NCBI RefSeq assembly: GCF_025490915.1
Contig: NZ_JANQBA010000007.1
Span: forward strand, 1-64,000
DNA: 64,000 nt
Direction: 5' to 3'
DNA from: Lacticaseibacillus parakribbianus
GTDB lineage: Bacteria > Bacillota > Bacilli > Lactobacillales > Lactobacillaceae
A program made the translations under genes and the position numbers. Each line of letters starts with the position of its first letter. The first letter of the stretch is position 1. Below are positions 1-64,000 of this stretch, piece by piece. The notes beneath the pieces are model-generated. The model did not search any database. It was not told the DNA's origin and worked only from the letters and a program-made list of their open reading frames with translations.

Positions 1-35
1 AATTTGATCCGAACAATCTCAGGTTTCTCATCCAT
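1..35 (-). CDS. Start of an unidentified gene, cut by the window edge
   Basis: Reading the minus strand, an ATG at 35-33 opens a frame that runs off the left edge; the 11 visible codons read MDEKPEIVRIK. A GAGG ribosome-binding motif lies 7 bases upstream, and a cre-like site and a possible promoter lie further upstream at 128-142. Too little protein is visible to name a family. It would be transcribed in the same direction as xfp but is separated from it by a strong terminator. Confidence 0.5.
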   Translation of the reverse strand, partial: MDEKPEIVRIK

Positions 36-127
36 AAAATTACCTCACCAATTTAGATTTGATGAGGCAATCATACTGCCCGGCAAGGGGCAATCATATC
101 CGGTCTGTTATTGGGTGCTTACAAAAA

Positions 128-142
128 GTCAAGCGCTTTCAT
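128..142 (-). promoter_or_regulatory. cre-like catabolite-repression site, possible promoter
   Basis: The 14-base core TGAAAGCGCTTGAC (minus strand) is close to the CcpA-binding cre consensus and has the palindromic centre AAGCGCTT. TTGACT inside it could serve as a -35, with a poor -10 (TAACAG) 16 bases later, driving the gene that begins at 35. The cre match is good; the promoter reading is weak. Confidence 0.5.
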
Positions 143-173
143 TCGGCAATCGCGGGTCTGCCGCCGCCACACG

Positions 174-207
174 AAAAGGCCGAGCGCGTCTTGCGACGCA
201 CCCGGCC
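174..207 (-). terminator. Rho-independent terminator of xfp
   Basis: On the minus strand a 13-base-pair stem (two G-T wobbles) with a GCAA tetraloop is followed by TTTT, 25 bases after the xfp stop codon. Stem arms are at 195-207 and 178-190. Confidence 0.85.
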
Positions 208-231
208 TGTCGTGTCCGGAGCAGAGCGGTG

Positions 232-2607
232 TTACTTGATGTCGGTCCACGTCCAGTCGAGGACTTCTTGGATGTCCTCGCCGTGTTCGCGGATGTAATC
301 GTGGTGGTACTGCAGGGTGTCGTCCATCTTCTGGATGAAGGCACCGGCCTTTTCGGCGTAACCCGGGACATGCGCGATGATGTCCTTAGCCAGGTGGAAG
401 CGGTCGAGCTCATTGAGCACCCGCATGTCGAACGGCGTGGTGATCGCGCCTTCCTCGCGGTAACCGTGAACGAAGACGTTGCGGTTGTGCCGGTCGAAGA
501 AAATGTCGCGAATCAGGTCCTCGAAGCCGTGGAACTGGAAGAAGACCGGCTTGTCGGTGGTGAAGTAGCGATCGAATTCTTCGTCGGTCAGGCCGCGGGG
601 GTCGCGCTCGGGCGAGCGCAACTTCAGTAGGTCGACCACGTTGATGAAGCGGAACTTCAGGTCTGGGAAGTTGGCATGGAGCAGGTCGATGGCGGCCAGG
701 CTCTCCATGTTCGGCTCGGTGCCGGCTGCGGCGATGATGACGTCCGGCTCAACGCCGTCGTCGTTGGACGCCCAGTCGATGCGCTTGAGGCCGTTGTTGG
801 CCAGAACCTGCGCCTCTTCGATGGAGTAGAACTGCGGCCGCGGCTGCTTGGAGGTGATCAGCAAGTTGATCGTGTTTTGGCTCTCGAAGACCTTAGGCGA
901 TACGGCCAAAAGCGAGTTGGCGTCGGCCGGCAGGTACTCGCGGATGAACGCGCCCTTTTTCTCGGCCAGGTGGGTCAAAATGCCCGGATCCTGGTGGGTG
1001 TAGCCGTTGTGATCCTGCTGGAAGGACGTGGAGGTCGACACCACGTTCAGGGACGGGTAAGGCTTGTGCCAAGGCTGCTCGGCGGCCTCACGCATCCACT
1101 TGAAGTGCTGGGTGAGCATGGAGTCCACGACGCGCAGGAACGCCTCGTAGGAGGTGAAAAGCCCGTGGCGCCCGGTCAGCGTGTAGCCTTCGTTGAAGCC
1201 TTCCGCCTGGTGCTCGGACAGCTGCGAGTCGATGATGCGGCCGCTCGGGGCCATCTTCTCATCGCAACCCTTCTGGTCGATCGGCTCTAACCACTGGCGA
1301 TCGGTGGCCTCAAACAGGCCGTACAGGCGGTTGCTCATGGTTTCATCAGGGCCGAAGACGCGGAAGTTGTCCGGGTTCAACTTGATCAGGTCGCGCAGGT
1401 AGTCGGACCAGATGATCATGTCCTGTTTGACGTTTTGGCCGCGCTTGGTGTTGTCCAGCGCGTAGTCCTTGAAGTCCGGCAGCACCAGCGGCTTGGTGTT
1501 GTAGCCCATGTTGGTGATCGGGTTGGCCGCCATGCGGTGCGTACCTTTGGGCGTCAGTTGCCGTAGTTCAGGCTTCAAAACGCCGTTGTCGTCGAAGAGT
1601 TCCTCCGGCTTGTAGGACTTCAACCAGCCTTCCAGGGAGTCGGCGTGAGTCATGTCGTCGCGCTTGACTGGAATCGGAATCTGGTGGGCACGGAAGGAGC
1701 CTTCAATCGGCTCGCCGTCCCAGGTCTTCGGGCCGGTCCAGCCCTTTGGGGTGCGGACGATCAGCACCGGCCAGTGCGGCATCGTGGTGTCGCCGGTTTC
1801 ACGGGCGTGCTTTTGGATCGCCTTGATTTTTTCGATCACGGTGTCCATGGTCTTGGCCATAATCGGGTTGAGCTTGTCTGCGTCGTCGCCTTCGACGAAG
1901 TATGGATCCCAGCCCATGCCCTCGAAGTACTTGCGCAGGTCGGCATCGGACTTGCGGGACAGAATGGTTGGGTTGGAAATCTTGAAGCCGTTCATGTGAA
2001 CGATCGGCAGCACCGCGCCATCGGTGATTGGGTTGATGAAGGTGTTGGAGAACCAGCTGGTCGCCAGCGGCCCGGTTTCGGTTTCGCCGTCACCGGTGAC
2101 CGCCGCGACGATCACATCCGGGTTATCAAGAATCGCGCCGGTCGCGTGGCTCAGGGCGTAACCCAGCTCGCCGCCTTCGTGAATCGAACCTGGAATCTGC
2201 GCGTTGGCGTGGCTCGCCGCGCCACCCGGGAAGGAGAAGCGCTTGAAGAGGATCTTCATGCCCTTTTCGTCTTGGGTGATGTTCGGGTAGGTCTCCGTGT
2301 AGGTGCCGTCCAGGTAAGCGTTGGAGATCATGACCTGGCCGCCGTGACCGGGACCTTCAATGTAGAACATGTTCAGGTTGTACTTGTTGATGACCCGGTT
2401 GAGGTGCGTGTAGATGTAGTTTTGGCCGGCAATCGTGCCCCAGTGGCCGATCGGGTAGAACTTCACATCGTCGGACTCCAACGGCCGCTTTAATAGCGGG
2501 TTGTCGGCGAGGTAAAGCTGACCCACGGACACGTAATTGACCGCACGCCAGTAAGCCGTCATCTTGTCGAAGTAGTCCTTGGAAGAATAATCAACTGCTG
2601 TCGTCAT
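232..2607 (-). CDS. xfp: D-xylulose 5-phosphate/D-fructose 6-phosphate phosphoketolase
   Basis: A thiamine-diphosphate enzyme that splits xylulose 5-phosphate (and often fructose 6-phosphate) with phosphate into acetyl phosphate plus glyceraldehyde 3-phosphate (or erythrose 4-phosphate). It is the key step of heterofermentative and pentose metabolism and acts in the cytoplasm. The 791-residue product has the family length and collinear sequence throughout: GPGHGG near residue 90, [27 protein letters not shown] in the cofactor-binding domain, and [10 protein letters not shown] in the middle domain. I start at 2607 because AAAGGA lies 11 bases upstream; the in-frame ATG 12 bases earlier overlaps that motif. 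An extended -10 promoter is at 2642-2650 and a terminator follows, so it appears monocistronic. Confidence 0.97.
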
Positions 2608-2641
2608 GAACGACACCATCCTTTTCTAAGTTGTTGACCCC

Positions 2642-2650
2642 AGTATACCA
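2642..2650 (-). promoter_or_regulatory. Extended -10 promoter of xfp
   Basis: Minus strand reads TGGTATACT, a TGn extended -10 with a 5/6 hexamer, about 35 bases upstream of the xfp start. No convincing -35 is visible, as expected for an extended -10 promoter. The remaining 2651-2848 has no gene. Confidence 0.6.
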
Positions 2651-2848
2651 CGAAAAACGGAAAAATCACTTAGTTTCGCTTAATATTGCTTAAAAAGTGG
2701 AAAAGCGCGAAACGCGTTGCTCGGGGGAGCCCGTTTAGAGGGCGGAGCCGGGCGGGGTGAGCCGGCCGCGACAGCCCCTTCTACTATTGTAATCCCCCGC
2801 CGCGCCGGCCGCCTTTTTCCGGCTCGGACCGGTTGAATTGAAAAACTA

Positions 2849-2878
2849 TTCACAAACTCGAATGGAAGGTGATATAAT
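2849..2878 (+). promoter_or_regulatory. Promoter of small membrane-protein gene
   Basis: TTCACA (2849-2854), an 18-base spacer and a perfect TATAAT (2873-2878) preceded by TGA stand 63 bases ahead of the small gene at 2941. Confidence 0.8.
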
Positions 2879-2940
2879 GAAAGCGGAATCAAGCGGTCGC
2901 ACCGCTCGGCCGCCATCGCGCGTCTAAAGGAGTGAGTCTT

Positions 2941-3102
2941 ATGTCAATGAACACCTTTGATTGGATCGTTTTGGGCGTGGCCGCCTTCGCCTTTGCCGCC
3001 TTGCTCGCCGTGCATGCCGTCGTCGCCGCGGTCATCACCGCCTTACTCATGATCGGCGTCGTGGTCTTAGACACGCATCCGGACCTGCACTTCCGGCTGT
3101 AG
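2941..3102 (+). CDS. Small hydrophobic membrane protein, 53 aa
   Basis: The 53-residue product starts MSMNTFDWIVLGVAAF, is almost wholly hydrophobic from residue 8 to 43 (one long or two short membrane segments, Ala/Val-rich) and ends in a polar DTHPDLHFRL tail. It has its own strong promoter (perfect TATAAT), a GGAGTGA ribosome site 8 bases before ATG, and its own terminator, which argues strongly that this short frame is expressed. I do not recognise the family. It stands alone between xfp and the TetR operon and could be a stress- or envelope-associated peptide; function is unknown. Confidence 0.75.
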   Translation: MSMNTFDWIVLGVAAFAFAALLAVHAVVAAVITALLMIGVVVLDTHPDLHFRL

Positions 3103-3125
3103 CCGCACCAACTAGACACTGACAG

Positions 3126-3165
3126 ACACGCGTTGGCCCCACTCGGTGGCGCCAACGCGTGTTTT
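3126..3165 (+). terminator. Terminator after the small membrane-protein gene
   Basis: Perfect 12-base-pair stem ACACGCGTTGGC / GCCAACGCGTGT with a loop of about 12 bases, followed by TTTTG. It lies 24 bases after the stop codon. Confidence 0.85.
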
Positions 3166-3276
3166 GCTGTCGCGCCAACGCCCAATTCGCTCGCCCCGCT
3201 CCCTCACCGCTGCTTCGCCCCGCCACCTCACCCCCGGTCGCCTCACCGCGCCGGGGGTTTTTGCGCGTTTTTGGGC

Positions 3277-3336
3277 ACAATCTACATTTTGTAGGTTGTG
3301 GGCTTCAATGAATCCCTTTATATTTACATCTTGTAA
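3277..3336 (+). promoter_or_regulatory. Promoter with two TetR-type operator palindromes
   Basis: Promoter TTGTGG (3296-3301), 17-base spacer, TATATT (3319-3324). Two related inverted repeats bracket it: ACAATCTACA-TTT-TGTAGGTTGT at 3277-3299, which overlaps the -35, and TTACA-TCT-TGTAA at 3324-3336, just after the -10. Both share the core TACA-N3-TGTA. Position and symmetry fit autorepression by the TetR-family protein encoded next, which would also control the YhgE gene. Confidence 0.75.
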
Positions 3337-3372
3337 TATTTATTGGGTGAAATCAATTGAGGAGGGACAACC

Positions 3373-3930
3373 ATGGGGGGACACCGCAGGCTTGACCACG
3401 CTCAGGTGCTGGCGGAGGCGCAAGCGCTGGTGCGTGAGGACGGTTTTCAGGCGCTGAGCTTTCAGCACCTGGCCAAGCGGCTGGGCATTCGCTCGCAGTC
3501 GCTTTACAACTACTACGACAACGTGGAGGCCGTGATCGAGGACCTCGGCACGACCTTCATGGCCGACCTTTACACGCAGCTTTTGGAGGCGGCGACCGGC
3601 CTGTCCGGCCGCGCGGCCCTGGCCGCCTACACCGCCACGGCGCATCAGTTCTTCGACCAAAACGGCGCGTTGGTGCAGCTTTTTTACTACGTGCATCGCT
3701 ACCCGCAAGACAGCCCGTTCGTGGCCGCGACGGCCAAGGTGCTGGACCTCTTGCGGCGGCTGATCACGCACACCAAGCTGCGCCACATGTCCCCGCAGGC
3801 CTTCGAGCAGGCGCTGATTGCCAGCGTCCTGGGTTTTTCCGTGCTGGAGATCATGGGCTTCATGCCCCACGGTCAAAACGGGAACTACGCCCAGCTGGTC
3901 AGCCTTTACCTCAATGAAGTCATCGCATAA
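3373..3930 (+). CDS. TetR/AcrR-family transcriptional repressor
   Basis: A 185-residue regulator. The N-terminal helix-turn-helix (about residues 5-50) contains LSFQHLAKRLGIRSQSLYNYYDN, the usual TetR recognition-helix pattern; the rest is an all-helical ligand-binding domain similar in layout to TetR_C_33/WHG-type regulators. AGGAGG lies 8 bases before ATG. It is followed after 15 bases by the YhgE gene, so the two form an operon, and two matching palindromes lie in its promoter. It probably represses both genes and releases them when an envelope-active or toxic ligand binds; the ligand is not evident. Confidence 0.9.
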   Translation: MGGHRRLDHAQVLAEAQALVREDGFQALSFQHLAKRLGIRSQSLYNYYDNVEAVIEDLGTTFMADLYTQLLEAATGLSGRAALAAYTATAHQFFDQNGALVQLFYYVHRYPQDSPFVAATAKVLDLLRRLITHTKLRHMSPQAFEQALIASVLGFSVLEIMGFMPHGQNGNYAQLVSLYLNEVIA

Positions 3931-3945
3931 GGAGGCACAACGATA

Positions 3946-6900
3946 TTGATAAAAGATGAATTCGGGTTCATCAAGCGCAACAAGCTGATCTTGCTGTCCG
4001 TGATGGTCATCATGATCATCCCGTTCCTGTACAGCATCTTCTTCCTGAAGTCGGTCTGGGATCCGTACGGCGACACCCAGGACCTACCCGTCGCCGTGGT
4101 CAACAACGACCGCGCCGTCACTTACAACGGCACTAAGCTGAACGTCGGGGAGCAGACGGTCAAGAAGCTGCGCAAGAACAAGCAGCTGGGCTGGCACTTC
4201 GTCAGCGCCAAGCAGGCCGCCAAGGGGCTGAAAGATAACAAGTACTACACCGTCGTCACCATCCCTGCGAACTTCTCGCAAAACGCGGCGACCGTGCTGG
4301 ACGCCAACCCCAAGAAGATGCGGCTGACCTACCAGACCAACGACTCGCTGAACTACCTCAGCTCGGTGATCTCGGGCATCGGCGTCGACAAGCTCGACAA
4401 GGAGATTCGCGCCAACGTCACCAACGCCTACGCCAGCGCCGTTTTCGACCAGATCAAAACGGTTGGCTCAGGCATGCACAAGGCGGCCAAGGGGGCGACG
4501 CAGCTCTCCGACGGCCTCGCCACGCTGGATGACGGCGTCTCCCAGTACGTCGTCGGCGTCTCCAAGGTCAACGACGGCGTCCAGACCCTGAGCGTCAAGG
4601 TCAAGCCGCTGACAAGCGGCGTCAACCAGCTCGCTGGCGGGGCCAAAACCCTGAACGCGGGGCTTGATCAATACGTCACCGGTGCCGACACCCTGGCGGC
4701 CGGGATCAACACCTTGGCCGGCAAGGTCGGGCCACTGGCCGCCGGCACCCAAAAGCTCGCTACCGGCGCCAACCAGCTGGCCGCTGGCACCAAGCAGCTC
4801 AACGCCAAGGTCGGGCCACTGGCCGCCGGCACCAAGCGGCTCGCCGATGGCGCCAACCAGCTGGCGGACGGCACCAAAGAACTCAAGTCCAAGGTCGGGC
4901 CACTGGCCGCCGGCACCAAGCAGCTCGCAGACGGCGCCAACCAGCTGTCGGACGGCACCAAGGAACTCAAGTCCAAGGTCGGGCCACTGGCCGCCGGCAC
5001 CCAAAAGCTCGCAGACGGTGCCAACACGCTTAACAGCGGTCTCGGCGAGTACGTCGCCGGCACCGACACCCTCGCCGGCGGCATCAACACGCTGGCCGGC
5101 AAGGTCAAGCCGCTGGCAGACGGCACCCAGCAGCTCGCCGATGGCGCCAAGACCCTGAACACCGGCATCGGCGACTACACCGCTGGCGTCTCCCAGGTCG
5201 CCAAGGGCGTCTCCGCGATGAAGAGCCAGACGGCAAGCCTTGACGCCGCCAGCCTCAAGAAGCTGGCCGATGGCAGCGCCACGCTCAACAGCAGCACCGG
5301 CAAGTACGTCGCCGGCGTCACCACGCTGTCCGACAACCTGACCAAGCTCAACGCGGCGGCGCAGACGCTGCCGAGCAACATGAAGACGCTTCAGGGCAAC
5401 ATCGACAAGATGGCGGCCGGCGTCACCAAGATCAAGGCGGAAGTCACCGCCACTAGCGCCCTGGCCAAGACCAAGGCGACCAAGGTCGTGCTGGATTACG
5501 CCACGACCAAGGCGCAGCTGACCGCAGCCGGTGTGGCCAAGGACAGCGCCACCGCCAAGTCGCTGGACAAAATGTACGCGGACTTCATGGATTTTGCCAC
5601 CACGCAGCAAAAAGCGACCGGCACCGCCGCCGACACGGCCGACACCGCGACCTTGATGGGCGGCCTGACCCAGCTTGAGGAAGGCGCTAAGGCCCTGTCT
5701 GCCGCGCTTGACACCCAGCTGGCCTCAACCGGCGACATCACCAAGCTCGCGGCAAGCCTCACCCAGCTGCAAGCCGGCGCGAAGCTTCTGGCCACCAAGG
5801 GCACGGCCTTGACCCAAGGCTCCGACACGCTGAACGCAAGCGTTGCGCAGCTGACCGCCGGGCTGCCGGCGCTGCTTGACGGCATCGACCAGCTCGACCA
5901 AGGCGTTGGGCTCGTCACCGCCAACAGCCTCAAGCTGAAGCTCGGTGCGGCCACCCTGACCGGCGGCCTCAACACCATGAACGGCCAGATCCCGGCCCTG
6001 ACAGCCGGCGTCTCCCAGCTCAACGGCGGGGCCCAGCAGCTCGCCGGTGGCCTCAACACCATGAACGGCCAGATCCCGGCCCTGACAGCCGGCGTCTCCC
6101 AGCTCAACAACGGCGGCCAACAGCTTGCGGCCAACGGCGGCAAGCTGACCGCAGGCTCCAAGCAGCTGGCAAGCGGCCTCGGCCAGATGCAGGCGCAGCT
6201 GCCGCAGCTGACCAGCGGCGTCACCCAGCTGGCTTCGGGCACCAAGCAGCTTGACGACAAGTCCAAGGACCTGACTTCCGGCACCGACAAGCTCGGCGAC
6301 GGGGCCAAGACCCTGTCGACCAGCCTCGGCGCTGGCGCCAAGCAGGTCAACGGCATTAAGTTGAGCGACAAGACGGCCAAAATGTTCGCGGCCCCGACCA
6401 AGCTACACCACGGCTTCTACAGCAAGGTCGACAACTACGGCCACGCCCTGGCGCCTTACGTGCTGTCCCTAGCACTTTACGTCGGCGCGTTGGTCTTCAA
6501 CTTCGCCTACCCGATCCGCAAGGTTTCTAAGAAGGACGGCACGGCGACGCAGTGGTTCGCCTCCAAGATCGTGCTCGGCGGCCTGGTCGCCACCGGCATG
6601 GCGCTGGTCGAGGCCACGCTGATCATCGCGGCCGGCCTGACCGTCGACCACGTCGGCCTCTTCTACCTTTTTGCCGAGCTCTTCGCCCTCGCGTCCATGT
6701 ACCTGGTCATGTTCCTGTCAATGTGGCTGGACAACCCGGGCCGCTTCGTCGCGATGGTGCTGCTGATGCTGCAGCTGGGCGGTGCCGGCGGGACGTTCCC
6801 GCTTGAAATCACCAACCACTTCTACAACGTCATCCACCCGTTCCTGCCGATGAGCTACTCGATCATGGGCTTCCGTCAGGCCATCACCTCGGGCATCGCC

Positions 6901-7056
6901 TCCGGCACGGTCGCCCAGGCGGTCGTCGTCTTGATCGGCGTTATCCTCGGCTCCCTGGCCCTCCTCTGGCTGGTCATGCAGTACCTGCAGCGCAAGCACC
7001 TGATGGGTGTCTCGCAGCTGGACGACAACCAGAAGTTGCAGGAAGTGGAAAAGTAA
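3946..7056 (+). CDS. YhgE/Pip-family membrane protein with long heptad-like repeat domain
   Basis: A 1036-residue integral membrane protein of the YhgE/Pip family (ABC-2-type membrane fold; relatives include phage-infection protein Pip and type VII secretion-associated proteins). One membrane segment lies near residues 13-33, then a large extracellular domain of repeated LADGANQLADGT-type units (residues about 175-800), then about five membrane segments (845-1015). The repeats are partly exact at DNA level with an 84-base period (4723-5058 and 5962-6129). The start is TTG at 3946, chosen because AAGGAGG lies 10 bases upstream and no ATG fits. It is co-transcribed with the TetR gene and probably acts in envelope transport or stress; the substrate is unknown. 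Confidence 0.9.
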   Translation: MIKDEFGFIKRNKLILLSVMVIMIIPFLYSIFFLKSVWDPYGDTQDLPVAVVNNDRAVTYNGTKLNVGEQTVKKLRKNKQLGWHFVSAKQAAKGLKDNKYYTVVTIPANFSQNAATVLDANPKKMRLTYQTNDSLNYLSSVISGIGVDKLDKEIRANVTNAYASAVFDQIKTVGSGMHKAAKGATQLSDGLATLDDGVSQYVVGVSKVNDGVQTLSVKVKPLTSGVNQLAGGAKTLNAGLDQYVTGADTLAAGINTLAGKVGPLAAGTQKLATGANQLAAGTKQLNAKVGPLAAGTKRLADGANQLADGTKELKSKVGPLAAGTKQLADGANQLSDGTKELKSKVGPLAAGTQKLADGANTLNSGLGEYVAGTDTLAGGINTLAGKVKPLADGTQQLADGAKTLNTGIGDYTAGVSQVAKGVSAMKSQTASLDAASLKKLADGSATLNSSTGKYVAGVTTLSDNLTKLNAAAQTLPSNMKTLQGNIDKMAAGVTKIKAEVTATSALAKTKATKVVLDYATTKAQLTAAGVAKDSATAKSLDKMYADFMDFATTQQKATGTAADTADTATLMGGLTQLEEGAKALSAALDTQLASTGDITKLAASLTQLQAGAKLLATKGTALTQGSDTLNASVAQLTAGLPALLDGIDQLDQGVGLVTANSLKLKLGAATLTGGLNTMNGQIPALTAGVSQLNGGAQQLAGGLNTMNGQIPALTAGVSQLNNGGQQLAANGGKLTAGSKQLASGLGQMQAQLPQLTSGVTQLASGTKQLDDKSKDLTSGTDKLGDGAKTLSTSLGAGAKQVNGIKLSDKTAKMFAAPTKLHHGFYSKVDNYGHALAPYVLSLALYVGALVFNFAYPIRKVSKKDGTATQWFASKIVLGGLVATGMALVEATLIIAAGLTVDHVGLFYLFAELFALASMYLVMFLSMWLDNPGRFVAMVLLMLQLGGAGGTFPLEITNHFYNVIHPFLPMSYSIMGFRQAITSGIASGTVAQAVVVLIGVILGSLALLWLVMQYLQRKHLMGVSQLDDNQKLQEVEK
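4723..5058 (+). repeat. In-gene 84-bp tandem repeat (28-residue units)
   Basis: Units beginning AAGGTCGGGCCACTGGCC recur at 4723, 4807, 4891 and 4975, exactly 84 bases apart, encoding KVGPLAAGT-type units of the YhgE protein. A second pair of near-identical 84-base units starts at 5962 and 6046. The copy number could change by recombination without breaking the frame. Confidence 0.9.
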
Positions 7057-7572
7057 CCCAGAGCGCAGTGCGGCGAATTTAGCGGGTCGGCTAGCCTAGC
7101 GCTGGCGTTGAGGCGGGTTATGCCTCGGCGTCAGTGCGTAGCTAGACGCACCCGCGTTGCCGCACGGAGCTCGACAAACCCAGAGCGGAGTGCGGCGGGT
7201 TTAGCGGGTCGGCTAGCCTAGCGCTGGCGTTGAGGCGGGTTATGCCTCGGCGTCAGTGCGTAGCTAGACGCACCCGCGTTGCCGCACGGAGCTCGACGAA
7301 CCAGAGCGCAGCCGAGCGTTTAGCCGGCCGGCTAGCGTAGGGTTGGGCATTGGGCCCGAACTTGGCCCAGTGTCCGACCCGAGCTAGACGCACCGGCGAT
7401 GCTCGGCGGAGCTCGACGAACCCAGAGCGGAGTGCGGCGAATTTAGGCAATCGTCTAGCGCAAGGCCAGTGCTTGGGGCGTTCCTTGCCCCGAGTGCTGG
7501 CCTTAGCTGGACGAGTTGCCGTTGTCGCACGGAACTCGACGAACCCAGAGCCGAGTACGGCGGGGTTAGCGG
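7057..7572 (+). repeat. Tandem array of about 122-bp hairpin-bearing intergenic units
   Basis: Four full units and one truncated unit begin at 7057, 7179, 7301, 7421 and 7544 (each opens CCCAGAGC or CCAGAGC). Flanks are conserved: GGGTTTAGCGGGTCGGCTAG on the left, and TAGCTAGACGCACC followed by GGAGCTCGACGAA on the right. The centre of each unit is a roughly 17-base-pair hairpin with a 7-base loop. Units 1 and 2 share the same hairpin; units 3 and 4 have quite different hairpin sequences that still pair along their length. No gene is supported here. The same family recurs inverted at 11690-12000. Confidence 0.9.
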
Positions 7573-7591
7573 GAAGTATTTCATTCAACAC

Positions 7592-7652
7592 TCACGCAAA
7601 TAGGCAGATACAATACGGCTTACGCTGCATTGTATCTGCCTATTTCTGCGTG
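7592..7652. repeat. Long inverted repeat at edge of lower-GC module
   Basis: Arms CACGCA-A-ATAGGCAGATACAAT and ATTGTATCTGCCTATT-TC-TGCGTG pair over about 22 bases around a 14-base loop. There is no T-run, so it is a weak terminator candidate; it may be a bidirectional terminator between convergent genes or a small mobile-element remnant. It sits exactly where base composition drops. The 98 bases between it and the next gene hold nothing recognisable. Confidence 0.8.
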
Positions 7653-7750
7653 ACCGTAACGTGTCTCCCCCGAATTTTGTCATCCGGCCAGTGGAATGCA
7701 AACACTAGCCTACACCGCACGAGTTCTCAGAGGCATCAGTCCAAGCCAGG

Positions 7751-7912
7751 CTAGCGATTCCGATTAGATCGGCGCTCCTGACGAACAACAAACATAATGA
7801 GACAGACAAGTCCAATCACTACCGCGGCGAAAATGACCAAAAACACGATAACAGGTAACATAAAAGCGATAAAACCGCCAAGCGTCTGAATGTTCAACCA
7901 AAGATCTCGCAT
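7751..7912 (-). CDS. Small single-pass membrane protein, 53 aa
   Basis: Starts MRDLWLNIQTLGGF, has a strongly hydrophobic segment at residues 13-43 (one or two membrane passes) and ends in the basic tail RQERRSNRNR. I use the ATG at 7912 because GGGAG lies 7 bases upstream; the longer frame upstream lacks such a site. It is the last gene of a minus-strand group (48-aa peptide, secreted protein, this protein) divergent from an Rgg-type regulator. The family is not recognised. Its lower GC content matches its neighbours, suggesting shared acquisition. Confidence 0.65.
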   Translation of the reverse strand: MRDLWLNIQTLGGFIAFMLPVIVFLVIFAAVVIGLVCLIMFVVRQERRSNRNR

Positions 7913-8003
7913 GACAAAGCTCCCTTTCCTCAGGACTTCATAAAGTGGAGCTAAAGTAATCTGCCCTGCTAGCAAGGGATTCTCGCCGCAGGCTACGTCC
8001 AAT

Positions 8004-8855
8004 CTAGAAGGTATTTAGTAGAGAATGTGACAGGATATTCATTCCTTCATCAACGGTTACGCTGCTACTATGCTTCGAGGTCATCTTGACGTAACTCACC
8101 ACGTAGAAGGTCGTTGAATAACCGACAGAAGTTGAAGCACTAGCAACAACTGCTGATACGCCGAGATTAATTGATATCGAAGATTTTAACATGCACACGC
8201 CGTTGATGTCATATCCAACCTTTTCAGCACGTTTGTCCTCTGCCTCTTTATATTCTACCCCTTCAGAGAAACAACCCACGTAGTCAGTCACAATATAAAA
8301 ATTTGCTGAGGTGAGCGTTAAACCTGTCGTACCAACTCGATAATGCGTGTAAAAATCAAAGGCAATAATACCAGGGAGTTTAACATATGCATCGCAACGT
8401 CTTGCTCCAAAGGCCTTCGTTACACCATTCTTTTTGGCGAAAAAACCGCTTCGCTCTTCTGGAATCACACGTCCTGTCTCATCAGTAGCATGATCACTTG
8501 ATGTGACCTGCACCTCAACACCATTCGTAGCAGTTATTGTCTGTGTATCATCTGGTAAAATCTGCGACTGTGTTGTTTCTAAAGCTGAGAACGCCGAACC
8601 AATCACTTGTGTTAGAATTAGTCGTGGTGTTGCGTCCGCCAAGGCCTTTAAGGCGTCATCTTGATTCTCCTTAGGAAGTGTAAGAATCCGGTTTTGCGCG
8701 GCAACATAATCTTGAACCGACAAAATGTGGTACTCAACAACAGAGGATGATGCAACCGTATCCTCTACCTCCGTCGCAGAGACAGACTGCCGATTAGACA
8801 GACTAAAACAAAGTAGCCCCCCAAAAAATAGCGTAAGCAAAAGCTTTTTTCTCAT
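8004..8855 (-). CDS. Secreted protein of unknown function, 283 aa
   Basis: A clear Sec signal peptide (MRKKLLLTLFFGGLLCFSLS, probable cleavage near residues 25-28 after VSA) leads a 255-residue exported domain rich in Thr, Val and Ser, with two cysteines around residues 152 and 192 in the middle and an aromatic/beta-rich pattern. No lipobox in the usual position, no LPXTG and no WxL motif are seen. GAGAAGGG lies 7 bases before ATG. It lies 91 bases upstream of the small membrane protein and 138 bases downstream of the 48-aa peptide gene. Its association with an Rgg-family regulator suggests a peptide-controlled exported factor (bacteriocin-like, adhesin or enzyme), but nothing identifies which. 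Confidence 0.75.
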   Translation of the reverse strand: MRKKLLLTLFFGGLLCFSLSNRQSVSATEVEDTVASSSVVEYHILSVQDYVAAQNRILTLPKENQDDALKALADATPRLILTQVIGSAFSALETTQSQILPDDTQTITATNGVEVQVTSSDHATDETGRVIPEERSGFFAKKNGVTKAFGARRCDAYVKLPGIIAFDFYTHYRVGTTGLTLTSANFYIVTDYVGCFSEGVEYKEAEDKRAEKVGYDINGVCMLKSSISINLGVSAVVASASTSVGYSTTFYVVSYVKMTSKHSSSVTVDEGMNILSHSLLNTF

Positions 8856-8993
8856 AACGAAACCCTTCTCGACAATGCTTCAGCAAAGCAGCGTAACAGA
8901 CTGACTGTCGATAGTGTCACTTGTCATTTCTCATCCCGAGACACGACTAGCAGTTCAGCATATGCCACTCGCTTCTGCGACTTGAACATTCCA

Positions 8994-9140
8994 TCACTGC
9001 GTTACCTCTGACCAAAGAACTGTCCGGTGACTGACTGCAAAACTGTCACCGCCATCTGTCTCGTTGGAGATGATAATGATACCAGCAACTGAAAAAATCA
9101 TAATCATCGCACACAAGATTTTCCACCAAGGTCTTCTCAT
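8994..9140 (-). CDS. 48-aa hydrophobic peptide gene divergent from Rgg (candidate signal peptide)
   Basis: A short frame with a near-ideal AAAGGAGG ribosome site 6 bases before ATG. The product starts MRRPWWKILCAMIMIF, continues hydrophobic to IIIIS at residue 25, then has a polar acidic tail (NETDGGDSF...). A basic N-terminus, hydrophobic core and short acidic/glycine tail are the general design of exported signal peptides, and the divergent position next to an Rgg regulator is where short hydrophobic peptide pheromones are found. It is longer than classical SHPs (about 20-30 residues). A promoter TTGGAA-N17-TAAGAT precedes it. Alternatively it is a small membrane protein of the same operon. 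Confidence 0.6.
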   Translation of the reverse strand: MRRPWWKILCAMIMIFSVAGIIIISNETDGGDSFAVSHRTVLWSEVTQ

Positions 9141-9207
9141 TTTGCGCCTCCTTTCGCTCACATCTTATCCTGTTAAATTCGCCATTCCAATCAGTATCAT
9201 CTTGTTG

Positions 9208-9221
9208 TCCCATTATCGGGA
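9208..9221. promoter_or_regulatory. Small palindrome in Rgg/peptide divergent promoter region
   Basis: TCCCATTATCGGGA has four-base arms (TCCC/GGGA) and lies 18 bases upstream of the rgg start in the 98-base divergent interval. It could be an Rgg-binding site; it is too short to be confident. Confidence 0.3.
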
Positions 9222-9238
9222 AAAGTGAGGCTATCCTA

Positions 9239-10108
9239 ATGAATTCAACGGTCAATCAGCTCGGTGAACTCCTTTTCGCCATGCGTTCACGGCGCGGTCT
9301 GACACTCGCGGCAGTTGGCGTCGGCAGTAGTAAAAGCGCGGTATCTCGCTTCGAAAACGGTAGCGGAGTCCCCTCCGTCGTTAACGCAATTCAGATGTTT
9401 CATAATGCCCATGGGTCATTGACCGAGGCATTGAGCCTATGTGACGAGCCAAATCGTTCCTCTCGGACTTGGCGGTTGCTTGCAAGTGTCGCCGCCTCAG
9501 AGGATGGCAAACAGCTCGATTCCGAAGTTGCCTTTTACGAAGCAAGTTCTGACTATGTTAACAATCTGATTGGTCATCTGTTGCGTGGTTATCAATTCTT
9601 CTACGAAAAGCAAAGCGAATTGACGGCCGCTGAGATTGAACCGGTAGCAGACTATCTCCTTAAGAATGAGCGTTGGTTTCGACTTGAGTTCGTCTTATTC
9701 AGCAACATCATCTATCTTGTCTCCAACGAACAGCTGACACCATTATTGGCACGAAGTATCCTTGAATTCACTACTTCTGGTCAATCAAAATCACTGGTTA
9801 CAACTCTCTCAAACGGTTTTTTCAACGCGAGTGTACGAGCTGTTGAAAAACATAATGCTCAGTTAGGAAAATATCTGCTCGATTGCTTACCCCGGCTTGA
9901 TAATCAAAACAACAGTCTCCTGCTTAAATACCGTACTCGCCTCGTTGATCTCACACTTCGCTACGAGTTCAATCCGTCCACTCGCGCCAAAACACTGGCC
10001 AGTATGCAGACCCTGATTGCATTTTTGAACGAAATCGGTGCAGAGTCACTTCTCACATCAGACCTGGCGTGGCTCCAGCAGATGGGTGTTCCAGTCGCCG
10101 CCTTGTAA
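9239..10108 (+). CDS. Rgg/GadR/MutR-family transcriptional regulator
   Basis: A 289-residue regulator. Residues 5-60 form an XRE-type helix-turn-helix (LGELLFAMRSRRGLTLAAVG, then KSAVSRFENG), the hallmark of Rgg proteins; the remaining about 225 residues are helical and fit the Rgg C-terminal repeat domain that binds peptide pheromones. GTGAGG lies upstream of ATG. It is transcribed divergently from the 48-aa peptide, secreted protein and small membrane protein genes, which are its likely targets. Codon use and lower GC content set the group apart from flanking genes, suggesting transfer. Confidence 0.85.
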   Translation: MNSTVNQLGELLFAMRSRRGLTLAAVGVGSSKSAVSRFENGSGVPSVVNAIQMFHNAHGSLTEALSLCDEPNRSSRTWRLLASVAASEDGKQLDSEVAFYEASSDYVNNLIGHLLRGYQFFYEKQSELTAAEIEPVADYLLKNERWFRLEFVLFSNIIYLVSNEQLTPLLARSILEFTTSGQSKSLVTTLSNGFFNASVRAVEKHNAQLGKYLLDCLPRLDNQNNSLLLKYRTRLVDLTLRYEFNPSTRAKTLASMQTLIAFLNEIGAESLLTSDLAWLQQMGVPVAAL

Positions 10109-10152
10109 CGAAAACGGGACGTTCTTCAGCCCAAGGCCGAGGGACGTCCCGT
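10109..10152 (-). terminator. Terminator of rarA, convergent with rgg
   Basis: Stem ACGGGACGT / ACGTCCCGT with a 21-base loop. Read on the minus strand it is followed by TTTTCGTT, so it fits best as the rarA terminator; it also lies 5 bases after the rgg stop. Confidence 0.65.
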
Positions 10153-10178
10153 TCATGTTCATGGGCGACATCGGTGAT

Positions 10179-11510
10179 TTAGTCGTCGAGACCGCCGTCG
10201 TGTTCCCGGTGCCACGCCTGAATCTGCGCCAGCCGCTGGGCCACCTTGGCCTCGCTGCCCTGCGTGGTCGGGTGGTAGTAGTGGTGGCCGACCAGGTTGT
10301 CCGGCATCGTCTGCATCGTCGTCAGCTTGTCCTTGGTGTCGTGCGCGTATTCGTAACCCTTGCCGTAGCCGACCTCACCCATCAGGTCGGTCACGGCGTT
10401 GCGAATCTGCAGCGGCACCGGCTCCGCGAGTGTTTCCGTCGCGTCCTTTTTGGCTGCCGAGTAGGCCGTGTACAGGGCGTTGCTCTTCGGCGCCAGGCTC
10501 AGGTACACCACCGCGTGGGTCAGGTGAACGGTGCATTCCGGCATCCCGATGAACTGACAGGCCTGAAAAACGCTGGTGCAGATTTCCAGGGCCCGGGAGT
10601 CGGCCATGCCGATGTCCTCGGAGGCGAACCGCACCAGCCGCCGGGCGATGTACAGCGGGTCCTCGCCGGCCTCGAGCATCCGCGCCAGCCAGTAAACCGC
10701 CGCGTCGACGTCGGAGTTGCGCATCGACTTGTGCAAGGCCGAGATCAGGTTGTAATGCTCCTCGCCGTTCTTGTCGTAGAGCAGCGCCTTTTTGGACAGC
10801 AGCTGGCCGACCGCCTGCTTCGTGACGTGAATCACCTCACCGGGCTTGCCGCCGGCGTCGGTCACCGCCATCTCCAGCGTGTTCAGCGCGATTCGCGCAT
10901 CCCCGTTGGCAAAGGCAGCGATGCGCTGCAACAAGTCCGGTTCGATGGCAATTTTTTCCAGGCCGTAGCCGCGCGGGTCGCGCAAGGCGCGTTGCAACAG
11001 CCCCACCAAGTCGGCGGTGGCCAGCGGCTTCATCACGAACACCCGGGTGCGAGACAGCAGCGCCGCGTTGACCTCGAATGACGGATTCTCGGTGGTCGCG
11101 CCGATCAGCGTGATCGAACCGCGTTCGACATAGGGCAAAAAGGCGTCCTGCTGGGCCTTGTTGAAGCGGTGAATTTCGTCGACGAAAACAATGGTTTTTT
11201 GCCCCAGCTTGCGGTTGTTCTCGGCCTCTGCCATCACCTTCTTGATCTCCTTGATGCCGCTGGTGACGGCGGAGAAGTTCACAAAGGCCGCCTTGGTCTG
11301 CCGCGCGATGATCTGCGCCAGCGTGGTTTTCCCCACGCCCGGCGGCCCCCAGAAAATCATTGAGGGAATCTCGTCTTGCGTGATCAGCTTGGTCAAAACG
11401 GCGTCGGGCCCGACCAGCTGGGCCTGCCCGGCAAACTCGGCCAGGCTTTGCGGCCGCATGCGGCTGGCCAGCGGTTGCAGCGCCTGGCCGGCGGATTCAA
11501 ATAAGTCCAT
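10179..11510 (-). CDS. rarA: Replication-associated recombination protein A (AAA+ ATPase)
   Basis: A DNA-dependent ATPase of the RarA/MgsA/WRNIP1 family that acts at stalled replication forks. The 443-residue product has Walker A GPPGVGKT (residues 55-62), Walker B FVDEIHRF (about 109-115), sensor 1 GATTENPSF, and the C-terminal MgsA tetramerisation domain (SMRNSDVDAAVYWLARMLEAGEDPLYIARR). I start at 11510, where AAGG lies 7 bases upstream, rather than at the longer in-frame start. It is monocistronic, with a terminator downstream. It is flanked on both sides by repeat arrays of the same family in opposite orientations. Confidence 0.96.
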   Translation of the reverse strand: MDLFESAGQALQPLASRMRPQSLAEFAGQAQLVGPDAVLTKLITQDEIPSMIFWGPPGVGKTTLAQIIARQTKAAFVNFSAVTSGIKEIKKVMAEAENNRKLGQKTIVFVDEIHRFNKAQQDAFLPYVERGSITLIGATTENPSFEVNAALLSRTRVFVMKPLATADLVGLLQRALRDPRGYGLEKIAIEPDLLQRIAAFANGDARIALNTLEMAVTDAGGKPGEVIHVTKQAVGQLLSKKALLYDKNGEEHYNLISALHKSMRNSDVDAAVYWLARMLEAGEDPLYIARRLVRFASEDIGMADSRALEICTSVFQACQFIGMPECTVHLTHAVVYLSLAPKSNALYTAYSAAKKDATETLAEPVPLQIRNAVTDLMGEVGYGKGYEYAHDTKDKLTTMQTMPDNLVGHHYYHPTTQGSEAKVAQRLAQIQAWHREHDGGLDD

Positions 11511-11608
11511 GAAGGTGCCTTCTTTCACAATGCGTGGGAATTGGAACAACGAATCGCGGCGGATAGCGGCACGTGCTGGAAACCAAAGCCCGCTATCATG
11601 TAAAACGT

Positions 11609-11657
11609 AGACGGATTACGGCCAGGTACCGAATGACATACCTGCAGTAATCCGTCT
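11609..11657. repeat. Two-stage inverted repeat upstream of rarA
   Basis: Outer arms AGACGGATTAC / GTAATCCGTCT enclose inner arms CAGGTA / TACCTG. On the minus strand the structure is followed by ACGTTTTAC. It may be an attenuator or folded leader of rarA, or a separate repeat. The sequence 11511-11608 holds no gene. Confidence 0.65.
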
Positions 11658-11689
11658 GTCGCGTGATACCGCTGTGTAGCGGCTGGAGG

Positions 11690-12000
11690 GCCCCGATTGC
11701 CTAGGCTAGGCAACCCGACCCGCTAAACCCGCTCGGCGCCACCCTCTCCATAAACGGGCTACGCCAGCCAACGCGAGCTCGAATAGCTACGCCGTGTCGC
11801 TTGGACCAAGCCCGGGCCCATGCGACTCGGCTAGGCTATTCGCCTCGCTAAACCCGGCTTGCTCCACCCTCTCCATAAACGGGCTACGCCAGCCAACGCG
11901 AGCTCGAATAGCTACGCCGCGTCGCTTGGGCCAAGCCCGGGCCCATGCGACTCAGCTAGGCTATTCGCCTCGCTAAACCCGGCTGGCTCCACCCTCTCCA
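11690..12000 (-). repeat. Second array of hairpin-bearing intergenic units, inverted
   Basis: Two full tandem units with a 125-base period (GGGCTACGCC at 11756 and 11881) and one partial unit (about 11690-11755). On the minus strand the left flank GGGTTTAGCG...TAGCCTAGC and the right flank GTAGCTA...GAGCTC match the array at 7057. The central hairpins (GTCGCTTGG...CC / GG...CCCATGCGAC) again pair but share no sequence with those at 7057. The two full units differ at several positions in and around the stem (for example GGACC against GGGCC). No gene is supported. Confidence 0.85.
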
Positions 12001-12046
12001 TTATACGTGATATACTTAGTGAAACCATTGAAAAGAGGTCCCGGCA

Positions 12047-12367
12047 ATGCCTGCCTTTGAATCCAAGTTTCCCGGCGGCGAGTTCGCCGCGTTTTCCACT
12101 GCCAAGATGTCGTATTTTTTGCCGGTGCGTGAGAACATCGACCGCGCGGCCATCGACACCTTCTTCGGTTCGGACGCCAAGTTCGTCGCGCTGACGCCGC
12201 TGCCGTCGGTTGAGCTGCACGTGCCCAACTCCGACGCGCAGATTGCCACCCCCGGCGACCTGATCGCGAAGTTCGCCAACGGCAAGTACAAGGTGATGAA
12301 CGAGACCTACTACCACAAGAACTTCAACGATCCGATCACCGACCCACAGGACAACGGCATCTTCTAG
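12047..12367 (+). CDS. Conserved-looking hypothetical protein, 106 aa
   Basis: A soluble 106-residue protein (MPAFESKFPGGEFAAFSTAK...), with no signal peptide or membrane segment and about 20 percent acidic plus amide residues near the C-terminus (NDPITDPQDNGIF). An extended -10 (TGATATACT, hexamer at 12011-12016) precedes it and GAGGT lies before ATG. It ends 10 bases before a GNAT acetyltransferase gene, so both are likely co-transcribed up to the terminator at 12919-12950. I do not recognise the family. Confidence 0.7.
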   Translation: MPAFESKFPGGEFAAFSTAKMSYFLPVRENIDRAAIDTFFGSDAKFVALTPLPSVELHVPNSDAQIATPGDLIAKFANGKYKVMNETYYHKNFNDPITDPQDNGIF

Positions 12368-12377
12368 GAGGCGCGAC

Positions 12378-12905
12378 ATGGCCCATTTTGAAAAATACCA
12401 CCCGCTGCTGTCGGCGCATTACCAGCTCGACTGGCTGACGCTGTTTCGCCTCAAGGACGTCCACGCCCTTCGCGCCGATGCGGTCCAAGCCGCGCTGTCC
12501 GGGCGCGAGGTCGATACGAGTATCGAGGCCACCGCGCGGTACGTCAACCGCTCGATGCAGCTGGTGATGGGCGACCAGGCCCTGCTGTACGGCATCGGCG
12601 ACCGCACCACCGGCGCCTTTCTCGGCAGCATCTGCCTGTGGAACTTCAATGAAGCGAAAACCACGGCGCAGCTGCGCTTCGAGGCGCTGGCGACCACGCC
12701 GGCGGCCGTGATGGCCGAGGTGCTGCCGCGGGTGGCGGGGTTCGCGTTCTTCGAGCTCGGCCTGCAATCGCTGTTCGTGGTGGTCCCCCAAGAGGCCGCC
12801 GCGGCCCGGGCGCTGTTGGCCGCCAACCACTTCACGGCAGCCGCCGCGGACCGGCTGGTGCTGACCGCGGCCAGCGTGGCCGCAGACCCGGCCTTCCAAT
12901 TCTAA
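12378..12905 (+). CDS. GNAT-family N-acetyltransferase
   Basis: The 175-residue product has a GNAT layout of the RimJ/RimL subgroup: an early FRLKDVHAL strand, then FLGSICLWNFNEAKTTAQLRFEAL around residues 77-100, then AEVLPRVAGFAFFELGLQSLFVVVPQEAAAARALLAANHF, corresponding to the acetyl-CoA-binding helix and C-terminal motif. The acceptor may be a protein N-terminus or a small molecule; it cannot be told. TAGGAGG lies 8 bases before ATG. It is the second gene of a two-gene operon with the hypothetical gene upstream. Confidence 0.8.
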   Translation: MAHFEKYHPLLSAHYQLDWLTLFRLKDVHALRADAVQAALSGREVDTSIEATARYVNRSMQLVMGDQALLYGIGDRTTGAFLGSICLWNFNEAKTTAQLRFEALATTPAAVMAEVLPRVAGFAFFELGLQSLFVVVPQEAAAARALLAANHFTAAAADRLVLTAASVAADPAFQF

Positions 12906-12918
12906 AATTAAATCGGCG

Positions 12919-12950
12919 TAAAAATGAGGGGCGGTGCCTCTCATTTTTTT
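12919..12950 (+). terminator. Terminator after the GNAT gene
   Basis: AAAATGAG-G-GGC / GCC-T-CTCATTTTTTT forms a stem with a short GGT loop and a seven-T tail, 14 bases after the stop. Confidence 0.9.
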
Positions 12951-12999
12951 GTGCAATTGTGTACAAACCCCGCCGGCTCACGTAGACTGGATGAGTGTT

Positions 13000-13016
13000 G
13001 GCAGCGCTTCGCTGCC
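13000..13016 (+). promoter_or_regulatory. Hairpin in the leader of the menA operon
   Basis: Perfect 7-base-pair hairpin GGCAGCG-CTT-CGCTGCC, ending 5 bases before the GGGAGGA ribosome site. It could stabilise the transcript or affect translation of the prenyltransferase. A possible promoter is TGTACA-N17-TAGACT just upstream. Confidence 0.5.
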
Positions 13017-13033
13017 GCGACGGGAGGATTCAC

Positions 13034-14005
13034 ATGCACGAGACAACGCCTTACAACAAACTCACCTTGCCCCTGTTCCTGCAGCTGATCCGGCTGCCGG
13101 TCAAGCTGGCCTCGGTGATGCCCTTCGCCCTGGGGACGCTATACGCCTGGTACGACCAGCGCGGCTTCAATTGGGTCAACACGCTGATCTACTTTGTGGG
13201 TCAGATGAGCATTGCCTGCTTCGTCACCGGCTTCAACAATGTGCAGGACTTCCACAAGTCCCACGACGAGGATTACCGGCAAAACGGCAACATCCTCGGC
13301 ACCGCTCACCTGAACCCCCAGCGCATCATGGCGCTGATGCTGACGCTTTTGGGCGTGGCCGTCTGCGCCGGGCTGGTGCTGGTGGTTCGCACCGACCTCG
13401 TGCTGCTGTTCATCGGGGCGACGGCCATCGCCATCGCGATTTTTTACACCTTCGGGCCAATGCCGATTTCGCGGCTGCCGATCGGCGAGCTGGTCTCCAG
13501 CATGACCGAAGGCTTCGGGACCTTCTTCATCGCCTACTTCGTCAACGTACCGCACCGGCCGCTGGGGCTTGACCTCAGCTGGCAGGCGTTTGTTTTGCAC
13601 GGTGACGTTGCGACCATCGCCAAGCTGCTGTTGGTCGCCGCGCCGATCATCGTGCTGGAGGCCAACATCATGTTTGCCAACAACATCGGCGACATTCAAG
13701 AGGACATCACCAACCACCGGGCGACTTTGGCCGTGTACCTCGGCCACGACCGGTCCCTGGCGATTTACCGCTGGGTGCCGGTGGCCGCTGACGTCGCGAT
13801 TGTGGCGGCCGTAGCGCTTGGGGTGATGCCCTGGCCGACACTTTTGGTGCTGGGCCTTTGGCCGGTGATTCACAAGAACATCCGGCGGTTTTTGGCCGTG
13901 CAAGTGCGGCGGCTCACATTCAAAACCGCCGTCAACAACCTGCTGCTGACCGCCGGCGCCGAGGTCTTGGTGCTGGCCGGTTGGACCATCTGGAAACTTT
14001 TTTAG
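13034..14005 (+). CDS. menA: UbiA-family prenyltransferase, MenA-like
   Basis: An integral-membrane prenyltransferase that should attach a polyprenyl chain to 1,4-dihydroxy-2-naphthoate (DHNA), giving demethylmenaquinone. The 323-residue product has about eight membrane segments and both Asp-rich UbiA motifs: NNVQDFHKSHDED (residues 68-80) and NNIGDIQED (about 216-224), which bind the magnesium-diphosphate. I start at 13034, where GGGAGGA sits 5 bases upstream. No other menaquinone genes are in the window. It is the first gene of an operon with a complete SsuABC-like importer, a context suggesting that the quinone precursor is imported, not made. Other aromatic acceptors remain possible. Confidence 0.85.
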   Translation: MHETTPYNKLTLPLFLQLIRLPVKLASVMPFALGTLYAWYDQRGFNWVNTLIYFVGQMSIACFVTGFNNVQDFHKSHDEDYRQNGNILGTAHLNPQRIMALMLTLLGVAVCAGLVLVVRTDLVLLFIGATAIAIAIFYTFGPMPISRLPIGELVSSMTEGFGTFFIAYFVNVPHRPLGLDLSWQAFVLHGDVATIAKLLLVAAPIIVLEANIMFANNIGDIQEDITNHRATLAVYLGHDRSLAIYRWVPVAADVAIVAAVALGVMPWPTLLVLGLWPVIHKNIRRFLAVQVRRLTFKTAVNNLLLTAGAEVLVLAGWTIWKLF

Positions 14006-14017
14006 GAGGAGATACGA

Positions 14018-14986
14018 ATGAAGAAACTTGGGTTAGGGCTGGGTACCCTGCTGGTTGCAACGCTGCTGGTCGCCTGTGCCCCTAAGGAAAGCAGCCTGAA
14101 GGGGTCGGCGAGCAAGACCCCGACCGCCAAAACGGCGAAGACGGTCGACCTGACTTTCGGCACGATGTCGGCGCCGGAGTCGATTCCGCTGTACCTGGCG
14201 CAGAAGAAGGGCTACTTCAAAGCCCAGCACCTCAACGTCACGCTGCAGAACTTCAAGTCGCCCAAGGAGCGCGACGCCGCGGTGGCCAGCGGCCAGCTCG
14301 ACGGCGCCGTGACCGACGTCGTGACCCTGGCCGCCTACCAAAACGGCAAGCTGGGCTGGAAAATCGCCACCGGCCTGAATGGCTCCTTCGGCATCCTGAC
14401 CAACCAGCCGAGCATCAAGACCGTGGCCGACCTGAAGGGGAAAACGGTCGCGACCATGCCCCACCAGACGCCGACCTTCTACCTTGATCAGGCGCTCGCC
14501 CAAGTCGGCCTGAGTGAAAAAGACGTCAAACTCAGCGAGGTCGCCCAGATTCCCGCTCGCATCCAGCTGTGCCTGGACCGCAAAATCGACGCGATGATTG
14601 TTCCCGACCCGTTCATGGCGATTGCCAAGGCCAAGGGGGCCCGGGTGATCGCCCAAAGCGACCCGGTCGCCTACCAAACCACGATTCTGGCCGTCGCCCC
14701 GGGCCTCGCCAAGAACAAGCCGGTCGCCAGGCGCGTTTTGGCCGCCTACAACCGGGCGGTCCAAACGCTCAACGCCGGCCAGGCCGCCGACTTCCAAGGC
14801 ATTTTGACCCAAGACATCGGCTACCCCGCCGCCTTGGTGCCTAAGGTTGAGCTGGTTCGCTACACGAAGGCGCATGCCGTCAAGCCGGCGGTGCTCAAGG
14901 CCGCCTTCGCCTACGCCAAGTCCGAAGGCGTCACCGCCACGACGCTGGACCCCGCGGCCGTCTCGCTGAGCGGCGTGACCGAATGA
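14018..14986 (+). CDS. SsuA/THI5/NMT1-like substrate-binding lipoprotein
   Basis: A 322-residue lipoprotein: MKKLGLGLGTLLVATLLVAC with lipobox LVAC and Cys20 as the acylation site. The mature part fits the NMT1/SsuA fold (DLTFGTMSAPESIPLYLAQKKGYF, then VADLKGKTVATMPHQTPTFYLDQAL, and KIDAMIVPDPFMAIAKAKGA). These proteins deliver sulfonates, pyrimidine or thiamine precursors, aromatic acids and similar small molecules. TAGGAGGAG precedes ATG 12 bases after menA. Its stop overlaps the ATPase start by four bases (ATGA), so the importer is translationally coupled. Its ligand is the open question; the menA context makes a naphthoate a candidate. Confidence 0.9.
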   Translation: MKKLGLGLGTLLVATLLVACAPKESSLKGSASKTPTAKTAKTVDLTFGTMSAPESIPLYLAQKKGYFKAQHLNVTLQNFKSPKERDAAVASGQLDGAVTDVVTLAAYQNGKLGWKIATGLNGSFGILTNQPSIKTVADLKGKTVATMPHQTPTFYLDQALAQVGLSEKDVKLSEVAQIPARIQLCLDRKIDAMIVPDPFMAIAKAKGARVIAQSDPVAYQTTILAVAPGLAKNKPVARRVLAAYNRAVQTLNAGQAADFQGILTQDIGYPAALVPKVELVRYTKAHAVKPAVLKAAFAYAKSEGVTATTLDPAAVSLSGVTE

Positions 14987-15726
14987 AGCTGACCATCACC
15001 GACCTCACCGTGAGCCGCGGCGCCGGCCAGGTCCTGAAGTCGCTGAGCTTCACCGTCGCCGACCGCGGCATTTTGGCGGTGCTGGGCCCCAGCGGCACGG
15101 GCAAAACCACGCTGATCGACGCCCTCACCCGCCAGGTGCCGGCCAGCGGCACGGTGCTGCTTGACGGGACGCCAATCGACCCGCGGCAACACCACCTAGC
15201 CGTGGTGCCGCAGGACTACGGGCTGCTGCCCTGGGCCACGGTCGGCCAAAACGTGACCCTGGCCCGGCGCCTCAACCAGCACCACCGCTTGGATGCGGCC
15301 CAAACCGCGGCTGCGAACCAGGTGATGGCGGCGCTTGGCATCGCCGACCTGGCCGCCCGTTACCCCGCCGCGTTGAGCGGTGGCCAGCGCCAGCGCGTGG
15401 CGCTGGCCCGGGCGTTCGCCCAGGCCCCGGACCTTTTGATGCTCGACGAGGCCTTTGCCGCCTTGGACCCGGTGGTCAAGGCCAAGGCCTACCGCCTGTT
15501 TGCGGCCCAGTGGCAGGCGCGGCCGGTAACCACGCTGTTGATCACCCACGACCTCGAGGAGGCGCTTTTGCTGGGCGATTCGCTGCTGCTCTTGAACCAC
15601 GGCCGGGGCCAGCACCGGGCCAATCCGCTGGCGGCGGTGCCGCCGGCGGCTCGGCCGCAGCGGCCGGACTACTACCAAGCGGTGGCGGCGCTGCGTCAGG
15701 AGGTGGAAGCGACATGGCAGGACTGA
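14983..15726 (+). CDS. ABC transporter ATPase, SsuB/TauB-like
   Basis: A 247-residue nucleotide-binding subunit of the nitrate/sulfonate/taurine importer group: Walker A GPSGTGKTT (residues 35-43), Q-loop VVPQDYGLLPW, signature LSGGQRQRVALARA, Walker B LLMLDEAFAALD, and H-loop THD. It powers the importer formed with the lipoprotein before it and the permease after it. The start overlaps the upstream stop (ATGA), and its own 3-prime end overlaps the permease start by 13 bases. The C-terminal stretch after the H-loop is proline/alanine-rich. Confidence 0.93.
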   Translation: MKLTITDLTVSRGAGQVLKSLSFTVADRGILAVLGPSGTGKTTLIDALTRQVPASGTVLLDGTPIDPRQHHLAVVPQDYGLLPWATVGQNVTLARRLNQHHRLDAAQTAAANQVMAALGIADLAARYPAALSGGQRQRVALARAFAQAPDLLMLDEAFAALDPVVKAKAYRLFAAQWQARPVTTLLITHDLEEALLLGDSLLLLNHGRGQHRANPLAAVPPAARPQRPDYYQAVAALRQEVEATWQD

Positions 15727-16688
15727 AAACCAACCGTAGCGGGACAACGACCGACCCGGCAGTGACGACCGCGACGCGCGGGACGGCGGCCGACCCGGCA
15801 AGCGAGGCCGCGAACGCCAGTGTCAGCGCCGGCGCGGCCGCTGATGCGAACACCGATGCCGGTCGCGGTGCGGCCGCCAGTGCAGCCGCCAATGCCGGTC
15901 GCGGCGCAGCCGCCGGTCAGGGCGTGACCCCCGGCGCCGAACCCGGCGGCTGGCGCCGGGCCGGTCAGTCCCTCGGGGCGCTGCTCGGGCTGCACGTGCT
16001 GTGGCTGATCGCGGCCTGGCTGGTCAACAAGCCGGTGCTGCCAAGCCCCATCACCGTTTACGCCGTCCTGCCGCAGCTGGCGAGCCATCAGATCGGCTGG
16101 CACCTGTATTTTTCGCTGTACCGGCTGGGCTGGAGCCTGGGCTGGGCGGCGCTGATCGGGGTGCCGCTGGGCATCGCCATCGTGCGGCTGCCGCGGCTCG
16201 GCGCCTGGCTCGATCCGGTTGTGTACATGACCTACCCGCTGCCCAAGATCGCGCTGTTGCCGGTGGTGATGCTACTGGCCGGCCTGGGCGACTCGGCCAA
16301 AATCATCATGATCGCGCTGATCACGGTGTTTCAGATCATCATCTCGGTGCGAGACGCGGTGCGGCAAGTGCCGGACAGCCTGTACAAGCAGCTGCGGGTG
16401 GCCGGCGCGACGCGGCTTGAGCTGTTTTGGTTTGCGACCTGGCCGGCATCGCTTGCCGGGGTGCTCTCTGCCCTGCGCATCGCGCTGGGCACCGCAATCG
16501 CCACGCTGTTTTTCACCGAGGTTTACGGGACGAACTACGGGCTGGGCTACTTCATCATGGACGAGTGGAACCGCCTGGATTACCCGCTGATGTACGCCGG
16601 GATCGTGGTGCTGGCGGCGGTGGCCTTCGCGCTGTTCGCTGTCCTCAACGCGGTGGAGCGGCACGTGCTGCGGTGGCAACGCGGCTGA
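15714..16688 (+). CDS. ABC transporter permease, SsuC/TauC-like, with low-complexity N-terminus
   Basis: The 324-residue protein has a normal binding-protein-dependent permease domain from about residue 82 on, with six membrane segments and the EAA-type loop (DAVRQVPDSLYKQLRVAGATRLELFWFATWPASLAGVLSALRIALG). Residues 1-81 are unusual: a hydrophilic run made almost only of Ala, Thr, Gly, Asp and Arg, not found in this family. I start at 15714, where AGGAGG lies 10 bases upstream inside the ATPase gene; an internal start nearer the first membrane segment cannot be excluded. It completes the menA-linked importer. Confidence 0.88.
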   Translation: MAGLKTNRSGTTTDPAVTTATRGTAADPASEAANASVSAGAAADANTDAGRGAAASAAANAGRGAAAGQGVTPGAEPGGWRRAGQSLGALLGLHVLWLIAAWLVNKPVLPSPITVYAVLPQLASHQIGWHLYFSLYRLGWSLGWAALIGVPLGIAIVRLPRLGAWLDPVVYMTYPLPKIALLPVVMLLAGLGDSAKIIMIALITVFQIIISVRDAVRQVPDSLYKQLRVAGATRLELFWFATWPASLAGVLSALRIALGTAIATLFFTEVYGTNYGLGYFIMDEWNRLDYPLMYAGIVVLAAVAFALFAVLNAVERHVLRWQRG

Positions 16689-16717
16689 TTATCATAACAT
16701 AAAGCGCATTCATCGCC

Positions 16718-16746
16718 TTAACAAAAACTAATTCACGAGTTACACT
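16718..16746 (+). promoter_or_regulatory. Promoter of the WxL gene
   Basis: TTAACA (16718-16723), 17-base spacer, TACACT (16741-16746), 42 bases before the WxL start codon. A small hairpin GGCAG-GACTA-CTGCC follows in the leader. Confidence 0.7.
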
Positions 16747-16788
16747 AATCCATGAAGGCAGGACTACTGCCCGAATGGAGGCATTGTC

Positions 16789-17367
16789 ATGAAAAATATT
16801 AAGTTCTTGATTTGCGGTGTAATTCTCGCCGCCGGACTGCTGACGCTTCCAACGACCGTCCACGCGGCGGACCAAACGCAGAATTCCAACGTTAACATCG
16901 ACATCACCGGCAACAAGGACGGGGCCTTGACCCTGGACCAGGTGCCAGACCTCGACTTCACCGGCACGGCCGACAAGCTGAACGAGCGGCTGAACGGCAC
17001 GGCCACGCAGCCGGTCAAGGTCTCCGACACCCGCGGCACCGGCGCCGGCTGGCAACTGGCGGCGACGCTCGGTGCAGTCACCAAGCCAAGCGGTGTCACG
17101 CTTGACCTGCAGTTCAACTCCAACACGGTGACCGGTGACACCAGCGTCTCCGGCGGGACCGCTGCGGTCGGCAGCGCCGTCGGGATGCCGACCGGCACCG
17201 CGTCGCAGCTGATTGTGGCCGCCCCTGGCACCGGCATGGGGACCACCCAGCTGGACTTCAACAACCTGACGCTCGGGGTCACCAACCTACCAGCGACGGC
17301 CGGGACCTACAGCGCCCCGATTACCTGGACGCTCAGTGACACGCAGACCTCAAGCTCAGCCAATTAG
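16789..17367 (+). CDS. WxL-domain surface protein
   Basis: A 192-residue exported cell-surface protein: signal peptide to about residue 27 (cleavage at HAA/DQ), then a Ser/Thr-rich WxL domain. The two conserved WxL motifs are visible as GWQL (in GTGAGWQLAAT, about residue 84) and WTL (in APITWTLSDT, near the C-terminus). WxL domains attach non-covalently to peptidoglycan and usually work with a DUF916 partner, which is encoded next. GGAGG lies before ATG. A terminator in the gap suggests that this gene is transcribed more than its partner. Confidence 0.93.
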   Translation: MKNIKFLICGVILAAGLLTLPTTVHAADQTQNSNVNIDITGNKDGALTLDQVPDLDFTGTADKLNERLNGTATQPVKVSDTRGTGAGWQLAATLGAVTKPSGVTLDLQFNSNTVTGDTSVSGGTAAVGSAVGMPTGTASQLIVAAPGTGMGTTQLDFNNLTLGVTNLPATAGTYSAPITWTLSDTQTSSSAN

Positions 17368-17375
17368 TTTTCGGT

Positions 17376-17400
17376 AAAAAGGCCCTGGTGGCCTTTTTAT
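17376..17400 (+). terminator. Terminator/attenuator between WxL and DUF916 genes
   Basis: AAAAAGGCC-CTGGT-GGCCTTTTT followed by more T-rich sequence. It lies 8 bases after the WxL stop and 22 before the next start, so it probably lets only part of transcription through. Confidence 0.9.
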
Positions 17401-17421
17401 TTTTCAACAAAGGAGACGCCC

Positions 17422-18423
17422 ATGAAGCACCTGCTTATGATTGCCACCGTTCTACTCGGCACCGCGCTGCTGGCGCCGGTCCAACCCACCCACGCGCTGG
17501 TCAACGACTTCAGCGCCAAGGCGGTGTTGCCGGCCGACAACGCCGCCGGCAAGTCCTACCTGGCGCTGACCCTGACCCCGAGTCGCACCCGCACCCTCAC
17601 CGTGGCGGTCACCAACACCGCCACCACCGCCCAGCGGCTGCAGGTGGCCGCGGCCAACGCCGTCACCAACCCCACCGGCATGATCACCTACGATCAAGGC
17701 GCCGCACAGACGGCGCCCAGCCACCTCAGCTTCACCCAGATGCTCGGCACCGACCGCACCAAAACCGTGCGGGTGGGACCCGGTGCGACCCGCCGCGTCA
17801 GCTTCACGCTGACCGTCCCCCGGCGCCGCTTCGCCGGGCTGGTGCTCGGCGCCTTCAACGTCACCTCCCGCACCGCGGCGGCGAAGGCCAAGCACCAGGC
17901 GGGGTTCGCCAACCTCGCCAATTACGTCATCGGCGTGTCGCTGCAGGAAGCCGCCAAAATGCCGGCCCCGCGACTTTCACTGAACCGCGTTCGCTACCGC
18001 GACAGCGGCTCACCGGCGCTGGCGCTGACCTTCACCAACGCCGAGCCAGTGATCATCGGCAACGTCACGATGCGGCTGCGGCTCACGTCGGTCGGCAAGC
18101 GTCCCACCACGGTGCGGCGCCGCCAGCTGGCCTTCGCCCCCAGCAACCGTTTCACCCTGAAGCAGCCGCTGGCCACCGCGGGGCTGGCGGCCGGCCGCTA
18201 CCGCCTGGTCGCCACCGTCGTTGGCGACAACGGCCGCTGGCGCTTCACCCGCGGCTTCACCGTGTCGGCCAAGGCCGGCCGCCAAGCGACCGTCAAGCGC
18301 GTTCGCGCGGCCTGGCGCGGCCACTGGCAGACCTACCTGATGCGCCTGGTCGACCTGCTGGCCGTGCTGATTGTCGCCGGTTACCTGCTGCGCAAGCTGC
18401 TGAAGTGGCGGCGCAAGCACTGA
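17422..18423 (+). CDS. WxL-interacting protein (DUF916/DUF3324 type)
   Basis: A 333-residue membrane-anchored surface protein. The signal peptide ends near THA (residue 28); residues about 30-150 match the DUF916 (WxLIP peptidoglycan-binding) pattern, including TVAVTNTATTAQRLQV and MITYDQGAAQTAPSHLSF; the next part is DUF3324-like (FAGLVLGAFNV); one membrane helix lies at about 303-323 (LMRLVDLLAVLIVAGYLL), followed by a basic tail KLLKWRRKH. Such proteins display WxL partners on the cell wall and membrane. It pairs with the WxL gene 54 bases upstream. Confidence 0.93.
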   Translation: MKHLLMIATVLLGTALLAPVQPTHALVNDFSAKAVLPADNAAGKSYLALTLTPSRTRTLTVAVTNTATTAQRLQVAAANAVTNPTGMITYDQGAAQTAPSHLSFTQMLGTDRTKTVRVGPGATRRVSFTLTVPRRRFAGLVLGAFNVTSRTAAAKAKHQAGFANLANYVIGVSLQEAAKMPAPRLSLNRVRYRDSGSPALALTFTNAEPVIIGNVTMRLRLTSVGKRPTTVRRRQLAFAPSNRFTLKQPLATAGLAAGRYRLVATVVGDNGRWRFTRGFTVSAKAGRQATVKRVRAAWRGHWQTYLMRLVDLLAVLIVAGYLLRKLLKWRRKH

Positions 18424-18517
18424 ATCGGGACGGGAAACGACCCGCAAGTACCTCGACGCTCGGTTGTCCAGATCCGCATCACCGCTAGAATTCGAGTGAC
18501 CTTAAACCACTCACACT

Positions 18518-18560
18518 CAAAATTGCCAGCTTCCAAATGACCTGGAAACTGGCGATTTTG
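18518..18560. terminator. Bidirectional terminator between convergent genes
   Basis: Long stem CAAAAT-T-GCCAG-C-TTCCA / TGGAA-A-CTGGC-G-ATTTTG with a short loop. A/T-rich closing bases allow termination in both directions, between the DUF916 gene (+) and the toxin gene (-). Confidence 0.75.
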
Positions 18561-18562
18561 CG

Positions 18563-18883
18563 TCACCACGTCAACATGGCTTCAATCGCCGCCGCAACAT
18601 CCTGATGATTATCCAACACGCGCAACACCCGAATCTGCGTCTCGTCTATCGCCAGCAGGAACGTGTTTCGCTGAGTGCGGTAGAAGTATCCCGGAACCGC
18701 AACGGAAAGTTTCAGCCCCGAGAACGGTCGCGCTAGGCCGGGAAATTGGGCCAATTTGTTCAAGGACTGCACGAGTTCGTCAATCACGCGTCTTCTGACT
18801 TGGCGGCCAAATCGCCGATCAAGTGCTTGCTGGAGCGCCAGCAAATCTTGTTCAGCGCCAGCCGCGATTGTTAAGGCCATCAT
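18563..18883 (-). CDS. RelE/ParE-superfamily toxin
   Basis: A basic 106-residue toxin-like protein: AEQDLLALQQALDRRFG at the start, RPFSGLKLSVAVPGYFYRT in the middle and TFLLAIDETQIRVLRVLDNHQDVAAAI at the end, which is the plasmid-stabilisation ParE/RelE arrangement (RVLRVLDNHQDV corresponds to the conserved I-x-R-V-x-H-x-R-x-D region). Family members cleave ribosome-bound mRNA or poison gyrase; which applies cannot be told. Its ATG overlaps the stop of the upstream antitoxin by one base, so translation is coupled. Confidence 0.88.
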   Translation of the reverse strand: MMALTIAAGAEQDLLALQQALDRRFGRQVRRRVIDELVQSLNKLAQFPGLARPFSGLKLSVAVPGYFYRTQRNTFLLAIDETQIRVLRVLDNHQDVAAAIEAMLTW

Positions 18884-19140
18884 CACTTGGCCTGCAACTC
18901 TGCGATGAAATCGGCAAGCGGTCGCGTCGGCTCCTGAAGTGCTTGGGTCATCATTCGGTTCAACTCAGCCCCCAGCGCCTGGCGCATTAAGCGCTGATAC
19001 TCGGAGAGATCCATCACCACGTACTTACCGTAGCCATTCTTGGTCAACGTGATGGCATGGTCAGGCGTCACGTCGGCCAGCAACTCATTGTAGCGCCGCA
19101 ACTCCGATACCGGTCGAATATCTTGATCTGCAGCCTGCAA
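18883..19140 (-). CDS. Phd/YefM-family antitoxin
   Basis: An 85-residue antitoxin: IRPVSELRRYNELLADV near the N-terminus, then ITLTKNGYGKYVVMDLSEYQRL, the standard Phd/YefM DNA-binding fold, then a C-terminal helical tail that would bind the toxin. I place the start at TTG 19140 because AAGGGGGTGA lies immediately upstream and no ATG fits; a longer frame upstream lacks a ribosome site. It is the first gene of the pair and presumably autorepresses it. Confidence 0.87.
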   Translation of the reverse strand: MQAADQDIRPVSELRRYNELLADVTPDHAITLTKNGYGKYVVMDLSEYQRLMRQALGAELNRMMTQALQEPTRPLADFIAELQAK

Positions 19141-19213
19141 GAAATCACCCCCTTTTCGAGAAAAGATATCATGTCTGCCGCAAATTTGCAACAAATAAGC
19201 AGCGTGATGTCAC

Positions 19214-19237
19214 GAAAAAAGGGCCGTCGCCCTTTTT
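19214..19237 (-). terminator. Terminator of the zinc-ribbon membrane protein gene
   Basis: AAAAAGGGCGACGGCCCTTTTTT on the minus strand: GC stem with a short loop and a six-T tail, starting 5 bases after the stop. The reverse direction also has a five-T tail. Confidence 0.85.
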
Positions 19238-19241
19238 GGTC

Positions 19242-20315
19242 CTAGTCGTGCTTGCCCCGCACGTACAAAAGCAGGCCGCCGACCACGGCGCCGGCCACGG
19301 CAACCACCAGCAACATGGTCTGGGCCAGCGTGATGTTGCCGATCAGGCCGCGCAGCATGTCGGTGTACTTGCTCAGGCTGCCAAGCGCCGAGTTGTTCAG
19401 CCAGTCCGTGCTGGTTTGCGCGGTTTTGAGCAGCTGGCCAACCGAGTAGCTGGTGTTGGGCAGCATCGTGTGTGACAACTGGAACTTGATGCCGACGTAC
19501 AGCAAAATGCCAACGGCGGCCGCCCCGAGATCGGTGGTGATCAACCCGAGCATCGCCTTCGCGCGGCTTTGCGGCCGGAACCACACCAGCACCCCGACGG
19601 CGGCGACGACGATGGCGATCAGCATCATCAACGTGCCGAGGGCCCCAATGCCGTTGGTGACGCCGCTGAGGCCGAGCGATTCGGTGTTGACCCCGGCGTC
19701 AAAGGCGATGGTGTTCAGCAGGGTGTTGACGCCGGTGACCACGCGGTGCAAGGCGTTGCCGCCGATGAACCACCCGAGCCCGATCAAAACGGTCAAAACC
19801 GCCCCGACGCGGGGGTCTTGCGCCACCGCGCAGAGCTTCACCCACCAGGCCGGCGCGGCCGCCGGCTGGGTGGCACTGGCCGAGGCCGGGGTGGCGGTGA
19901 CCGGAGCGGTCGGCTGGGCCGCGGCCGCTGGCTGCGTTGCGCTGGCTGAGGCGGTCGCGCTGGCCGAGGTTTCGGTTGCCGTGGCCTCGCTGGCCGGGGC
20001 CTCGCTGGCCGGGCCGGTGGCGTTTTCTGCCGCGGTTTCTGCCGCGGTGACCGGGGCCTCGGCCGCGTCTGCCGGTTCTGTCGGCGCCGCGGTGGCCGCC
20101 GCAGCCGTCGCGTCTGGGGCCGCCTGCGCTGCCGGGCTTGCTGGTGCTACCGGTGCCACCGGTGCAGCCTGGGCCGCGCCGCGCGGGGCGTCACGCCCCG
20201 CCGCTTCCGCCGGCGTTTCGGCCACCGGCGCCACTTTGGCGCCGCAGCGGGTGCAGAACTTCGCACCAGGCGTCAGCGGGGCGCCGCAATTCGCACAAAA
20301 TTTAGGGACTGTCAT
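19242..20315 (-). CDS. Zinc-ribbon membrane protein with Ala-rich linker
   Basis: A 357-residue protein in three parts. Residues 5-27 form a zinc ribbon with two CxxC pairs (FCANCG and FCTRCG). Residues about 30-165 are a low-complexity Ala/Pro/Thr/Glu linker. Residues 170-350 hold about four membrane segments (VGAVLTVLIGLGWFIGG, LGTLMMLIAIVVAAVGVLVWF, LGAAAVGILLYVGI, and TMLLVVAVAGAVVGGLLLYV). Zinc-ribbon plus membrane architecture is common in Firmicutes but has no single function. GGAGG lies 7 bases before ATG. It is monocistronic, with its own terminator. Confidence 0.8.
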   Translation of the reverse strand: MTVPKFCANCGAPLTPGAKFCTRCGAKVAPVAETPAEAAGRDAPRGAAQAAPVAPVAPASPAAQAAPDATAAAATAAPTEPADAAEAPVTAAETAAENATGPASEAPASEATATETSASATASASATQPAAAAQPTAPVTATPASASATQPAAAPAWWVKLCAVAQDPRVGAVLTVLIGLGWFIGGNALHRVVTGVNTLLNTIAFDAGVNTESLGLSGVTNGIGALGTLMMLIAIVVAAVGVLVWFRPQSRAKAMLGLITTDLGAAAVGILLYVGIKFQLSHTMLPNTSYSVGQLLKTAQTSTDWLNNSALGSLSKYTDMLRGLIGNITLAQTMLLVVAVAGAVVGGLLLYVRGKHD

Positions 20316-20414
20316 CCTATTACCTCCCGAGGCGCCGCACAGGGACCGGCGGCGATTTAACCGTATCATGCCGCATTTTTCCCGGCACGTCAATGTTTCG
20401 CCCGACCGCCACGC

Positions 20415-20452
20415 CAAAAAGGCAGGCCGCCGCGCTTGCGGGACCTGCCTTC
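20415..20452 (-). terminator. Terminator of the PTS EIIC gene
   Basis: AAGGCAGG / CCTGCCTT stem with an inner GC-rich loop and a TTTTTGG tail on the minus strand, 15 bases after the stop codon. Confidence 0.8.
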
Positions 20453-20466
20453 AACGAAATCTGACA

Positions 20467-21744
20467 CTAAGCCTGCTTGGCCAGCTCCTGCTCCTGCTTG
20501 AGCGCCGTCGCGTCGCCGGCCCGGAAGAACGGGTACCAAAGCGCGGTGTCAAGCACCAGCAGCCCGAGCTGGAACACGCCCAGCTTCCAGCTGCCTTCCA
20601 TTAAGCCGGCGAAGAAAATCGGCAGCGGCATGCCGAGAATCGTCGCGCCGCTTGGGGCCGGCATCACGCCGACCTTGATCAGCAGGTAGCCGATGATCAG
20701 GTTCAGCACCGGCACGAAAATGTACGGAATCGCGTAGATGACGTTGAACACCAGCGGCACCCCGTAGGTCAAAGGCTCGTTGATGCCGAACAGCCCGGCC
20801 GGCAGCGCGAGCTTGCCGAGGGCCCCGTACTGCTCGCTTTTGGCGCGAAAGGCCATCAGGAAGTTGAAGCCAAGCGTCGCGCCGCCACCCCCGATGGAGG
20901 TGCAAAGGATCCACAGCGCCACCGTCACGATGTTGGGCAGCGGCTGGCCGGCATTGAAGGCGGCCAGGTTCTGCAGGTCAAGCGGCAGGAACACGGTCAA
21001 AAGAATCGGCATCACGACCAGCATGCCGTGGATCCCGATGAACCAGAACAGCCGGGCGACGAAGGTGACCAACAGCAGCGCCCAAATCGAGTTGCCGACA
21101 TGGGTCAAAGGCTGCTGAATCAGCGTGTAAACCACGTTGTGAATGGTCTCGAGGCTGGTCAGGGAGAAGACGAAGCGAATCAAAAGCGCGACCAGCAGGA
21201 TGATGGTGGTCGGCACGATGCTGCCGATCGACTTGGCGACCATCGGCGGCACCTGGTCCGGCAGCCGGAAGGTCCAGTTGTGCTTGATCATGTAGGCGTA
21301 GCTGGCGCCAACCGCCAAGCCCAGCAGGATGCCGACGAAGAATCCGGGGGCGCCGAGCCAGTCAAAGGCGATGAACGAGGCCTTTTTCTCCACGTGCAAC
21401 GGGGTGATCATCAGGAATGCGACCAGGGCCACCAGCGTCGGAATAATGGCATCGAGCTTGTCGCGCGTCACGCGGGTGTAGGTGATGGAAAGGCAGGCGA
21501 TGATGGCGATAATATTGGTGGTGAACTGGCCCCCGAGTGCGAGGAATGACTTCAGGCCGGCCGCGACCAGCCAATTTTGATACGCGGTGACGGGGAAGTT
21601 CGCGATCAGAGACAAAATGGCGCCGACGATGATCAGCGGCAAGACGCCGACCAACCCGTTGGTGATCGTTCGCAGCGTCTTGAGGTTGCTCAACTTTTCG
21701 TTGGCCTTCTCGAGCCCCTGGATGAAGCGACTGTTTTCTTTCAC
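20467..21744 (-). CDS. PTS EIIC permease, lactose/cellobiose family
   Basis: A 425-residue sugar permease of the phosphotransferase system: about ten membrane segments, family-typical GGGGATLGFNFLMAFRAKSEQYGALGKLALPAGLFGINEPLTYGVP with the substrate-binding NEP motif, and IVGAILSLIANFP near the start. I start at GTG 21744 because GGAGG lies 8 bases upstream. No EIIA or EIIB gene is visible, so it must borrow subunits encoded elsewhere. It faces the sulfatase-GntR-GH13-ChbG operon across an interval with two shared operator-like repeats, so it probably imports and phosphorylates the sugar that this operon degrades. Confidence 0.9.
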   Translation of the reverse strand: MKENSRFIQGLEKANEKLSNLKTLRTITNGLVGVLPLIIVGAILSLIANFPVTAYQNWLVAAGLKSFLALGGQFTTNIIAIIACLSITYTRVTRDKLDAIIPTLVALVAFLMITPLHVEKKASFIAFDWLGAPGFFVGILLGLAVGASYAYMIKHNWTFRLPDQVPPMVAKSIGSIVPTTIILLVALLIRFVFSLTSLETIHNVVYTLIQQPLTHVGNSIWALLLVTFVARLFWFIGIHGMLVVMPILLTVFLPLDLQNLAAFNAGQPLPNIVTVALWILCTSIGGGGATLGFNFLMAFRAKSEQYGALGKLALPAGLFGINEPLTYGVPLVFNVIYAIPYIFVPVLNLIIGYLLIKVGVMPAPSGATILGMPLPIFFAGLMEGSWKLGVFQLGLLVLDTALWYPFFRAGDATALKQEQELAKQA

Positions 21745-21773
21745 TTTGTTGTCCTCCAAGATTGAGTTTGTAA

Positions 21774-21864
21774 CCTGTACGTACAACATCGTAAATCTAA
21801 CACGGAGGTTCCCAGCTGTCAACGCTTACACCCAAAATAATTTTAGAGTTGCCTGTTCGTACAA
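21774..21864. promoter_or_regulatory. Divergent control region: two GntR-type operators, promoter and cre
   Basis: Two copies of CCTGTWCGTACAA (21774-21786 and 21852-21864; palindromic core GTACGTAC or GTTCGTAC) lie 78 bases apart. Between them is a minus-strand promoter TTGACA (21822-21817), 17 bases, TAGATT (21799-21794), whose -35 is embedded in a cre site TGTAAGCGTTGACA (21830-21817). The first operator sits at the transcription start of the EIIC gene. The regulator is probably the GntR/UTRA protein at 23363, with CcpA acting on the cre. Confidence 0.8.
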
Positions 21865-21952
21865 GTTGCGGTAACCTTGACGATGGAACGGCGACCTGTC
21901 GGCTTTGCGGCCGCCATTTAGCCACAGGTTAACACGATTGCGAGGTCAGTTT

Positions 21953-23353
21953 ATGAAACCAAATATTGTGATGATTATCTCCCACGACTCCGGGCAGCTG
22001 TTCGAACCTTACGGCTACGGCGTCGCCACCCCGGCGTTGGACAAGCTCGCTGACGAAGGGGTCTTGTTCGATCAGTACTTCGCCACGGCGCCGCAGTGCA
22101 GCCCCAGCCGCAGCAGCATCCTGACCGGCTGCTACCCACACACCAACGGCCTGATGGGGCTGGCTCACCTGGGCTTTGCCATCGCCAGCCGCTTCACGAC
22201 GCTGCCCAAGGCGCTGCACGACTGTGGCTACACCAGCACCCTGATCGGCCTCAGCCACGAAACCATCGGCACCCCGCCGCCGGTCGCAGACCGCGTGTTC
22301 ACCTCCGGCACCGCACTGGGCTACGACCAGTACATCCCCACGCCGGGGGACCGCACCCCGGACGTCGTCGCCGCGGCGGCCGATTTTTTGGCCAAGCAGT
22401 CGCTGGCCCAGCCCTTTTACCTCAACCTCGGGTTGTTTGAGACCCACCTGCCCTACGACGAGTACGCGGCCAAGGGCGACGACCCCAGCGGCGTTCAGGT
22501 GCCGCTCGGGCTGCCGGACGACGCGGTGGTGCGAACGGAGGTGTCGCATTACACCGGCGCCGCGCATGTGCTGGACGAAGGCGTCGGCGCCGTCTACGAC
22601 TTGCTGCAACAGCACGGGCTGCTTGAGAACACCATCGTGATTTTCACCAACGACCACGGGGCCCCGTTCCCCGGCCACAAGGGGACCTTGCGCCGCACCG
22701 GGCTGGCGACGTCCTTGATCGTGCGGCTGCCGCAGCGGCCGGACCTGGCCGGCAAGCGCGAACACGCGCTGTTGAGCAACACCGACCTGTTGCCGACGCT
22801 GCTGGAGCTGGTCCAAGCCCCCGCCGTACCCGGCATCGCCGGCCGCAGCTTTGCGGCCAGCTTCGCTAGCGCCGCGGCGGCACCGGACGGCCACGACTAT
22901 GTGTTTGGCGAACTGACCTGGCACGACGCCTACCACCCGATGCGCAGCATTCGCTCCAAGGACTACAGCTTCGTCAAAAACTTCGCAGACGGGCCGGCGA
23001 CCTACATGCCCGTCGACATCCACCTGACCGGCCCCGGTGCCGAGATGCGCGACCAATTCTACGTCCCTAACGCCCCCGAGGAGCTGTACGACCTGGCCAC
23101 CGACCCGCTCGAGCAGCACAACCTAGTCGCCAACCCGGCCTACGCCAAGGTCTACCACGACCTTCGCCACCGGCTGCACCAGTGGCTGCTTGAGACCGAC
23201 GACCCGATTTTGACCCGCACCGTCGCTGGCACCCCGTCCAAGCGCTGGGCCAACGAGATCGCGGCCGGTCGCGCCTACCAGTCGCGCGAGGCCTACGCCT
23301 CGGCGCATCACGTCGCGGTCGCACCCTTCACCACCGACTGGGGCAACGATTAG
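21953..23353 (+). CDS. Cys-type sulfatase, heparan N-sulfatase-like
   Basis: A 466-residue cytoplasmic (no signal peptide) sulfatase of the alkaline-phosphatase superfamily. The signature CSPSR at residues 49-53 holds Cys49, which must be oxidised to formylglycine to be active; metal-ligand motifs include SHDS near residue 10 and FTNDHGAPFPGHKG around 240. The start at 21953 has GAGGT 6 bases upstream. It is followed after 9 bases by a GntR regulator and then GH13 and ChbG genes. No sulfatase-maturing enzyme is in the window. The substrate may be a sulfated sugar entering through the divergent PTS permease; some members of this fold act on other esters. Confidence 0.85.
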   Translation: MKPNIVMIISHDSGQLFEPYGYGVATPALDKLADEGVLFDQYFATAPQCSPSRSSILTGCYPHTNGLMGLAHLGFAIASRFTTLPKALHDCGYTSTLIGLSHETIGTPPPVADRVFTSGTALGYDQYIPTPGDRTPDVVAAAADFLAKQSLAQPFYLNLGLFETHLPYDEYAAKGDDPSGVQVPLGLPDDAVVRTEVSHYTGAAHVLDEGVGAVYDLLQQHGLLENTIVIFTNDHGAPFPGHKGTLRRTGLATSLIVRLPQRPDLAGKREHALLSNTDLLPTLLELVQAPAVPGIAGRSFAASFASAAAAPDGHDYVFGELTWHDAYHPMRSIRSKDYSFVKNFADGPATYMPVDIHLTGPGAEMRDQFYVPNAPEELYDLATDPLEQHNLVANPAYAKVYHDLRHRLHQWLLETDDPILTRTVAGTPSKRWANEIAAGRAYQSREAYASAHHVAVAPFTTDWGND

Positions 23354-23362
23354 GAGGCTATC

Positions 23363-24073
23363 ATGGCAAAATTCAACCTGGTTTACCACGACATCAAAAC
23401 CAAGATCGACGAGGGCATCTACAAGACCAACGCCCTGCTGCCCAGCGAAAACGCGCTGGCCCAGCTCTACGGCGCCTCTCGCGACACGATTCGCCGGGCC
23501 CTGGCCCGGCTGCGCGACGAGGGCTTCATCCAGTCGCAGCGCGGCAAGGGCTCGGTGGTCATCAACCAGCAGCAGTACACGTTCCCGGTGTCCGGCGTGG
23601 TGTCCTACCACGAGCTGGCCGCGCGGCTGAACCTGAACGCCAAGACCACGCTGATCGAGAAAACCAAGACCAAGCTGCCGGCCAAGGTTTTCGCCTCCAT
23701 CGACGCCGGGGCCAAGGCGATTCCCGTCACCAAGCTGGTGCGGGTCCGCACGGTCAACGACGAGCCGGTGATCATCGACACCGACTACCTCGACGCCACC
23801 GTCATCCCAGACATCCCGGACAAGGCGGCGACCCATTCGATTTACGCGTATTTTGAAGACGAGCTGAAGCTGTCCATCGCCTACTCCAAAAAGGAGATCA
23901 CGGTGGAAAAGGCGACGCCGCGCGATCAGGAGCTGCTACACCTGACGGCAAGCGACCCGATCGTCGTGATTCGAAGCGTCTCAAGCCTCGAGGACACGAC
24001 CCAGTTTCAGTACACGGAATCGCGCCACCGCGCCGACCGCTTCCGCTTCCAGGAATTCGCCCGGCGCAGCTGA
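23363..24073 (+). CDS. GntR-family regulator with UTRA domain (TreR-like)
   Basis: A 236-residue regulator: winged helix-turn-helix at residues 5-70 (ALLPSENALAQLYGASRDTIRRALARLRDEGFIQSQRGKGSVV) and a UTRA ligand domain at about 95-230 (IPVTKLVRVRTVNDEPVIIDTDYLD, then FQYTESRHRADRFRFQEF). It resembles TreR/YvoA-type repressors that sense sugar phosphates. GGAGG lies before ATG; the gene sits between the sulfatase and the GH13 enzyme. The duplicated GTACGTAC-type palindromes at 21774-21864 are its likely operators. Confidence 0.92.
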   Translation: MAKFNLVYHDIKTKIDEGIYKTNALLPSENALAQLYGASRDTIRRALARLRDEGFIQSQRGKGSVVINQQQYTFPVSGVVSYHELAARLNLNAKTTLIEKTKTKLPAKVFASIDAGAKAIPVTKLVRVRTVNDEPVIIDTDYLDATVIPDIPDKAATHSIYAYFEDELKLSIAYSKKEITVEKATPRDQELLHLTASDPIVVIRSVSSLEDTTQFQYTESRHRADRFRFQEFARRS

Positions 24074-24100
24074 CCGTCACCGGACCAGAAAGGAACTACC

Positions 24101-26074
24101 ATGAGTTTGGCAGACAAAGTCATTTATCAGCTTTACCCCAAGTCGTTTTACGACAGCGACGGCGACGGCATCGGCGACCTGCGCGGCATCATCCAAAAAA
24201 TCGACTACCTGCGCCGCCTCAACGTCGACATGGTGTGGTTCAACCCGTTCTTCGTCTCGCCGCAGCACGATAACGGCTACGACATCGCCGATTACTACCG
24301 CATCGACCCGCGCTTCGGCACGATGCAGGACTTCGACGCGCTGGTCGCCGCCTTGCGCGAGGCCGGCATCGGCGTGATGCTGGACATGGTCTTGAACCAC
24401 ACCAGCACCGCCCATGCCTGGTTCCAAAAGGCCCTGGCCGGCGACCCCTACTACCAGGCGTTCTACCTGATTCGCGACCCCAAGCCAGACGGCAGCCTGC
24501 CGACCAATTGGGAGTCCAAGTTCGGCGGCCCGGCCTGGGCCCCGTTCGGCGACACCGGCAAGTACTACCTGCACCTGTACGACGTCAGCCAGGCCGACCT
24601 CGACTGGCGCAACCCCAACGTTCGCAAGGCCGCGGCGGCCATCGTGAACTTCTGGCGCGAAAAAGGCGTCCAGGGCTTTCGCTTCGACGTCTTGAACGTG
24701 ATCGGCAAGGACCCCTTGCTTCAAGACGCACCGCCCGGCGTGGAAAGGAAGACGCTTTACACCGACAAGCCGATCGTGCAGACCTACATCAAGGCGCTGG
24801 CCGAAAGCAGCTTCGGTCAAGACGCCGACGCGGTGACGGTCGGCGAGATGAGCTCGACAACTTTGCCCAACGCGGTGGCCTACACCCGCCCGGCCAACCA
24901 CGAGCTGAGCATGGTGTTTCAGTTCCACCACCTCAAGACCGACTACCAAAACGGCAGCAAGTGGACCCTGATGCGCTACGACTTTGACCAGCTCCGAGAC
25001 GTTTTGCACCACTGGGGCGCGGGACTGGCCAAGGCCGGCGGCTGGCAGGCGCTGTTTTGGAACAACCACGACCAGCCGCGAGCCCTCAACCGCTTCGGCG
25101 ACGTCACGCGCTACCGGGTGCGGTCGGCGCAGCTTCTGGCCGCCAGCATCCACCTGTCTCGCGGCACCCCGTACATCTACATGGGCGAGGAAATCGGCAT
25201 GTGCGACCCCGACTACCACAGCATCAAGGACTACGTGGATGTCGAAACCGTCAACGCCTATCACCTGCTGGTGCAGGCCGGCAAGACCCCGGCGGAGGCC
25301 TTCGCCATCGTCAAGGCCAAAAACCGCGACAACAGCCGCACCCCGATGCAGTGGACCGCCGGCGTCAACGCCGGCTTCACCACCGGCACCCCGTGGCTGC
25401 GGCCGACCAACCAGGCGACGATCAACGTCGAGGCCGAGCTCGCTCACGGCCAAATTTTCCCGTTCTACCAGCGGCTGATTCACCTGCGCAAAACCCAGCC
25501 GGTGATTCAAACCGGCGACTACCGCCCCTTCGGCACCACCATCGCCTGGCTTTACGCCTACCAACGCACCACCGCGACCCAGGCGCTGTTGGTCCTCAAC
25601 AACTTCGCCGACCACCCGATCACGGTGCCGCTGCCGGCCGCCTGGCTGGCCCCTGACTGCCGGGTCCTGATTCAAAACGTCGCCCCGAGCTGGCCAAAAG
25701 GCGCGGTGACCCTGCCGGCCTTCGCCACCCTAGCGCTGCTGCGCGACGCAACGGCGGCGGATGCGGCGACCACCGACGAGGCCAAGATTGTCGACGAGGC
25801 CAAGACTACCGACGGGGCTAAGGCCGCCAATGCGCCGAAGACTACCGACGGGGTGAAGACTGCTGGTGAGCCGAAGGCCGCCAACAGGGCGAAGACTGCT
25901 GGTGAGCCGAAGGCCGCCGCCGGGGCGAAGACTACCGACGGGGTGAAGGCCGCCGACGAAGCGCCGACCGCTAACAAGGCACAGCCCGTCGCCGGGGTGG
26001 CGGCCCCGGCAACCAGCGGCGCCACCGCGGTTGCGGCGCCGGTCGGTGACGCGCTGGCCGGTGACCGCTCATGA
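24101..26074 (+). CDS. treC: GH13 alpha-glucosidase, trehalose-6-phosphate hydrolase-like, with low-complexity tail
   Basis: Residues 1-540 form a complete GH13 oligo-alpha-glucosidase core, closest in pattern to trehalose-6-phosphate hydrolases (IYQLYPKSFYDSDGDGIGDL, then HDNGYDIADYYRIDPRFGTM). Catalytic residues are visible: nucleophile Asp196 in GFRFDV, acid Glu249 in VGEM, and Asp324 in NNHDQP. Residues from about 548 to 657 are an Ala/Thr/Lys/Asp tail with repeated DEAKTTDGAK-type units, not part of the family. GAAAGGA lies before ATG, and the stop overlaps the ChbG start (ATGA). With a PTS permease and TreR-like regulator nearby, a phosphorylated alpha-glucoside is the likely substrate; trehalose 6-phosphate is probable but not proven. 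Confidence 0.85.
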   Translation: MSLADKVIYQLYPKSFYDSDGDGIGDLRGIIQKIDYLRRLNVDMVWFNPFFVSPQHDNGYDIADYYRIDPRFGTMQDFDALVAALREAGIGVMLDMVLNHTSTAHAWFQKALAGDPYYQAFYLIRDPKPDGSLPTNWESKFGGPAWAPFGDTGKYYLHLYDVSQADLDWRNPNVRKAAAAIVNFWREKGVQGFRFDVLNVIGKDPLLQDAPPGVERKTLYTDKPIVQTYIKALAESSFGQDADAVTVGEMSSTTLPNAVAYTRPANHELSMVFQFHHLKTDYQNGSKWTLMRYDFDQLRDVLHHWGAGLAKAGGWQALFWNNHDQPRALNRFGDVTRYRVRSAQLLAASIHLSRGTPYIYMGEEIGMCDPDYHSIKDYVDVETVNAYHLLVQAGKTPAEAFAIVKAKNRDNSRTPMQWTAGVNAGFTTGTPWLRPTNQATINVEAELAHGQIFPFYQRLIHLRKTQPVIQTGDYRPFGTTIAWLYAYQRTTATQALLVLNNFADHPITVPLPAAWLAPDCRVLIQNVAPSWPKGAVTLPAFATLALLRDATAADAATTDEAKIVDEAKTTDGAKAANAPKTTDGVKTAGEPKAANRAKTAGEPKAAAGAKTTDGVKAADEAPTANKAQPVAGVAAPATSGATAVAAPVGDALAGDRS

Positions 26075-26829
26075 GCCGGCTGCTGCTTGAAGGCGACGAC
26101 TTCGGCCTGACGCCGGCGGTTTCGGCCACCCTGCTTGAGCTTTTGGCGGCCGGTCAGCTGACCGCTACCAACTGCATGCCGACCATGCCGGAATTTCCGG
26201 CGGCGGTCGCGGCGGCCAAGGCGGCGGGTATCACCGCGATGGGCATCCACTTCATCCTGGACCGCCACCGTCCGGCCAGTGCCCCGGCCACCATCCCCTC
26301 TCTGGTCGATTCCCGCGGCCTGCTTTTGCCCTGGGCCCAGGTTCAGGCCAAGGCGGCGGCCGGGCGGCTGGTGCCGGCGGAGGTCCAAAAGGAGCTTGTC
26401 GCCCAGCTGCGCCTGGCCCGGCAAGCCGGGCTGGCCATCGACCACATCACCACCCACCACGCCTTCGTCAACGCCAGTCCGATGCTGGCCGCCACCGTCG
26501 AAAACATTGCGAGAACGGAGCGGCTGCCGATGCGCAACAACTTCGCGGCGCCACTTCGAGGCATTGCGATGCCCGACCACCACGCCAACCTCGCCCACGA
26601 CGCCGGCGCCACGGCGGCCTTGATGGCCACGATTGCGGCGCTGCCGGAAGCGGCCACACTCGAGGTGGTTTGCCACCCCGGCCGCGTGACCCCGGCGCTT
26701 CTTGAACGCTCCAGCCTGACCACCGGACGCGAGGCCGACGCCCGGGTGCTGCAAAGCCCCGCCCTGGCCGCCTTAATCGCGGCGCAGCCTGGGCTGACGC
26801 TGATCGGCTGGGCGGCCGTCACCGCCTGA
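26071..26829 (+). CDS. ChbG/YdjC-family carbohydrate deacetylase
   Basis: The 252-residue protein begins MSRLLLEGDDFGLTPAVS; the DDFG motif (Asp9, Asp10) with THHAF (around residue 128) supplies the metal ligands of ChbG/YdjC enzymes, which remove acetyl groups from N-acetylated disaccharides, often as PTS-phosphorylated forms. VCHPG near residue 210 is a further conserved motif. The start overlaps the GH13 stop by 4 bases, so it is the last gene of the sulfatase operon. Its presence suggests that the imported sugar can carry N-acetyl (or other acyl) groups. Confidence 0.87.
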   Translation: MSRLLLEGDDFGLTPAVSATLLELLAAGQLTATNCMPTMPEFPAAVAAAKAAGITAMGIHFILDRHRPASAPATIPSLVDSRGLLLPWAQVQAKAAAGRLVPAEVQKELVAQLRLARQAGLAIDHITTHHAFVNASPMLAATVENIARTERLPMRNNFAAPLRGIAMPDHHANLAHDAGATAALMATIAALPEAATLEVVCHPGRVTPALLERSSLTTGREADARVLQSPALAALIAAQPGLTLIGWAAVTA

Positions 26830-26935
26830 TGCCATCACCGAACCGACCCACTTGCCGTGAAGTACCGCGCAATGGCCCGCCGCCCTTGCGCGACTGCTCG
26901 CGGCGAACGGGTCGATTTTTGGCTCGTTGTCGTTG

Positions 26936-26958
26936 TGCAAACGTTTTCGCGTTATAAT
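26936..26958 (+). promoter_or_regulatory. Promoter -10 and cre-like site before the esterase
   Basis: Perfect TATAAT at 26953-26958, preceded by TGCAAACGTTTTCG (26936-26949), one mismatch from the cre consensus. No strong -35 is visible. The preceding stretch 26830-26935 shows a GCGCAA...TTGCGC hairpin that may end the ChbG transcript. Confidence 0.55.
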
Positions 26959-26987
26959 CAAGGGAGATTATCCTTGGAGGCGATTAC

Positions 26988-27746
26988 ATGACACTTAGCA
27001 CCCTGAATTTTCACGCCGCAAGCCTCGGCATGCAGACCCGCGTCAACGTCCTGCTACCCGACCACCCGGCGACCGCCAACGTGCTGCTGCTGCTTCACGG
27101 CCACTCCGACGACGAGAACGCCTGGCTGCAGCGGTCGCGCGTTTTGGCCTACGCCGACGGGCAAAACACGGTGGTGATCATGCCCCGGGTCGACCGCAGT
27201 TTTTACGCCGATCAGCCCAGCGGCATCCACTACTACCAGTACGTCAGCGAAGAGCTGCTGGTCCGCTGCCGCGACTGGTTCAACCTGGCGCTTGATCCCG
27301 CCCGCACCTTCGTCGGTGGCCTGTCGATGGGCGGCTACGGCGCGTTGAAGCTCGGCCTGAACCACCCGGAGCAGTTCGCCGGCATCTACGCGATGTCGAG
27401 CGTTCCCGACCTACTGGCCCGTTGGGACCGCGAAAACGATCCGACGATTGGCCCGCTCTTTGACGCCAACTTCGGCAGCCGCGAGCAGCTTCGTGGCAGC
27501 GTTTCCGATGTGCCGTTTTTGACGACGCACTGGCAGGCCCCGCGGCGCCCGTTCATCCGCATGCGCTGCGGCACCGAAGACGGCCTGTACCCGGACAACC
27601 GCGCCTACGCTGACTTGGCCAGCCGCAGCGGCTTTGACTGCACCCTGACCAGCGTCCCCGGCACCCACGAATGGGCGGTGTGGGATCAAGGCGTTGCGGC
27701 GGCCCTGGCCGACATCGCGGCACGTGACGCGGCCGCCGGCAGCTGA
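26988..27746 (+). CDS. Alpha/beta-hydrolase esterase, EstA/esterase-D type
   Basis: A 252-residue cytoplasmic esterase of the tributyrin-esterase/S-formylglutathione-hydrolase-like group. LLLLHGHSDDENAW forms the oxyanion-hole region, GLSMGGYGA (about residues 105-113) holds the serine nucleophile, and GTEDGLYPDNR and GTHEWAVWD supply the Asp and His of the triad. TTGGAGG lies before ATG. It has its own promoter and terminator and is probably not part of the sugar operon. It would release short-chain acids or formate from esters. Confidence 0.92.
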   Translation: MTLSTLNFHAASLGMQTRVNVLLPDHPATANVLLLLHGHSDDENAWLQRSRVLAYADGQNTVVIMPRVDRSFYADQPSGIHYYQYVSEELLVRCRDWFNLALDPARTFVGGLSMGGYGALKLGLNHPEQFAGIYAMSSVPDLLARWDRENDPTIGPLFDANFGSREQLRGSVSDVPFLTTHWQAPRRPFIRMRCGTEDGLYPDNRAYADLASRSGFDCTLTSVPGTHEWAVWDQGVAAALADIAARDAAAGS

Positions 27747-27821
27747 ACGGCACGGCAACGCGGCTGGACGGCACGGCAACGCGGCTGGACGGCACGGCAA
27801 CGCGGCTGGACGGCACGGCAA
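27742..27821 (+). repeat. 21-bp direct repeat, about 3.8 copies, at the esterase stop
   Basis: GCTGGACGGCACGGCAACGCG is repeated at 27742, 27763, 27784 and 27805 (last copy shortened; first copy has one change). The esterase stop codon lies inside the first copy. The array runs straight into the terminator. Confidence 0.95.
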
Positions 27822-27856
27822 AAAGCGGCGAACGCCCACGAGCTCGCCGCTTTTTG
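27820..27856 (+). terminator. Terminator of the esterase gene
   Basis: Perfect 12-base arms AAAAAGCGGCGA / TCGCCGCTTTTT with a 12-base loop; T-tail included in the second arm. Confidence 0.9.
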
Positions 27857-28299
27857 GTGTGCTTGCACCACACAAAGGGTACTGCAGGCTTCCCCACAGC
27901 ACCCCGGTTGATATTGAATTGACGAACCGGTCCGCTGGCCGGGCAGACTACCCCCGCCAGGCGAACAAAGCCGATTCAGGTGTGGAACGCACGGTGGTGG
28001 AACTGGCAGCTGCGACTCCCTGGAATCAAACCAGTTAAGCTGTTTTCTTTTACGCGAATTTCTTCGTCGCTAGACACTCACGCCGCGGACGTGGTCGACA
28101 TAGGTCGACGTTCATCAGATGAGGATGATGTTCGTCGCAAACTGCCATCAGCTGCGCCGCCGGCCGTGCCAGCCGCCAGGCGCTGTGGAATTCTACGCTG
28201 ATAGGATAACACCAGGTGGCCGGTTTTGCCAAGCGATTCGACTCGCCTCAGTGTAAATGTTTGGTAAACGTTGTGTAAATAAATAACGCTTTTTCGATA
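27857..28299. other. Gene-poor interval of about 440 bases
   Basis: No reading frame here has a ribosome site, start and family resemblance together. The right end is AT-rich with two GTGTAAAT words (28250-28281) around TGGTAAACGTTGTG, and on the minus strand TTTACA-N17-TTACAC could be a weak promoter, so a small RNA cannot be excluded. Confidence 0.4.
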
Positions 28300-28344
28300 C
28301 AAAAAGGCCTGTCCCCACCGCCACGCGGTAGGAACAGGCCTTTC
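28300..28344 (-). terminator. Terminator of the GH38-HAD operon
   Basis: On the minus strand AAAGGCCTGT...CCGC-GTG-GCGG...ACAGGCCTTTTT: a nested long stem with a five-T tail, directly after the HAD stop. Confidence 0.9.
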
Positions 28345-28345
28345 G

Positions 28346-29032
28346 TCAGATCAGGGCGTCAAGCGCCGCCGGCAGCTGGGCCAGCGCCGTGATGGTGGCG
28401 GTCGGTTGCTGCAGGTCGCCGCTTGGCGCGTGCGGGTACCGCGGCGACCAGTCGTACCAGACACTCAAGACGCCAAACGCGTTGGCGCCTTGGACGTCAC
28501 GGGCGAGGTTGTTACCTACCATGACGGTGCGGCGCAGGTCGCCGGCGGTCAGGTGCATCGCCGCCTGGGCCGCCGCAAACATCGCGGCGGCGGGTTTTTC
28601 CTGACCCACAGCCTCGGAAATCGTTCGCGTCTCAAACAGCGGGGCGAGCCCGGTGCTTGCGAGGATATTCTCGAACGACCGGACGCGGCCGTCCGCGACC
28701 AGCCCCAGGCGCCAGCCGGCCGCTTGAAGCGCCGTCAGCACCGCAAGCGCGTCGGGCAAAAGTGTCGCGGTCAGCACGTTGCCGGCGTCATCGAAGACCT
28801 GGCTATCTTCGTCGACTAGGGTGTCGCCGCAGTCCAGCCAGAGGATGCCGGGCCGAACCGCCGCGCCGTCGTCGCTCACGTCCGGTTGCGCCGCGGTATT
28901 CGGTTGCGCCGCGGAACGGCCGCTCACGCGCGTGGTCGCCGCGGTTCGGGCGGCACCAACCGGCTGGGTGGCCCCGGTCGTCGGGTCGGGCCGGGTGCTT
29001 GGCGCCGCGGCCCGTTCGCCTCCCGCTGCCAT
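28346..29032 (-). CDS. HAD-family phosphatase with low-complexity N-terminus
   Basis: The 228-residue product has a haloacid-dehalogenase core from about residue 60: ILWLDCGDTLV (nucleophile Asp68), VADGRV in the motif II position, EKPAAAMF with the motif III lysine, and MVGNNLARDVQGANAFG as motif IV. The first 60 residues are Ala/Thr/Pro/Arg-rich and unlike the family. The start is the ATG that overlaps the GH38 stop by one base (TGATG); no separate ribosome site is seen, so it is translated by coupling. It probably dephosphorylates a sugar phosphate or a related metabolite in mannoside catabolism. Confidence 0.8.
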   Translation of the reverse strand: MAAGGERAAAPSTRPDPTTGATQPVGAARTAATTRVSGRSAAQPNTAAQPDVSDDGAAVRPGILWLDCGDTLVDEDSQVFDDAGNVLTATLLPDALAVLTALQAAGWRLGLVADGRVRSFENILASTGLAPLFETRTISEAVGQEKPAAAMFAAAQAAMHLTAGDLRRTVMVGNNLARDVQGANAFGVLSVWYDWSPRYPHAPSGDLQQPTATITALAQLPAALDALI

Positions 29033-32000
29033 CAGCGCGTGAAGGCCAGGGTCACAACCTGGTACGGGGTGACCTTGATCGCCAGCTTGCCGTCGCTGGC
29101 CTCAAGCGGTTCCGGGTGGGTCTCATCCAGCCGCACCTTGGCGACGGACTGGTAGTCGAAGGTCGGGGTCACGTTGATCACCGTGTTTTCACCGGTGTAT
29201 TCGTGGAAGCGCAGGATCACCTGGTCGCCGTCTTCGCTGTGCTTGATGGCGTCGACTTCGACCGGCTGCGTGGCCGCGAAGGTGAACAGCGGCTTGGCGG
29301 CAGCCTTGGCCGCGCCGTCGACGACGGTCAGGCCGTGGTTGAGGGCCATGGCGATCGGCTCCACGTTGCCTTCGACGAAGTCACCGCGGTGGCCGAGCAG
29401 GCTGTACGTGAAGTCGTGAGCGCCTTGGTCGGCCTCTGGGTCGGGCTCAATCCCCGACTTCAGCAGGGACATGGACAGATGCGCGTCCTTGATGCTGTAG
29501 CCGTACTTGGAATCGTTGAGCAAGGCGATGCCGTAGTCGCGCTGCGACAGGTCGGCCCACTTGTGGGCGACCGTCTCGAACTTCGCGGTGTCCCACGAGG
29601 TATTGTTGCTGGTCGGGCGCGACACGTTGCCGTACTGCACGTCGAAGGTCGCGTGGTCGGCCAAAATGGTGGTGTCAAACGCGGTGCGAAGCAGGAATTG
29701 GTGCTCGTGCCAGTCGATGTGCGTCTTGAAGTCGATGCGGCGCGAGTGGCTGTACAAGATCACCGTTTGGGCAACCGTGGAGTCGCGGAAGGTGTAGTGG
29801 AACTCGATCTGCTGCGACAGCGGCCCGGCCTCATGCACGGTGATCGCGTCGGCGGCCAGGGTGATGGTCTTTTCCGGGTAGTCCTCATCGATGTTCCAGG
29901 CGTCGTACTGCAGCGGCCGGTCCTCGTAGACGGTCAGCACGTTGCCGAACTTGCCGGCGGCCAACAGCTCGCGGTCGTTGTCCTTGTCGTAGATCTCCGT
30001 CAGCTGACCGTTTTGGGCCCAAGTCAGGCGGTAGTGAGCGGATTCGACCGTGTTGCCGGTGATTTCAGCGGCCATCCGTACCGGCGTGGTCTGCGGCGTG
30101 AAGGTCAGGCTGCTTTCGCCGAACGCCGGCGCCGTTGCCGCCACCAGGTAGTGGTCGCCGTGCTTTTCGGCGGCCAGCACCTGGCCCCGCGCGTCCGTGA
30201 ACTGCCCGTCGCGGGTTTCCGGCACGGCCACCAGGTCCTGCAGGCTCCACGCGTTGAGGTTGCGAACGGTGTAGGCGTCGGCCTTTGGCGTCAGCGCCGC
30301 GTCATCCAAGGCGGCGTTGAGCTTGGCGATCCGCGCGAACAGCTGCTGGTACTCGACCTTATTGTCCTCGTAGACCTCGTGAATCGAGCTGCCAGGCAAA
30401 ATGTCGTGGAACTGGTTGGTCAACAGGTGTTCCCAGATGTCTTGAATCTCCGCCGCCGGGTAGGCCACGCCGTTTTCGACGCCGGCCTGGACGTACCGGG
30501 CCTCGAGGTCGCGCATCGCGAACTCGAGCTGGCGGTTTTGCTTCTTGACCCGGGCCTGGGAGGTGTAGGTACCGCGGTGGAACTCCAGGTACAGCTCGCC
30601 GTTCCACTCGGCGATCGGCTGATCGGAGTCGTCGATGGTCTCGTTGAGCTTTTCGAAGTAGTCGTCGACGCGGGTGTTTTCGATGGTCGGCAGGCCCGGC
30701 AGCTGGTTAATCATGTCGATGTTTTCGATCATCTCACGCTGCGGACCGCCGCCGCCGTCGCCGAACCCGTAGGCCAACAGCAGGTCGTTGTTCAGGGCCT
30801 TATCGGCGTAAACGTCGTAGGAGCCCAGCACCGTGTGCGGGGTGACCAGGCCGTTGTAGGTGTAGAAGTAGTAGCCATCCGCGGTCTTCTTGTAGTCGTA
30901 CTCCTGGCCGATGGTGGTGATGAAGTGCGTCAGGACCTCGGAGCCGTCGATGCCCTTCCACATGAACGTGTCATGCGGCATCCGGTTGGTTTCGTTCCAA
31001 GAAATCTTGGTGGTCATGAAGTTGTTGATGCCAAAGCCCTTCATGATCTGCGGCAAGGCCCAAGAGTAGCCGAAGACATCCGGCAGCCACAGCACGTTTT
31101 GCTTGGCGTCGAATTCCTTTTTGAAAAAGCGCGTCCCGTACAGGAACTGGCGAGTCAAAGACTCCCCGGACGGCAGGTTGGTGTCGGGTTCAAGCCAGGT
31201 CGCGCCTTCGGGTTCGAAGCGCCCTTCCTTGACGCGTTCCTTGATCTTGGCGTAAAGCTCCGGGTAGTCCTCCTTGACGAACTTCCAGACCTGCGGGGTC
31301 GAGTGCATGAACTTGTATTCCGGGTACTCGTCCATCAAAGACAGCACCGTGGAGAAGGTGCGAGCGGACTTTTCGCGCGTGTGACGCAGGCGCCACAGCC
31401 AGGCCACGTCGATGTGGGAGTGGCCGATGGCGGAAATCTTGAACTGCTTGTTTTGGCCCTTGTGAGCCGCGAGGAAGGCCTGAACGTCCTTGAGCCCAAG
31501 CGCCGCGGTGGCGGTGATGTCTTCAAGCGTCTGGTTGCCCCAGACGAAGCGGCGCAAGACGCGGTCCAGCAGCTTCTGGTACTCGTACAACAGCGGCTCG
31601 TCGCGGTCCAGCTCGCGGGTGGTCTGGTCGATCATGTCCAGCCACCGCGCCAGGTCGCGGATCGGCGCGATCAGCTTGCCGGCCTTGGCCTCCTGCAAAA
31701 TGTAGTGCTGGATGCGCTGCAACCCGCCGCCTTCGTGGCCGGTCCACATGCAAATGGCGACGGCGACCGTCGAATCAGAGAAGCGGTGGTCGAGCACCAC
31801 GTCCTTGTGGTTGCGGTCGACGGCCTGGCGTGGGTGGCCGTTCAGGTGAACCAGCCCCTCGAAGGCGCCGTTGTTGCCGTTGCGGTCCAAATCCAGGTGA
31901 GCGACGTACTTCTCACCGGCGGCAAGCGTCGGCACGGTCAGCGTGAAGCGCAGCCAGTAGTAGTCGTCGCGGCCGGACCAGGTGTCCCCGATCGCGATCG

Positions 32001-32148
32001 GCGCGAACTCGGCGTTGGTCGGCGGCAGCGGCTTGTGATCCTCGCGGTCGTCGTGCCAGATGCCCATGCCGGTGATCGGCTGGAAGTTGGCATAAATGTA
32101 GCTGTTCAGGGTGTGGAGCTGCTGCGTGACTTTTTCTTTTGAATACAT
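29032..32148 (-). CDS. GH38 alpha-mannosidase
   Basis: A 1038-residue cytoplasmic retaining alpha-mannosidase. Zinc-site and catalytic motifs are visible: GHSHIDVAWLW (His243, His245 and Asp247 region) and LWLPDVFGYS with nucleophile Asp357; the C-terminal half forms the GH38 beta domains (HRGTYTSQARVKKQNR, then DRPLQYDAWNIDEDYPEK). No signal peptide. I start at 32148 (GGGGA upstream); a longer start 18 bases earlier overlaps the ribosome site. It should remove alpha-mannose from imported oligosaccharides. It is the first gene of a two-gene operon with the HAD phosphatase. A paralogue with identical motif order lies at 44727-47858. Confidence 0.96.
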   Translation of the reverse strand: MYSKEKVTQQLHTLNSYIYANFQPITGMGIWHDDREDHKPLPPTNAEFAPIAIGDTWSGRDDYYWLRFTLTVPTLAAGEKYVAHLDLDRNGNNGAFEGLVHLNGHPRQAVDRNHKDVVLDHRFSDSTVAVAICMWTGHEGGGLQRIQHYILQEAKAGKLIAPIRDLARWLDMIDQTTRELDRDEPLLYEYQKLLDRVLRRFVWGNQTLEDITATAALGLKDVQAFLAAHKGQNKQFKISAIGHSHIDVAWLWRLRHTREKSARTFSTVLSLMDEYPEYKFMHSTPQVWKFVKEDYPELYAKIKERVKEGRFEPEGATWLEPDTNLPSGESLTRQFLYGTRFFKKEFDAKQNVLWLPDVFGYSWALPQIMKGFGINNFMTTKISWNETNRMPHDTFMWKGIDGSEVLTHFITTIGQEYDYKKTADGYYFYTYNGLVTPHTVLGSYDVYADKALNNDLLLAYGFGDGGGGPQREMIENIDMINQLPGLPTIENTRVDDYFEKLNETIDDSDQPIAEWNGELYLEFHRGTYTSQARVKKQNRQLEFAMRDLEARYVQAGVENGVAYPAAEIQDIWEHLLTNQFHDILPGSSIHEVYEDNKVEYQQLFARIAKLNAALDDAALTPKADAYTVRNLNAWSLQDLVAVPETRDGQFTDARGQVLAAEKHGDHYLVAATAPAFGESSLTFTPQTTPVRMAAEITGNTVESAHYRLTWAQNGQLTEIYDKDNDRELLAAGKFGNVLTVYEDRPLQYDAWNIDEDYPEKTITLAADAITVHEAGPLSQQIEFHYTFRDSTVAQTVILYSHSRRIDFKTHIDWHEHQFLLRTAFDTTILADHATFDVQYGNVSRPTSNNTSWDTAKFETVAHKWADLSQRDYGIALLNDSKYGYSIKDAHLSMSLLKSGIEPDPEADQGAHDFTYSLLGHRGDFVEGNVEPIAMALNHGLTVVDGAAKAAAKPLFTFAATQPVEVDAIKHSEDGDQVILRFHEYTGENTVINVTPTFDYQSVAKVRLDETHPEPLEASDGKLAIKVTPYQVVTLAFTR

Positions 32149-32288
32149 GTCTAGTCCCCTTCCCAAAGGTCCCGGGCATCAGCGGCCCGGTTAGTAAGAT
32201 TACCTGCTTATCATAACGCATTGGACCCCATTTGCGTGTCTCTGACGCGCAGTTTGCACCAAGAGCTGGAATAGGGGGATAAGCCAAC

Positions 32289-32335
32289 TGACCCTCACCC
32301 CCAAAGTTTTGTTCCAACTTTGGGCGTAAGGGTCA
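32289..32335. repeat. Two-part inverted repeat between the Gfo/Idh and GH38 genes
   Basis: TGACCCT...CCAAAGTT / AACTTTGG...AGGGTCA around a TTGTTCC loop, about 140 bases upstream of the GH38 start. It has no T-tail on either strand. It may be an operator, a leader fold of the GH38 transcript or a weak terminator for the operon ending at 32417. Confidence 0.7.
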
Positions 32336-32416
32336 GCGTCGTGTTTCGAGTCGTGTGTTTAAGTCGATTCATGGCCGGTGACATTGGCCTATCGGCGGCC
32401 GCCGGCGCTTGACCGC

Positions 32417-33433
32417 CTACTCCGTCAGCGTGACCCAGGCCCCGCTGCGGCTGCTTTGATAGATGCCGTTCAAAAGCGTCAGCGGCACCAGCGCATCCGC
32501 CCCGGCCAGGTAGCCGACCAGCGGATCGGCTTCTCCCGTGAGGCGATGCACGAACGCCGCGAACAGGCGCTGGTGGCCGTCGCCCCACGCGGCCTTTTGG
32601 TCCTTGGCCACCGCAATCGTTCGCGCCTCCTGAACCACGCCGTCCAGCCACAGCCCGGCGTTGGTCACCGTCAGCTCACCGCCGCTGCAGGCGAAGGTCA
32701 GCGTGGCCGGGTCGTCTCGGGCGTAATCGTTGGTGGCAAAAATCACCGCCGGCACCCCACCGGGCAACACGGCCGTGGCCATCGCGGCGTCTTCGACTTC
32801 TACCGCGCCGGCCAAAAGCGCGGTCATCACCTGGCCCCGCACCCGCCTGGGGTGGCCGCCCAGAAAGCACAGCGCGTCCAGCGTGTGAATCGCCTGGTTG
32901 ATCAGCACCCCGCCGCCTTCCGTCGCCCACTGCCCCTTCCAGGCCGCCGCCTGGTAGTAGGCCGCATCGCGGTGCCAAGTCAGCGTGGCCTTGATGCCGG
33001 TCACCTTACCCAGCCGGCCTGAAGCCAGCAAGCGCTTGGCCGCGACCAGCGATGGGGCGAAGCGATTTTGGAAAATCACCGCGTATTTCCCGGGAAATTT
33101 TGCCGCCACGGCCAGCACCGCGCGACCCTCCGCCGGCGTCATCGCCAGCGGTTTTTCGCACAGCACCGCCTTGCCGGCCTGAAGCGCCGCGATGCTCATC
33201 GTCGCGTGGAGGAAGTGCGGCGTCGCGATCGTGACCACATCCAGGTTGCTGGCCAAAAGCTCGTGGTAATCCGAGTAAAAGGCCACCGCCCCGGCCGCCT
33301 TGGCGAACGCCCGGCCCTTGACCACGTCGCAATCGCAACAGGCCGCAAGCGTCGCGTCTGGCAGTGCCGCAATCGCCGCGGCATGGGCGTGGGCGATCGC
33401 GCCGCAGCCGATAATCCCGAATCGTAGCATCAT
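32417..33433 (-). CDS. Gfo/Idh/MocA-family oxidoreductase (second of a pair)
   Basis: A 338-residue NAD(P)-dependent dehydrogenase: Rossmann motif FGIIGCGAIAHAHAAA at residues 4-19, LCEKPLAM (about 94-101) with the catalytic Lys, and EGGGVLINQAIHTLDALCFLGG with the conserved His/Asp region. It oxidises or reduces a sugar or sugar derivative. The start ATG overlaps the upstream stop (TGATG). It is the last gene of the GH31-SGNH-epimerase-Gfo/Idh-Gfo/Idh operon. It differs clearly from its neighbour, so the two probably carry out successive steps or an oxidation-reduction pair. Confidence 0.92.
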   Translation of the reverse strand: MMLRFGIIGCGAIAHAHAAAIAALPDATLAACCDCDVVKGRAFAKAAGAVAFYSDYHELLASNLDVVTIATPHFLHATMSIAALQAGKAVLCEKPLAMTPAEGRAVLAVAAKFPGKYAVIFQNRFAPSLVAAKRLLASGRLGKVTGIKATLTWHRDAAYYQAAAWKGQWATEGGGVLINQAIHTLDALCFLGGHPRRVRGQVMTALLAGAVEVEDAAMATAVLPGGVPAVIFATNDYARDDPATLTFACSGGELTVTNAGLWLDGVVQEARTIAVAKDQKAAWGDGHQRLFAAFVHRLTGEADPLVGYLAGADALVPLTLLNGIYQSSRSGAWVTLTE

Positions 33434-34593
33434 CAGTAGCTCCCTTCGGTGTCCAACACCCGTCCCGTCGTCCCCGGTCGGTAGCGCGACGTCTCCCGCC
33501 GCCGGTTCAACGCCTTCAAAAAGGCCGCCCCGTCGATCGGCAGCTCGACCCAGCGGTGCTCCCAAGACGACAGGTAAATCGCGTTGCTGATGGAAAGGCC
33601 CCGCAGCCCCTCCGCCGCCGGCGACATCAGCGGTACCCCCGTGAGAATGTGTGAAACAAAGTTCCTCACAATTTTCTGGTGGCCGGAGTCGCCGTCGAAC
33701 GCGACATCAACCGGCACCTCGCTGCAGTCCGGCTGACCGAAACCGCCTTGGAACGTGTGGTTGAAGTCGGCCTCGTCCTGCGCGTTGCGCCACAGCCGCA
33801 GCCGCTGGTCCTCAATCACCAACTTGCCCCGCGAGCCGACGATTTCGAACCGGTTGGTGCCGGGCGTCTCCGTCGTGGTGGTGACGAACACCCCGGTCGC
33901 GCCGTTCTCGTACTCGACGTAGGCCGTCGCCTCGGTTTCGACCTCGACGTCGCGCCGCTTGCCGTTGTACGTGAAACCCATCACGCGGCTGGGCATCCCG
34001 CAGATCCACTGCCACAGATCCAGCTGGTGCGGGTCCTGATTCAACAGCACCCCGCCGCCCTCACCGGCCCAGGTCGCTCGCCAGCCGCCCGAGTTGTAAT
34101 AGCTCTGCGACCGGTACCAGTCGGTGATGATCCAATTGGTGCGACGCAGCTCGCCCAACGTGCCGTTTTGCACCAGCTCCCGCGCCTTTTGGTAAGCCGG
34201 GTTCATCCGCTGGTTGTACATCAAGGCGTAGGTCAAATCCGGGTGCCGCGCCGCCACGGCCAGCGCGTCTTCCACCGCCTGGGTGTAGACACCGGCCGGC
34301 TTCTCCGACAGCACGTGCTTCCCCGCCGCCAACGCCTGGGCCGCGATGAGCGGGTGAAAATAATGCGGTGTGGCGATAATCACCGCGTCGATGGCCGGAT
34401 CGGCGAGCAACGCCCCTGCGGTCGGGTAGCAGGTCAGCTCGCCGAACCGCGCGGTCGCCGCGGCCAGCCGCGCCGGGTCGATGTCGGCAATCGCCGAAAG
34501 CTCGGCGTGAGGAATCTCGCCGGCGGTCAGGTAGCTGGCGTGAAGGGTGCCGATGTTGCCGACGCCGATGATGCCAATGTGAAGGGTTGTCAT
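33433..34593 (-). CDS. Gfo/Idh/MocA-family oxidoreductase (first of a pair)
   Basis: A 386-residue dehydrogenase: GIIGVGNIGTLHASY at residues 6-20, VLSEKPAGVYT around 90-100 with the catalytic Lys, and EGGGVLLNQDPHQLDLWQWICGMP with the conserved His/Asp region. Substrate unknown; family members act on inositols, glucose derivatives and N-acetyl sugars. GAGGT precedes ATG; the ATG overlaps the stop of the isomerase/epimerase gene by one base (TAATG), so translation is coupled. With the isomerase/epimerase-like protein it resembles inositol- or keto-sugar-type catabolic modules. Confidence 0.92.
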   Translation of the reverse strand: MTTLHIGIIGVGNIGTLHASYLTAGEIPHAELSAIADIDPARLAAATARFGELTCYPTAGALLADPAIDAVIIATPHYFHPLIAAQALAAGKHVLSEKPAGVYTQAVEDALAVAARHPDLTYALMYNQRMNPAYQKARELVQNGTLGELRRTNWIITDWYRSQSYYNSGGWRATWAGEGGGVLLNQDPHQLDLWQWICGMPSRVMGFTYNGKRRDVEVETEATAYVEYENGATGVFVTTTTETPGTNRFEIVGSRGKLVIEDQRLRLWRNAQDEADFNHTFQGGFGQPDCSEVPVDVAFDGDSGHQKIVRNFVSHILTGVPLMSPAAEGLRGLSISNAIYLSSWEHRWVELPIDGAAFLKALNRRRETSRYRPGTTGRVLDTEGSY

Positions 34594-35627
34594 TAATCCC
34601 ACCTCTGATCAAGTTTGCACAACAGGTCGCGCAGCGCGGCCGCCGCAATGTTGAACAACACCTCGCCGTCGCCGCGGCGCGTGGCCCCCGATGCGCGAGG
34701 CGAACTGGCGCCAACTGTGCCCACCCCGGTCGCCGCGCCAGCCGGCCGCGAGGGTCGTTCCTGGGTCCCGGCCGCTCGTGCCGGGGCCGCCGCTTCCGTG
34801 TTGGCGACCGGCGCCGCACCCACCGCGGCCAGACCGGTCGGCGCCGGGTGACGCACCGTGCTTCGCGCCTCCAGCTCCCGGAAGCCGGGGAAAACGCTCA
34901 GGTGCGGTTCGATGCTCAAAAATCCCGCGTAACCGCGCTTTTGCAGCGCCGCCAGCACCGCGGCCACGTGGCCATCGCCCTGCCCCGCCGGCGTCACCGC
35001 GCCGCTTGCGGTCAAGGCGTCCTTGATGTGGACATAGGCGATGTGCGGCGCCAGTAGCTCGAAGGCCTCCGGGTAGACACTTGCGCCGCACTGCACGAAG
35101 TTGGCCGGATCAAAGGCCAGGCGCAGCTGCGGATTCGCCAACGTTGTCACAAGGTCCAGGCAGCGCTCCGGCGAGTCGCCGTAGATACCCTTCTCGTTTT
35201 CGTGCAGCAGCGTCACCTCGGGGTAGGCCTTGGCCACCTCAAGCATCGCCCGCATCCGCTGCAGCACCTGCGGCCGGTAGTCCTCAGCCGCCCCCGCCGG
35301 CACGTAAAAGCTGAAGCAGCGCAGGTACGGTGCCTTGAAAATGCGGGCCAGCGTCAGCGTGTGGTCGAGCTTGGCCAGGTGCGGCGCAAAAGAATCGGTG
35401 ATGCCGATTTTGCCGATCGGCGAGCCGATGCTGGACACGCCGATGCCGGCCGCCGCCAGCTGCCGCGCGTAATCCGCGGCCTGAGCCAGCGTGAAATCGC
35501 TCACAGATTGGCCCCCGATGCCCCGCAGCTCCATGTGATGAATGTTATTTGCCTGCAGCACCCGAATCTGGGTCGCCAGGTCCGGGCTGATCTCATCCGC
35601 AAAGGCGGACAGCGTCATCGTCGTCAT
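34593..35627 (-). CDS. Sugar phosphate isomerase/epimerase-like TIM-barrel protein with C-terminal insertion
   Basis: A 344-residue member of the xylose-isomerase-like/AP-endonuclease-2 TIM-barrel family. Core motifs are LSAFADEISPDLATQIRVL at the start, HNIHHMELRG-like strand 2, LLHENEKGIYGD with a metal-ligand Glu (about residue 150), LAFDPANFVQCG, and YVHIKDAL. After FLSIEPHL (about residue 251) a stretch of about 60 residues rich in Ala/Pro/Gly/Thr/Arg splits the last helix (residual LFNIAAAALRDLLCKL) from the barrel. It overlaps the SGNH stop by 4 bases (ATGA) and precedes two Gfo/Idh genes, so it probably isomerises a sugar or keto-inositol intermediate. Confidence 0.85.
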   Translation of the reverse strand: MTTMTLSAFADEISPDLATQIRVLQANNIHHMELRGIGGQSVSDFTLAQAADYARQLAAAGIGVSSIGSPIGKIGITDSFAPHLAKLDHTLTLARIFKAPYLRCFSFYVPAGAAEDYRPQVLQRMRAMLEVAKAYPEVTLLHENEKGIYGDSPERCLDLVTTLANPQLRLAFDPANFVQCGASVYPEAFELLAPHIAYVHIKDALTASGAVTPAGQGDGHVAAVLAALQKRGYAGFLSIEPHLSVFPGFRELEARSTVRHPAPTGLAAVGAAPVANTEAAAPARAAGTQERPSRPAGAATGVGTVGASSPRASGATRRGDGEVLFNIAAAALRDLLCKLDQRWD

Positions 35628-36454
35628 TTTCCCCCTCCGATCAAGGCGAGCAGCGCCTGCTCGAACCGCGGCAGCCACAGCTTTCGGTAGCCCAGCCGCG
35701 TCGGGTGGGCATCGTCGGCCATCGCCGCCGGCAACGCCTTGGTCGCGTCGTGCAGCGCCGCATCGCCGTACAGGTCGAGAATCGCGAAGTGCCACTTCGC
35801 CTGCAGCTCGCGCAGCCGCGCCACCAGCGCCGCGTAATCGCGATCGGCCGGCTCGCGCAGGCAGGTGTAGACCAGCACCGGGCAGCCCCACCGCGCCGCC
35901 ACCGTGGCCAAAATGTGTTCGATGGCCCCGGTGGTGGTGTCAACAGCAAAACCACCGGCCGCAGTCGGTTCGGTTGCCGAAGCCGCCGCGGTCGGTAATG
36001 TCGCCCGATCCGGCGAATCGGCGACCGCGGCCCCGGTCGGCACGGCTGCAGGTGGCACGGCTGGCCCGACGGCGAATGCGGTCCCAGCTGGCCCGGCCCC
36101 GGTCGGCGGCGTCATCACGCCCAGCGCCTTGCCCTGGCGGCTGTCGTTAGTGGAAAGCTGCAGGACAAAGGCGTCAAGCGCCGGCGCCGCCGCAAAATCG
36201 CTCGCCAGCCGCGAGACGTAGGTGTCGGCCGCCGTGCCGGCCAGCGTGGTGCCGCTGATCGCCGACTCAATCGGCACCACGCCGTCTTTGGCCGCCAGGA
36301 ACTGCACGAACGACTCACCGAGAGACGCCGCCCCAACGGTGATCGAGGAGCCCAGAAACCCGATGGTGGTGCCGCGAAGCGGTGAGGCCGGGTCAGGTGG
36401 CAAAGTGGCCGCCGCGTACTGCGGGGCGTTGCCGGAAAGGCTGTCAGTTGTCAT
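35624..36454 (-). CDS. SGNH/GDSL hydrolase with mid-protein low-complexity insertion
   Basis: A 276-residue cytoplasmic SGNH esterase. Blocks are visible as GFLGSSITVGA (catalytic Ser around residue 38), the block II Gly in AISGTTLAG, LQLSTNDSRQG (block III Asn), and DDAHPTRLGYRKL (block V Asp/His). Between blocks III and V, residues about 113-175 are Ala/Thr/Pro/Gly-rich and extra to the family. GGAGG lies before ATG; the stop of the GH31 gene is one base upstream. It probably removes acyl groups from sugars released by the neighbouring glycosidases. Confidence 0.87.
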   Translation of the reverse strand: MTTDSLSGNAPQYAAATLPPDPASPLRGTTIGFLGSSITVGAASLGESFVQFLAAKDGVVPIESAISGTTLAGTAADTYVSRLASDFAAAPALDAFVLQLSTNDSRQGKALGVMTPPTGAGPAGTAFAVGPAVPPAAVPTGAAVADSPDRATLPTAAASATEPTAAGGFAVDTTTGAIEHILATVAARWGCPVLVYTCLREPADRDYAALVARLRELQAKWHFAILDLYGDAALHDATKALPAAMADDAHPTRLGYRKLWLPRFEQALLALIGGGK

Positions 36455-36455
36455 G

Positions 36456-38738
36456 TCATTCCTCCATGCGATAGGCGCCGGTGGCGTCATCGAATACCAG
36501 CACGTAGCTGCCCCGTGCCGTTTCTATCGTCAGCCGCGCGTACACCGGCACCTCCGGGCTACGGTGGCTCAAGGTCACCGTCGCTTGGTCCGCAGTCACC
36601 GCAACCTCGTAGCGGTTATACGCGCCGTTTTCATAGGCAAAACTTTCCCCGTCGTCTTGGTAGTGCCGGTAAGTCCCTTGTTGACCCCACAGCTTGAAGG
36701 TCAGCGCGTGTTCACGCGGCACATCCACGTGCAGGGTCGCCGGCCGCAGCGGCAGCACCGTTCCCCCCTTGACGAACAGCGGCAAGGTGGCCAGATCCGC
36801 GGCAACCACCACCGTGCGGCCACCGGCCACCGCGTCACCGGTCCAGTAATCGAACCAGTCGCCGGCCGGTAAGTAGACCAGTCGCGCATGCACCCCAGGG
36901 GAAAGAATCGGCGCCACCAACAGCGCGTCACCGACCATGAACTCGGTGTTCAGATTGGCCACCGCCGCATCCGCGGGGTAGTTCAGCACCAGCGGCCGCA
37001 TGACCGGCAGCCCGGTCCGGGTCCCCGCCTCGAACAGGTCGTACAGGTAGTCCAGCAGCCGGTAGCGCAGCTCAAGGTAACGCCGGTAAATCGCGAGCGT
37101 CGGCTCCCCGAAGCGCCACGGCTCCTGCATTCGCGTTCCGGCACAGCTATGGTTGCGGAACAACGGGCTGAACACGGCGGCCTCAACCCACCGCGTCAAA
37201 AGCTCCGCGGTGGTGTCGCCGAGAAAGCCGCCGATGTCCGTGCCGGCAAAACCGAACCCACTCATCCCCAAGTTGCACAGCTGCGGAATCATCATCCGCA
37301 GGTGTTCCCAGGAGCTGCGGTTGTCGCCGGTCCAGACCGTGCTGTAGCGCTGCGTCCCGGCAAACACCGCCCGTGAGATCACGAACGGCCGCCTTTTTGT
37401 CAACGTTTTCAATCCATCGTAAGTCGCCTTGGCCATGTTGTGCCCGTAGAGGTTGTGCATCCGCTGGATGGTGGCCGGGGCCTCCTCATTGTGAAACACC
37501 GTGTCGGCCGGCATCGGGCCGTCGAATCCCGCCGGCTCGTTCATGTCGTTCCAGACCCCGCTGACGCCGTGGTCAACCAGGAACTGCTGATTGCATCCCC
37601 ACCACCGGCGCGTCGCGGCCTGACCAAAATCGGGATAGGCCGCCTTGCCGGGCCACACCGTGTTCAGGTACGTCGCACCGGCCGCCGTGGTGGCAAAAAG
37701 CCGCTGCCTCAGCCCTTCCTCGTAGACCCGGTACCCGGGCTCCGCCTTCACACCGGGATCGATGATGGTCACCACCTTGACGCCTTGCTGCGAAAGCCCC
37801 GCCGTGAGTGCCTTGAGATCGGGGAACTTGTGCGAATCGACGGTGAACACGCGGTACCCATCCATGTAGTCGATGTCGAGGTGAATCGCATCCAGCGGCA
37901 AGCGCTTTTGGGCAAACTCGCTCACGATAGCGCGAACGGTCGGGGCGTCCGGGTAGCTGAAGCGCGACTGCTGGTAACCGAGCGTCCACTTCTGCGGCAG
38001 CGGGGTGCGGCCGGTCAGCCCCGTGTAGGTGGTCAGGACTGCGGCCGGCGTGGTGCCGGCGATCAGGTAGTAGTCCAAGGCGCCACCCGCTGCCGTCACG
38101 AAGAAGTAATCGGGGCTTTCCATGCCCAGATCAAAGTGGCTCTTGTACGAGTTGTCGAGGAAAAGGCCGAACGCGCCGCTTGGCGTGTGGCCGATCACGA
38201 AGGGGACGCTTTTGTACAGCGCCTTGGTCTCCTCGATCTGCTCCGGCTGATCGGTGTTCCAGTTGTCGTAGGCGTAACCCCGCTTGTCCAGGAAGCCGGT
38301 TTTATCGCCGAGCCCGTAAAAATGGGCCTCTGCAGGCATCCGCTTCACAATCTCAACCGGCGCCTGCTCGCCTGTCGCCTGCACCGTGTGGCCCTCGGCC
38401 TCAACCAGTGCCTGCGTCGCCGCGCTGATGTCGCGCAGCAGCGGCCGGCGCGGCTGGCGGTAATCGCAGACCAGCGGCGCCCCGGCCGGCGTCAACACAT
38501 CGACGTGGCCGTCGGCAGCCACCTGCACCTGCATCGCGGCGGTGGTCAGCGTCAGGCTCGCTGCTTGCTGCGCGACGTTCACGTCAACCGGCTGCGGCGT
38601 GGCCGTGACCACGCCGGTCCCCGCTGCCTGCACCGCCCCGCGGGTCACGCGGATTACCGCAGGCGTCACCAGCTGCACCGTCGTCGCCCCAACCGTCACC
38701 GATTGGGTTTTGGCATCGTAATTCAACACTTCACTCAT
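36456..38738 (-). CDS. GH31 alpha-glycosidase
   Basis: A 760-residue GH31 enzyme (alpha-glucosidase, alpha-xylosidase or related). Domains in order: N-terminal beta domain with FYGLGDKTGFLDKRG (about 140-155), the barrel with HLDIDYMDGYRVFT (287-299) and nucleophile Asp398 in GVWNDMNEP, FAGTDIGGF in the acid/base region, then C-terminal beta domains. The YGLGD-KTGFLDKR pattern is typical of alpha-glucosidases. No signal peptide. TGGAGGT lies before ATG. First gene of a five-gene operon, divergent from a GntR-LacI-type regulator. Confidence 0.94.
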   Translation of the reverse strand: MSEVLNYDAKTQSVTVGATTVQLVTPAVIRVTRGAVQAAGTGVVTATPQPVDVNVAQQAASLTLTTAAMQVQVAADGHVDVLTPAGAPLVCDYRQPRRPLLRDISAATQALVEAEGHTVQATGEQAPVEIVKRMPAEAHFYGLGDKTGFLDKRGYAYDNWNTDQPEQIEETKALYKSVPFVIGHTPSGAFGLFLDNSYKSHFDLGMESPDYFFVTAAGGALDYYLIAGTTPAAVLTTYTGLTGRTPLPQKWTLGYQQSRFSYPDAPTVRAIVSEFAQKRLPLDAIHLDIDYMDGYRVFTVDSHKFPDLKALTAGLSQQGVKVVTIIDPGVKAEPGYRVYEEGLRQRLFATTAAGATYLNTVWPGKAAYPDFGQAATRRWWGCNQQFLVDHGVSGVWNDMNEPAGFDGPMPADTVFHNEEAPATIQRMHNLYGHNMAKATYDGLKTLTKRRPFVISRAVFAGTQRYSTVWTGDNRSSWEHLRMMIPQLCNLGMSGFGFAGTDIGGFLGDTTAELLTRWVEAAVFSPLFRNHSCAGTRMQEPWRFGEPTLAIYRRYLELRYRLLDYLYDLFEAGTRTGLPVMRPLVLNYPADAAVANLNTEFMVGDALLVAPILSPGVHARLVYLPAGDWFDYWTGDAVAGGRTVVVAADLATLPLFVKGGTVLPLRPATLHVDVPREHALTFKLWGQQGTYRHYQDDGESFAYENGAYNRYEVAVTADQATVTLSHRSPEVPVYARLTIETARGSYVLVFDDATGAYRMEE

Positions 38739-38885
38739 TGTGACCTCCAAAAAACATCATTACACTCAAAAGCATTCAAAATGTTGGGTACACCTTTTAA
38801 GTGCTTTGCGTGATAAACTAGCTAAGACAGCTTAAATCTGTATAAACATATTGAATAATCCCAGTCACCTCGAAAGGACAACGCG
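38739..38885. promoter_or_regulatory. Divergent promoter region of GH31 operon and regulator
   Basis: 147 AT-richer bases. Visible elements are the palindrome CATT-CAA-AATG (about 38773-38783), the repeated half-words AGCTAAGACAGCTTA, and ATATTGAATAAT, similar to ATATTGATTAT in the control region of the paralogous regulator (about 53205). These are candidate operators. No consensus -35/-10 pair stands out. Confidence 0.4.
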
Positions 38886-39989
38886 ATGTCTAAAACACCC
38901 ATGTATTATTCCATCTACAAGCAGCTGCAAAGTGAAATTCAGGATGGCACCTACCCCGTTGGCACCAACCTGCCCACCGACAAGGGCCTGGCCGAGCGCT
39001 TTGGCGTCAGCGTCATCACCATCAAGAAGGCGATGGAGCTGCTTTCGACCGACGGCTACATCACCCGCAAGCCGCGCAAGGGGACCACGGTGCGGGAGGC
39101 CAACCCGACCAAGCTGAACGCGATGGACACCTCCCACCGCATTTTTGGCCTGGTCCTCACGAATTTTACGGATTTCTTCGGGGCATCGATCCTGCGCAGC
39201 ATCCTCTCCACTGCCCAGAGCTCCACTGATTTTATCGTCAAGATGAGCTACGGCGACCGCGAACTCGAGAATCAGGCCATCCATGACCTGGTCGCGCTGG
39301 GAATTCAGGGCCTGATTCTACTCCCCACCTCATCAGAATACGCTTCCCCGGAGCTTTTGAACCTGGTTGCCAAAAATTTCCCCGTGGTCGTCATCGATCG
39401 CCTGATGGGCGAGCTGCCGCTGTCAACCATCAAGACCGACAGCGTTGCGGCCTCCCGTGCCGCCGTCGAGAACTTATTCGCCAACGGTCACACCCGCATC
39501 GGCATGCTGACCTCCGACGCCTCGGCCTCCACCATCGATGATCGCATCACGGGCTTCATCACCGCTCACATCGACGCCCAGCAGCCGTTCTCGCGCCAGC
39601 AGATTGTGTCGACTATCGACTCCGTGGTGCCGAACTCCAAACGCGCGATCACCGATGACATCGCCGTGCTCAAGACCTTTTTCAAGCAAAACCCCGACTT
39701 GACCGCCGTCGTCACCTCCGAGTACAACATCGCCTTGCTGGCGACCAGCGCGTTGGAGGCGCTGGGCAAGCGGGTCCCGGAAGACGTGTCAATCATCAGC
39801 TTCGACGCCCCCGCGATGAACCCCTACGAGCCTCACCCCGTCCGGTTCACCCACATCGAGCAAAACGAGGCCGAAATCGGCAAGCAGGCCGTTTTGCTGC
39901 TCAAAAAGCAAATCACGACGCCAAGCTTCTTCAAGAAGGTCAACCTGCCCTTCAAGCTCATCAACGGCAACACGGTTCGCCAGCTTTAA
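38886..39989 (+). CDS. GntR-type HTH with LacI-type sensor domain regulator
   Basis: A 367-residue regulator with AraR-like architecture: GntR winged helix at residues 6-75 (TDKGLAERFGVSVITIKKAMELLSTDGYITRKPRKGTTV) joined to a LacI/GalR periplasmic-binding-like sensor (HRIFGLVLTNFTDFFGASILRSI, then GLILLPTSSEYASPELL, VVIDRLMGELPLSTIKTDS, ENLFANGHTRIGML, and PEDVSIISFDAP). GAAAGGA precedes ATG. It is divergent from the GH31 operon and likely represses it in the absence of an imported sugar. Its paralogue at 53433 shares collinear motifs, suggesting duplication within the island. Confidence 0.93.
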   Translation: MSKTPMYYSIYKQLQSEIQDGTYPVGTNLPTDKGLAERFGVSVITIKKAMELLSTDGYITRKPRKGTTVREANPTKLNAMDTSHRIFGLVLTNFTDFFGASILRSILSTAQSSTDFIVKMSYGDRELENQAIHDLVALGIQGLILLPTSSEYASPELLNLVAKNFPVVVIDRLMGELPLSTIKTDSVAASRAAVENLFANGHTRIGMLTSDASASTIDDRITGFITAHIDAQQPFSRQQIVSTIDSVVPNSKRAITDDIAVLKTFFKQNPDLTAVVTSEYNIALLATSALEALGKRVPEDVSIISFDAPAMNPYEPHPVRFTHIEQNEAEIGKQAVLLLKKQITTPSFFKKVNLPFKLINGNTVRQL

Positions 39990-40013
39990 CCGAGCTGGTC
40001 AACCGCGTCAGCG

Positions 40014-40066
40014 CAACGCCCTTGAACCCGACCGCAGCCGGTCAGGCTCAAGGGCGTTGTCTTTTG
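40014..40066. terminator. Bidirectional terminator between regulator and GtaA-like gene
   Basis: Long stem CAACGCCCTTGA...GACC / GGTC...TCAAGGGCGTTG followed by TCTTTTG on the plus strand, 25 bases after the regulator stop and 19 bases beyond the end of the convergent gene. Confidence 0.85.
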
Positions 40067-40084
40067 TAGCGGTTCTTTCGCCAC

Positions 40085-42067
40085 CTAAAACCGCTGCAGC
40101 GCCTTGAGCAGCGGCATGAAGACACCGCCGATCACGGTCCGGTTGCGGAAGGAAACCCACTCGCCGGACACGGTGTCGTACCAGTCGGAGAACGGCACCC
40201 GCGTTGGCGTCTCGTTCAGGTAACGGGCAACCGGCGCAATCAGTTGCGCCAGCTGTTCCTTGTCTTGGCTCATCGTCGCGACCCAAAGCAGCCAGTCCAC
40301 CTTGGTGTAGGTCGCGCGGTTGTCCAGGGGTACCCCGTAGCGGTTGCTTTCAAGCCGGTAACGGGCGAGCTCACGCTGGCCAACGCCGGCATCAAACAAG
40401 TTGAGATGCAAAACCTCGTCCCACACCAGGTTGTACTTCAACGCCCAGGTGTTCGCCTGATCAAAGGCCAAGCGGGTGTCGGTTTCGGATCTGGCCTGCT
40501 CGCGCCAGATAGCCGCCATCTTCTGCGCGGTGGCCGACAGCTCGCGGCCTTCCTGCGCAAATTCGGCGTGTGTAGCCAGCGCCTTCCCCAACGCCCCCAG
40601 CGCAACGATGGCCTTCAAAGACAGGTTGACGTTGTGAGCCAAGTGGCCGGCGAAGTCGTCGGTGCAGAGCTGGTTGTCCGGATCTTGCCCGTTGCGAATC
40701 AAAAATTGGCTCCACGCCATCAGCTGGTCGTGGTGCGTGGTCAAAAAATCGTCGTGCAACAGCAGATCCACGGTGCTGGCCATGATGATCATGTCCCCGC
40801 ACTCCTCGACTGGCATCTGGTAGCGCAAATCATAGGCGTTCGTTTCGGCCGGATACTGGTACAACAGCGCGGCCGTGTCGCCTTGTTCTTGACGCGTCCC
40901 GTCGTCCAGCCCGGCCGTCGTGTCCAGCCCGTAGACCTGGCCGGTGGCGTATGGGTAGCGGCCGACATCGTGCGGCGCGAAGTCAAAGTGCCAAACCGGC
41001 AAGGCGGCAAACCGCATGATCGGCCGCATCATGCCCTCCACCAGGACCGGGTTGAAGGCCAAAAAGAGTGGAATCGACGGGTAGCTGACGTCGACCGTGC
41101 CGATGCAGCCGTTGGAGTTATTCTCCTTGGACAGGAACACCGGCTCGCCGTCCTCGTCGCGAATCAGTTTGTGGGCGGCGATGGCCTGGCGGTAGGCCGT
41201 CGCGCAGATCAGCTGGTAATCGGCGCCGCCGACGCTGCCCGCAAGATCGAGAATCTGGGCATCCAGCCGCTCACAATCCGCCAAAATCTCGGTGGTTTGC
41301 GGCAGGCGCTTGGCCAAAAGGGCCGGCAGCGAAGGCGCCGCCGCCTTCCAGTACGCATTTTGGACCGTGCCAAAGTAATCGATCGCATGCAGGTCGTCGT
41401 AGGCCACCAGCAGCGTGGCCTGCGGCAGCTGCGCAAGGTCGAAATGGGCGGCCAGGCCCTGCTGGTTCCACTCCTGAACCGCCGCCACCGAGGCGCCGGG
41501 TTGGTTGGCACAGGCGAGGTAGAGGTAGCCCCAATCGATGTTGTTTTGGTCGCCCGAATCGCCCAGCGGCGTCTGCCGCGCCTTGCCCAGCCACACCGCC
41601 TGCGCGTCACCCACCGTCAGGCGCTTGGTCAGCAGCCGGTTGTCGCAAAGACGCTCGTAGGTGATGCTGCCGTCAAAGCGCCAGTCCAGGGCCGCCTGGT
41701 GTTGGCCACCATCAAGCGCCGTCAGCTTCATCCGAACGTAGGTGATGGGCTCCGACACCGTCTGCAGGTCGGCCAAGTCGAAGTGCTGGGCGAACGTGAC
41801 GTCGAGCTGGACCGCCGCATTGGCGAACGTGTAGCGCGTCTGCGTCGGCGTCACCGCCAGCCCGACTTGGGGCAGCTTCGGCAGCGTCTCCGAGCGGCCG
41901 ATCACGCTGTAGGCCGCGCCGTCGAGCGTCAGCACCGCCGTCACCGGCATCTCCTTATCGTTCCAGCTGGTCGTCGTCGCCTCGTTGGCGTGATCGGCCG
42001 GCGACCAGATTGAGAAGAACGGATCATGCACAAACAGTGGCACCGATGGAATTCGCGTGTTTTTCAT
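40085..42067 (-). CDS. Glutaminase A-like protein (DUF4965/DUF5127/DUF1793 type)
   Basis: A 660-residue cytoplasmic protein. It starts VPLFVHDPFFSIWSPADHANEATTTSWNDKEMPVTAVLTLDG, the signature opening of the fungal/bacterial glutaminase A-like family; later motifs are KENNSNGCIGTVDVSYPSIPLFL, MIIMASTVDLLLHDDFL, DDFAGHLAHNVNLSLKAIVALGA, and TRVPFSDWYDTVSG, which form an all-helical toroid like that of several glycoside hydrolases. Despite the family name, its place among GH38, GH76 and GH78 enzymes and its intracellular location suggest a glycosidase; this is inference. AAGGAGA precedes ATG. Last gene of its transcription unit. Confidence 0.82.
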   Translation of the reverse strand: MKNTRIPSVPLFVHDPFFSIWSPADHANEATTTSWNDKEMPVTAVLTLDGAAYSVIGRSETLPKLPQVGLAVTPTQTRYTFANAAVQLDVTFAQHFDLADLQTVSEPITYVRMKLTALDGGQHQAALDWRFDGSITYERLCDNRLLTKRLTVGDAQAVWLGKARQTPLGDSGDQNNIDWGYLYLACANQPGASVAAVQEWNQQGLAAHFDLAQLPQATLLVAYDDLHAIDYFGTVQNAYWKAAAPSLPALLAKRLPQTTEILADCERLDAQILDLAGSVGGADYQLICATAYRQAIAAHKLIRDEDGEPVFLSKENNSNGCIGTVDVSYPSIPLFLAFNPVLVEGMMRPIMRFAALPVWHFDFAPHDVGRYPYATGQVYGLDTTAGLDDGTRQEQGDTAALLYQYPAETNAYDLRYQMPVEECGDMIIMASTVDLLLHDDFLTTHHDQLMAWSQFLIRNGQDPDNQLCTDDFAGHLAHNVNLSLKAIVALGALGKALATHAEFAQEGRELSATAQKMAAIWREQARSETDTRLAFDQANTWALKYNLVWDEVLHLNLFDAGVGQRELARYRLESNRYGVPLDNRATYTKVDWLLWVATMSQDKEQLAQLIAPVARYLNETPTRVPFSDWYDTVSGEWVSFRNRTVIGGVFMPLLKALQRF

Positions 42068-42097
42068 TGCTATCTCCTTGTTTATCGTTAAGTCTGC

Positions 42098-44716
42098 TTA
42101 CAAAACCTGGTACGTCAGCTGCAGCGCCTGGCCGCCGCTCAGGGGAATCGTGTAGGTCGCCTGGGCGGCGTCGTAGGTTCCCTCAAGGCTGCACGAGCCA
42201 AACCGCGCATCGCGCAGGATCAACTGCCCCGTCGTGTTGGCCGGCACCTGGACGCGCATCGCTACCTGGCCGTCGTTGTTGGACCACGCACAGGCGATGT
42301 TGCCCCGCACCGACTGGTAATTGCCGCTCACGTACCGCCGCTTCGAATCCCTGACCAGCGGCGCGATGACGAGATTCGAGAAACCGGCGCTTGCTTCGGT
42401 CTGGTCGATGCCAATCAGGTACCGGTACATCCAATTGCCCACCGCACCAAAGGCGTAGTGGTTGAAGGAGTTCATCGCATCGTACCAGAAGGTGCCATCC
42501 AGCTTGATGCCGTCCCAGTGTTCCCAGATGGTGGTCGCGCCCTTGGTGACCGAGTACAGCCAAGACGGGAACGACTTTTGGTTCAAAAGCGCCACCGCAG
42601 TCTTGGCATAGCCGTGTTGCGTCAGCATTTCCAGCAAATACGGGGTGCCGACGAACCCGGTGTTCAGGTGTGTGTTGTTGTTGATCACCATGCTGTTCAG
42701 CCGCGCGGCAATCGCCTGGCGCTGCGTTGCGGTCAGCCCGATCATTTTCAGCGCGAGCACCTGCGCGGTCTGCGTCGCAATGGTCAGCTCCCCGTCCTTG
42801 ATGTAGGTCTGATTGAAGTAATCGTCAATCCCGGCGACCAGCGCCTGGTAACTGGCGGCATCGTCGGCGTGACCCAGAATCGTCGCGATGCGCTGCATCA
42901 AAGCGGCCGTGTAGCGGTGGAAGCAGCAGGCCAGGTACGGGTGCGGCGTGGCGCCTTCGCTGCTGCCTTCGATGTCCAGGGCGAGCCAGTCGCCGTAATG
43001 GAAGCCCGGATTGCCGGCGTAAGGCGTGGGGCCGGCGTTGCTGTTGAATTCGATCCAGCGCTTCATGCTGTCGTACTGCCGGGCCAAAATCGTCTCATCG
43101 CCGTAAAACTTGTAGAGCGTCCAAGGGCAGATGACCGCGGCATCCCCCCAGGCCGCCGACGAATGGGTCTGCGGCTGCAGCCGGGTGACCACATCCGGAA
43201 TCACCGCCGGCACCCCGCCGTGGGGCAGCTGATCGGACGCGAGGTCACGCAGCCACTTGGCGTAAAACGCGTAACCGTCAAAGTTGTACAGGCCGGTGCT
43301 GATGAAAACCTGCGTGTCGCCGGTCCAGCCCAGCCGCTCATCGCGCTGTGGGCAGTCCGTCGGCACATCCACGAAGTTCCCGCGCTGCCCCCAGACGATG
43401 TTCTCGTACAGGCGGTTCAGCAGCGCATCATCGGACGCAAAGGCGCCGGTTCGCGGCATCGGGGTGTGAATCACCTCCGCTTGAAAGGCCGTCTTGACGA
43501 CCCGCAGCGGCCGGCTGGCGGTGACAATCAGGTAACGGAAGCCCTGAAAGGAGAAGTGCTCCGCGTAGCTGCCGACCTTCGCGGTTGCGTTTTGCAGCGT
43601 CACCGTCTCCTTGGCCTCCCGCAGGTTGCCAAAGTAAGGGTTACCCTGCGCATCGATCACCTCCGAATGCCGCAGCGTCAGCGTGGTGGGCGCGTCACCC
43701 AAAAGCGCCGCGAGATCCACCCGCACGCGTCCGACGAGGTTCTGGCCAAAATCGATGGTCACGTCACCGTTGGGCGTCTGGTACATCGCCATCGGTGCCA
43801 CAACCTGGGTCACGCGGCAGGCCTGGTCCTGCTGCGGCGTCAGGACCCGCTTCGCCAAGTCCAGCACCTGCGCCTGCGGCCAGGTGCTGCGATCGGTGAC
43901 CTCAAGAAAGGCCGCCTGGGCGTGGGCGAAGTCAATCGTCTCGCCGTCGTAGATTTCATTGAGGCGAATCGGTCCCTCCGTGCTTTGCCAAGTGCTATCC
44001 GTTGCGCAGACCTCGGTGTGGCCATCCGCGAACCGCGCGACACAGTACCCGATGAACGCCTTTTGATCGCCGAACATGTTCTTGACGCGATCCCAGGTCA
44101 ACATACCCAAGTACCAGCCGTTGCCGAGCCGCACATTCAGCTGCTGCGTGGTCGCCTGCGCGAAAAACGGGGTGAGGTCATAGGCCTGGTACTGAATCGT
44201 GTGATCGTAGCTGGTCCAGCCCGGCGTCAGCAGATCCGCGCTAACCTTTTGCTCGCCGACGTACAACTCGTACAGCCCACGGGCGCTGGCATACATGGTG
44301 ACCGCAACCGGTGCGGCCGTCAGGGTCAGCGCCTTGCTGAACAGGAACTCCCCTTCGCCGGCCGCCGTGTCCACTGGACTGGTCAGCCAGGCGGCCTGGC
44401 CGAAGTCGGTCCCGGTGAAGAACGTCGCCGTGTCCTCGTACTGATCCCCGGTAGTCGTCGTCAGCGTGACCGTGGCCAGCAGCCGGTGTTCCGGCACCAG
44501 TTGGACGCCGTCAAAGTCCCGCCACACATTGGTCGTTGGTGGGACGGCCACGCTCAAAAGCTGCCGGCCGTCTTCTTGTTGGATCGTCAGGGTGCCGCTC
44601 GCCACGTCCAGGTTGGCGCCCAGCTGATCGGTTTGCCAGCTGACGCGCTGCAGGCTTGTCAGCACCGGCTGCGCCTGGTAGTTGACCAAGAGGTTGAGAT
44701 TTGTTTTGTAACGCAT
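42098..44716 (-). CDS. GH78 alpha-L-rhamnosidase
   Basis: An 872-residue inverting rhamnosidase: N-terminal beta-sandwich domains (RGLYELYVGEQKVSADLLTPGWTSYDHTIQYQAYDLT near 146-182), IDFGQNLVGRV (321-331), and catalytic (alpha/alpha)6 barrel beginning about 425 with DCPQRDERLGWTGDTQVF (454-471), including the general acid in the DERLGWTGD motif; WEHWDGI follows near residue 735. Cytoplasmic, no signal peptide. GAGGAGG lies before ATG; 10 bases separate it from the GH38 gene upstream and 30 from the GtaA-like gene. It removes terminal alpha-rhamnose. Confidence 0.95.
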   Translation of the reverse strand: MRYKTNLNLLVNYQAQPVLTSLQRVSWQTDQLGANLDVASGTLTIQQEDGRQLLSVAVPPTTNVWRDFDGVQLVPEHRLLATVTLTTTTGDQYEDTATFFTGTDFGQAAWLTSPVDTAAGEGEFLFSKALTLTAAPVAVTMYASARGLYELYVGEQKVSADLLTPGWTSYDHTIQYQAYDLTPFFAQATTQQLNVRLGNGWYLGMLTWDRVKNMFGDQKAFIGYCVARFADGHTEVCATDSTWQSTEGPIRLNEIYDGETIDFAHAQAAFLEVTDRSTWPQAQVLDLAKRVLTPQQDQACRVTQVVAPMAMYQTPNGDVTIDFGQNLVGRVRVDLAALLGDAPTTLTLRHSEVIDAQGNPYFGNLREAKETVTLQNATAKVGSYAEHFSFQGFRYLIVTASRPLRVVKTAFQAEVIHTPMPRTGAFASDDALLNRLYENIVWGQRGNFVDVPTDCPQRDERLGWTGDTQVFISTGLYNFDGYAFYAKWLRDLASDQLPHGGVPAVIPDVVTRLQPQTHSSAAWGDAAVICPWTLYKFYGDETILARQYDSMKRWIEFNSNAGPTPYAGNPGFHYGDWLALDIEGSSEGATPHPYLACCFHRYTAALMQRIATILGHADDAASYQALVAGIDDYFNQTYIKDGELTIATQTAQVLALKMIGLTATQRQAIAARLNSMVINNNTHLNTGFVGTPYLLEMLTQHGYAKTAVALLNQKSFPSWLYSVTKGATTIWEHWDGIKLDGTFWYDAMNSFNHYAFGAVGNWMYRYLIGIDQTEASAGFSNLVIAPLVRDSKRRYVSGNYQSVRGNIACAWSNNDGQVAMRVQVPANTTGQLILRDARFGSCSLEGTYDAAQATYTIPLSGGQALQLTYQVL

Positions 44717-44726
44717 GGTTTCCTCC

Positions 44727-47700
44727 TCAATGACTGCCGTTCAGGGCATAGGCCAACGTGATGATCTGGTACGGCGCGACCGTCAGCGTCACCCAACCGG
44801 CCGCATCAGTCGCCAGGTCGCGTTCGAACTGCTCGGCCAGGCTCACTTGGGCCACAGATGCCGCGGCGAAGTTAGCCCGCACCCGCAGCGTCTGCGCCGC
44901 GCCGGTGTAATCGTGGAGCCGCAGCACCACGGCCTGCTGATCCTCGCTCAGCTTCACGGCATCGACGGCGACCGGATGCGCGGCATCGGCGAACTCAAAG
45001 AGCGGTGCCTGAACCCCGTCAATTTGCGCCTGAGCCGTCAGTGGCACGTTCAGCGCCATCGCGGTTGCCTCCACCTCGCCTTGCACGAAGTCGCCTTGGT
45101 GCGGCAGCAGGCTGTACGTGAACTGATGCGCCCCCTGATCCGCCGTCGGGTCCGGGCTGGTCCCGCACTTGATCAACGACAGCGACAGCGTCGAGCGGGT
45201 GATCTGGTAGCCGTACTTGGAATCGTTCAACAGCGCGACGCCGTAATCCGGCTGGGAGAGATCGCCCCACTTGTGCCCGACCGTCTCGAACCGCGCCTCG
45301 TCCCAAGAGGTGTTGTGATGCGTCGGCCGCTTCACGTTGCCGTACTGGATGTCGAAGGTCGCCTGATCGGCGGCAACGGTGACGTTGAAGGCGGTTCGCA
45401 GCAGCACGTGGTTGTCGTGCCAATCCGCGTGGGTGTCAAAATCGATGCGCCGCGAGCCAGCCTGCAGCGTCATGTTCTGCGTCATGGTGGAGTTATGGTA
45501 GGTGTACTTGAACGTAACCACCACCTTGGCCGCATCGTTGGTGGTCACCGCAACGCTGCTGGCGGCCAGCACGGTCGCCTTGGCCGGGTAATCCCCATCG
45601 ATGTTCCAGTTATCCCAGTCAACCGGCCGGTCCTCGTAGGCGGTCAAGACGTTACCGCCGCCTGCGTTGAGCACCTCCCGGCCATTGACCTTGTCGTAAA
45701 CGCGCGTCAGCTGTCCGGAAGCCGCCCAGGCGATGACGTAATCGGGCGTTTCGATCTGGTTGTCACCCACCGTGGCCAGCGGCGCCGCAGCAACCGCGGC
45801 CGATGGCACGAAGCGAAGCGCGAGTTGACCCAGCGCCGGCACCGGCGGCACAGCCACCACCAGCGCTGCCCCCTCGCGAACCGACGGCAGCGGCGTTCCG
45901 GCGGCCGTTTCGTAGTGACCCGCCTGCGACTGGGCCAGCGTCACCTGCCCCGCCAACGGCCACGCGTTGACGTTCGTCACCACGGCGGCCGCCGGCGCCG
46001 GCTCGCTCAGGCTTGCGGTCAGCCGGTCGTTCAGCGTCTTGATCTGGGCGAATGCCCGCTGGTACTCGGCCGCGTTGTCCTCGTACACCTCGTGAATCGC
46101 CGAACCCGGCAGAATGTCGTGGAATTGGTTGCGCAAGATCAGGTGCCACAAATCCTGCAGCTCGGTCGTCGGGTACGGCACCTGACGCGTCACATGCGCC
46201 GTCGTGTAGCGCAGTTCAAGGGCTCGCATCGCGTATTCGAGTGCCCGATTCTCCCGCTTGACCCGCGCCTGCGAGGTGTAGGTGCCGCGGTGGTACTCCA
46301 GGTACAGCTCCCCAGCCCAGGCCGGCACCGGCTGCGTGCTGGCCGCGATGGTCTGGTGCAGCTGCTTGAAAAAGTCATCGACGCGCGTCGGCTTCACCGT
46401 CGGCAGGCCGGGCATCTGATTGATGATCGTCTCGTTTTCCACCATCTCGGGCGTCGCGCCGCCGCCACCGTCGCCGTAGCCGAACGCCAGCAGCAGGTTG
46501 TCGTTCAGCGCCTTGTCCCGGTACATGTGGTAGCTGCCCATCACGGTGTGGGGCGTCAGTTGGCCGTTGTACGTGGCCGAAAAACGCGACGTATCGTGGT
46601 AGTCCCAGTCCTGATCAACGGTTGTGATGAAGTAGGTCAGCACTTCGCTGCCGTCGATGCCCCGCCAGTTGAAGGTGTCGTGCGGCATCCGGTTCGTGTC
46701 GTTCCAGCTGATTTTGGTCGTCATGAAGTTCTTCACGCCAAACCCCAGCATGATCTGCGGCAGCGCCGCGGAGTAGCCGAAAACATCCGGCAGCCACAGC
46801 ACACTTTGTTCGGCGCCGAACTGCTCACCGAAAAACGCCTTGCCGTAGAGGAACTGTCGCGTCAGCGCCTCGCCGGACGGAATGTTCATGTCCGGCTCAA
46901 GCCACGTGGCGCCATCGGCCTCCCAGCGGCCCTCGGCCACCCGCGCCTTGATCTGCTCGTAAAGGGCCGGGTAATCCCGCTTGATGTAAGCGTAAACCTG
47001 CGGGGTGCTGTGCATGAACACGTAATCCGGGTCGTGTTTCATCAGGCTGAGCTCGGTCGCAAAGGACCGCGCCGTTTTCTCACGTGTGTGCTTCAGCCGC
47101 CACAGCCAGGCGACATCGATGTGCGTGTGCCCGATGGCGGCGATGCTGAACTGCTTCTTCTCGCCGGCATGCGCCTGCAGGAACTGGTGGATCAAATCGT
47201 TGACCGAGGCCACCGCCGCATTGAACGCCGCGGGGGACATCTGGGCCCAGTCGAATTGCGCGACGCTCTGCTCCAGCGCCTTCAGGTAGGCATACTTCAG
47301 CGGCTCGTCGTCATCGAGCTCTTGAACGCACTGCAGCATCACGTCCAGGTAGCGGAAGCATTGGTAACCCTGCTTGTCGAACCGGCCCCCGGCCAGCGCC
47401 ACGTAGGTGAAGGTCGGCTCCGGATACAGCTCGCTGCCGTCCAGCCCGGTCCAAAAACAAATGGCCATCGACACCGTGCGGCCGCCGTACTCGTGATCCA
47501 GCATGATGTCGCGGTGGTTCGAGTCAACCGCCTGAATCGGCGCGGCGTCGGCAAAAACCAACCCTTCCGCCGCGGAACGGCCGTTGTCGTTATTGCGCAG
47601 CATCTGCACATCGATCCGGTACTGCTCGTCGACCTGCAGTGCCGGCACCGGCACCTCGAAGCGAACCCAGTAGTAGGCATCCCGACCGGCAAACGTCGCG

Positions 47701-47858
47701 CCTTGCTTGAAAGGTCGCCAGTCGGTCGCCGCCGGCATCGCCGTGTGGGTTGGCCGCTCATCGGCCACGATGGTCACCGCAAAGCGATCCTTGTACTGGT
47801 TGGCCCAATAATCCCGAATCAGTCCGATCTGCTGCGCGAGCTTTTTTTCATTCAACAT
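44727..47858 (-). CDS. GH38 alpha-mannosidase (second copy)
   Basis: A 1043-residue GH38 enzyme, paralogous along its length to the one at 29032. GHTHIDVAWLW at residues 243-253, LWLPDVFGYS with nucleophile Asp358, and EYHRGTYTSQARVKREN in the second half. I start at MLNEKKL (47858), where AAGG lies 8 bases upstream; a longer frame upstream would run over a hairpin and shows no family sequence. It lies after a terminator that follows the GH76 pair, so part of its transcription may come from read-through or a promoter not recognised. No signal peptide. Confidence 0.95.
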   Translation of the reverse strand: MLNEKKLAQQIGLIRDYWANQYKDRFAVTIVADERPTHTAMPAATDWRPFKQGATFAGRDAYYWVRFEVPVPALQVDEQYRIDVQMLRNNDNGRSAAEGLVFADAAPIQAVDSNHRDIMLDHEYGGRTVSMAICFWTGLDGSELYPEPTFTYVALAGGRFDKQGYQCFRYLDVMLQCVQELDDDEPLKYAYLKALEQSVAQFDWAQMSPAAFNAAVASVNDLIHQFLQAHAGEKKQFSIAAIGHTHIDVAWLWRLKHTREKTARSFATELSLMKHDPDYVFMHSTPQVYAYIKRDYPALYEQIKARVAEGRWEADGATWLEPDMNIPSGEALTRQFLYGKAFFGEQFGAEQSVLWLPDVFGYSAALPQIMLGFGVKNFMTTKISWNDTNRMPHDTFNWRGIDGSEVLTYFITTVDQDWDYHDTSRFSATYNGQLTPHTVMGSYHMYRDKALNDNLLLAFGYGDGGGGATPEMVENETIINQMPGLPTVKPTRVDDFFKQLHQTIAASTQPVPAWAGELYLEYHRGTYTSQARVKRENRALEYAMRALELRYTTAHVTRQVPYPTTELQDLWHLILRNQFHDILPGSAIHEVYEDNAAEYQRAFAQIKTLNDRLTASLSEPAPAAAVVTNVNAWPLAGQVTLAQSQAGHYETAAGTPLPSVREGAALVVAVPPVPALGQLALRFVPSAAVAAAPLATVGDNQIETPDYVIAWAASGQLTRVYDKVNGREVLNAGGGNVLTAYEDRPVDWDNWNIDGDYPAKATVLAASSVAVTTNDAAKVVVTFKYTYHNSTMTQNMTLQAGSRRIDFDTHADWHDNHVLLRTAFNVTVAADQATFDIQYGNVKRPTHHNTSWDEARFETVGHKWGDLSQPDYGVALLNDSKYGYQITRSTLSLSLIKCGTSPDPTADQGAHQFTYSLLPHQGDFVQGEVEATAMALNVPLTAQAQIDGVQAPLFEFADAAHPVAVDAVKLSEDQQAVVLRLHDYTGAAQTLRVRANFAAASVAQVSLAEQFERDLATDAAGWVTLTVAPYQIITLAYALNGSH

Positions 47859-47913
47859 GTCCTGCACCTTCTCTTCCATCTTGCAATGCATCCCGCGGCC
47901 AAGCCGCGCATAC

Positions 47914-47951
47914 AAAAGGGGTGTGCCGCAACGCCCGTTACGGCACACCCC
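47914..47951 (-). terminator. Terminator between GH76 pair and second GH38
   Basis: Perfect 11-base-pair stem GGGGTGTGCCG / CGGCACACCCC with a 12-base loop and TTTTG tail on the minus strand. A second short hairpin CCGG...CCGG precedes it. It divides the long minus-strand gene run. Confidence 0.85.
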
Positions 47952-48003
47952 CTCCGGCGTACCCGCCGGGGAACCCAGTTACGGATCCTAATGCTTCGGA
48001 TGT

Positions 48004-49041
48004 TTACTGGTTATATCGTTCCAGCGCCGTCGCCGCTTCCAGCGACATCACAGCGCCAATTTCATCAGACAACGGAATGGCCTTGCCAGGTTGGTACGGC
48101 TGCCAGTTGCGATCCGCCATCAGCGTCTCGCCCTCAAAGTCATTTTCGACCAAGACCTTGACCGCCTTCGTGATGAAGTCAGAGATAAAGGTCTCGTGGG
48201 TCGCCTTGTACAACAAGACGAGGTAGCGGTACAAAATGCCCTTGAAAAGCCCGATGTCTCCGCCGTCACCGTCGTCCAGCAGGATCCCGGTGGCCCCCAG
48301 CCGGTCAATCGCCGTGTGGGCACACTTCAGCGCGTGATCCAGGTAGCGCTGATCCTTGGTGACATTGTAAAACTCGACCAACGCGCCGATGTACGTGCCC
48401 TGGTTGTAGGTGAACGCCCAAGGATCCACGGCCATCGTGTTGCGGCTGTTAATCCCGTCATTGACGAATTCCGTCTCGGGATCAACCAGCGTGAAGTACA
48501 GCCAGTGAAGGATGTCGAGGCTGTTCTTCAGGTACTCCGGCTTGGGGTCCAGCTGATAGAGGCGCAGCGCCAGAATCATCAGCGGTCCGTTGACCGGTGT
48601 GTTCTTGTAATTGATCTGCGAGCGTTTCCACGCGTAGCCACCGCCGGCCGTCAGGTTGAACGCGGTGTCGAACAGGTCGGCACAGACGGCTTTCGCGTCG
48701 TCCAAGCACGCCGTCAACCCGGTCACCTCGTACAGCCGCAGCCCGGCCAGCGCATTCCACAGCATGTCATCGTAGTACTCGTGAATCAAACTGTTGTAGT
48801 TGCGCTTCTTGTTGTAGTGATAGGCCGCAACCGCACCGTCGCGGTAGGCGTGGCTCTGGGTGCGAAGGTAACCGTCGACTCTGGTGTCCACGAGATGCGC
48901 AATCCACCAATAGTTGAAGACGCGGTTTTGCTCCTCCGATTCCAACGGGTAAATATTGTTCATGAACTGCCGCGGGTCATCCGAGTGGAAAAGGGTATCC
49001 AGACTGGTCTGACCACGATCGGCGTAATCGACGAATTTCAT
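48004..49041 (-). CDS. GH76 alpha-1,6-mannanase-like enzyme (copy 2)
   Basis: A 345-residue (alpha/alpha)6-barrel GH76 enzyme. The catalytic pair Asp91-Asp92 lies in YYDDMLWNAL; NYWWIAHLVDTRVDGYLR, ILALRLYQ, FTYNQGTYIGALVEFY, GDGGDIGLFKGILYRY and LSDEIGAVMSLEAATALE are family motifs. Family members cleave alpha-1,6-mannan backbones internally. No signal peptide, unlike the classical secreted enzymes. It is a tandem paralogue of the next gene upstream with the catalytic pair at the same residue numbers. GGTGGTG lies before ATG. Last gene of the ABC-transporter operon. Confidence 0.92.
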   Translation of the reverse strand: MKFVDYADRGQTSLDTLFHSDDPRQFMNNIYPLESEEQNRVFNYWWIAHLVDTRVDGYLRTQSHAYRDGAVAAYHYNKKRNYNSLIHEYYDDMLWNALAGLRLYEVTGLTACLDDAKAVCADLFDTAFNLTAGGGYAWKRSQINYKNTPVNGPLMILALRLYQLDPKPEYLKNSLDILHWLYFTLVDPETEFVNDGINSRNTMAVDPWAFTYNQGTYIGALVEFYNVTKDQRYLDHALKCAHTAIDRLGATGILLDDGDGGDIGLFKGILYRYLVLLYKATHETFISDFITKAVKVLVENDFEGETLMADRNWQPYQPGKAIPLSDEIGAVMSLEAATALERYNQ

Positions 49042-49065
49042 GTCACCACCACTGTTCTCTATAGA

Positions 49066-50097
49066 TTATTCAAGCGCCGCGGCGGCCTCAAGCGACATCA
49101 CGGCCCCGATTTCATCCGATAAATCAAGCGGTAACGTCGGCTCAGCGTCGTTCCAGTCACGCGGTGGCAGCAGCTTACCGTCGGCCGTCATCCCGTGAGC
49201 AATGAGAATGTCACAGCTGGAGCGGGTGAACGCCGTCAAGGTTTCATCATCGGTCTCTTTGATCAGAAGCGTCATGTAACGATACAGGATGCCCTTGAAC
49301 AGGCCGATATCGCCACCGTCCCCAGCATCGGCGAAGACACCGTTCTTAACAAGAACGTCCAGTGACGTATGGGCACACTTAGTCGCTTGATCCAGGTAAG
49401 TCTGTTCGCCCGTCACGTGGTAGAATTCGAGCAAGGCACCAATATAAACGCCTTGGTTGTAGGTGAACTGCCATTGCGTGTCAATTTGCCCATCCTTGTT
49501 TCGATTAATCCCATCTTCAACGAACAGGGTATCGGGGTTGACCAGGACGCGCCGCATCCACTCAAGATCACGCTTGCTCATCTCGAGATACTTCGGGTCC
49601 GGCTCGATTTGGTACAGGCGCAGCGCCAAAATCATGACAGGCGCGTTCGCAGGGGTGTTCTTGTAATCGAGTTGCATGCGCGTCCAGGCAAAGCCGCCGC
49701 CCATGTTGTCGTTCCAAGCCGTGCGGAAAATGTCGTCACACACCATTTTGGCGTCATCGAGGTAACCCGCCTTACCAGTAATCTGAAATAGGCGCAGCGC
49801 CGCCAGGGCGTTCCACAGCATGTCATCGTAGTAGACATGCAGCAACGTGCCGTGATTGCGGGTCTTGTTGTAGTCGTAGGTCTGCTCCGCAAGCTCCAGA
49901 TACTTAGCATCTTTAGTTCGCAGATAAGCATCCAGGCGAACATCCACAAGGTGGGCAATCCACCAGTAGTTGAACGTGTCGTTTTGATGCAGATCCGTGA
50001 TTGGATACGCATTGTTGTACCGCTGAATCGGGTCCTTCGACAGGTAAAAGTCGTCGAGGCTCTGCTGGCCAATGTCTGCGTAGTGCGAATATGTCAT
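49066..50097 (-). CDS. GH76 alpha-1,6-mannanase-like enzyme (copy 1)
   Basis: A 343-residue GH76 enzyme with Asp91-Asp92 in YYDDMLWNAL, WWIAHLVDVRLDAYLR, FTYNQGVYIGALLEFY, DAGDGGDIGLFKGILYRY and LSDEIGAVMSLEAAAALE. No signal peptide, so it must act on oligosaccharides after import. GGAGGAG lies before ATG, 19 bases after the sugar-binding lipoprotein gene, which places it directly behind the transporter and points to an alpha-mannan-type ligand. The sequence divergence from copy 2 suggests an old duplication with different chain-length or branch preference. Confidence 0.92.
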   Translation of the reverse strand: MTYSHYADIGQQSLDDFYLSKDPIQRYNNAYPITDLHQNDTFNYWWIAHLVDVRLDAYLRTKDAKYLELAEQTYDYNKTRNHGTLLHVYYDDMLWNALAALRLFQITGKAGYLDDAKMVCDDIFRTAWNDNMGGGFAWTRMQLDYKNTPANAPVMILALRLYQIEPDPKYLEMSKRDLEWMRRVLVNPDTLFVEDGINRNKDGQIDTQWQFTYNQGVYIGALLEFYHVTGEQTYLDQATKCAHTSLDVLVKNGVFADAGDGGDIGLFKGILYRYMTLLIKETDDETLTAFTRSSCDILIAHGMTADGKLLPPRDWNDAEPTLPLDLSDEIGAVMSLEAAAALE

Positions 50098-50116
50098 GTC
50101 TCTCCTCCGTCCGGAA

Positions 50117-51364
50117 CTACTTAGCTTCCTTCAGAATCTTGTCGCCTTGCTTTTGCGCGTTGGCCAGTGCCTTGTCCGCACTCGTCTTACCCGCAACAAA
50201 GTTCTGCAGTTGTGGAATCAGTGCGAGCGTTTCAACATCGGCGTAACCCATCACGTTTGGACGAATCTTGGCGTAGTTCATCGCCTGAATGAAGGCCTTG
50301 TACTTAGGGCTCTTGAAGTAGTCATCCTTGGCAGCCGCCATGTTCGCCGGCAGCCAATCCGAGATCTTCGCAAACTCAACACCGTTTTCCGGCTTGGTTG
50401 TCCACCACTTGATGAAGTCCCAAGCGCCATCCTTGTACTTAGCCGTCTTAGGAATGACGAGCCCAAAACCACCGGTACCGGCGCCGTGGTCGCCGTTAGG
50501 GCCGGCCACCGGCTGAACAATCCCGTAGTCAAGACCGTCTACTTTGTCGTAATCTGCCAACGCCCATGGGCCGTTGTAAACCATCGCTACCTTGCCGGCG
50601 GCGAACTGATCCGTCCCATCGTTAAAGCCTTGCTGGTAAACCTTGTCGACATTCAGCAGCTTGTTCCAGAACTTCAGAACCGTCTTCCCCTGTTCGGAGT
50701 TGAAGGCCGTCTTCGTCTGGCTCTTGTTGAGGACAGAACCACCGGCGGCGCTGATCCACTGGCTGAACAGGCCAACGTCGTTCAAAGAGAAGCCGGCCTG
50801 GACAAGCTTGCCGTTCTCCCACTTCGTTGTCTTCTTCGCAACGTTCTCAAGTTCGGCCCAAGTTGTTGGCGGCTCTACGCCGGCCTCTTTAAGAAGCTTC
50901 TTGTTGTAGAACAGCGAACGGTTATCGACAAGCAGCGGGATACCGTACTGCTTGTCTTCATAGTTCATTTCCTTAACGGTTTCAGGATAGAAGTCCTTCA
51001 TGTTGACCTTGTCTTTTTTAATCAGATCAGACAGGTCCATCAAGGCACCCTTCTTGGCGTAAACACTGGTCTGGAACCGATCCCAGAGAATAACATCAGG
51101 CACTTCACCGCCGGCAATCCCGGTCAGCAGTTTCTGTTCGACCTGATCCTGAACCTTGTATTTAACCGTGTACTTGTCCTGACTCTTGTTGTACTGGCCA
51201 ATTAACTCGTTCAGTTGCTTGATCTGCTTGCCGCTCCAGGCCCCCCACATCGTGATGGTCTGGCGCTCTTTCTTGCCAGAGGAGTCCTTGCTCGTGGAGC
51301 TCCCACACGCCGCCAGCGTTCCGACCGCGGCGACCGTTGCCAATGCCGTAAGTAATTTTTTCAT
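50117..51364 (-). CDS. Sugar ABC transporter substrate-binding lipoprotein
   Basis: A 415-residue extracytoplasmic solute-binding protein (family 1, MalE/UgpB-like). The signal ends in lipobox LAAC with Cys20 lipidated; SSTSKDSSGKKE follows as a flexible linker, then TITMWGAWSGKQIKQLNELIGQYNKS and VPDVILWDRFQTSVYAKKGALMDLSDLI, typical of oligosaccharide binders, and KVAMVYNGPWALADY near residue 265. It is the only clearly exported protein of the mannan operon apart from the two permeases. Operon order is permease, permease, this gene, GH76, GH76. Confidence 0.95.
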   Translation of the reverse strand: MKKLLTALATVAAVGTLAACGSSTSKDSSGKKERQTITMWGAWSGKQIKQLNELIGQYNKSQDKYTVKYKVQDQVEQKLLTGIAGGEVPDVILWDRFQTSVYAKKGALMDLSDLIKKDKVNMKDFYPETVKEMNYEDKQYGIPLLVDNRSLFYNKKLLKEAGVEPPTTWAELENVAKKTTKWENGKLVQAGFSLNDVGLFSQWISAAGGSVLNKSQTKTAFNSEQGKTVLKFWNKLLNVDKVYQQGFNDGTDQFAAGKVAMVYNGPWALADYDKVDGLDYGIVQPVAGPNGDHGAGTGGFGLVIPKTAKYKDGAWDFIKWWTTKPENGVEFAKISDWLPANMAAAKDDYFKSPKYKAFIQAMNYAKIRPNVMGYADVETLALIPQLQNFVAGKTSADKALANAQKQGDKILKEAK

Positions 51365-51382
51365 CTTATTCAGTCTCCATTC

Positions 51383-52258
51383 CTATTTAATCCCAGACTC
51401 AGCCATGCCTTGAACATAATTACGTTGAGCAAAAATGAAAAGAATCAAAATCGGTAATGTTGCTAAGATGGTGCCGGCCATCAATGGGCCATAGTTCGTG
51501 CTGTGGTTATACTGGAACGCCGCCAACCCAACCTGAACCGTCTTCATGCTGTCCGCATTCAGGACAATCATCGGCCACATGAAGGAATTCCAGCCGGATT
51601 GGAAGGTCAAAATACCGAGCGTTGTCAAAGCCGGCTTTGCAAGCGGCAAGTAGACACGCCAGAAGATCTTGAATTCACCGGCGCCGTCCATTCGCGCACT
51701 CTCGCCAAGCTCTCTTGGCAGTGCCTCAAAGAACTGCTTCATAAAGAAGATGGCGAACGCCCCGGCGGCCCCTGGCAACAGAATTGCCCAGTAGGAGTTG
51801 ATCAACCCCAGGCCACCTTGACCAAGGATGTTGTTCCCACCCATCAGTGGGAAGCTGCGCAAAACCATGAACGTCGGAATCATCGTAACAATCCCTGGAA
51901 TCATCATCGATCCGAGGAAAATCATGAAGCTGGCCTTACGACCACGAAAGTGCAACTGACCGTACGCATAACCGGCCAGGCCACCGAAGAACAGGTTCGT
52001 TAAAACGCCGCCGACCGCTAAAATCAGGGAGTTCTTCAAGTAGTTGAGGAACGGCATCGTTGCGAACACTTCCTTGTAGTTTTCCAAGGTAAAGTGCTTA
52101 GGAATAATGTTCATACTGCCGCCAAGGATTTCGCCCCCGCTCTTCAGCGAGGTCGAAATCGTCCAAACGAACGGCAAAACCGTGGTGAGACTGATGAGTG
52201 TAACCGCGACGTACCAGAGAATGCGGTTGACCATCTTTTTCTTTTTCAAGCTTTTCAT
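51383..52258 (-). CDS. Sugar ABC transporter permease, MalG-type
   Basis: A 291-residue inner subunit with six membrane segments. It has the MalG-type opening (VAVTLISLTTVLPFVWTISTSLKSGGEI) and the EAA loop EALPRELGESARMDGAGEFKIFWRVYLPLAKPALTTLGILTF that contacts the ATPase. I use ATG 52258; a GTG one codon earlier is possible. It lies 10 bases after the MalF-type gene. No ATPase gene follows, so it should use a shared MsmK-like ATPase encoded elsewhere. Confidence 0.95.
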   Translation of the reverse strand: MKSLKKKKMVNRILWYVAVTLISLTTVLPFVWTISTSLKSGGEILGGSMNIIPKHFTLENYKEVFATMPFLNYLKNSLILAVGGVLTNLFFGGLAGYAYGQLHFRGRKASFMIFLGSMMIPGIVTMIPTFMVLRSFPLMGGNNILGQGGLGLINSYWAILLPGAAGAFAIFFMKQFFEALPRELGESARMDGAGEFKIFWRVYLPLAKPALTTLGILTFQSGWNSFMWPMIVLNADSMKTVQVGLAAFQYNHSTNYGPLMAGTILATLPILILFIFAQRNYVQGMAESGIK

Positions 52259-52268
52259 CACGCGCCCC

Positions 52269-53165
52269 CTATTCGCCCTCGCGGTTGAGTTTCATGTTAA
52301 TGGCAGAAAAGACGAAGATGATCATGAACAGAACAAACGAAAGCGCCGAGGCGTAGCCCATGTTGAGCCCGCCAAACCCTTTGTTGTAGATGTAGTAGAC
52401 CAGCGTGATCGTTGAATTCCCGGGTCCACCCTTCGTCAGCATGTAGGCCTGATCAAACACCTGGAACGCCCCAATCAGAAGCTGTGTTGTGACCAGGAAC
52501 GTCGTCTTGGACAGCTGCGGCCAAGTCACGTGCAGGAACTTCTCCCAGGCTGTTGCGCCATCCAACTCTGCCGCCTCGTACAAATCAGGGCCAATGCCTT
52601 GCAGTCCCGCAAGGAAGATGATCATGTTACCGCCAAAACTCATCCAAACACTCATGATGACAATCGCGGTCATCGCCCACTTGGAGCTGTACAGCCATGC
52701 CGGTCCGTTGACGCCGAAGAATCCAAGGATTTTGTTGAACAAACCGTACTGCGGGTTCAGCAGCCAGTACCAAATCGTCGCGTTCGCAACGCTTGATGCC
52801 AGCACCGGCAGGTAAAACAGTGTCCGGAAAATCCCGGTCCCCTTATGATGCGCGTTGAGGATCATCGCCGCCCCTAGCGACGTGACCAACCCAAGTGGTA
52901 CGTATAGAACTGTATAAATTGCAGTGTTCTTCAACGCGATGAAGAAGTACTCATCCTTAAAAATTTTGGCAAAGTTGGAAAAGCCAACCCAGTTGGGCTT
53001 CTCCACCACGTTGTAGTCCGTGAAGCTGTAAAAAAGAGCCATGACGATCGGAATCGCAGCGAAAAGCAAGAGCAAGACGACTGGCAAGAGAATGAACAGA
53101 TACGCGATGTTTTGCTGCTCGTTTTGCGAGTGATGCCGACGCGGCCGACGCTTTGTCAGTTCCAT
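52269..53165 (-). CDS. Sugar ABC transporter permease, MalF-type
   Basis: A 298-residue permease with six membrane segments: IAYLFILLPVVLLLLFAAIPIVMALFYSFTDYNVVEKPNWVGFSNF at the N-terminus and the EAA loop GPDLYEAAELDGATAWEKFLHVTWPQLSKTTFLV. It forms the membrane channel with the MalG-type partner. AAGGGGGTG precedes ATG. First gene of the operon, read from the strong cre-controlled promoter at 53243-53279. Confidence 0.95.
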   Translation of the reverse strand: MELTKRRPRRHHSQNEQQNIAYLFILLPVVLLLLFAAIPIVMALFYSFTDYNVVEKPNWVGFSNFAKIFKDEYFFIALKNTAIYTVLYVPLGLVTSLGAAMILNAHHKGTGIFRTLFYLPVLASSVANATIWYWLLNPQYGLFNKILGFFGVNGPAWLYSSKWAMTAIVIMSVWMSFGGNMIIFLAGLQGIGPDLYEAAELDGATAWEKFLHVTWPQLSKTTFLVTTQLLIGAFQVFDQAYMLTKGGPGNSTITLVYYIYNKGFGGLNMGYASALSFVLFMIIFVFSAINMKLNREGE

Positions 53166-53242
53166 TTTTCCACCCCCTTCAGCTTATATGTACTTCTGAT
53201 ATATTGATTATGCTAATTAGCAAGACCACATATCACAAGTGC

Positions 53243-53279
53243 ATTATATTTTGGCCACGGCCTAATGTCAACGCTTTCT
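53243..53279 (-). promoter_or_regulatory. Consensus promoter of the ABC-GH76 operon with embedded cre
   Basis: Minus strand: TTGACA (53271-53266), exactly 17 bases, TATAAT (53248-53243), both hexamers perfect. The cre AGAAAGCGTTGACA (53279-53266) overlaps the -35, so CcpA binding would block polymerase directly. The same layout controls the PTS EIIC gene at 21794-21830. Confidence 0.9.
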
Positions 53280-53371
53280 TTGCCATTTTGTTTGGGGATG
53301 TTTAAATTAGCGCTTTGTTAAGCTCGTGAAAGCAGGCAGGGCAAGGCGTCGCAATTATCTCAAAGATTTCG

Positions 53372-53400
53372 TTGCCAATTCGATGGTTCGGATATATATT
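53372..53400 (+). promoter_or_regulatory. Promoter of the second GntR-LacI regulator
   Basis: TTGCCA (53372-53377), 17 bases, TATATT (53395-53400), 32 bases before the TTG start, in an AT-rich stretch. Confidence 0.65.
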
Positions 53401-53432
53401 ATATTTAATATGGAATAGCAGGAGGTGACAAC

Positions 53433-54545
53433 TTGGCAAAGCCACTATACTTAACGGTGTACGAACGACTCAAGCTCTCGATTACGGGCAATCAATACAA
53501 GCTTCACGAAAAGTTGCCAAGCGAAAAGGAACTAGCCGAACAATTTGACGTCAGCACGATCACAATTAAAAAGGCCCTGGACATGCTCAGGGATCAGGGT
53601 TTCGTTGTTCGAAAGCCGCGGCGAGGAACCGTTGTAACCAGTCAGGCTGCTGTTATCAGTGCGAGCTCCGACACGAAAAACGTGACAATTGGTCTAGTCG
53701 TCACAAACTTCACCGATGTCTTCGGAACCGATATCCTGCGCAGCCTAATTTCCTACGATGATCATCCCGTCAACGTTGTGACCAAAATCAGCTACGGGGA
53801 ACCCACGCAAGAGGATAAGCAGATTCGAGAATTGCTCGAAATGGGCGTCGATGGGCTGATCATCCTGCCATCTTCCTCCGAGTACACCTCCCCGCTGATT
53901 CTCAAGCTGATTTCTAAAAACTTTCCCATCGTCGTCCTCGATCGCATGATGTCCGACCTGCCAATCTGCAGCGTCACCACCGACAACACCACCGCCGCCA
54001 GTGACTTAACGAAATTTCTGCTGACGAAGGGGCACCGTCACATTGGCATCGTCACTTCGGATTCGCCTGTGACCACGATTGACAAGCGAGTTAATGGTTT
54101 TCTCTCCGCCCACATTGACGAAAACATGGCCGTCAGCCAGGAGCAGATTCTATCGACCGTCGAATCCGTCATTCCCGATTCCAAGACGCCAATCGAGGCA
54201 GACATTGAGAACATCGTGAAGTACCTGGAACGAAACCCTCGCATTACGGCCGTCATTGCAACGGAGTATAACATCGCCTCGCTGGTCTCAAGTGCCATCG
54301 CACGAATGGGCAAGCGCATACCGGAAGATTACTCGCTTGTCTGCTTCGACGGTCCCGAAGTCAACGTTTACGACGAGAACGCCTTCGTCATCACCCACAT
54401 TCAACAGGCCCAGTTCGAAATCGGCCAGGCCGCGATGGCACTAATGATGATGAAGCTCGCAGCGCCAGACACCATCAAGAAAGTGACACTGCCCTATCAT
54501 CTCATCAAAGGAAACTCGGTCCGTGATCTATCCAATCATTCTTAG
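53433..54545 (+). CDS. GntR-type HTH with LacI-type sensor domain regulator (paralogue)
   Basis: A 370-residue AraR-like regulator: GntR winged helix (PSEKELAEQFDVSTITIKKALDMLRDQGFVVRKPRRGTVV) and LacI/GalR sensor domain (TIGLVVTNFTDVFGTDILRSLI, then GLIILPSSSEYTSPLILKLISKNFPIVVLDRMMSDLP, RHIGIVTSDSP, and EDYSLVCFDGPEVNVYDENA). The start is TTG 53433, chosen for AGGAGGTGA 6 bases upstream and full family alignment. Divergent from the ABC-GH76 operon, its probable target. Collinear with the regulator at 38886 over the whole length, but with visibly lower GC codon usage. Confidence 0.93.
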   Translation: MAKPLYLTVYERLKLSITGNQYKLHEKLPSEKELAEQFDVSTITIKKALDMLRDQGFVVRKPRRGTVVTSQAAVISASSDTKNVTIGLVVTNFTDVFGTDILRSLISYDDHPVNVVTKISYGEPTQEDKQIRELLEMGVDGLIILPSSSEYTSPLILKLISKNFPIVVLDRMMSDLPICSVTTDNTTAASDLTKFLLTKGHRHIGIVTSDSPVTTIDKRVNGFLSAHIDENMAVSQEQILSTVESVIPDSKTPIEADIENIVKYLERNPRITAVIATEYNIASLVSSAIARMGKRIPEDYSLVCFDGPEVNVYDENAFVITHIQQAQFEIGQAAMALMMMKLAAPDTIKKVTLPYHLIKGNSVRDLSNHS

Positions 54546-54560
54546 CTAAGGAGAACTGAA

Positions 54561-55226
54561 ATGATTTTAGAAACCAACAGCAAAGTGCTCTTCGTCGGCG
54601 ACTCCGTCACAGATGCAGGTCGCGACTATCAGGCGCTTCCGGGAACAGCCGAGTCGCTAGGCGACGGTTATCCTAACCTCATCAGCGCTGCACTGACGGC
54701 CATTTATCCGGAACGCCGAATTATGGTGGAAAACCAAGGCGTCAACGGCAATACGACAGCTTCGCTTGTCGACCGTTGGCAAACCGATGTCCTCGACCGC
54801 AAACCCGATTACGTGACGATCCTGATAGGCATCAACGACGTCTGGCGTCACTTTGATTCAACGTTCTACCACCCCACTGATCTTGTCTCAAGCGAGCTGT
54901 ACATGAAGAACCTCTCTTGGATGATCGATGTCACACAACCTCACGTCAAGGCTTTAACCATAATGAGTCCCTTCATGTTCATCCCCCAGGGCAGTGAGCC
55001 GATGCGCCAGATGGTCGATCAATATCGTCAAGTCGCCGAGGCTCTGGCAGTCAAGAATCATTGCCGTTATCTTGATATTCAGGCCGCCATCGATGCGTAT
55101 TTACAGCACAACTCGAGTTATATTCTGAGTGCGGATCGCGTTCATCCCAACATCAAGGGGCATATGCTGATCACCACTCAATGGCTGAATGCAATCGACT
55201 TCGACTGGACTCACGCTCAGGCCTAG
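54561..55226 (+). CDS. SGNH/GDSL hydrolase
   Basis: A 221-residue SGNH esterase with all blocks intact: LFVGDSVTDAG (Ser15 region), NQGVNGNTTASLVDRW (block II Gly), TILIGINDVWR (block III Asn) and SADRVHPNIKGHMLI (block V Asp/His). No insertion, in contrast to the SGNH protein at 35624. No signal peptide, so it deacylates imported or cytoplasmic sugars. AAGGAGA precedes ATG 15 bases after the regulator, forming a two-gene operon that ends at the terminator at 55226-55282. Confidence 0.93.
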   Translation: MILETNSKVLFVGDSVTDAGRDYQALPGTAESLGDGYPNLISAALTAIYPERRIMVENQGVNGNTTASLVDRWQTDVLDRKPDYVTILIGINDVWRHFDSTFYHPTDLVSSELYMKNLSWMIDVTQPHVKALTIMSPFMFIPQGSEPMRQMVDQYRQVAEALAVKNHCRYLDIQAAIDAYLQHNSSYILSADRVHPNIKGHMLITTQWLNAIDFDWTHAQA

Positions 55227-55282
55227 AAAAAACGGTCCATACCGAGGTTTGCTTCGCGCAAATCTCGATACAGACCGTTTTC
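55226..55282. terminator. Bidirectional terminator between SGNH and GH29 genes
   Basis: AAAACGGTC...CGAG-TTTGC / GCAAA-CTCG...GACCGTTTT: long interrupted stem. The minus strand ends in TTTTTT and the plus strand in TTTTC, serving both convergent genes. Confidence 0.85.
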
Positions 55283-55295
55283 ATTCGCCTGGGCC

Positions 55296-56774
55296 CTACT
55301 TCACCTTAACCCGCACCACCACGGGCAGCCCATCCGTTGTCCAAGTTGCGGCGACGTGCAGCCCCGCCGCGTCGCGGTGCCACTTGGTTTCACCGGCGGC
55401 GCCGAGCACGTCGACCGCGGCGATGCCGCCGTGGAAGTCCACGCCGTCGTAGTTGTGGTCGTGGGGGCTTCGTAGTGATGTGATGCACATCTCATGCCCC
55501 GGCGTCGGGTTCAGCGCGATGGCGTAGAGGTTGCCGTCATTAACCGTGAAGCGGAAGTCCTGGTCGGTGTAGGCGATTGCCTTGCTGTCGGCGAAGCTGC
55601 CGCCGACCGCCGCGGTCGGGCCTTCCGCCGGCTTGCGCCACGGGCGGGAGCCGTAGATGGCCTCGCCGTTGACCGCAAGCCAGGCGCCGACGGTCAAGAG
55701 CAGCGACTTTTCCTCCGGGGCGATGGTGCCGTCGGCGTGGGGGCCGACGTTCAGCAGCAAGTTACCGTTCTTGCTGACGACATCGACTAGGTTGCAGAGA
55801 ACCTCCGGCGCCTTTTTGTAATCGTTGCCCGGGGTCCAGGACCACGAATTACGCGCGATGGCGGTGTCGGTCTGCCAGGCGTAGGGCTGGACATCCGCGA
55901 ACTGGCCGCGCTCGACGTCGGGCAACGCGGTGCCGAAGGCGAAGGCGTCGAACTTGTAGGCAATCACCGGCACGATGCCCCACTGCGCCGCGCGGTTGTA
56001 ATAATAGGCGGCAAAACGCTGCAGGTAAGGCTTCATCGCCAGCTGCTCGATCCACCAGTCGAAGTACATTTCGCGCGGCTGGTAGCGGTCCACGATTTCA
56101 CAAGACCGCACCAGCCAGTCCTGCATGTATTCCGTATCCGGCTGTGGCGTGGTGATGTCCAGCGCATCCGCCGGCTCCTTTTGCGCCGGCCAGTACAGGT
56201 CGCCGCGGTGCAGCGGGTCGTGGATGTCGCTCGGGAATTCACGACCATGGCCGAGGAAGTGCCAGTGTTCGATGCGGTGCGAGGAGGCGCCGTAGACCAG
56301 GCCGCGCTGGTTCAAGGCCAGCTTGAGCTCACCGGCGACGTCGCGGTGCGGCCCCATTTCGTAGGCATTGTAGTGCGAAATTTCACTGCGGTACATCTGA
56401 AACCCGTCGTGGTGCTCGGCCACCGGCACCACGAACTTGGCCCCGGCCGCCGCAAACAGGTCGGCCCAGGCCTGCGGATCCCACTTGGCGGCGGTGAACT
56501 TGGGAATCAGGTCCTTGTAGCCGACCTCGCGCTGGTCGCCGTAAGTCGCGCGGTGGTGAGCAAACTCTGGCGCGTCCTGCATGTACATGTTGCGCGGGTA
56601 CCACTCGCTGCCGAACTCCGGCACCGAGAAGACGCCCCAGTGAATGAAGATGCCGAACTTCGCGTCGCGGTACCACGAAGGCACCGAATATTGCGCCAGC
56701 GACTGCCAGGTCGCCTGGTACGGACCCTGGGCGATCACCGCGTCGATGCGAGCCAAGTCTTGTTGTAAGGTCAT
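55296..56774 (-). CDS. GH29 alpha-L-fucosidase
   Basis: A 492-residue retaining alpha-L-fucosidase: WYRDAKFGIFIHWGVFSVPEFGSEWYPRNMY (residues 34-64) and AEHHDGF (119-125) are diagnostic, nucleophile Asp239 lies in REMYFDWWIEQ, and the C-terminal beta-sandwich follows from about 370. No signal peptide. AAAAGGAG lies before ATG, and a cre-like site just upstream suggests catabolite control. It releases alpha-fucose; it is convergent with the SGNH gene and divergent from the GH36/27-type gene. Confidence 0.95.
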   Translation of the reverse strand: MTLQQDLARIDAVIAQGPYQATWQSLAQYSVPSWYRDAKFGIFIHWGVFSVPEFGSEWYPRNMYMQDAPEFAHHRATYGDQREVGYKDLIPKFTAAKWDPQAWADLFAAAGAKFVVPVAEHHDGFQMYRSEISHYNAYEMGPHRDVAGELKLALNQRGLVYGASSHRIEHWHFLGHGREFPSDIHDPLHRGDLYWPAQKEPADALDITTPQPDTEYMQDWLVRSCEIVDRYQPREMYFDWWIEQLAMKPYLQRFAAYYYNRAAQWGIVPVIAYKFDAFAFGTALPDVERGQFADVQPYAWQTDTAIARNSWSWTPGNDYKKAPEVLCNLVDVVSKNGNLLLNVGPHADGTIAPEEKSLLLTVGAWLAVNGEAIYGSRPWRKPAEGPTAAVGGSFADSKAIAYTDQDFRFTVNDGNLYAIALNPTPGHEMCITSLRSPHDHNYDGVDFHGGIAAVDVLGAAGETKWHRDAAGLHVAATWTTDGLPVVVRVKVK

Positions 56775-56796
56775 GTGATCTGCTCCTTTTGATTTT

Positions 56797-56810
56797 TAAA
56801 AACGCTTTCT
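56797..56810 (-). promoter_or_regulatory. cre-like site in the GH29 leader
   Basis: AGAAAGCGTTTTTA on the minus strand fits the cre pattern except near its 3-prime end. It lies 22 bases upstream of the GH29 ATG, a roadblock-type position. Confidence 0.5.
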
Positions 56811-56884
56811 TCAAGGCAGAAGCTTACACGTCTCGCCACCCGCTGTCCAGCCCCGGCGACGTCTCGACCAAAACGGCGGCCATT

Positions 56885-56900
56885 CGTTTCACGTGAAACA
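56885..56900. promoter_or_regulatory. parS-like ParB/Spo0J binding site
   Basis: CGTTTCACGTGAAACA matches the Firmicutes parS consensus TGTTTCACGTGAAACA at 15 of 16 positions and contains the perfect 14-base palindrome GTTTCACGTGAAAC. It lies in the 262-base interval between the divergent GH29 and GH36/27-type genes, outside any coding sequence. parS sites nucleate ParB loading and usually cluster around the replication origin. Confidence 0.85.
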
Positions 56901-57036
56901 CAGGGCTTGCCGGCGCATCGCGGTGCCACCGTGGCCTTGGTGACCCGCATCGCCCAGCATCGGTCCAACCGCACTTCGCGTTTCATTGACCCCTGCCCGA
57001 GAATTTTCTTTGACCAACTAATTTTGGAGGTGTGAT

Positions 57037-58638
57037 ATGACTTTTGATCCCAACCAAATGACCGTGCAACGCGCCGATGGTGCCTGGCAGGAGCTGTCCC
57101 GCCAGGGCGATACCTGGGCGGCCGCCGGCATCCGCGTCACCACCAAGGCAACCACCAGCGACGCGGCCGCAACGGTCACGGGCGTTTTCGCCAGCCTGGC
57201 GGTCGCCATTACCGCCAGCGACCAACCGCTGCAGCGGCTGCGGCTGACCTGGCCGCGCGAGTCGCAGCCCGGCGCCTTGTTCATGGGCGACGCCTTCGAA
57301 CGGGCCTACGGTGAGCTGCGCTTCACCCCGCTCGACGAGGCCGCGGTGTATCCCTGGTACTTCGTCGAACACGGCCCGGCAGGCAACCACTGCCTGGGGG
57401 TGGCCACGCAGCCCAACACGTTGTGCAGCTGGACCGTGACGAATACGTCCACGATGCTGTGGCTGGATCTGCGCAGCGGCACGCGCCCGCTTCTGCTGGG
57501 CGACCGCCAGCTGCCGTGCTGTGAGGTGGTGAGCTTCACGAGTCCCGCCGCCGACCCCTTGCTGGCCCTCACGGCATTTTGCGCCCGGCTGAATCAGGCG
57601 CATCAACCGCGGCCACTGCCGCAGGTGATCGGCACCAACGACTGGTACTACGCATACGGGGACAACAACCGCGAAGACGTCGTCCACAACGCCGCGGCCG
57701 TAGCGGCGCTGTGTCAAGGCTTGCCGGTTCGGCCGTGGTGCGTGGTTGACGACGGCTGGCAGTGCGACCACAGTTCCGCCTACAACGGCGGCCCCTGGAC
57801 CGGTGGTAACGCCAAGTTCGGCGACATGGCCGCCGTCGCCGCGGCCATCAAGGCGGCCGGGGCCCGGCCCGGCCTGTGGTTTCGGCCGCTTTTGACCACG
57901 ACAGCGGCGCTTCGGCCCCACGCGCTGCGCCAAGACGGCGACGCCTTCACGCTGGACATCAGCGACCCGGCCGTGCTGGCCGCGGTGCAAGCCGACGTGC
58001 GACGCTTCGGCGACTGGGGGTTTGAGCTGATCAAGTTCGATTTTTCCACCGTCGATGTGTTCGCCCAGTGGGGGCCGACCATGGGGCTCGACTACGCACA
58101 AGGACCGCTGGCATTCCAGGATCAGACCCACACCACAGCCGAGATTGTGAAGAACTTCTACCGGGCGATTCGGGAGGCCGCGGGACCGGTTTTGCTCAAC
58201 GGCTGCAACGTGGTCGGCCACCTCGCCGCCGGCTTCATCGACCTGATGCGCATTGGCGACGACACCAGCGGCCGCAGCTTCCGCCGCACCGTCGCGATGG
58301 GCGTCAATTCGCTGGCCATGCGCCTGCCGCAGCACCGGACGTTTTACCTCGCCGACGCGGATTGCGTGGGCCTCACCCCGGACATTGACTGGGCCCAAAA
58401 TCGCCAGTGGCTGAACCTGCTGGCCCAAAGCGGCACCCCGCTGCTGGTTTCTTGCGACTTCAGCAAGCTCCCCGCCGAGCAAGCAGCGGCGGTTGCTCAG
58501 GCCTTCGCGCAAAACGTGGCGCAAACCGCCCGTTACGCACCGGTATCGGTGCTTGACGGCCGCTACCCACAGGTCTGGACCGATGGCAGCCGGCGCGATG
58601 TCTACGACTGGGAGACATCGCCGCTGGCGCCGATGTGA
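57037..58638 (+). CDS. Alpha-galactosidase-like clan GH-D enzyme (GH36/GH27 type)
   Basis: A 533-residue melibiase-superfamily enzyme. The N-terminal beta domain (1-190) is followed by a TIM barrel: WYYAYGDNNREDVV (203-216), WCVVDDGWQ (234-242), nucleophile Asp335 in LIKFDFSTVDV, CNVVGHLAAGFIDLMRIGDDTSG with the acid/base Asp408 or Asp409. It is shorter than classical GH36 tetrameric enzymes (about 730 residues), nearer to the short GH36/GH27 relatives. No signal peptide. GGAGGTG lies before ATG; followed after 72 bases by the GH172 gene. Alpha-galactose or a related sugar is the expected target. Confidence 0.87.
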   Translation: MTFDPNQMTVQRADGAWQELSRQGDTWAAAGIRVTTKATTSDAAATVTGVFASLAVAITASDQPLQRLRLTWPRESQPGALFMGDAFERAYGELRFTPLDEAAVYPWYFVEHGPAGNHCLGVATQPNTLCSWTVTNTSTMLWLDLRSGTRPLLLGDRQLPCCEVVSFTSPAADPLLALTAFCARLNQAHQPRPLPQVIGTNDWYYAYGDNNREDVVHNAAAVAALCQGLPVRPWCVVDDGWQCDHSSAYNGGPWTGGNAKFGDMAAVAAAIKAAGARPGLWFRPLLTTTAALRPHALRQDGDAFTLDISDPAVLAAVQADVRRFGDWGFELIKFDFSTVDVFAQWGPTMGLDYAQGPLAFQDQTHTTAEIVKNFYRAIREAAGPVLLNGCNVVGHLAAGFIDLMRIGDDTSGRSFRRTVAMGVNSLAMRLPQHRTFYLADADCVGLTPDIDWAQNRQWLNLLAQSGTPLLVSCDFSKLPAEQAAAVAQAFAQNVAQTARYAPVSVLDGRYPQVWTDGSRRDVYDWETSPLAPM

Positions 58639-58710
58639 CGCTTGCCGCTTGCCGCCGGTTGGTCCACGCCGAACAAAGTCGCTTTTCTCCAAACCCAAGG
58701 AGGTTTCCCC

Positions 58711-59775
58711 ATGTCCCTGCTATCCGAATTAACCCACGCCAAGGCGTCCCTGAGCCGCTCGATTTCTGCCGAAAACCCGACCGGTGAACCTAGCGGCGGG
58801 GGTCGCGCCACCACCGGCACCGGCGCCGCCGCAGCCCGGGAGCTCGGCGTCGGCTGGAAGGTCTCCCCTTCCGTCGAACTTGCGCCGCACAGCACCACCA
58901 CCCTGGCCGACATCACCGGTCAAGGCGCGATTAAGCACATCTGGATGACCTGCTTTCCCGCCCACTGGCGCAGCCTGGTGCTCGAGTTCACCTGGGACGA
59001 CGCCGCCCTGCCCGGGGTGCGGGTCCCGTACGGTGATTTTTTCTGCAACGGGTGGAACACGCGCTGCAACATTAACTCGCTGCCGGTGGCGGTCAACCCG
59101 GCCGGCGGCATGAACTGCTACTGGGAGATGCCGTTTCTGAGCCACGCAACGATCAAAATCGTCAACCTGGGCGATGAAGCACTGCCGCTGTACTACCAGA
59201 TCGACTACGCGCTGGAGGCAATCGCTTCGCCTTGCCTGTATTTTCAGGCCTACTGGCACCGCAGCCACCCGCTGGCGGCCAAGGCGGTTCACCCCGTCCT
59301 GCCGCAGATTGAGGGCACCGGGCATTTTGTCGGCACGTACCTCGCCTACCAAAGCAACAGCGCCGGTTGGTGGGGCGAGGGCGAGATGAAGTTTTACCTC
59401 GACGCCGACCGCGAGTTTCCGACCATCTGCGGCACCGGCACCGAGGACTACTTCGGCGGCGCGTGGAACTTTGAGCAACCGCAGGGCCAATACGGCCGCT
59501 ACTCGACCGCCTTTCTCGGGCTGCCGCAGGTGATTCAACCGGATGGTCTGTACCAAAGCCAGCAGCGCTTCGGCCTGTACCGCTGGCACGTGCTGGATCC
59601 GATTCGCTTCACCACCGGGCTGCGCGTCACGCTGCAGTCGCTGGGCTGGCGCAGCGGCGGCCGCTACCTCCCCCAGCAAGACGACATCGCCTCCACCGCG
59701 TTCTTTTACCTGGACCGGCCGGACTGCGCGTCCCTTGAACCGCGGCTTGACGCCGACTGGCTGGAGGTCAACTGA
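58711..59775 (+). CDS. GH172-family protein (DUF2961)
   Basis: A 354-residue DUF2961/GH172 protein: GAIKHIWMTCFPAHWRSLVLEFTWDD (72-97), VPYGDFFCNGW, YWEMPF, and the conserved catalytic-region motif GTEDYFGGAWNF (243-254). GH172 members act on alpha-fructofuranosides and alpha-D-arabinofuranosides. A short Gly/Ala/Thr run (residues 29-42) interrupts the N-terminal segment. I start at ATG 58711 because AAGGAGG lies upstream; the longer frame reads through non-family sequence. Co-transcribed with the GH36/27-type gene and closed by a terminator. Which furanoside it cleaves cannot be told. Confidence 0.9.
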   Translation: MSLLSELTHAKASLSRSISAENPTGEPSGGGRATTGTGAAAARELGVGWKVSPSVELAPHSTTTLADITGQGAIKHIWMTCFPAHWRSLVLEFTWDDAALPGVRVPYGDFFCNGWNTRCNINSLPVAVNPAGGMNCYWEMPFLSHATIKIVNLGDEALPLYYQIDYALEAIASPCLYFQAYWHRSHPLAAKAVHPVLPQIEGTGHFVGTYLAYQSNSAGWWGEGEMKFYLDADREFPTICGTGTEDYFGGAWNFEQPQGQYGRYSTAFLGLPQVIQPDGLYQSQQRFGLYRWHVLDPIRFTTGLRVTLQSLGWRSGGRYLPQQDDIASTAFFYLDRPDCASLEPRLDADWLEVN

Positions 59776-59788
59776 GGTCGGCACCACG

Positions 59789-59853
59789 AAAAACGGGTTC
59801 CCCCGCGTTGCACCGGCCGTTGGCGGCGCGAACGTGGGGAAACCCGTTTTGTG
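59789..59853 (+). terminator. Terminator of the GH36/27-GH172 operon
   Basis: AAAACGGGTT-C-CCCC-G-CGTT / AACG-T-GGGG-A-AACCCGTTTTG: long stem with inner GC-rich loop, starting 14 bases after the GH172 stop. Confidence 0.85.
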
Positions 59854-60356
59854 TGGCATTCAAAAACGTCCGGCACAGGCTGCGCCGGACGCGCCGAAGC
59901 CACCGCGGGTGAAAACGCGCGGCGGCCTCGGTGTTCTTGCTGGTTAGTGCGGTGACGCGGCGGTCGCGACCGGCTCGGGCGCAAGTCGCGATGCCGCTTG
60001 AAACAAGCGGTACAAGCCACCGGTCAATGCCCCGCCGCAGCTACCTCGCAGTGCGAGTAGGCGGGACAAAACGCGGCCGGTGGGTGGTGGTCCACACCCT
60101 GGTGGTCGGTCCCAATCGGAGGGGACCGTTGCACGAAAACGTCGGCGTTGTTGCCTGGTTCGGCATGGCATGAGTGGGGTACTGGGAATGCTTATGTCCC
60201 GGACCGTTCCCCATAGACGGTGGCCGTGCTGCGGCTGTGATCAAAGCCGCCGCCCCGTCCTAAGATAATCATCTAGAGCTAGTGTAAACCCTGTCATTTT
60301 GGCCGTCAATTTATAAGCTCGCCCAGGCGGCTAACTGTGGCAACCGCGGTGCCACC
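59854..60356. other. Gene-poor interval of about 500 bases
   Basis: Several short frames exist on both strands, but none has a ribosome site with plausible coding structure. Local palindromes such as GACCACCACCC/GGGTGTGGACC-type words near 60085-60120 are seen. Nothing is assigned. Confidence 0.5.
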
Positions 60357-60388
60357 AAAAAGGACCGCCCACTGCTGAGCGGTCCTTG
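60357..60388 (-). terminator. Terminator reading leftward
   Basis: AAGGACCGC / GCGGTCCTT stem with TTTTT on the minus strand. It would end transcripts from the small gene at 60628-60810 and from the GH30-GH31 genes. Confidence 0.8.
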
Positions 60389-60420
60389 CGTTGCGGCCGG
60401 TGGCAACCCGGGTCAATGTT

Positions 60421-60600
60421 GGTTGACATAACTTTGACCGAGCCGTTGGATCGCTCGGTTGCCAGAAGGTGGCATCACTTTGCGCAGTGGCGGGTTGCCA
60501 GCCGCCAAACTAGGTTGACATAACTTTGCCTGCCCTGATTCAGCACACGCCTCGGGCCAGTTTCACAGTGCTTGGCTTGCTCGCGGTTGACATAACTTTG
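60421..60600 (+). repeat. Three exact 16-bp direct repeats plus one degenerate copy
   Basis: GGTTGACATAACTTTG occurs exactly at 60421-60436, 60513-60528 and 60585-60600; a degenerate copy GGTGGCATCACTTTG is at 60469-60483. A hairpin ACCGAGC / GCTCGGT follows the first copy. The spacings (48, 44 and 72 bases between successive starts) are irregular, so this is not a CRISPR array. No gene is seen here. Confidence 0.9.
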
Positions 60601-60627
60601 ACCGGCCCCGCGGTGGCCGCGCAGCGC

Positions 60628-60810
60628 CTACTCCCCGTCGTGCTGCTCGCACCAGACTGCCATCCCTCGCTTCAGGTCGGCGACCAGCGCCGCCTTGTCC
60701 GCGGCCGGGTCGAAGCCGCCCATGTGCTCCTGGGCGATGGCCTGAAGCTGCGCCACGGTGCAGGTCTGCCAGAACTGAACGTAGTCGTCGATTGTCTGAA
60801 ACGCCGCCAT
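60628..60810 (-). CDS. Small hypothetical protein, 60 aa
   Basis: Starts MAAFQTIDDYVQFWQTCTVA, is amphipathic and helical in character, and ends in GMAVWCEQHDGE; two cysteines. GAGGT lies before ATG 60810; a longer frame upstream lacks a ribosome site. It lies 78 bases after the GH31 gene, in the same direction, and before a terminator. I do not recognise it. Confidence 0.6.
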   Translation of the reverse strand: MAAFQTIDDYVQFWQTCTVAQLQAIAQEHMGGFDPAADKAALVADLKRGMAVWCEQHDGE

Positions 60811-60888
60811 GTTTTTACCTCGCTTTGCGTTAGTCGATACGCACAGTATAACGAATCGCGCAACAAGAACCAACACTTTTGCCGCCCG

Positions 60889-63063
60889 TCACAGCTCACC
60901 CTGCAGCACGGTCGGGCGGCCGTCGCGCAGAAACACCGGCAGCGTCTCGAGCGGCGCTTGGGCGGTGATGGTCTGACCGCCTGCATACTGCTGGCCGTCT
61001 CGCGCATCCGTCCAGCTCGCGCCGGCCGGCAGGTAAACCGCGCGGCTCGTTGCGCCCGGCGTGGTCACCGAGGCGACCAGGATGTCCGGGCCGTACAGGT
61101 ACTCATCGGCGACGGTCCAGGTCGCCACGTCGGCCGGAAACGCTAGGAACAACGGCCGGATGACCGGCAGTCCCTGCGTATGTGCCGCATGCATGACCTG
61201 GCGCGAGTACGGCCGCAGCTTCTCGCGGATCAGGATGAATTTTTTCATAATTGCGTAATTGGCCTCGCCGAAGCTCCAGATTTCGTTGGCGGCACCTTCG
61301 CCCTCGGTTTCCTCGCCGCTGACCTTGTAGACCTTGGTGAACGGCTGCCGGGCCCCGTGAATGCGCATGACAGGGCAAAAGGCGCCGTACTGGAACCAGC
61401 GAATCAGAAGCTCCTGGAACGCCGGCGACGCGGCCTGGCCGCCGTGGAACCCGCCGATGTCCGTCGTCCACCAAGGAATGCCGGCGATGCCCATCTGAAG
61501 CCCCGCCACCATCTGATTGCGCAGATCCTGCCAGGTGGAATGAACGTCACCGGACCAGACCAACGCCCCGTAGCGCTGGCTACCGGCCCAGGCGCAGCGA
61601 ACCAGGTTGACGGCCGGGGTCAGCGTGTCGATTGCGGTCGCCGGGGTCGCAACAGCCGGGGCTGAGGTCGCCTGAGTTGCGGCACCCGGTGTTGCGGTCG
61701 CCTGGGGTGCGGCCGGTTGGGTCGAGACCGGTTGGGTTTCAGCCGCCGCAGCGCTTGCGGCCGCCGGTGCGGCCGCCACCCGCTCCGCCGCCGCACCGCC
61801 TTGACTCGCCAGCGCGGTTTGGCCCTCCGCGAAGCCCCGTACGTACTCGCGCGGGTAGAGGTTGCCGACCTGCAGCACGGCGCCTTCGTGGTAGCGGTAC
61901 AGCGCCGCGTCGTAGGTGCCGAACTCGGGCTCCGCCTCGTCCAGCCAGAACAAGTCGACGCCTTGGTCCAGGTAATTGTGCTTCACCTTGTCCCAGACGT
62001 AGCGGCGAGCCCGGGGGTTGGTCGGGTCATAGAACACGTTGTTGCCGTGGAAAATCATCTGAACATCCAGGCCACGGGTGGTCTGAACCAGCAGGCCGTT
62101 TTGGCGCATCTCCGCGTAATTTTCACTTCGCACGTCAATCTGCGGCCACACCGACACCATCAGCTTGATGCCGTATTCGTGCAGCTCGGCCGCCATCGCC
62201 GCGGGGTCCGGGAACGCGTCCGGATCGAAGCGATAGTCACCGCAGCGCGGCCAGTGGTAGTAATCGATCACCAACACGTCGATGGGGATCTGGCGCCGGT
62301 GGTACTCACGCGCCACGGCCAGGACCTCCGCCTGCGTCGCGTAGCGCAGCTTGCACTGCCAAAAGCCCAGCCCGTACTCGGGCATCTCCGGGGCCCGGCC
62401 GACCACGGCGGTGAACTGAGTCACAATCTGCGCCGGCGTGGCGCCGGCCGTCACCCAGTAGTCCAGCTGGGCGGTGCTGTCGGCTCGCCACTCGGTGGTG
62501 TTGCGCCCGAAGGAGACGGAGCCGACCGCCGGATTGTCCCAAAAGAAGCCGTAGCCTTGATCCGACAGGTAAAACGGAATCGTCACCTGCGAGTTGCGCT
62601 GCGCCAGCTCCAGGTTGCAGCCCTTGAGGTCAAAGAAGTCCTGCTGGTACTGCCCCATGCCGTACAGCCGCTCGTTTCGCGCCGACTGGAAGGTCGCCTT
62701 CAGCCGCCAGTCGCCGCCGCCCAGTGGCTGAAAGTCCCGGGCCCGGTGCATCAGGGCCCCGCCGTCGTCGGCCTCCTTGAGCAACAGCTGGCCTTGGTCA
62801 TCGTAAAAGGCCAGCTGACCGCCACCGTTGTGCGTCAGGTCGACCACGGCGGTCAGCGACCCGTTTTGAATGCTGGCCCGGGTCGCCTCAATGGTCACGG
62901 TTGCGGCCCGGGTCGGCCCAAGCAACGCCGGGCTGGTCAGGTCCAGCTCGCCATTGGGTCGGCTCACCACCCGCAGGCTGTTGGCCCCCCAGGCGGTGAG
63001 GCGAACGGTTTCGGTCTGCACCCGCCACTCGAGAAAATCCGTCCCTGCTGCGAAAACTGTCAT
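60889..63063 (-). CDS. GH31 alpha-glycosidase (alpha-xylosidase-like) with mid-barrel insertion
   Basis: A 724-residue GH31 enzyme of the alpha-xylosidase-like subgroup: LYGMGQYQQDFFDLKG (133-148), VLVIDYYHWPRCGDYRFDPDAFPDP (263-287), nucleophile Asp375 in LFWLDEAEPEFG, and GIPWWTTDIGGFHGG in the acid/base region. Between REYVRGFAEGQ (about 415) and NLVRCAWAGSQRYG (486-499) lies an insertion of about 70 residues of Ala/Pro/Thr/Gln, inside the catalytic barrel. The start at 63063 has GGAGGGG upstream; the longer frame would read through the ribosome site. No signal peptide. It follows the GH30 gene by 50 bases. Confidence 0.92.
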   Translation of the reverse strand: MTVFAAGTDFLEWRVQTETVRLTAWGANSLRVVSRPNGELDLTSPALLGPTRAATVTIEATRASIQNGSLTAVVDLTHNGGGQLAFYDDQGQLLLKEADDGGALMHRARDFQPLGGGDWRLKATFQSARNERLYGMGQYQQDFFDLKGCNLELAQRNSQVTIPFYLSDQGYGFFWDNPAVGSVSFGRNTTEWRADSTAQLDYWVTAGATPAQIVTQFTAVVGRAPEMPEYGLGFWQCKLRYATQAEVLAVAREYHRRQIPIDVLVIDYYHWPRCGDYRFDPDAFPDPAAMAAELHEYGIKLMVSVWPQIDVRSENYAEMRQNGLLVQTTRGLDVQMIFHGNNVFYDPTNPRARRYVWDKVKHNYLDQGVDLFWLDEAEPEFGTYDAALYRYHEGAVLQVGNLYPREYVRGFAEGQTALASQGGAAAERVAAAPAAASAAAAETQPVSTQPAAPQATATPGAATQATSAPAVATPATAIDTLTPAVNLVRCAWAGSQRYGALVWSGDVHSTWQDLRNQMVAGLQMGIAGIPWWTTDIGGFHGGQAASPAFQELLIRWFQYGAFCPVMRIHGARQPFTKVYKVSGEETEGEGAANEIWSFGEANYAIMKKFILIREKLRPYSRQVMHAAHTQGLPVIRPLFLAFPADVATWTVADEYLYGPDILVASVTTPGATSRAVYLPAGASWTDARDGQQYAGGQTITAQAPLETLPVFLRDGRPTVLQGEL

Positions 63064-63113
63064 AGTCCCCTCCATCATCTCTGGCCGCGCGTTCGGCACG
63101 GTCGATCGCGTTT

Positions 63114-64000
63114 TCAGCCTGCGCTGACCACCGTTGTGAAGCTGTGCGGCGCCAAGGTCACCGCCACCGCCGCACCGGTCTGGATCACACGCTGGGCCTG
63201 GACGGCGGCCGCGGCGGTCCTGTTTCCGGTGCCGGTCGCGGTCTCAGCCGCGGTGCCGGTCCCGCTTCCGACCGCACCGCCCAGGCTCACCGTCACCCGC
63301 CGCTCAACTTCAAGCGGATTACTGATCACCACCACCCGGCTGCCATCCGGGTTTTCAAAGCCCAGGGCGTTGCCGGCCAGCGGTCCGGTCAGCGACAGCG
63401 CATGGGCCCCGGCCTGCACCGCATGGGCGACGTGCTTCATGACGTAGAACTCGGGGTTGTAAGAGACGGTGCCGGTGGTCGGATCCACCGAGATCATCGC
63501 ATTTTGCCGCCAGCCCCAGGTGCTTTCGCCGCCGATTTCAAGCACCGCGTTCCAGTAGGTGTAGCCGGCCACCCCGTTGGTGATGTAGTGGCGCATCAGA
63601 TCGAACACATACTCGGCGTAGGCCCAGGTGTTTTGGCCGTCGCCGCACTCGTTTTCCGTCTGCAGGTAATCGAGTTCGGGGTAGGCCGCCACCGTCTGCT
63701 GCAGCGCCGCCTTACCGGCCCATTGGTAGCCGACGCCGCGGATGTAGCCTCGGGCCTGAGAATCGGCCAGCACCGCGCCGGCAAAAGCGGCGTAATCCGC
63801 CGAGTTGATCGTGCCCAGCCACAGCTGCGTGTCCAACCCCGCCGCGGTCATCGCGGGGCCGAGGTAGTCGCCGATGAAAGTGGCGAGTTGTGGTCCGGAC
63901 CAGACGCAGGACGGGAATTTCTGATCCGCCACCACCTCGTTTTGCACGTGCAGCTGGGCGATCGGGGCCCCGGCTTGCGCGTAGGCCTGCAGGAAGCGAA
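63114..64000 (-). CDS. GH30-family glycosidase, N-terminus beyond window
   Basis: The frame is open to the window edge; the visible C-terminal 295 residues include FLQAYAQAGAPIAQLHVQNEVVADQKFPSCVWSG, where the NE pair holds the acid/base Glu, and YLQTENECGDGQNTW with the nucleophile Glu, as in GH30 beta-glucosylceramidase/beta-glucosidase-type enzymes; YWNAVLEIGGESTWGWRQN then leads into the C-terminal beta domain (GNALGFENPDGSRVVVISNPLEVERRVTV). That domain carries a short Gly/Ala/Thr run (63200-63290). The GTG at 63947 is an internal Val codon, not the start. It is the upstream partner of the GH31 gene. Confidence 0.92.
   Translation of the reverse strand, partial: RFLQAYAQAGAPIAQLHVQNEVVADQKFPSCVWSGPQLATFIGDYLGPAMTAAGLDTQLWLGTINSADYAAFAGAVLADSQARGYIRGVGYQWAGKAALQQTVAAYPELDYLQTENECGDGQNTWAYAEYVFDLMRHYITNGVAGYTYWNAVLEIGGESTWGWRQNAMISVDPTTGTVSYNPEFYVMKHVAHAVQAGAHALSLTGPLAGNALGFENPDGSRVVVISNPLEVERRVTVSLGGAVGSGTGTAAETATGTGNRTAAAAVQAQRVIQTGAAVAVTLAPHSFTTVVSAG

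Follow-up and report, generated by a model that had tools for sequence, protein, structure and literature searches.

The published account of the yeast-mannan pathway of Bacteroides thetaiotaomicron names phosphatases together with GH92, GH38 and GH76 enzymes among its parts, and presents GH125 as a family of exo-alpha-1,6-mannosidases that act on alpha-1,6-mannose only (PMC10154615). For the GH76 enzyme of Salegentibacter, the mutated pair of residues is given as D136/D137 (PMC9213526). The pneumococcal N-glycan locus, which holds GH20C, ROK, GH38, GH125, GH92 and GH29 genes and the NgtS ABC importer, is described under a model of ABC import followed by intracellular alpha-mannosidases (PMC5215778), and a locus in Listeria (NZ_LR134399) reads, in gene order, GH125, permease, permease, solute-binding protein, GH76 and regulator. 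Among the titles and abstract starts listed in a literature search, none described a GH76 or alpha-mannan locus in Lactobacillaceae.

The window, that is the whole stretch of 64,000 nucleotides of Lacticaseibacillus parakribbianus DNA analysed here, holds an island of glycan genes (Table 1), of which 23 were scanned with Pfam. The enzyme classes named in an initial annotation were present, and profile matches confirmed two GH38, two GH76 and two GH31 enzymes, GH78, GH29, GH172 (DUF2961), GH30 and a GtaA-type protein, alongside two SGNH hydrolases, two Gfo/Idh proteins, a xylose-isomerase-like TIM barrel, a binding protein and two permeases. The exception was the GH36/27-type call, for which the Melibiase match is weak, scoring 19.2 bits where the cut-off is 27; relatives of this enzyme at 50-51% identity adjoin GH76/GH78 in the genus genomes G156 and G011. 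Both regulators described earlier as AraR-like had the GntR and periplasmic-binding-domain architecture. The HAD-type gene at the 5' side of the island, absent from the earlier inventory, shared 76% identity with its positional equivalent in the genus relative G277, whose copy is without the N-terminal insert. NCBIfam scored GH31 (a) at 479.9 for MalA and 313.8 for alpha-xylosidase, each under its cut-off, and gave no name for the GtaA-type protein, the GH36-like protein or a 722-aa neighbour in G277. The GH31 (b) gene carries a 30-bp tandem repeat at 61632-61713.

Table 1. Features of the glycan island within the window, with the matches on which each assignment rests (percentages are identities).
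Feature	Position	Strand	Evidence
HAD-type hydrolase/phosphatase	28346..29032	-	PF00702; long low-complexity N-terminus
GH38 alpha-mannosidase (a)	29032..32166	-	Pfam GH38N/mid/C/C2; motifs intact; 84% to G277
Gfo/Idh oxidoreductase A (GfoA)	32417..33433	-	PF01408; start placed at internal Met
Gfo/Idh oxidoreductase B (GfoB), probable glycoside-3-dehydrogenase	33433..34602	-	8tdi match; 89% to G277
Xylose-isomerase-like TIM barrel, candidate partner of Gfo pair	34593..35627	-	PF01261
SGNH hydrolase 1 with low-complexity insert	35624..36490	-	PF13472; insert shorter in G277
GH31 (a)	36456..38750	-	PF01055 396.7 bits
GntR/LacI-type (AraR architecture) regulator 1	38886..39989	+	PF00392 and PF13377; 44% to regulator 2
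GtaA-type probable glycoside hydrolase	40085..42067	-	DUF4964/DUF5127/PF16335
GH78 alpha-L-rhamnosidase	42098..44716	-	Four Pfam domains; 3w5m E 2.9e-129
GH38 alpha-mannosidase (b), Ams1-like	44727..47948	-	Pfam; 7vqo/6lz1 Ams1 E 3.8e-126/1.5e-124; motifs intact
GH76 (a), divergent paralogue	48004..49041	-	127.3 bits, cut-off 25.9; Asp-Asp pair; 55% to GH76 (b)
GH76 (b)	49066..50097	-	144.5 bits, cut-off 25.9; Asp-Asp pair
Lipoprotein solute-binding protein	50117..51364	-	SBP_bac_8; 66-70% to six Enterococcus loci
ABC permease B	51383..52261	-	PF00528; 77-80% to six Enterococcus loci
ABC permease A	52269..53165	-	PF00528; 73-75% to six Enterococcus loci
GntR/LacI-type regulator 2, divergent from permeases	53433..54545	+	Pfam; 51-55% to same-place regulator, six Enterococcus loci
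SGNH hydrolase 2	54561..55226	+	PF13472; partial 64% relative in G277
GH29 alpha-L-fucosidase	55296..56774	-	PF01120; 89% to G277
Clan GH-D-like (GH36/27-like) enzyme, weakly assigned	57037..58638	+	Melibiase match under cut-off
GH172 (DUF2961)	58642..59775	+	PF11175 283.7 bits
GH31 (b)	60889..63099	-	Pfam; low-complexity insert within barrel
GH30	63114..64000, runs on to contig 64538	-	Complete frame L021:114-1538, PF02055 141.3 bits

The island had been taken for a single unit of about 36 kb. This boundary was wrong, as glycan genes extend along the contig beyond position 64,000, as far as about 88 kb. The region is a mosaic of several separately regulated glycan modules; the window itself contains two or more regulators, and a further one lies outside it. 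The contig carries at least three regulators and two ABC systems, the second past 64 kb; GH43 and GH127 genes lie downstream of the window, and an ROK protein and a PMI-like protein (33.4 bits, below its cut-off of 116.2) are encoded 13-16 kb past it. Palindromes were listed for regulators 1 and 2, and no shared operator was recognised among them by eye. GC content is 51-54% across 49066-55226 against 63-66% in the flanking enzyme blocks, setting the cassette compositionally apart. The several regulators and ABC systems and this step in GC content, together with a Gfo/isomerase triad that stands alone elsewhere (see below), would suit a genomic hot spot in which sugar operons with no relation to one another have accumulated and only the cassette at 49-54 kb concerns alpha-mannan. 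We consider this unlikely, however, since GtaA, GH38, GH76 and GH78 occur together in all four clusters of the genus, two of which are at about 56% GC.

Both GH76 copies passed the Pfam cut-off and contain the motif YYDDMLWN, with its adjacent Asp-Asp pair; in GH76 (a) this pair aligned with the positions occupied by NN and AA in the two Salegentibacter mutant chains. The closest solved relative of GH76 (b) was Lin0763 (3k7x, E 1.5e-112), followed by the alpha-1,6-mannanase 6shd (E 4.6e-54). The GH38 motifs, whose roles we take from general knowledge, were intact in both copies. A scan of N-terminal hydrophobicity, a crude measure rather than a signal-peptide predictor, gave no sign of an exported hydrolase, in agreement with the initial annotation: the maximum was 1.70 among 17 window-complete enzymes and 0.65 for GH30 (complete sequence taken from past the window), against 2.33 for the lipoprotein. 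The two island copies are the only GH76 genes of the genome and neither has a hydrophobic N-terminus; no surface endo-mannanase was identified. A search for GH99 returned no matches, as did the controls of the same search. The part of the earlier proposal that found support is an intracellular collection of alpha-mannoside enzymes including GH76 and GH38, rare in its group and accompanied by an ABC system whose relatives adjoin GH76 and usually GH125.

GH76 was found in 4/30 genus genomes searched and in nine of 397 family genomes, four of the nine being weak partial matches. The other three GH76-bearing genus genomes combine GH76 with GH92, GH38, GtaA, GH78 and an ABC system differing from that of the island, and the G277 cluster also holds an endonuclease/exonuclease/phosphatase-family gene. 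With such conserved neighbourhoods, the presence of GH76 in the genus is to all appearances more than chance. The parts of the island are of known kinds, and their combination is rare within the host's group.

The best-supported core of the island is the contiguous cassette at 49066-54545, comprising regulator, two permeases, binding protein and GH76. It recurs in six Enterococcus, one Vagococcus, one Listeria and three actinomycete loci, and permeases, binding protein and AraR-like regulator adjoin GH76 in 10 of the 17 loci found with GH76 (b). A GH125 gene is near in 8/10 cassette loci outside Listeria, and in the Listeria locus too, this neighbour having been checked by Pfam in one of those loci. 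As GH125 stands beside these relatives, the ligand of the cassette is likely to be an alpha-1,6-manno-oligosaccharide. No GH125 was found near the island cassette itself, that of the genome being on contig C32. The importer consists of the lipoprotein and two permeases, with no ATPase gene of its own alongside; the genome has a single OB_MalK-type ATPase gene, on contig C28, which the importer presumably shares. Recent transfer of the cassette from a sampled Enterococcus, as its low GC content might suggest, was rejected, since GH76 (b) groups with three genus relatives (94/99) and outside the Enterococcus group; the tree of the binding protein was weakly resolved.

The GtaA family occurs in 7/397 family genomes. 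In the report on one relative, weak beta-galactosidase activity is described and no glutaminase activity was detected (PMC9668830), and we rejected a glutaminase role on this ground. A mannan-specific role was likewise rejected, as none of eight Spirosomataceae GtaA regions held GH76, GH92, GH38 or GH125; this count omits a ninth, 52-position partial match. Four of the eight had a GH127 neighbour, and no shifted control region (0/8) matched anything. GtaA was also found in none of eight non-Bacteroidota genomes bearing the GH76 cassette. A GtaA-type protein adjoins GH76/GH92 in Hymenobacter tibetensis and Bacteroides finegoldii too.

The isomerase/Gfo/Gfo triad resembles the 3-keto-glycoside (oxidation-elimination) route. 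The best solved chain for GfoB was the glucuronide-3-dehydrogenase 8tdi (E 7.2e-97, residues 7-372), and GfoA matched 3q2k (E 4.2e-37) ahead of 8tdi (E 2.6e-27). Like that pathway, the island has a Gfo/Idh pair and a xylose-isomerase-like protein in one coupled operon. A lyase role is known for DgpC-like proteins; for the island's isomerase-like protein it is putative, the closest solved relative being distant (3tva, E 1.1e-6). A best match to this protein at E <= 1e-40 was found in 9/397 family genomes. In three other genomes the triad is accompanied by GH2 and by ABC genes of its own, so it possibly has nothing to do with mannan; the island probably acquired it as a separate 3-keto-glycoside module.

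Fungal rhamno- and galactomannan, glucuronoxylomannan and actinobacterial lipoarabinomannan have a mannose backbone or side chain, and a branched heteroglycan of this kind could be the substrate, in which case the branch enzymes and the triad would be as essential as the mannosidases. The proximity of GfoB to glucuronide-3-dehydrogenase, the presence of GH172 within the window and of GH43 and GH127 further downstream, and the association of GH76/GH38 with GH78 in 4/4 genus clusters and with the GH36-like enzyme in 3/4 are consistent with this. Co-location by itself, however, does not imply one pathway: the branch enzymes are partly under other regulators and beside the second ABC system, and GH172, GH43 and GH127 were not seen by name in the part of the genes scanned in the G156 and G011 regions. 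We regard such a substrate as rather unlikely. Doubtful too, and in our view unlikely, is a wholly cytoplasmic Gram-positive equivalent of the alpha-mannan PULs, directed at branched fungal heteromannan. Core hydrolysis by GH76/GH38 would in that case be joined, in one cell compartment, to redox (3-keto) cleavage by the triad of an acidic or otherwise hydrolase-resistant branch and to an undescribed GtaA-family branch glycosidase.

The island probably comprises co-located catabolic modules for alpha-mannose-containing glycans, all cytoplasmic, which scavenge fungal mannan debris. The importer would bring in short manno-oligosaccharides with alpha-1,6 linkages, either with or without branches. 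Their most likely origin is debris of fungal (yeast) mannan or mannoprotein that other organisms have opened. The two GH76 copies would cut the alpha-1,6 run and the two Ams1-like GH38 enzymes remove mannose, with branch sugars and acyl groups stripped by GH78, GH29, GH31, the GH36-like enzyme, GH172 and the two SGNH hydrolases. Mannose would then be phosphorylated and isomerised by the ROK and PMI-like proteins and enter the phosphoketolase route. The permease operon is probably under the control of regulator 2, with the incoming oligosaccharide as its probable signal, and the GH31/SGNH/isomerase/Gfo operon under that of regulator 1, the boundaries of both operons being predicted. Selfish uptake of polymer, as had been proposed, was not upheld: with only the two island GH76 genes in the genome, oligosaccharide scavenging fits better. 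Several points count against scavenging of fungal mannan: GH92 and GH125, expected of a yeast-mannan pathway, are on C32, outside the island; plain yeast mannan needs no GH78, GH29, GH31, GH172 or GH30; GtaA is not specific to mannan; and the triad may be unrelated to it.

The island might also serve host or plant N-glycans, with GH38, GH29 and sugar kinases dismantling imported high-mannose or fucosylated chains. GH38 and GH29 belong to the pneumococcal N-glycan locus as described (PMC5215778), and GH20C-type, GH38, GH125 and GH92 genes lie together at 95-104 kb of C32 in the same genome. This N-glycan type set is, however, already complete there and separate from the island, where GH125, GH92 and GH20 were not found and where GH76 and GH78 would have no place in such a model; we consider the explanation quite improbable.

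If scavenging of mannan debris is correct, some lactic acid bacteria can live on the mannan debris of yeasts alongside them in foods and guts, importers and cytoplasmic enzymes replacing the outer-membrane machinery of Bacteroidetes. A testable function (alpha-1,6-manno-oligosaccharides) would follow for a binding-protein family common to Enterococcus, Listeria and actinomycetes, and likewise for the mis-named GtaA 'glutaminase' family and the Gfo/isomerase triad. The initial annotation's 'new Gram-positive strategy' found partial support: the intracellular GH76/GH38 set is rare in the group, but ABC import with intracellular alpha-mannosidases had already been proposed in the pneumococcal model (PMC5215778), and GH125-ABC-GH76 is annotated in Listeria. 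With the alpha-mannan PULs of B. thetaiotaomicron and Salegentibacter Hel_I_6 the island shares the logic of GH76 and GH38, to which G277 adds GH92 and its phosphatase-family gene. Unlike them, it has an ABC importer, no SusC/SusD match among the 23 scanned genes and no surface GH76/GH99 seen, and all its scanned hydrolases look cytoplasmic. ABC import and intracellular alpha-mannosidases are common to the island and the pneumococcal locus; the island differs in having GH76, GH78 and GtaA and in lacking GH125, GH92 and GH20. The Listeria locus has GH125 and, in the stretch shown, no branch enzymes; the island is without GH125 but carries GH38, GH78, GtaA and further enzymes. The two nonetheless share the order permease, permease, binding protein and GH76 with a regulator, their GH76 proteins are 53% identical, and Lin0763, the island's best solved GH76 relative, is from L. 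innocua.

Pfam searches of the window identified two GH38, two GH76 and two GH31 enzymes, GH78, GH29, GH172, GH30 and a GtaA-type protein, together with two SGNH hydrolases, two Gfo/Idh proteins and a xylose-isomerase-like protein, as well as a single binding protein and a pair of permeases. Each of the two regulators found joins a GntR head to a sensor of LacI type. The inventory of the initial annotation was thus borne out, except for its GH36/27-type enzyme, the assignment of which was weak (19.2 bits against a Pfam cut-off of 27); two relatives of this GH36-like protein (50-51% identity) adjoin GH76/GH78 in two other genomes of the genus, G156 and G011. The view that the hydrolases lack signal peptides agreed with a hydrophobicity scan, cruder than a signal-peptide predictor, in which no N-terminus looked signal-like, neither in the complete GH30 nor in any of the 17 enzymes that the window contains whole. 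Both GH76 matches of the whole genome lie inside the window. A GH99 search gave no match and was uninformative, as the control genomes were silent as well.

The two GH76 proteins share the motif YYDDMLWN, and the DD pair of GH76 a was aligned to DD in the solved chains of 6shd and to NN and AA in two mutant solved entries. In a report on a Salegentibacter GH76, this pair is D136/D137 and the Ala double mutant is inactive on Man7 (PMC9213526). All seven GH38 proteins examined, the window's two and five relatives, retained three motifs, and the closest solved structures to GH38 b were fission-yeast Ams1 chains.

With GH76 b as query, 17 loci were recovered from named genomes. At 10 of them (six Enterococcus, one Vagococcus and three actinomycetes), GH76 has as neighbours relatives of the window's two permeases, binding protein and AraR-like regulator; at the other seven, all from Bacteroidota, no match to any of the four partners was seen. 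GH125 was located near GH76 in three of the Bacteroidota loci and in eight cassette loci, E. durans and E. villorum being the sole two in which it was not found near the cassette; one neighbouring GH125 of the cassette loci was confirmed by Pfam. Since GH125 adjoins related cassettes and is specific for alpha-1,6-mannose (PMC10154615), the imported sugars are inferred to be alpha-1,6-manno-oligosaccharides. No ATPase gene adjoins the importer, and the one OB_MalK gene of the genome, on contig C28, likely encodes an ATPase shared with this importer.

The initial estimate of an island of about 36 kb did not hold. The window's contig, C30, extends to 149,467 bases (genome 2.82 Mb in 32 contigs), and glycan genes run beyond position 64,000 to about 88 kb, so that the 36-kb figure is a product of the window end and not of biology. 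These genes encode the remainder of GH30 and, in addition, a ROK protein, a Gfo/Idh protein, DUF624, a second ABC system, GH43, a third GntR-type regulator, GH3, another ROK protein, a PMI-like protein (33.4 bits, under its cut-off of 116.2), two further GH38N proteins and GH127. Phosphoketolase, WxL-interacting and Rgg proteins were also identified, and the closest phosphoketolases in a plasmid collection were those of Latilactobacillus curvatus (69%), Enterococcus raffinosus (67%) and Lacticaseibacillus paracasei (64%). These findings indicate Lactobacillales as the order, and a place in Lactobacillaceae, also assumed in the initial annotation, is likely.

Coordinates of features in the window and in compared stretches
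Feature	Stretch	Positions	Remark
Intergenic tandem repeats, 122 and 125 bp	window	7055-7446; 11721-12001	
PTS EIIC, sulfatase, GntR-UTRA regulator, GH13, YdjC-like and esterase genes	window	20467-27746	consecutive; possible sulfated-sugar PTS cluster
Frame with insert	window	28346-29032	
GfoA	window	32417-33433	
GfoB	window	33433-34602	
Isomerase-like protein	window	34593-35627	insert
SGNH1	window	35624-36490	insert
GtaA	window	40085-42067	
GH38 b	window	44727-47948	
GH76 a	window	48004-49041	
Cassette	window	49066-54545	
GH76 b	window	49066-50097	
Binding protein	window	50117-51364	
GH31 b	window	60889-63099	insert, a 30-bp tandem repeat
Frame with insert	L022	92-2692	
Frame with insert	L021	14909-16750	
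722-729-aa protein	L032 (G277)	8152-10320	beside GH92
722-729-aa protein	L035	8942-11131	beside GH92
722-729-aa protein	L036	9384-11573	beside GH92
Sulfatase genes	C32 (L041)	108527-114860	beside N-glycan-type locus

The inserts are in frame and Ala/Thr/Pro/Gly-rich, and occur in cytosolic enzymes of a high-GC genome, some within catalytic domains; three are shorter or absent in G277, a genus member with a GH76 cluster.

GH92 and GH125 are each present once in the genome, and both lie with one GH38 on contig C32 (97-104 kb), accompanied by GH20C-type genes. This locus matches the pneumococcal N-glycan set, given in PMC5215778 as GH20C, ROK, GH38, GH125, GH92 and GH29, and because that set sits on C32, an N-glycan reading of the island is weakened. 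If cytoplasmic, the C32 GH92 and GH125 could share the island's cytoplasmic pool. Beside this locus of a lactic acid bacterium are two sulfatases (Pfam) and a third alike in its first residues, adjoining a radical-SAM/SPASM protein that resembles a sulfatase-maturing enzyme.

The GtaA family occurs in 7 of 397 family genomes, with a GH38 or GH92 relative in the surroundings in every carrier; it is annotated next to GH76 and GH92 in Hymenobacter tibetensis and Bacteroides finegoldii, and GH38 lies near it in Subdoligranulum. A role in mannan alone is nevertheless disfavoured, because none of eight GtaA regions from four Spirosomataceae genomes contained GH76, GH92, GH38 or GH125. Four of these regions (L078, L079, L083, L084) had a GH127-type neighbour, against none of eight control regions. 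In PMC9668830, a GtaA relative showed weak beta-galactosidase activity, and glutaminase activity was not detected.

The frames of SGNH1, the isomerase-like protein, GfoB and GfoA touch or overlap, and GfoB is close to the glucuronide-3-dehydrogenase 8tdi (E 7.2e-97). Pathways through 3-keto-glycosides proceed by Gfo/Idh oxidation, then elimination. The isomerase-like protein was found in 9 of 397 genomes (E <= 1e-40), six of the seven GtaA carriers among them (hypergeometric 1.1e-10, kinship ignored). Both Gfo genes accompany it in seven of the nine; in G156 and G011 the GfoB relative alone was seen, and in G110, G158 and G181 the gene has its own ABC genes and GH2. We read the triad as an independent 3-keto-glycoside module.

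GH76 is present in 4 of 30 genus genomes and in 9 of 397 family genomes, the latter including weak partial matches (G133, G264, G316, G161) and one copy split across two frames (G358). In G277 the order is ABC (of another type)-DUF624-unknown-GH92-GtaA-phosphatase family-GH38-unscanned (phosphoesterase-like by eye)-GH76-GH38-GH78-SGNH-isomerase-GfoB-GfoA-GH32-GH38-HAD, and in G156 and G011 it is ABC-DUF624-unknown-GH92-GtaA-GH38-GH76-GH78-GH36-like-GH38, with GH92 77% identical to that of G277. The 722-729-aa protein is conserved (65-66% in G156 and G011, 60% in G052), had no Pfam or NCBIfam match when the G277 copy was searched, and is possibly a new hydrolase. Window positions 28-49 kb match the second half of the G277 cluster largely gene for gene, while an Enterococcus-like importer stands in place of the first half, the window's GtaA lying downstream. 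The cassette has a GC content of 51-54% against 63-66% around it, and in a tree of 19 GH76 proteins GH76 b and those of the three genus relatives form one group (94/99), next to that of Enterococcus (95/98), and GH76 a forms a long, divergent branch. The importer genes were thus likely acquired by transfer.

Import of short alpha-1,6-mannosides followed by cytoplasmic hydrolysis is thus the best-supported function of the island, and the selfish uptake of polymer first proposed for it is not supported. The proposal of a new Gram-positive strategy stands only for the company that the cassette keeps, a cluster of branch enzymes rare in the family within which it is placed; the GH76-ABC cassette is itself of a known kind, the Listeria/Enterococcus type. 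A Listeria record is annotated as GH125-permease-permease-SBP-GH76-regulator, and the cassette described here likewise combines permeases, SBP, GH76 and regulator.
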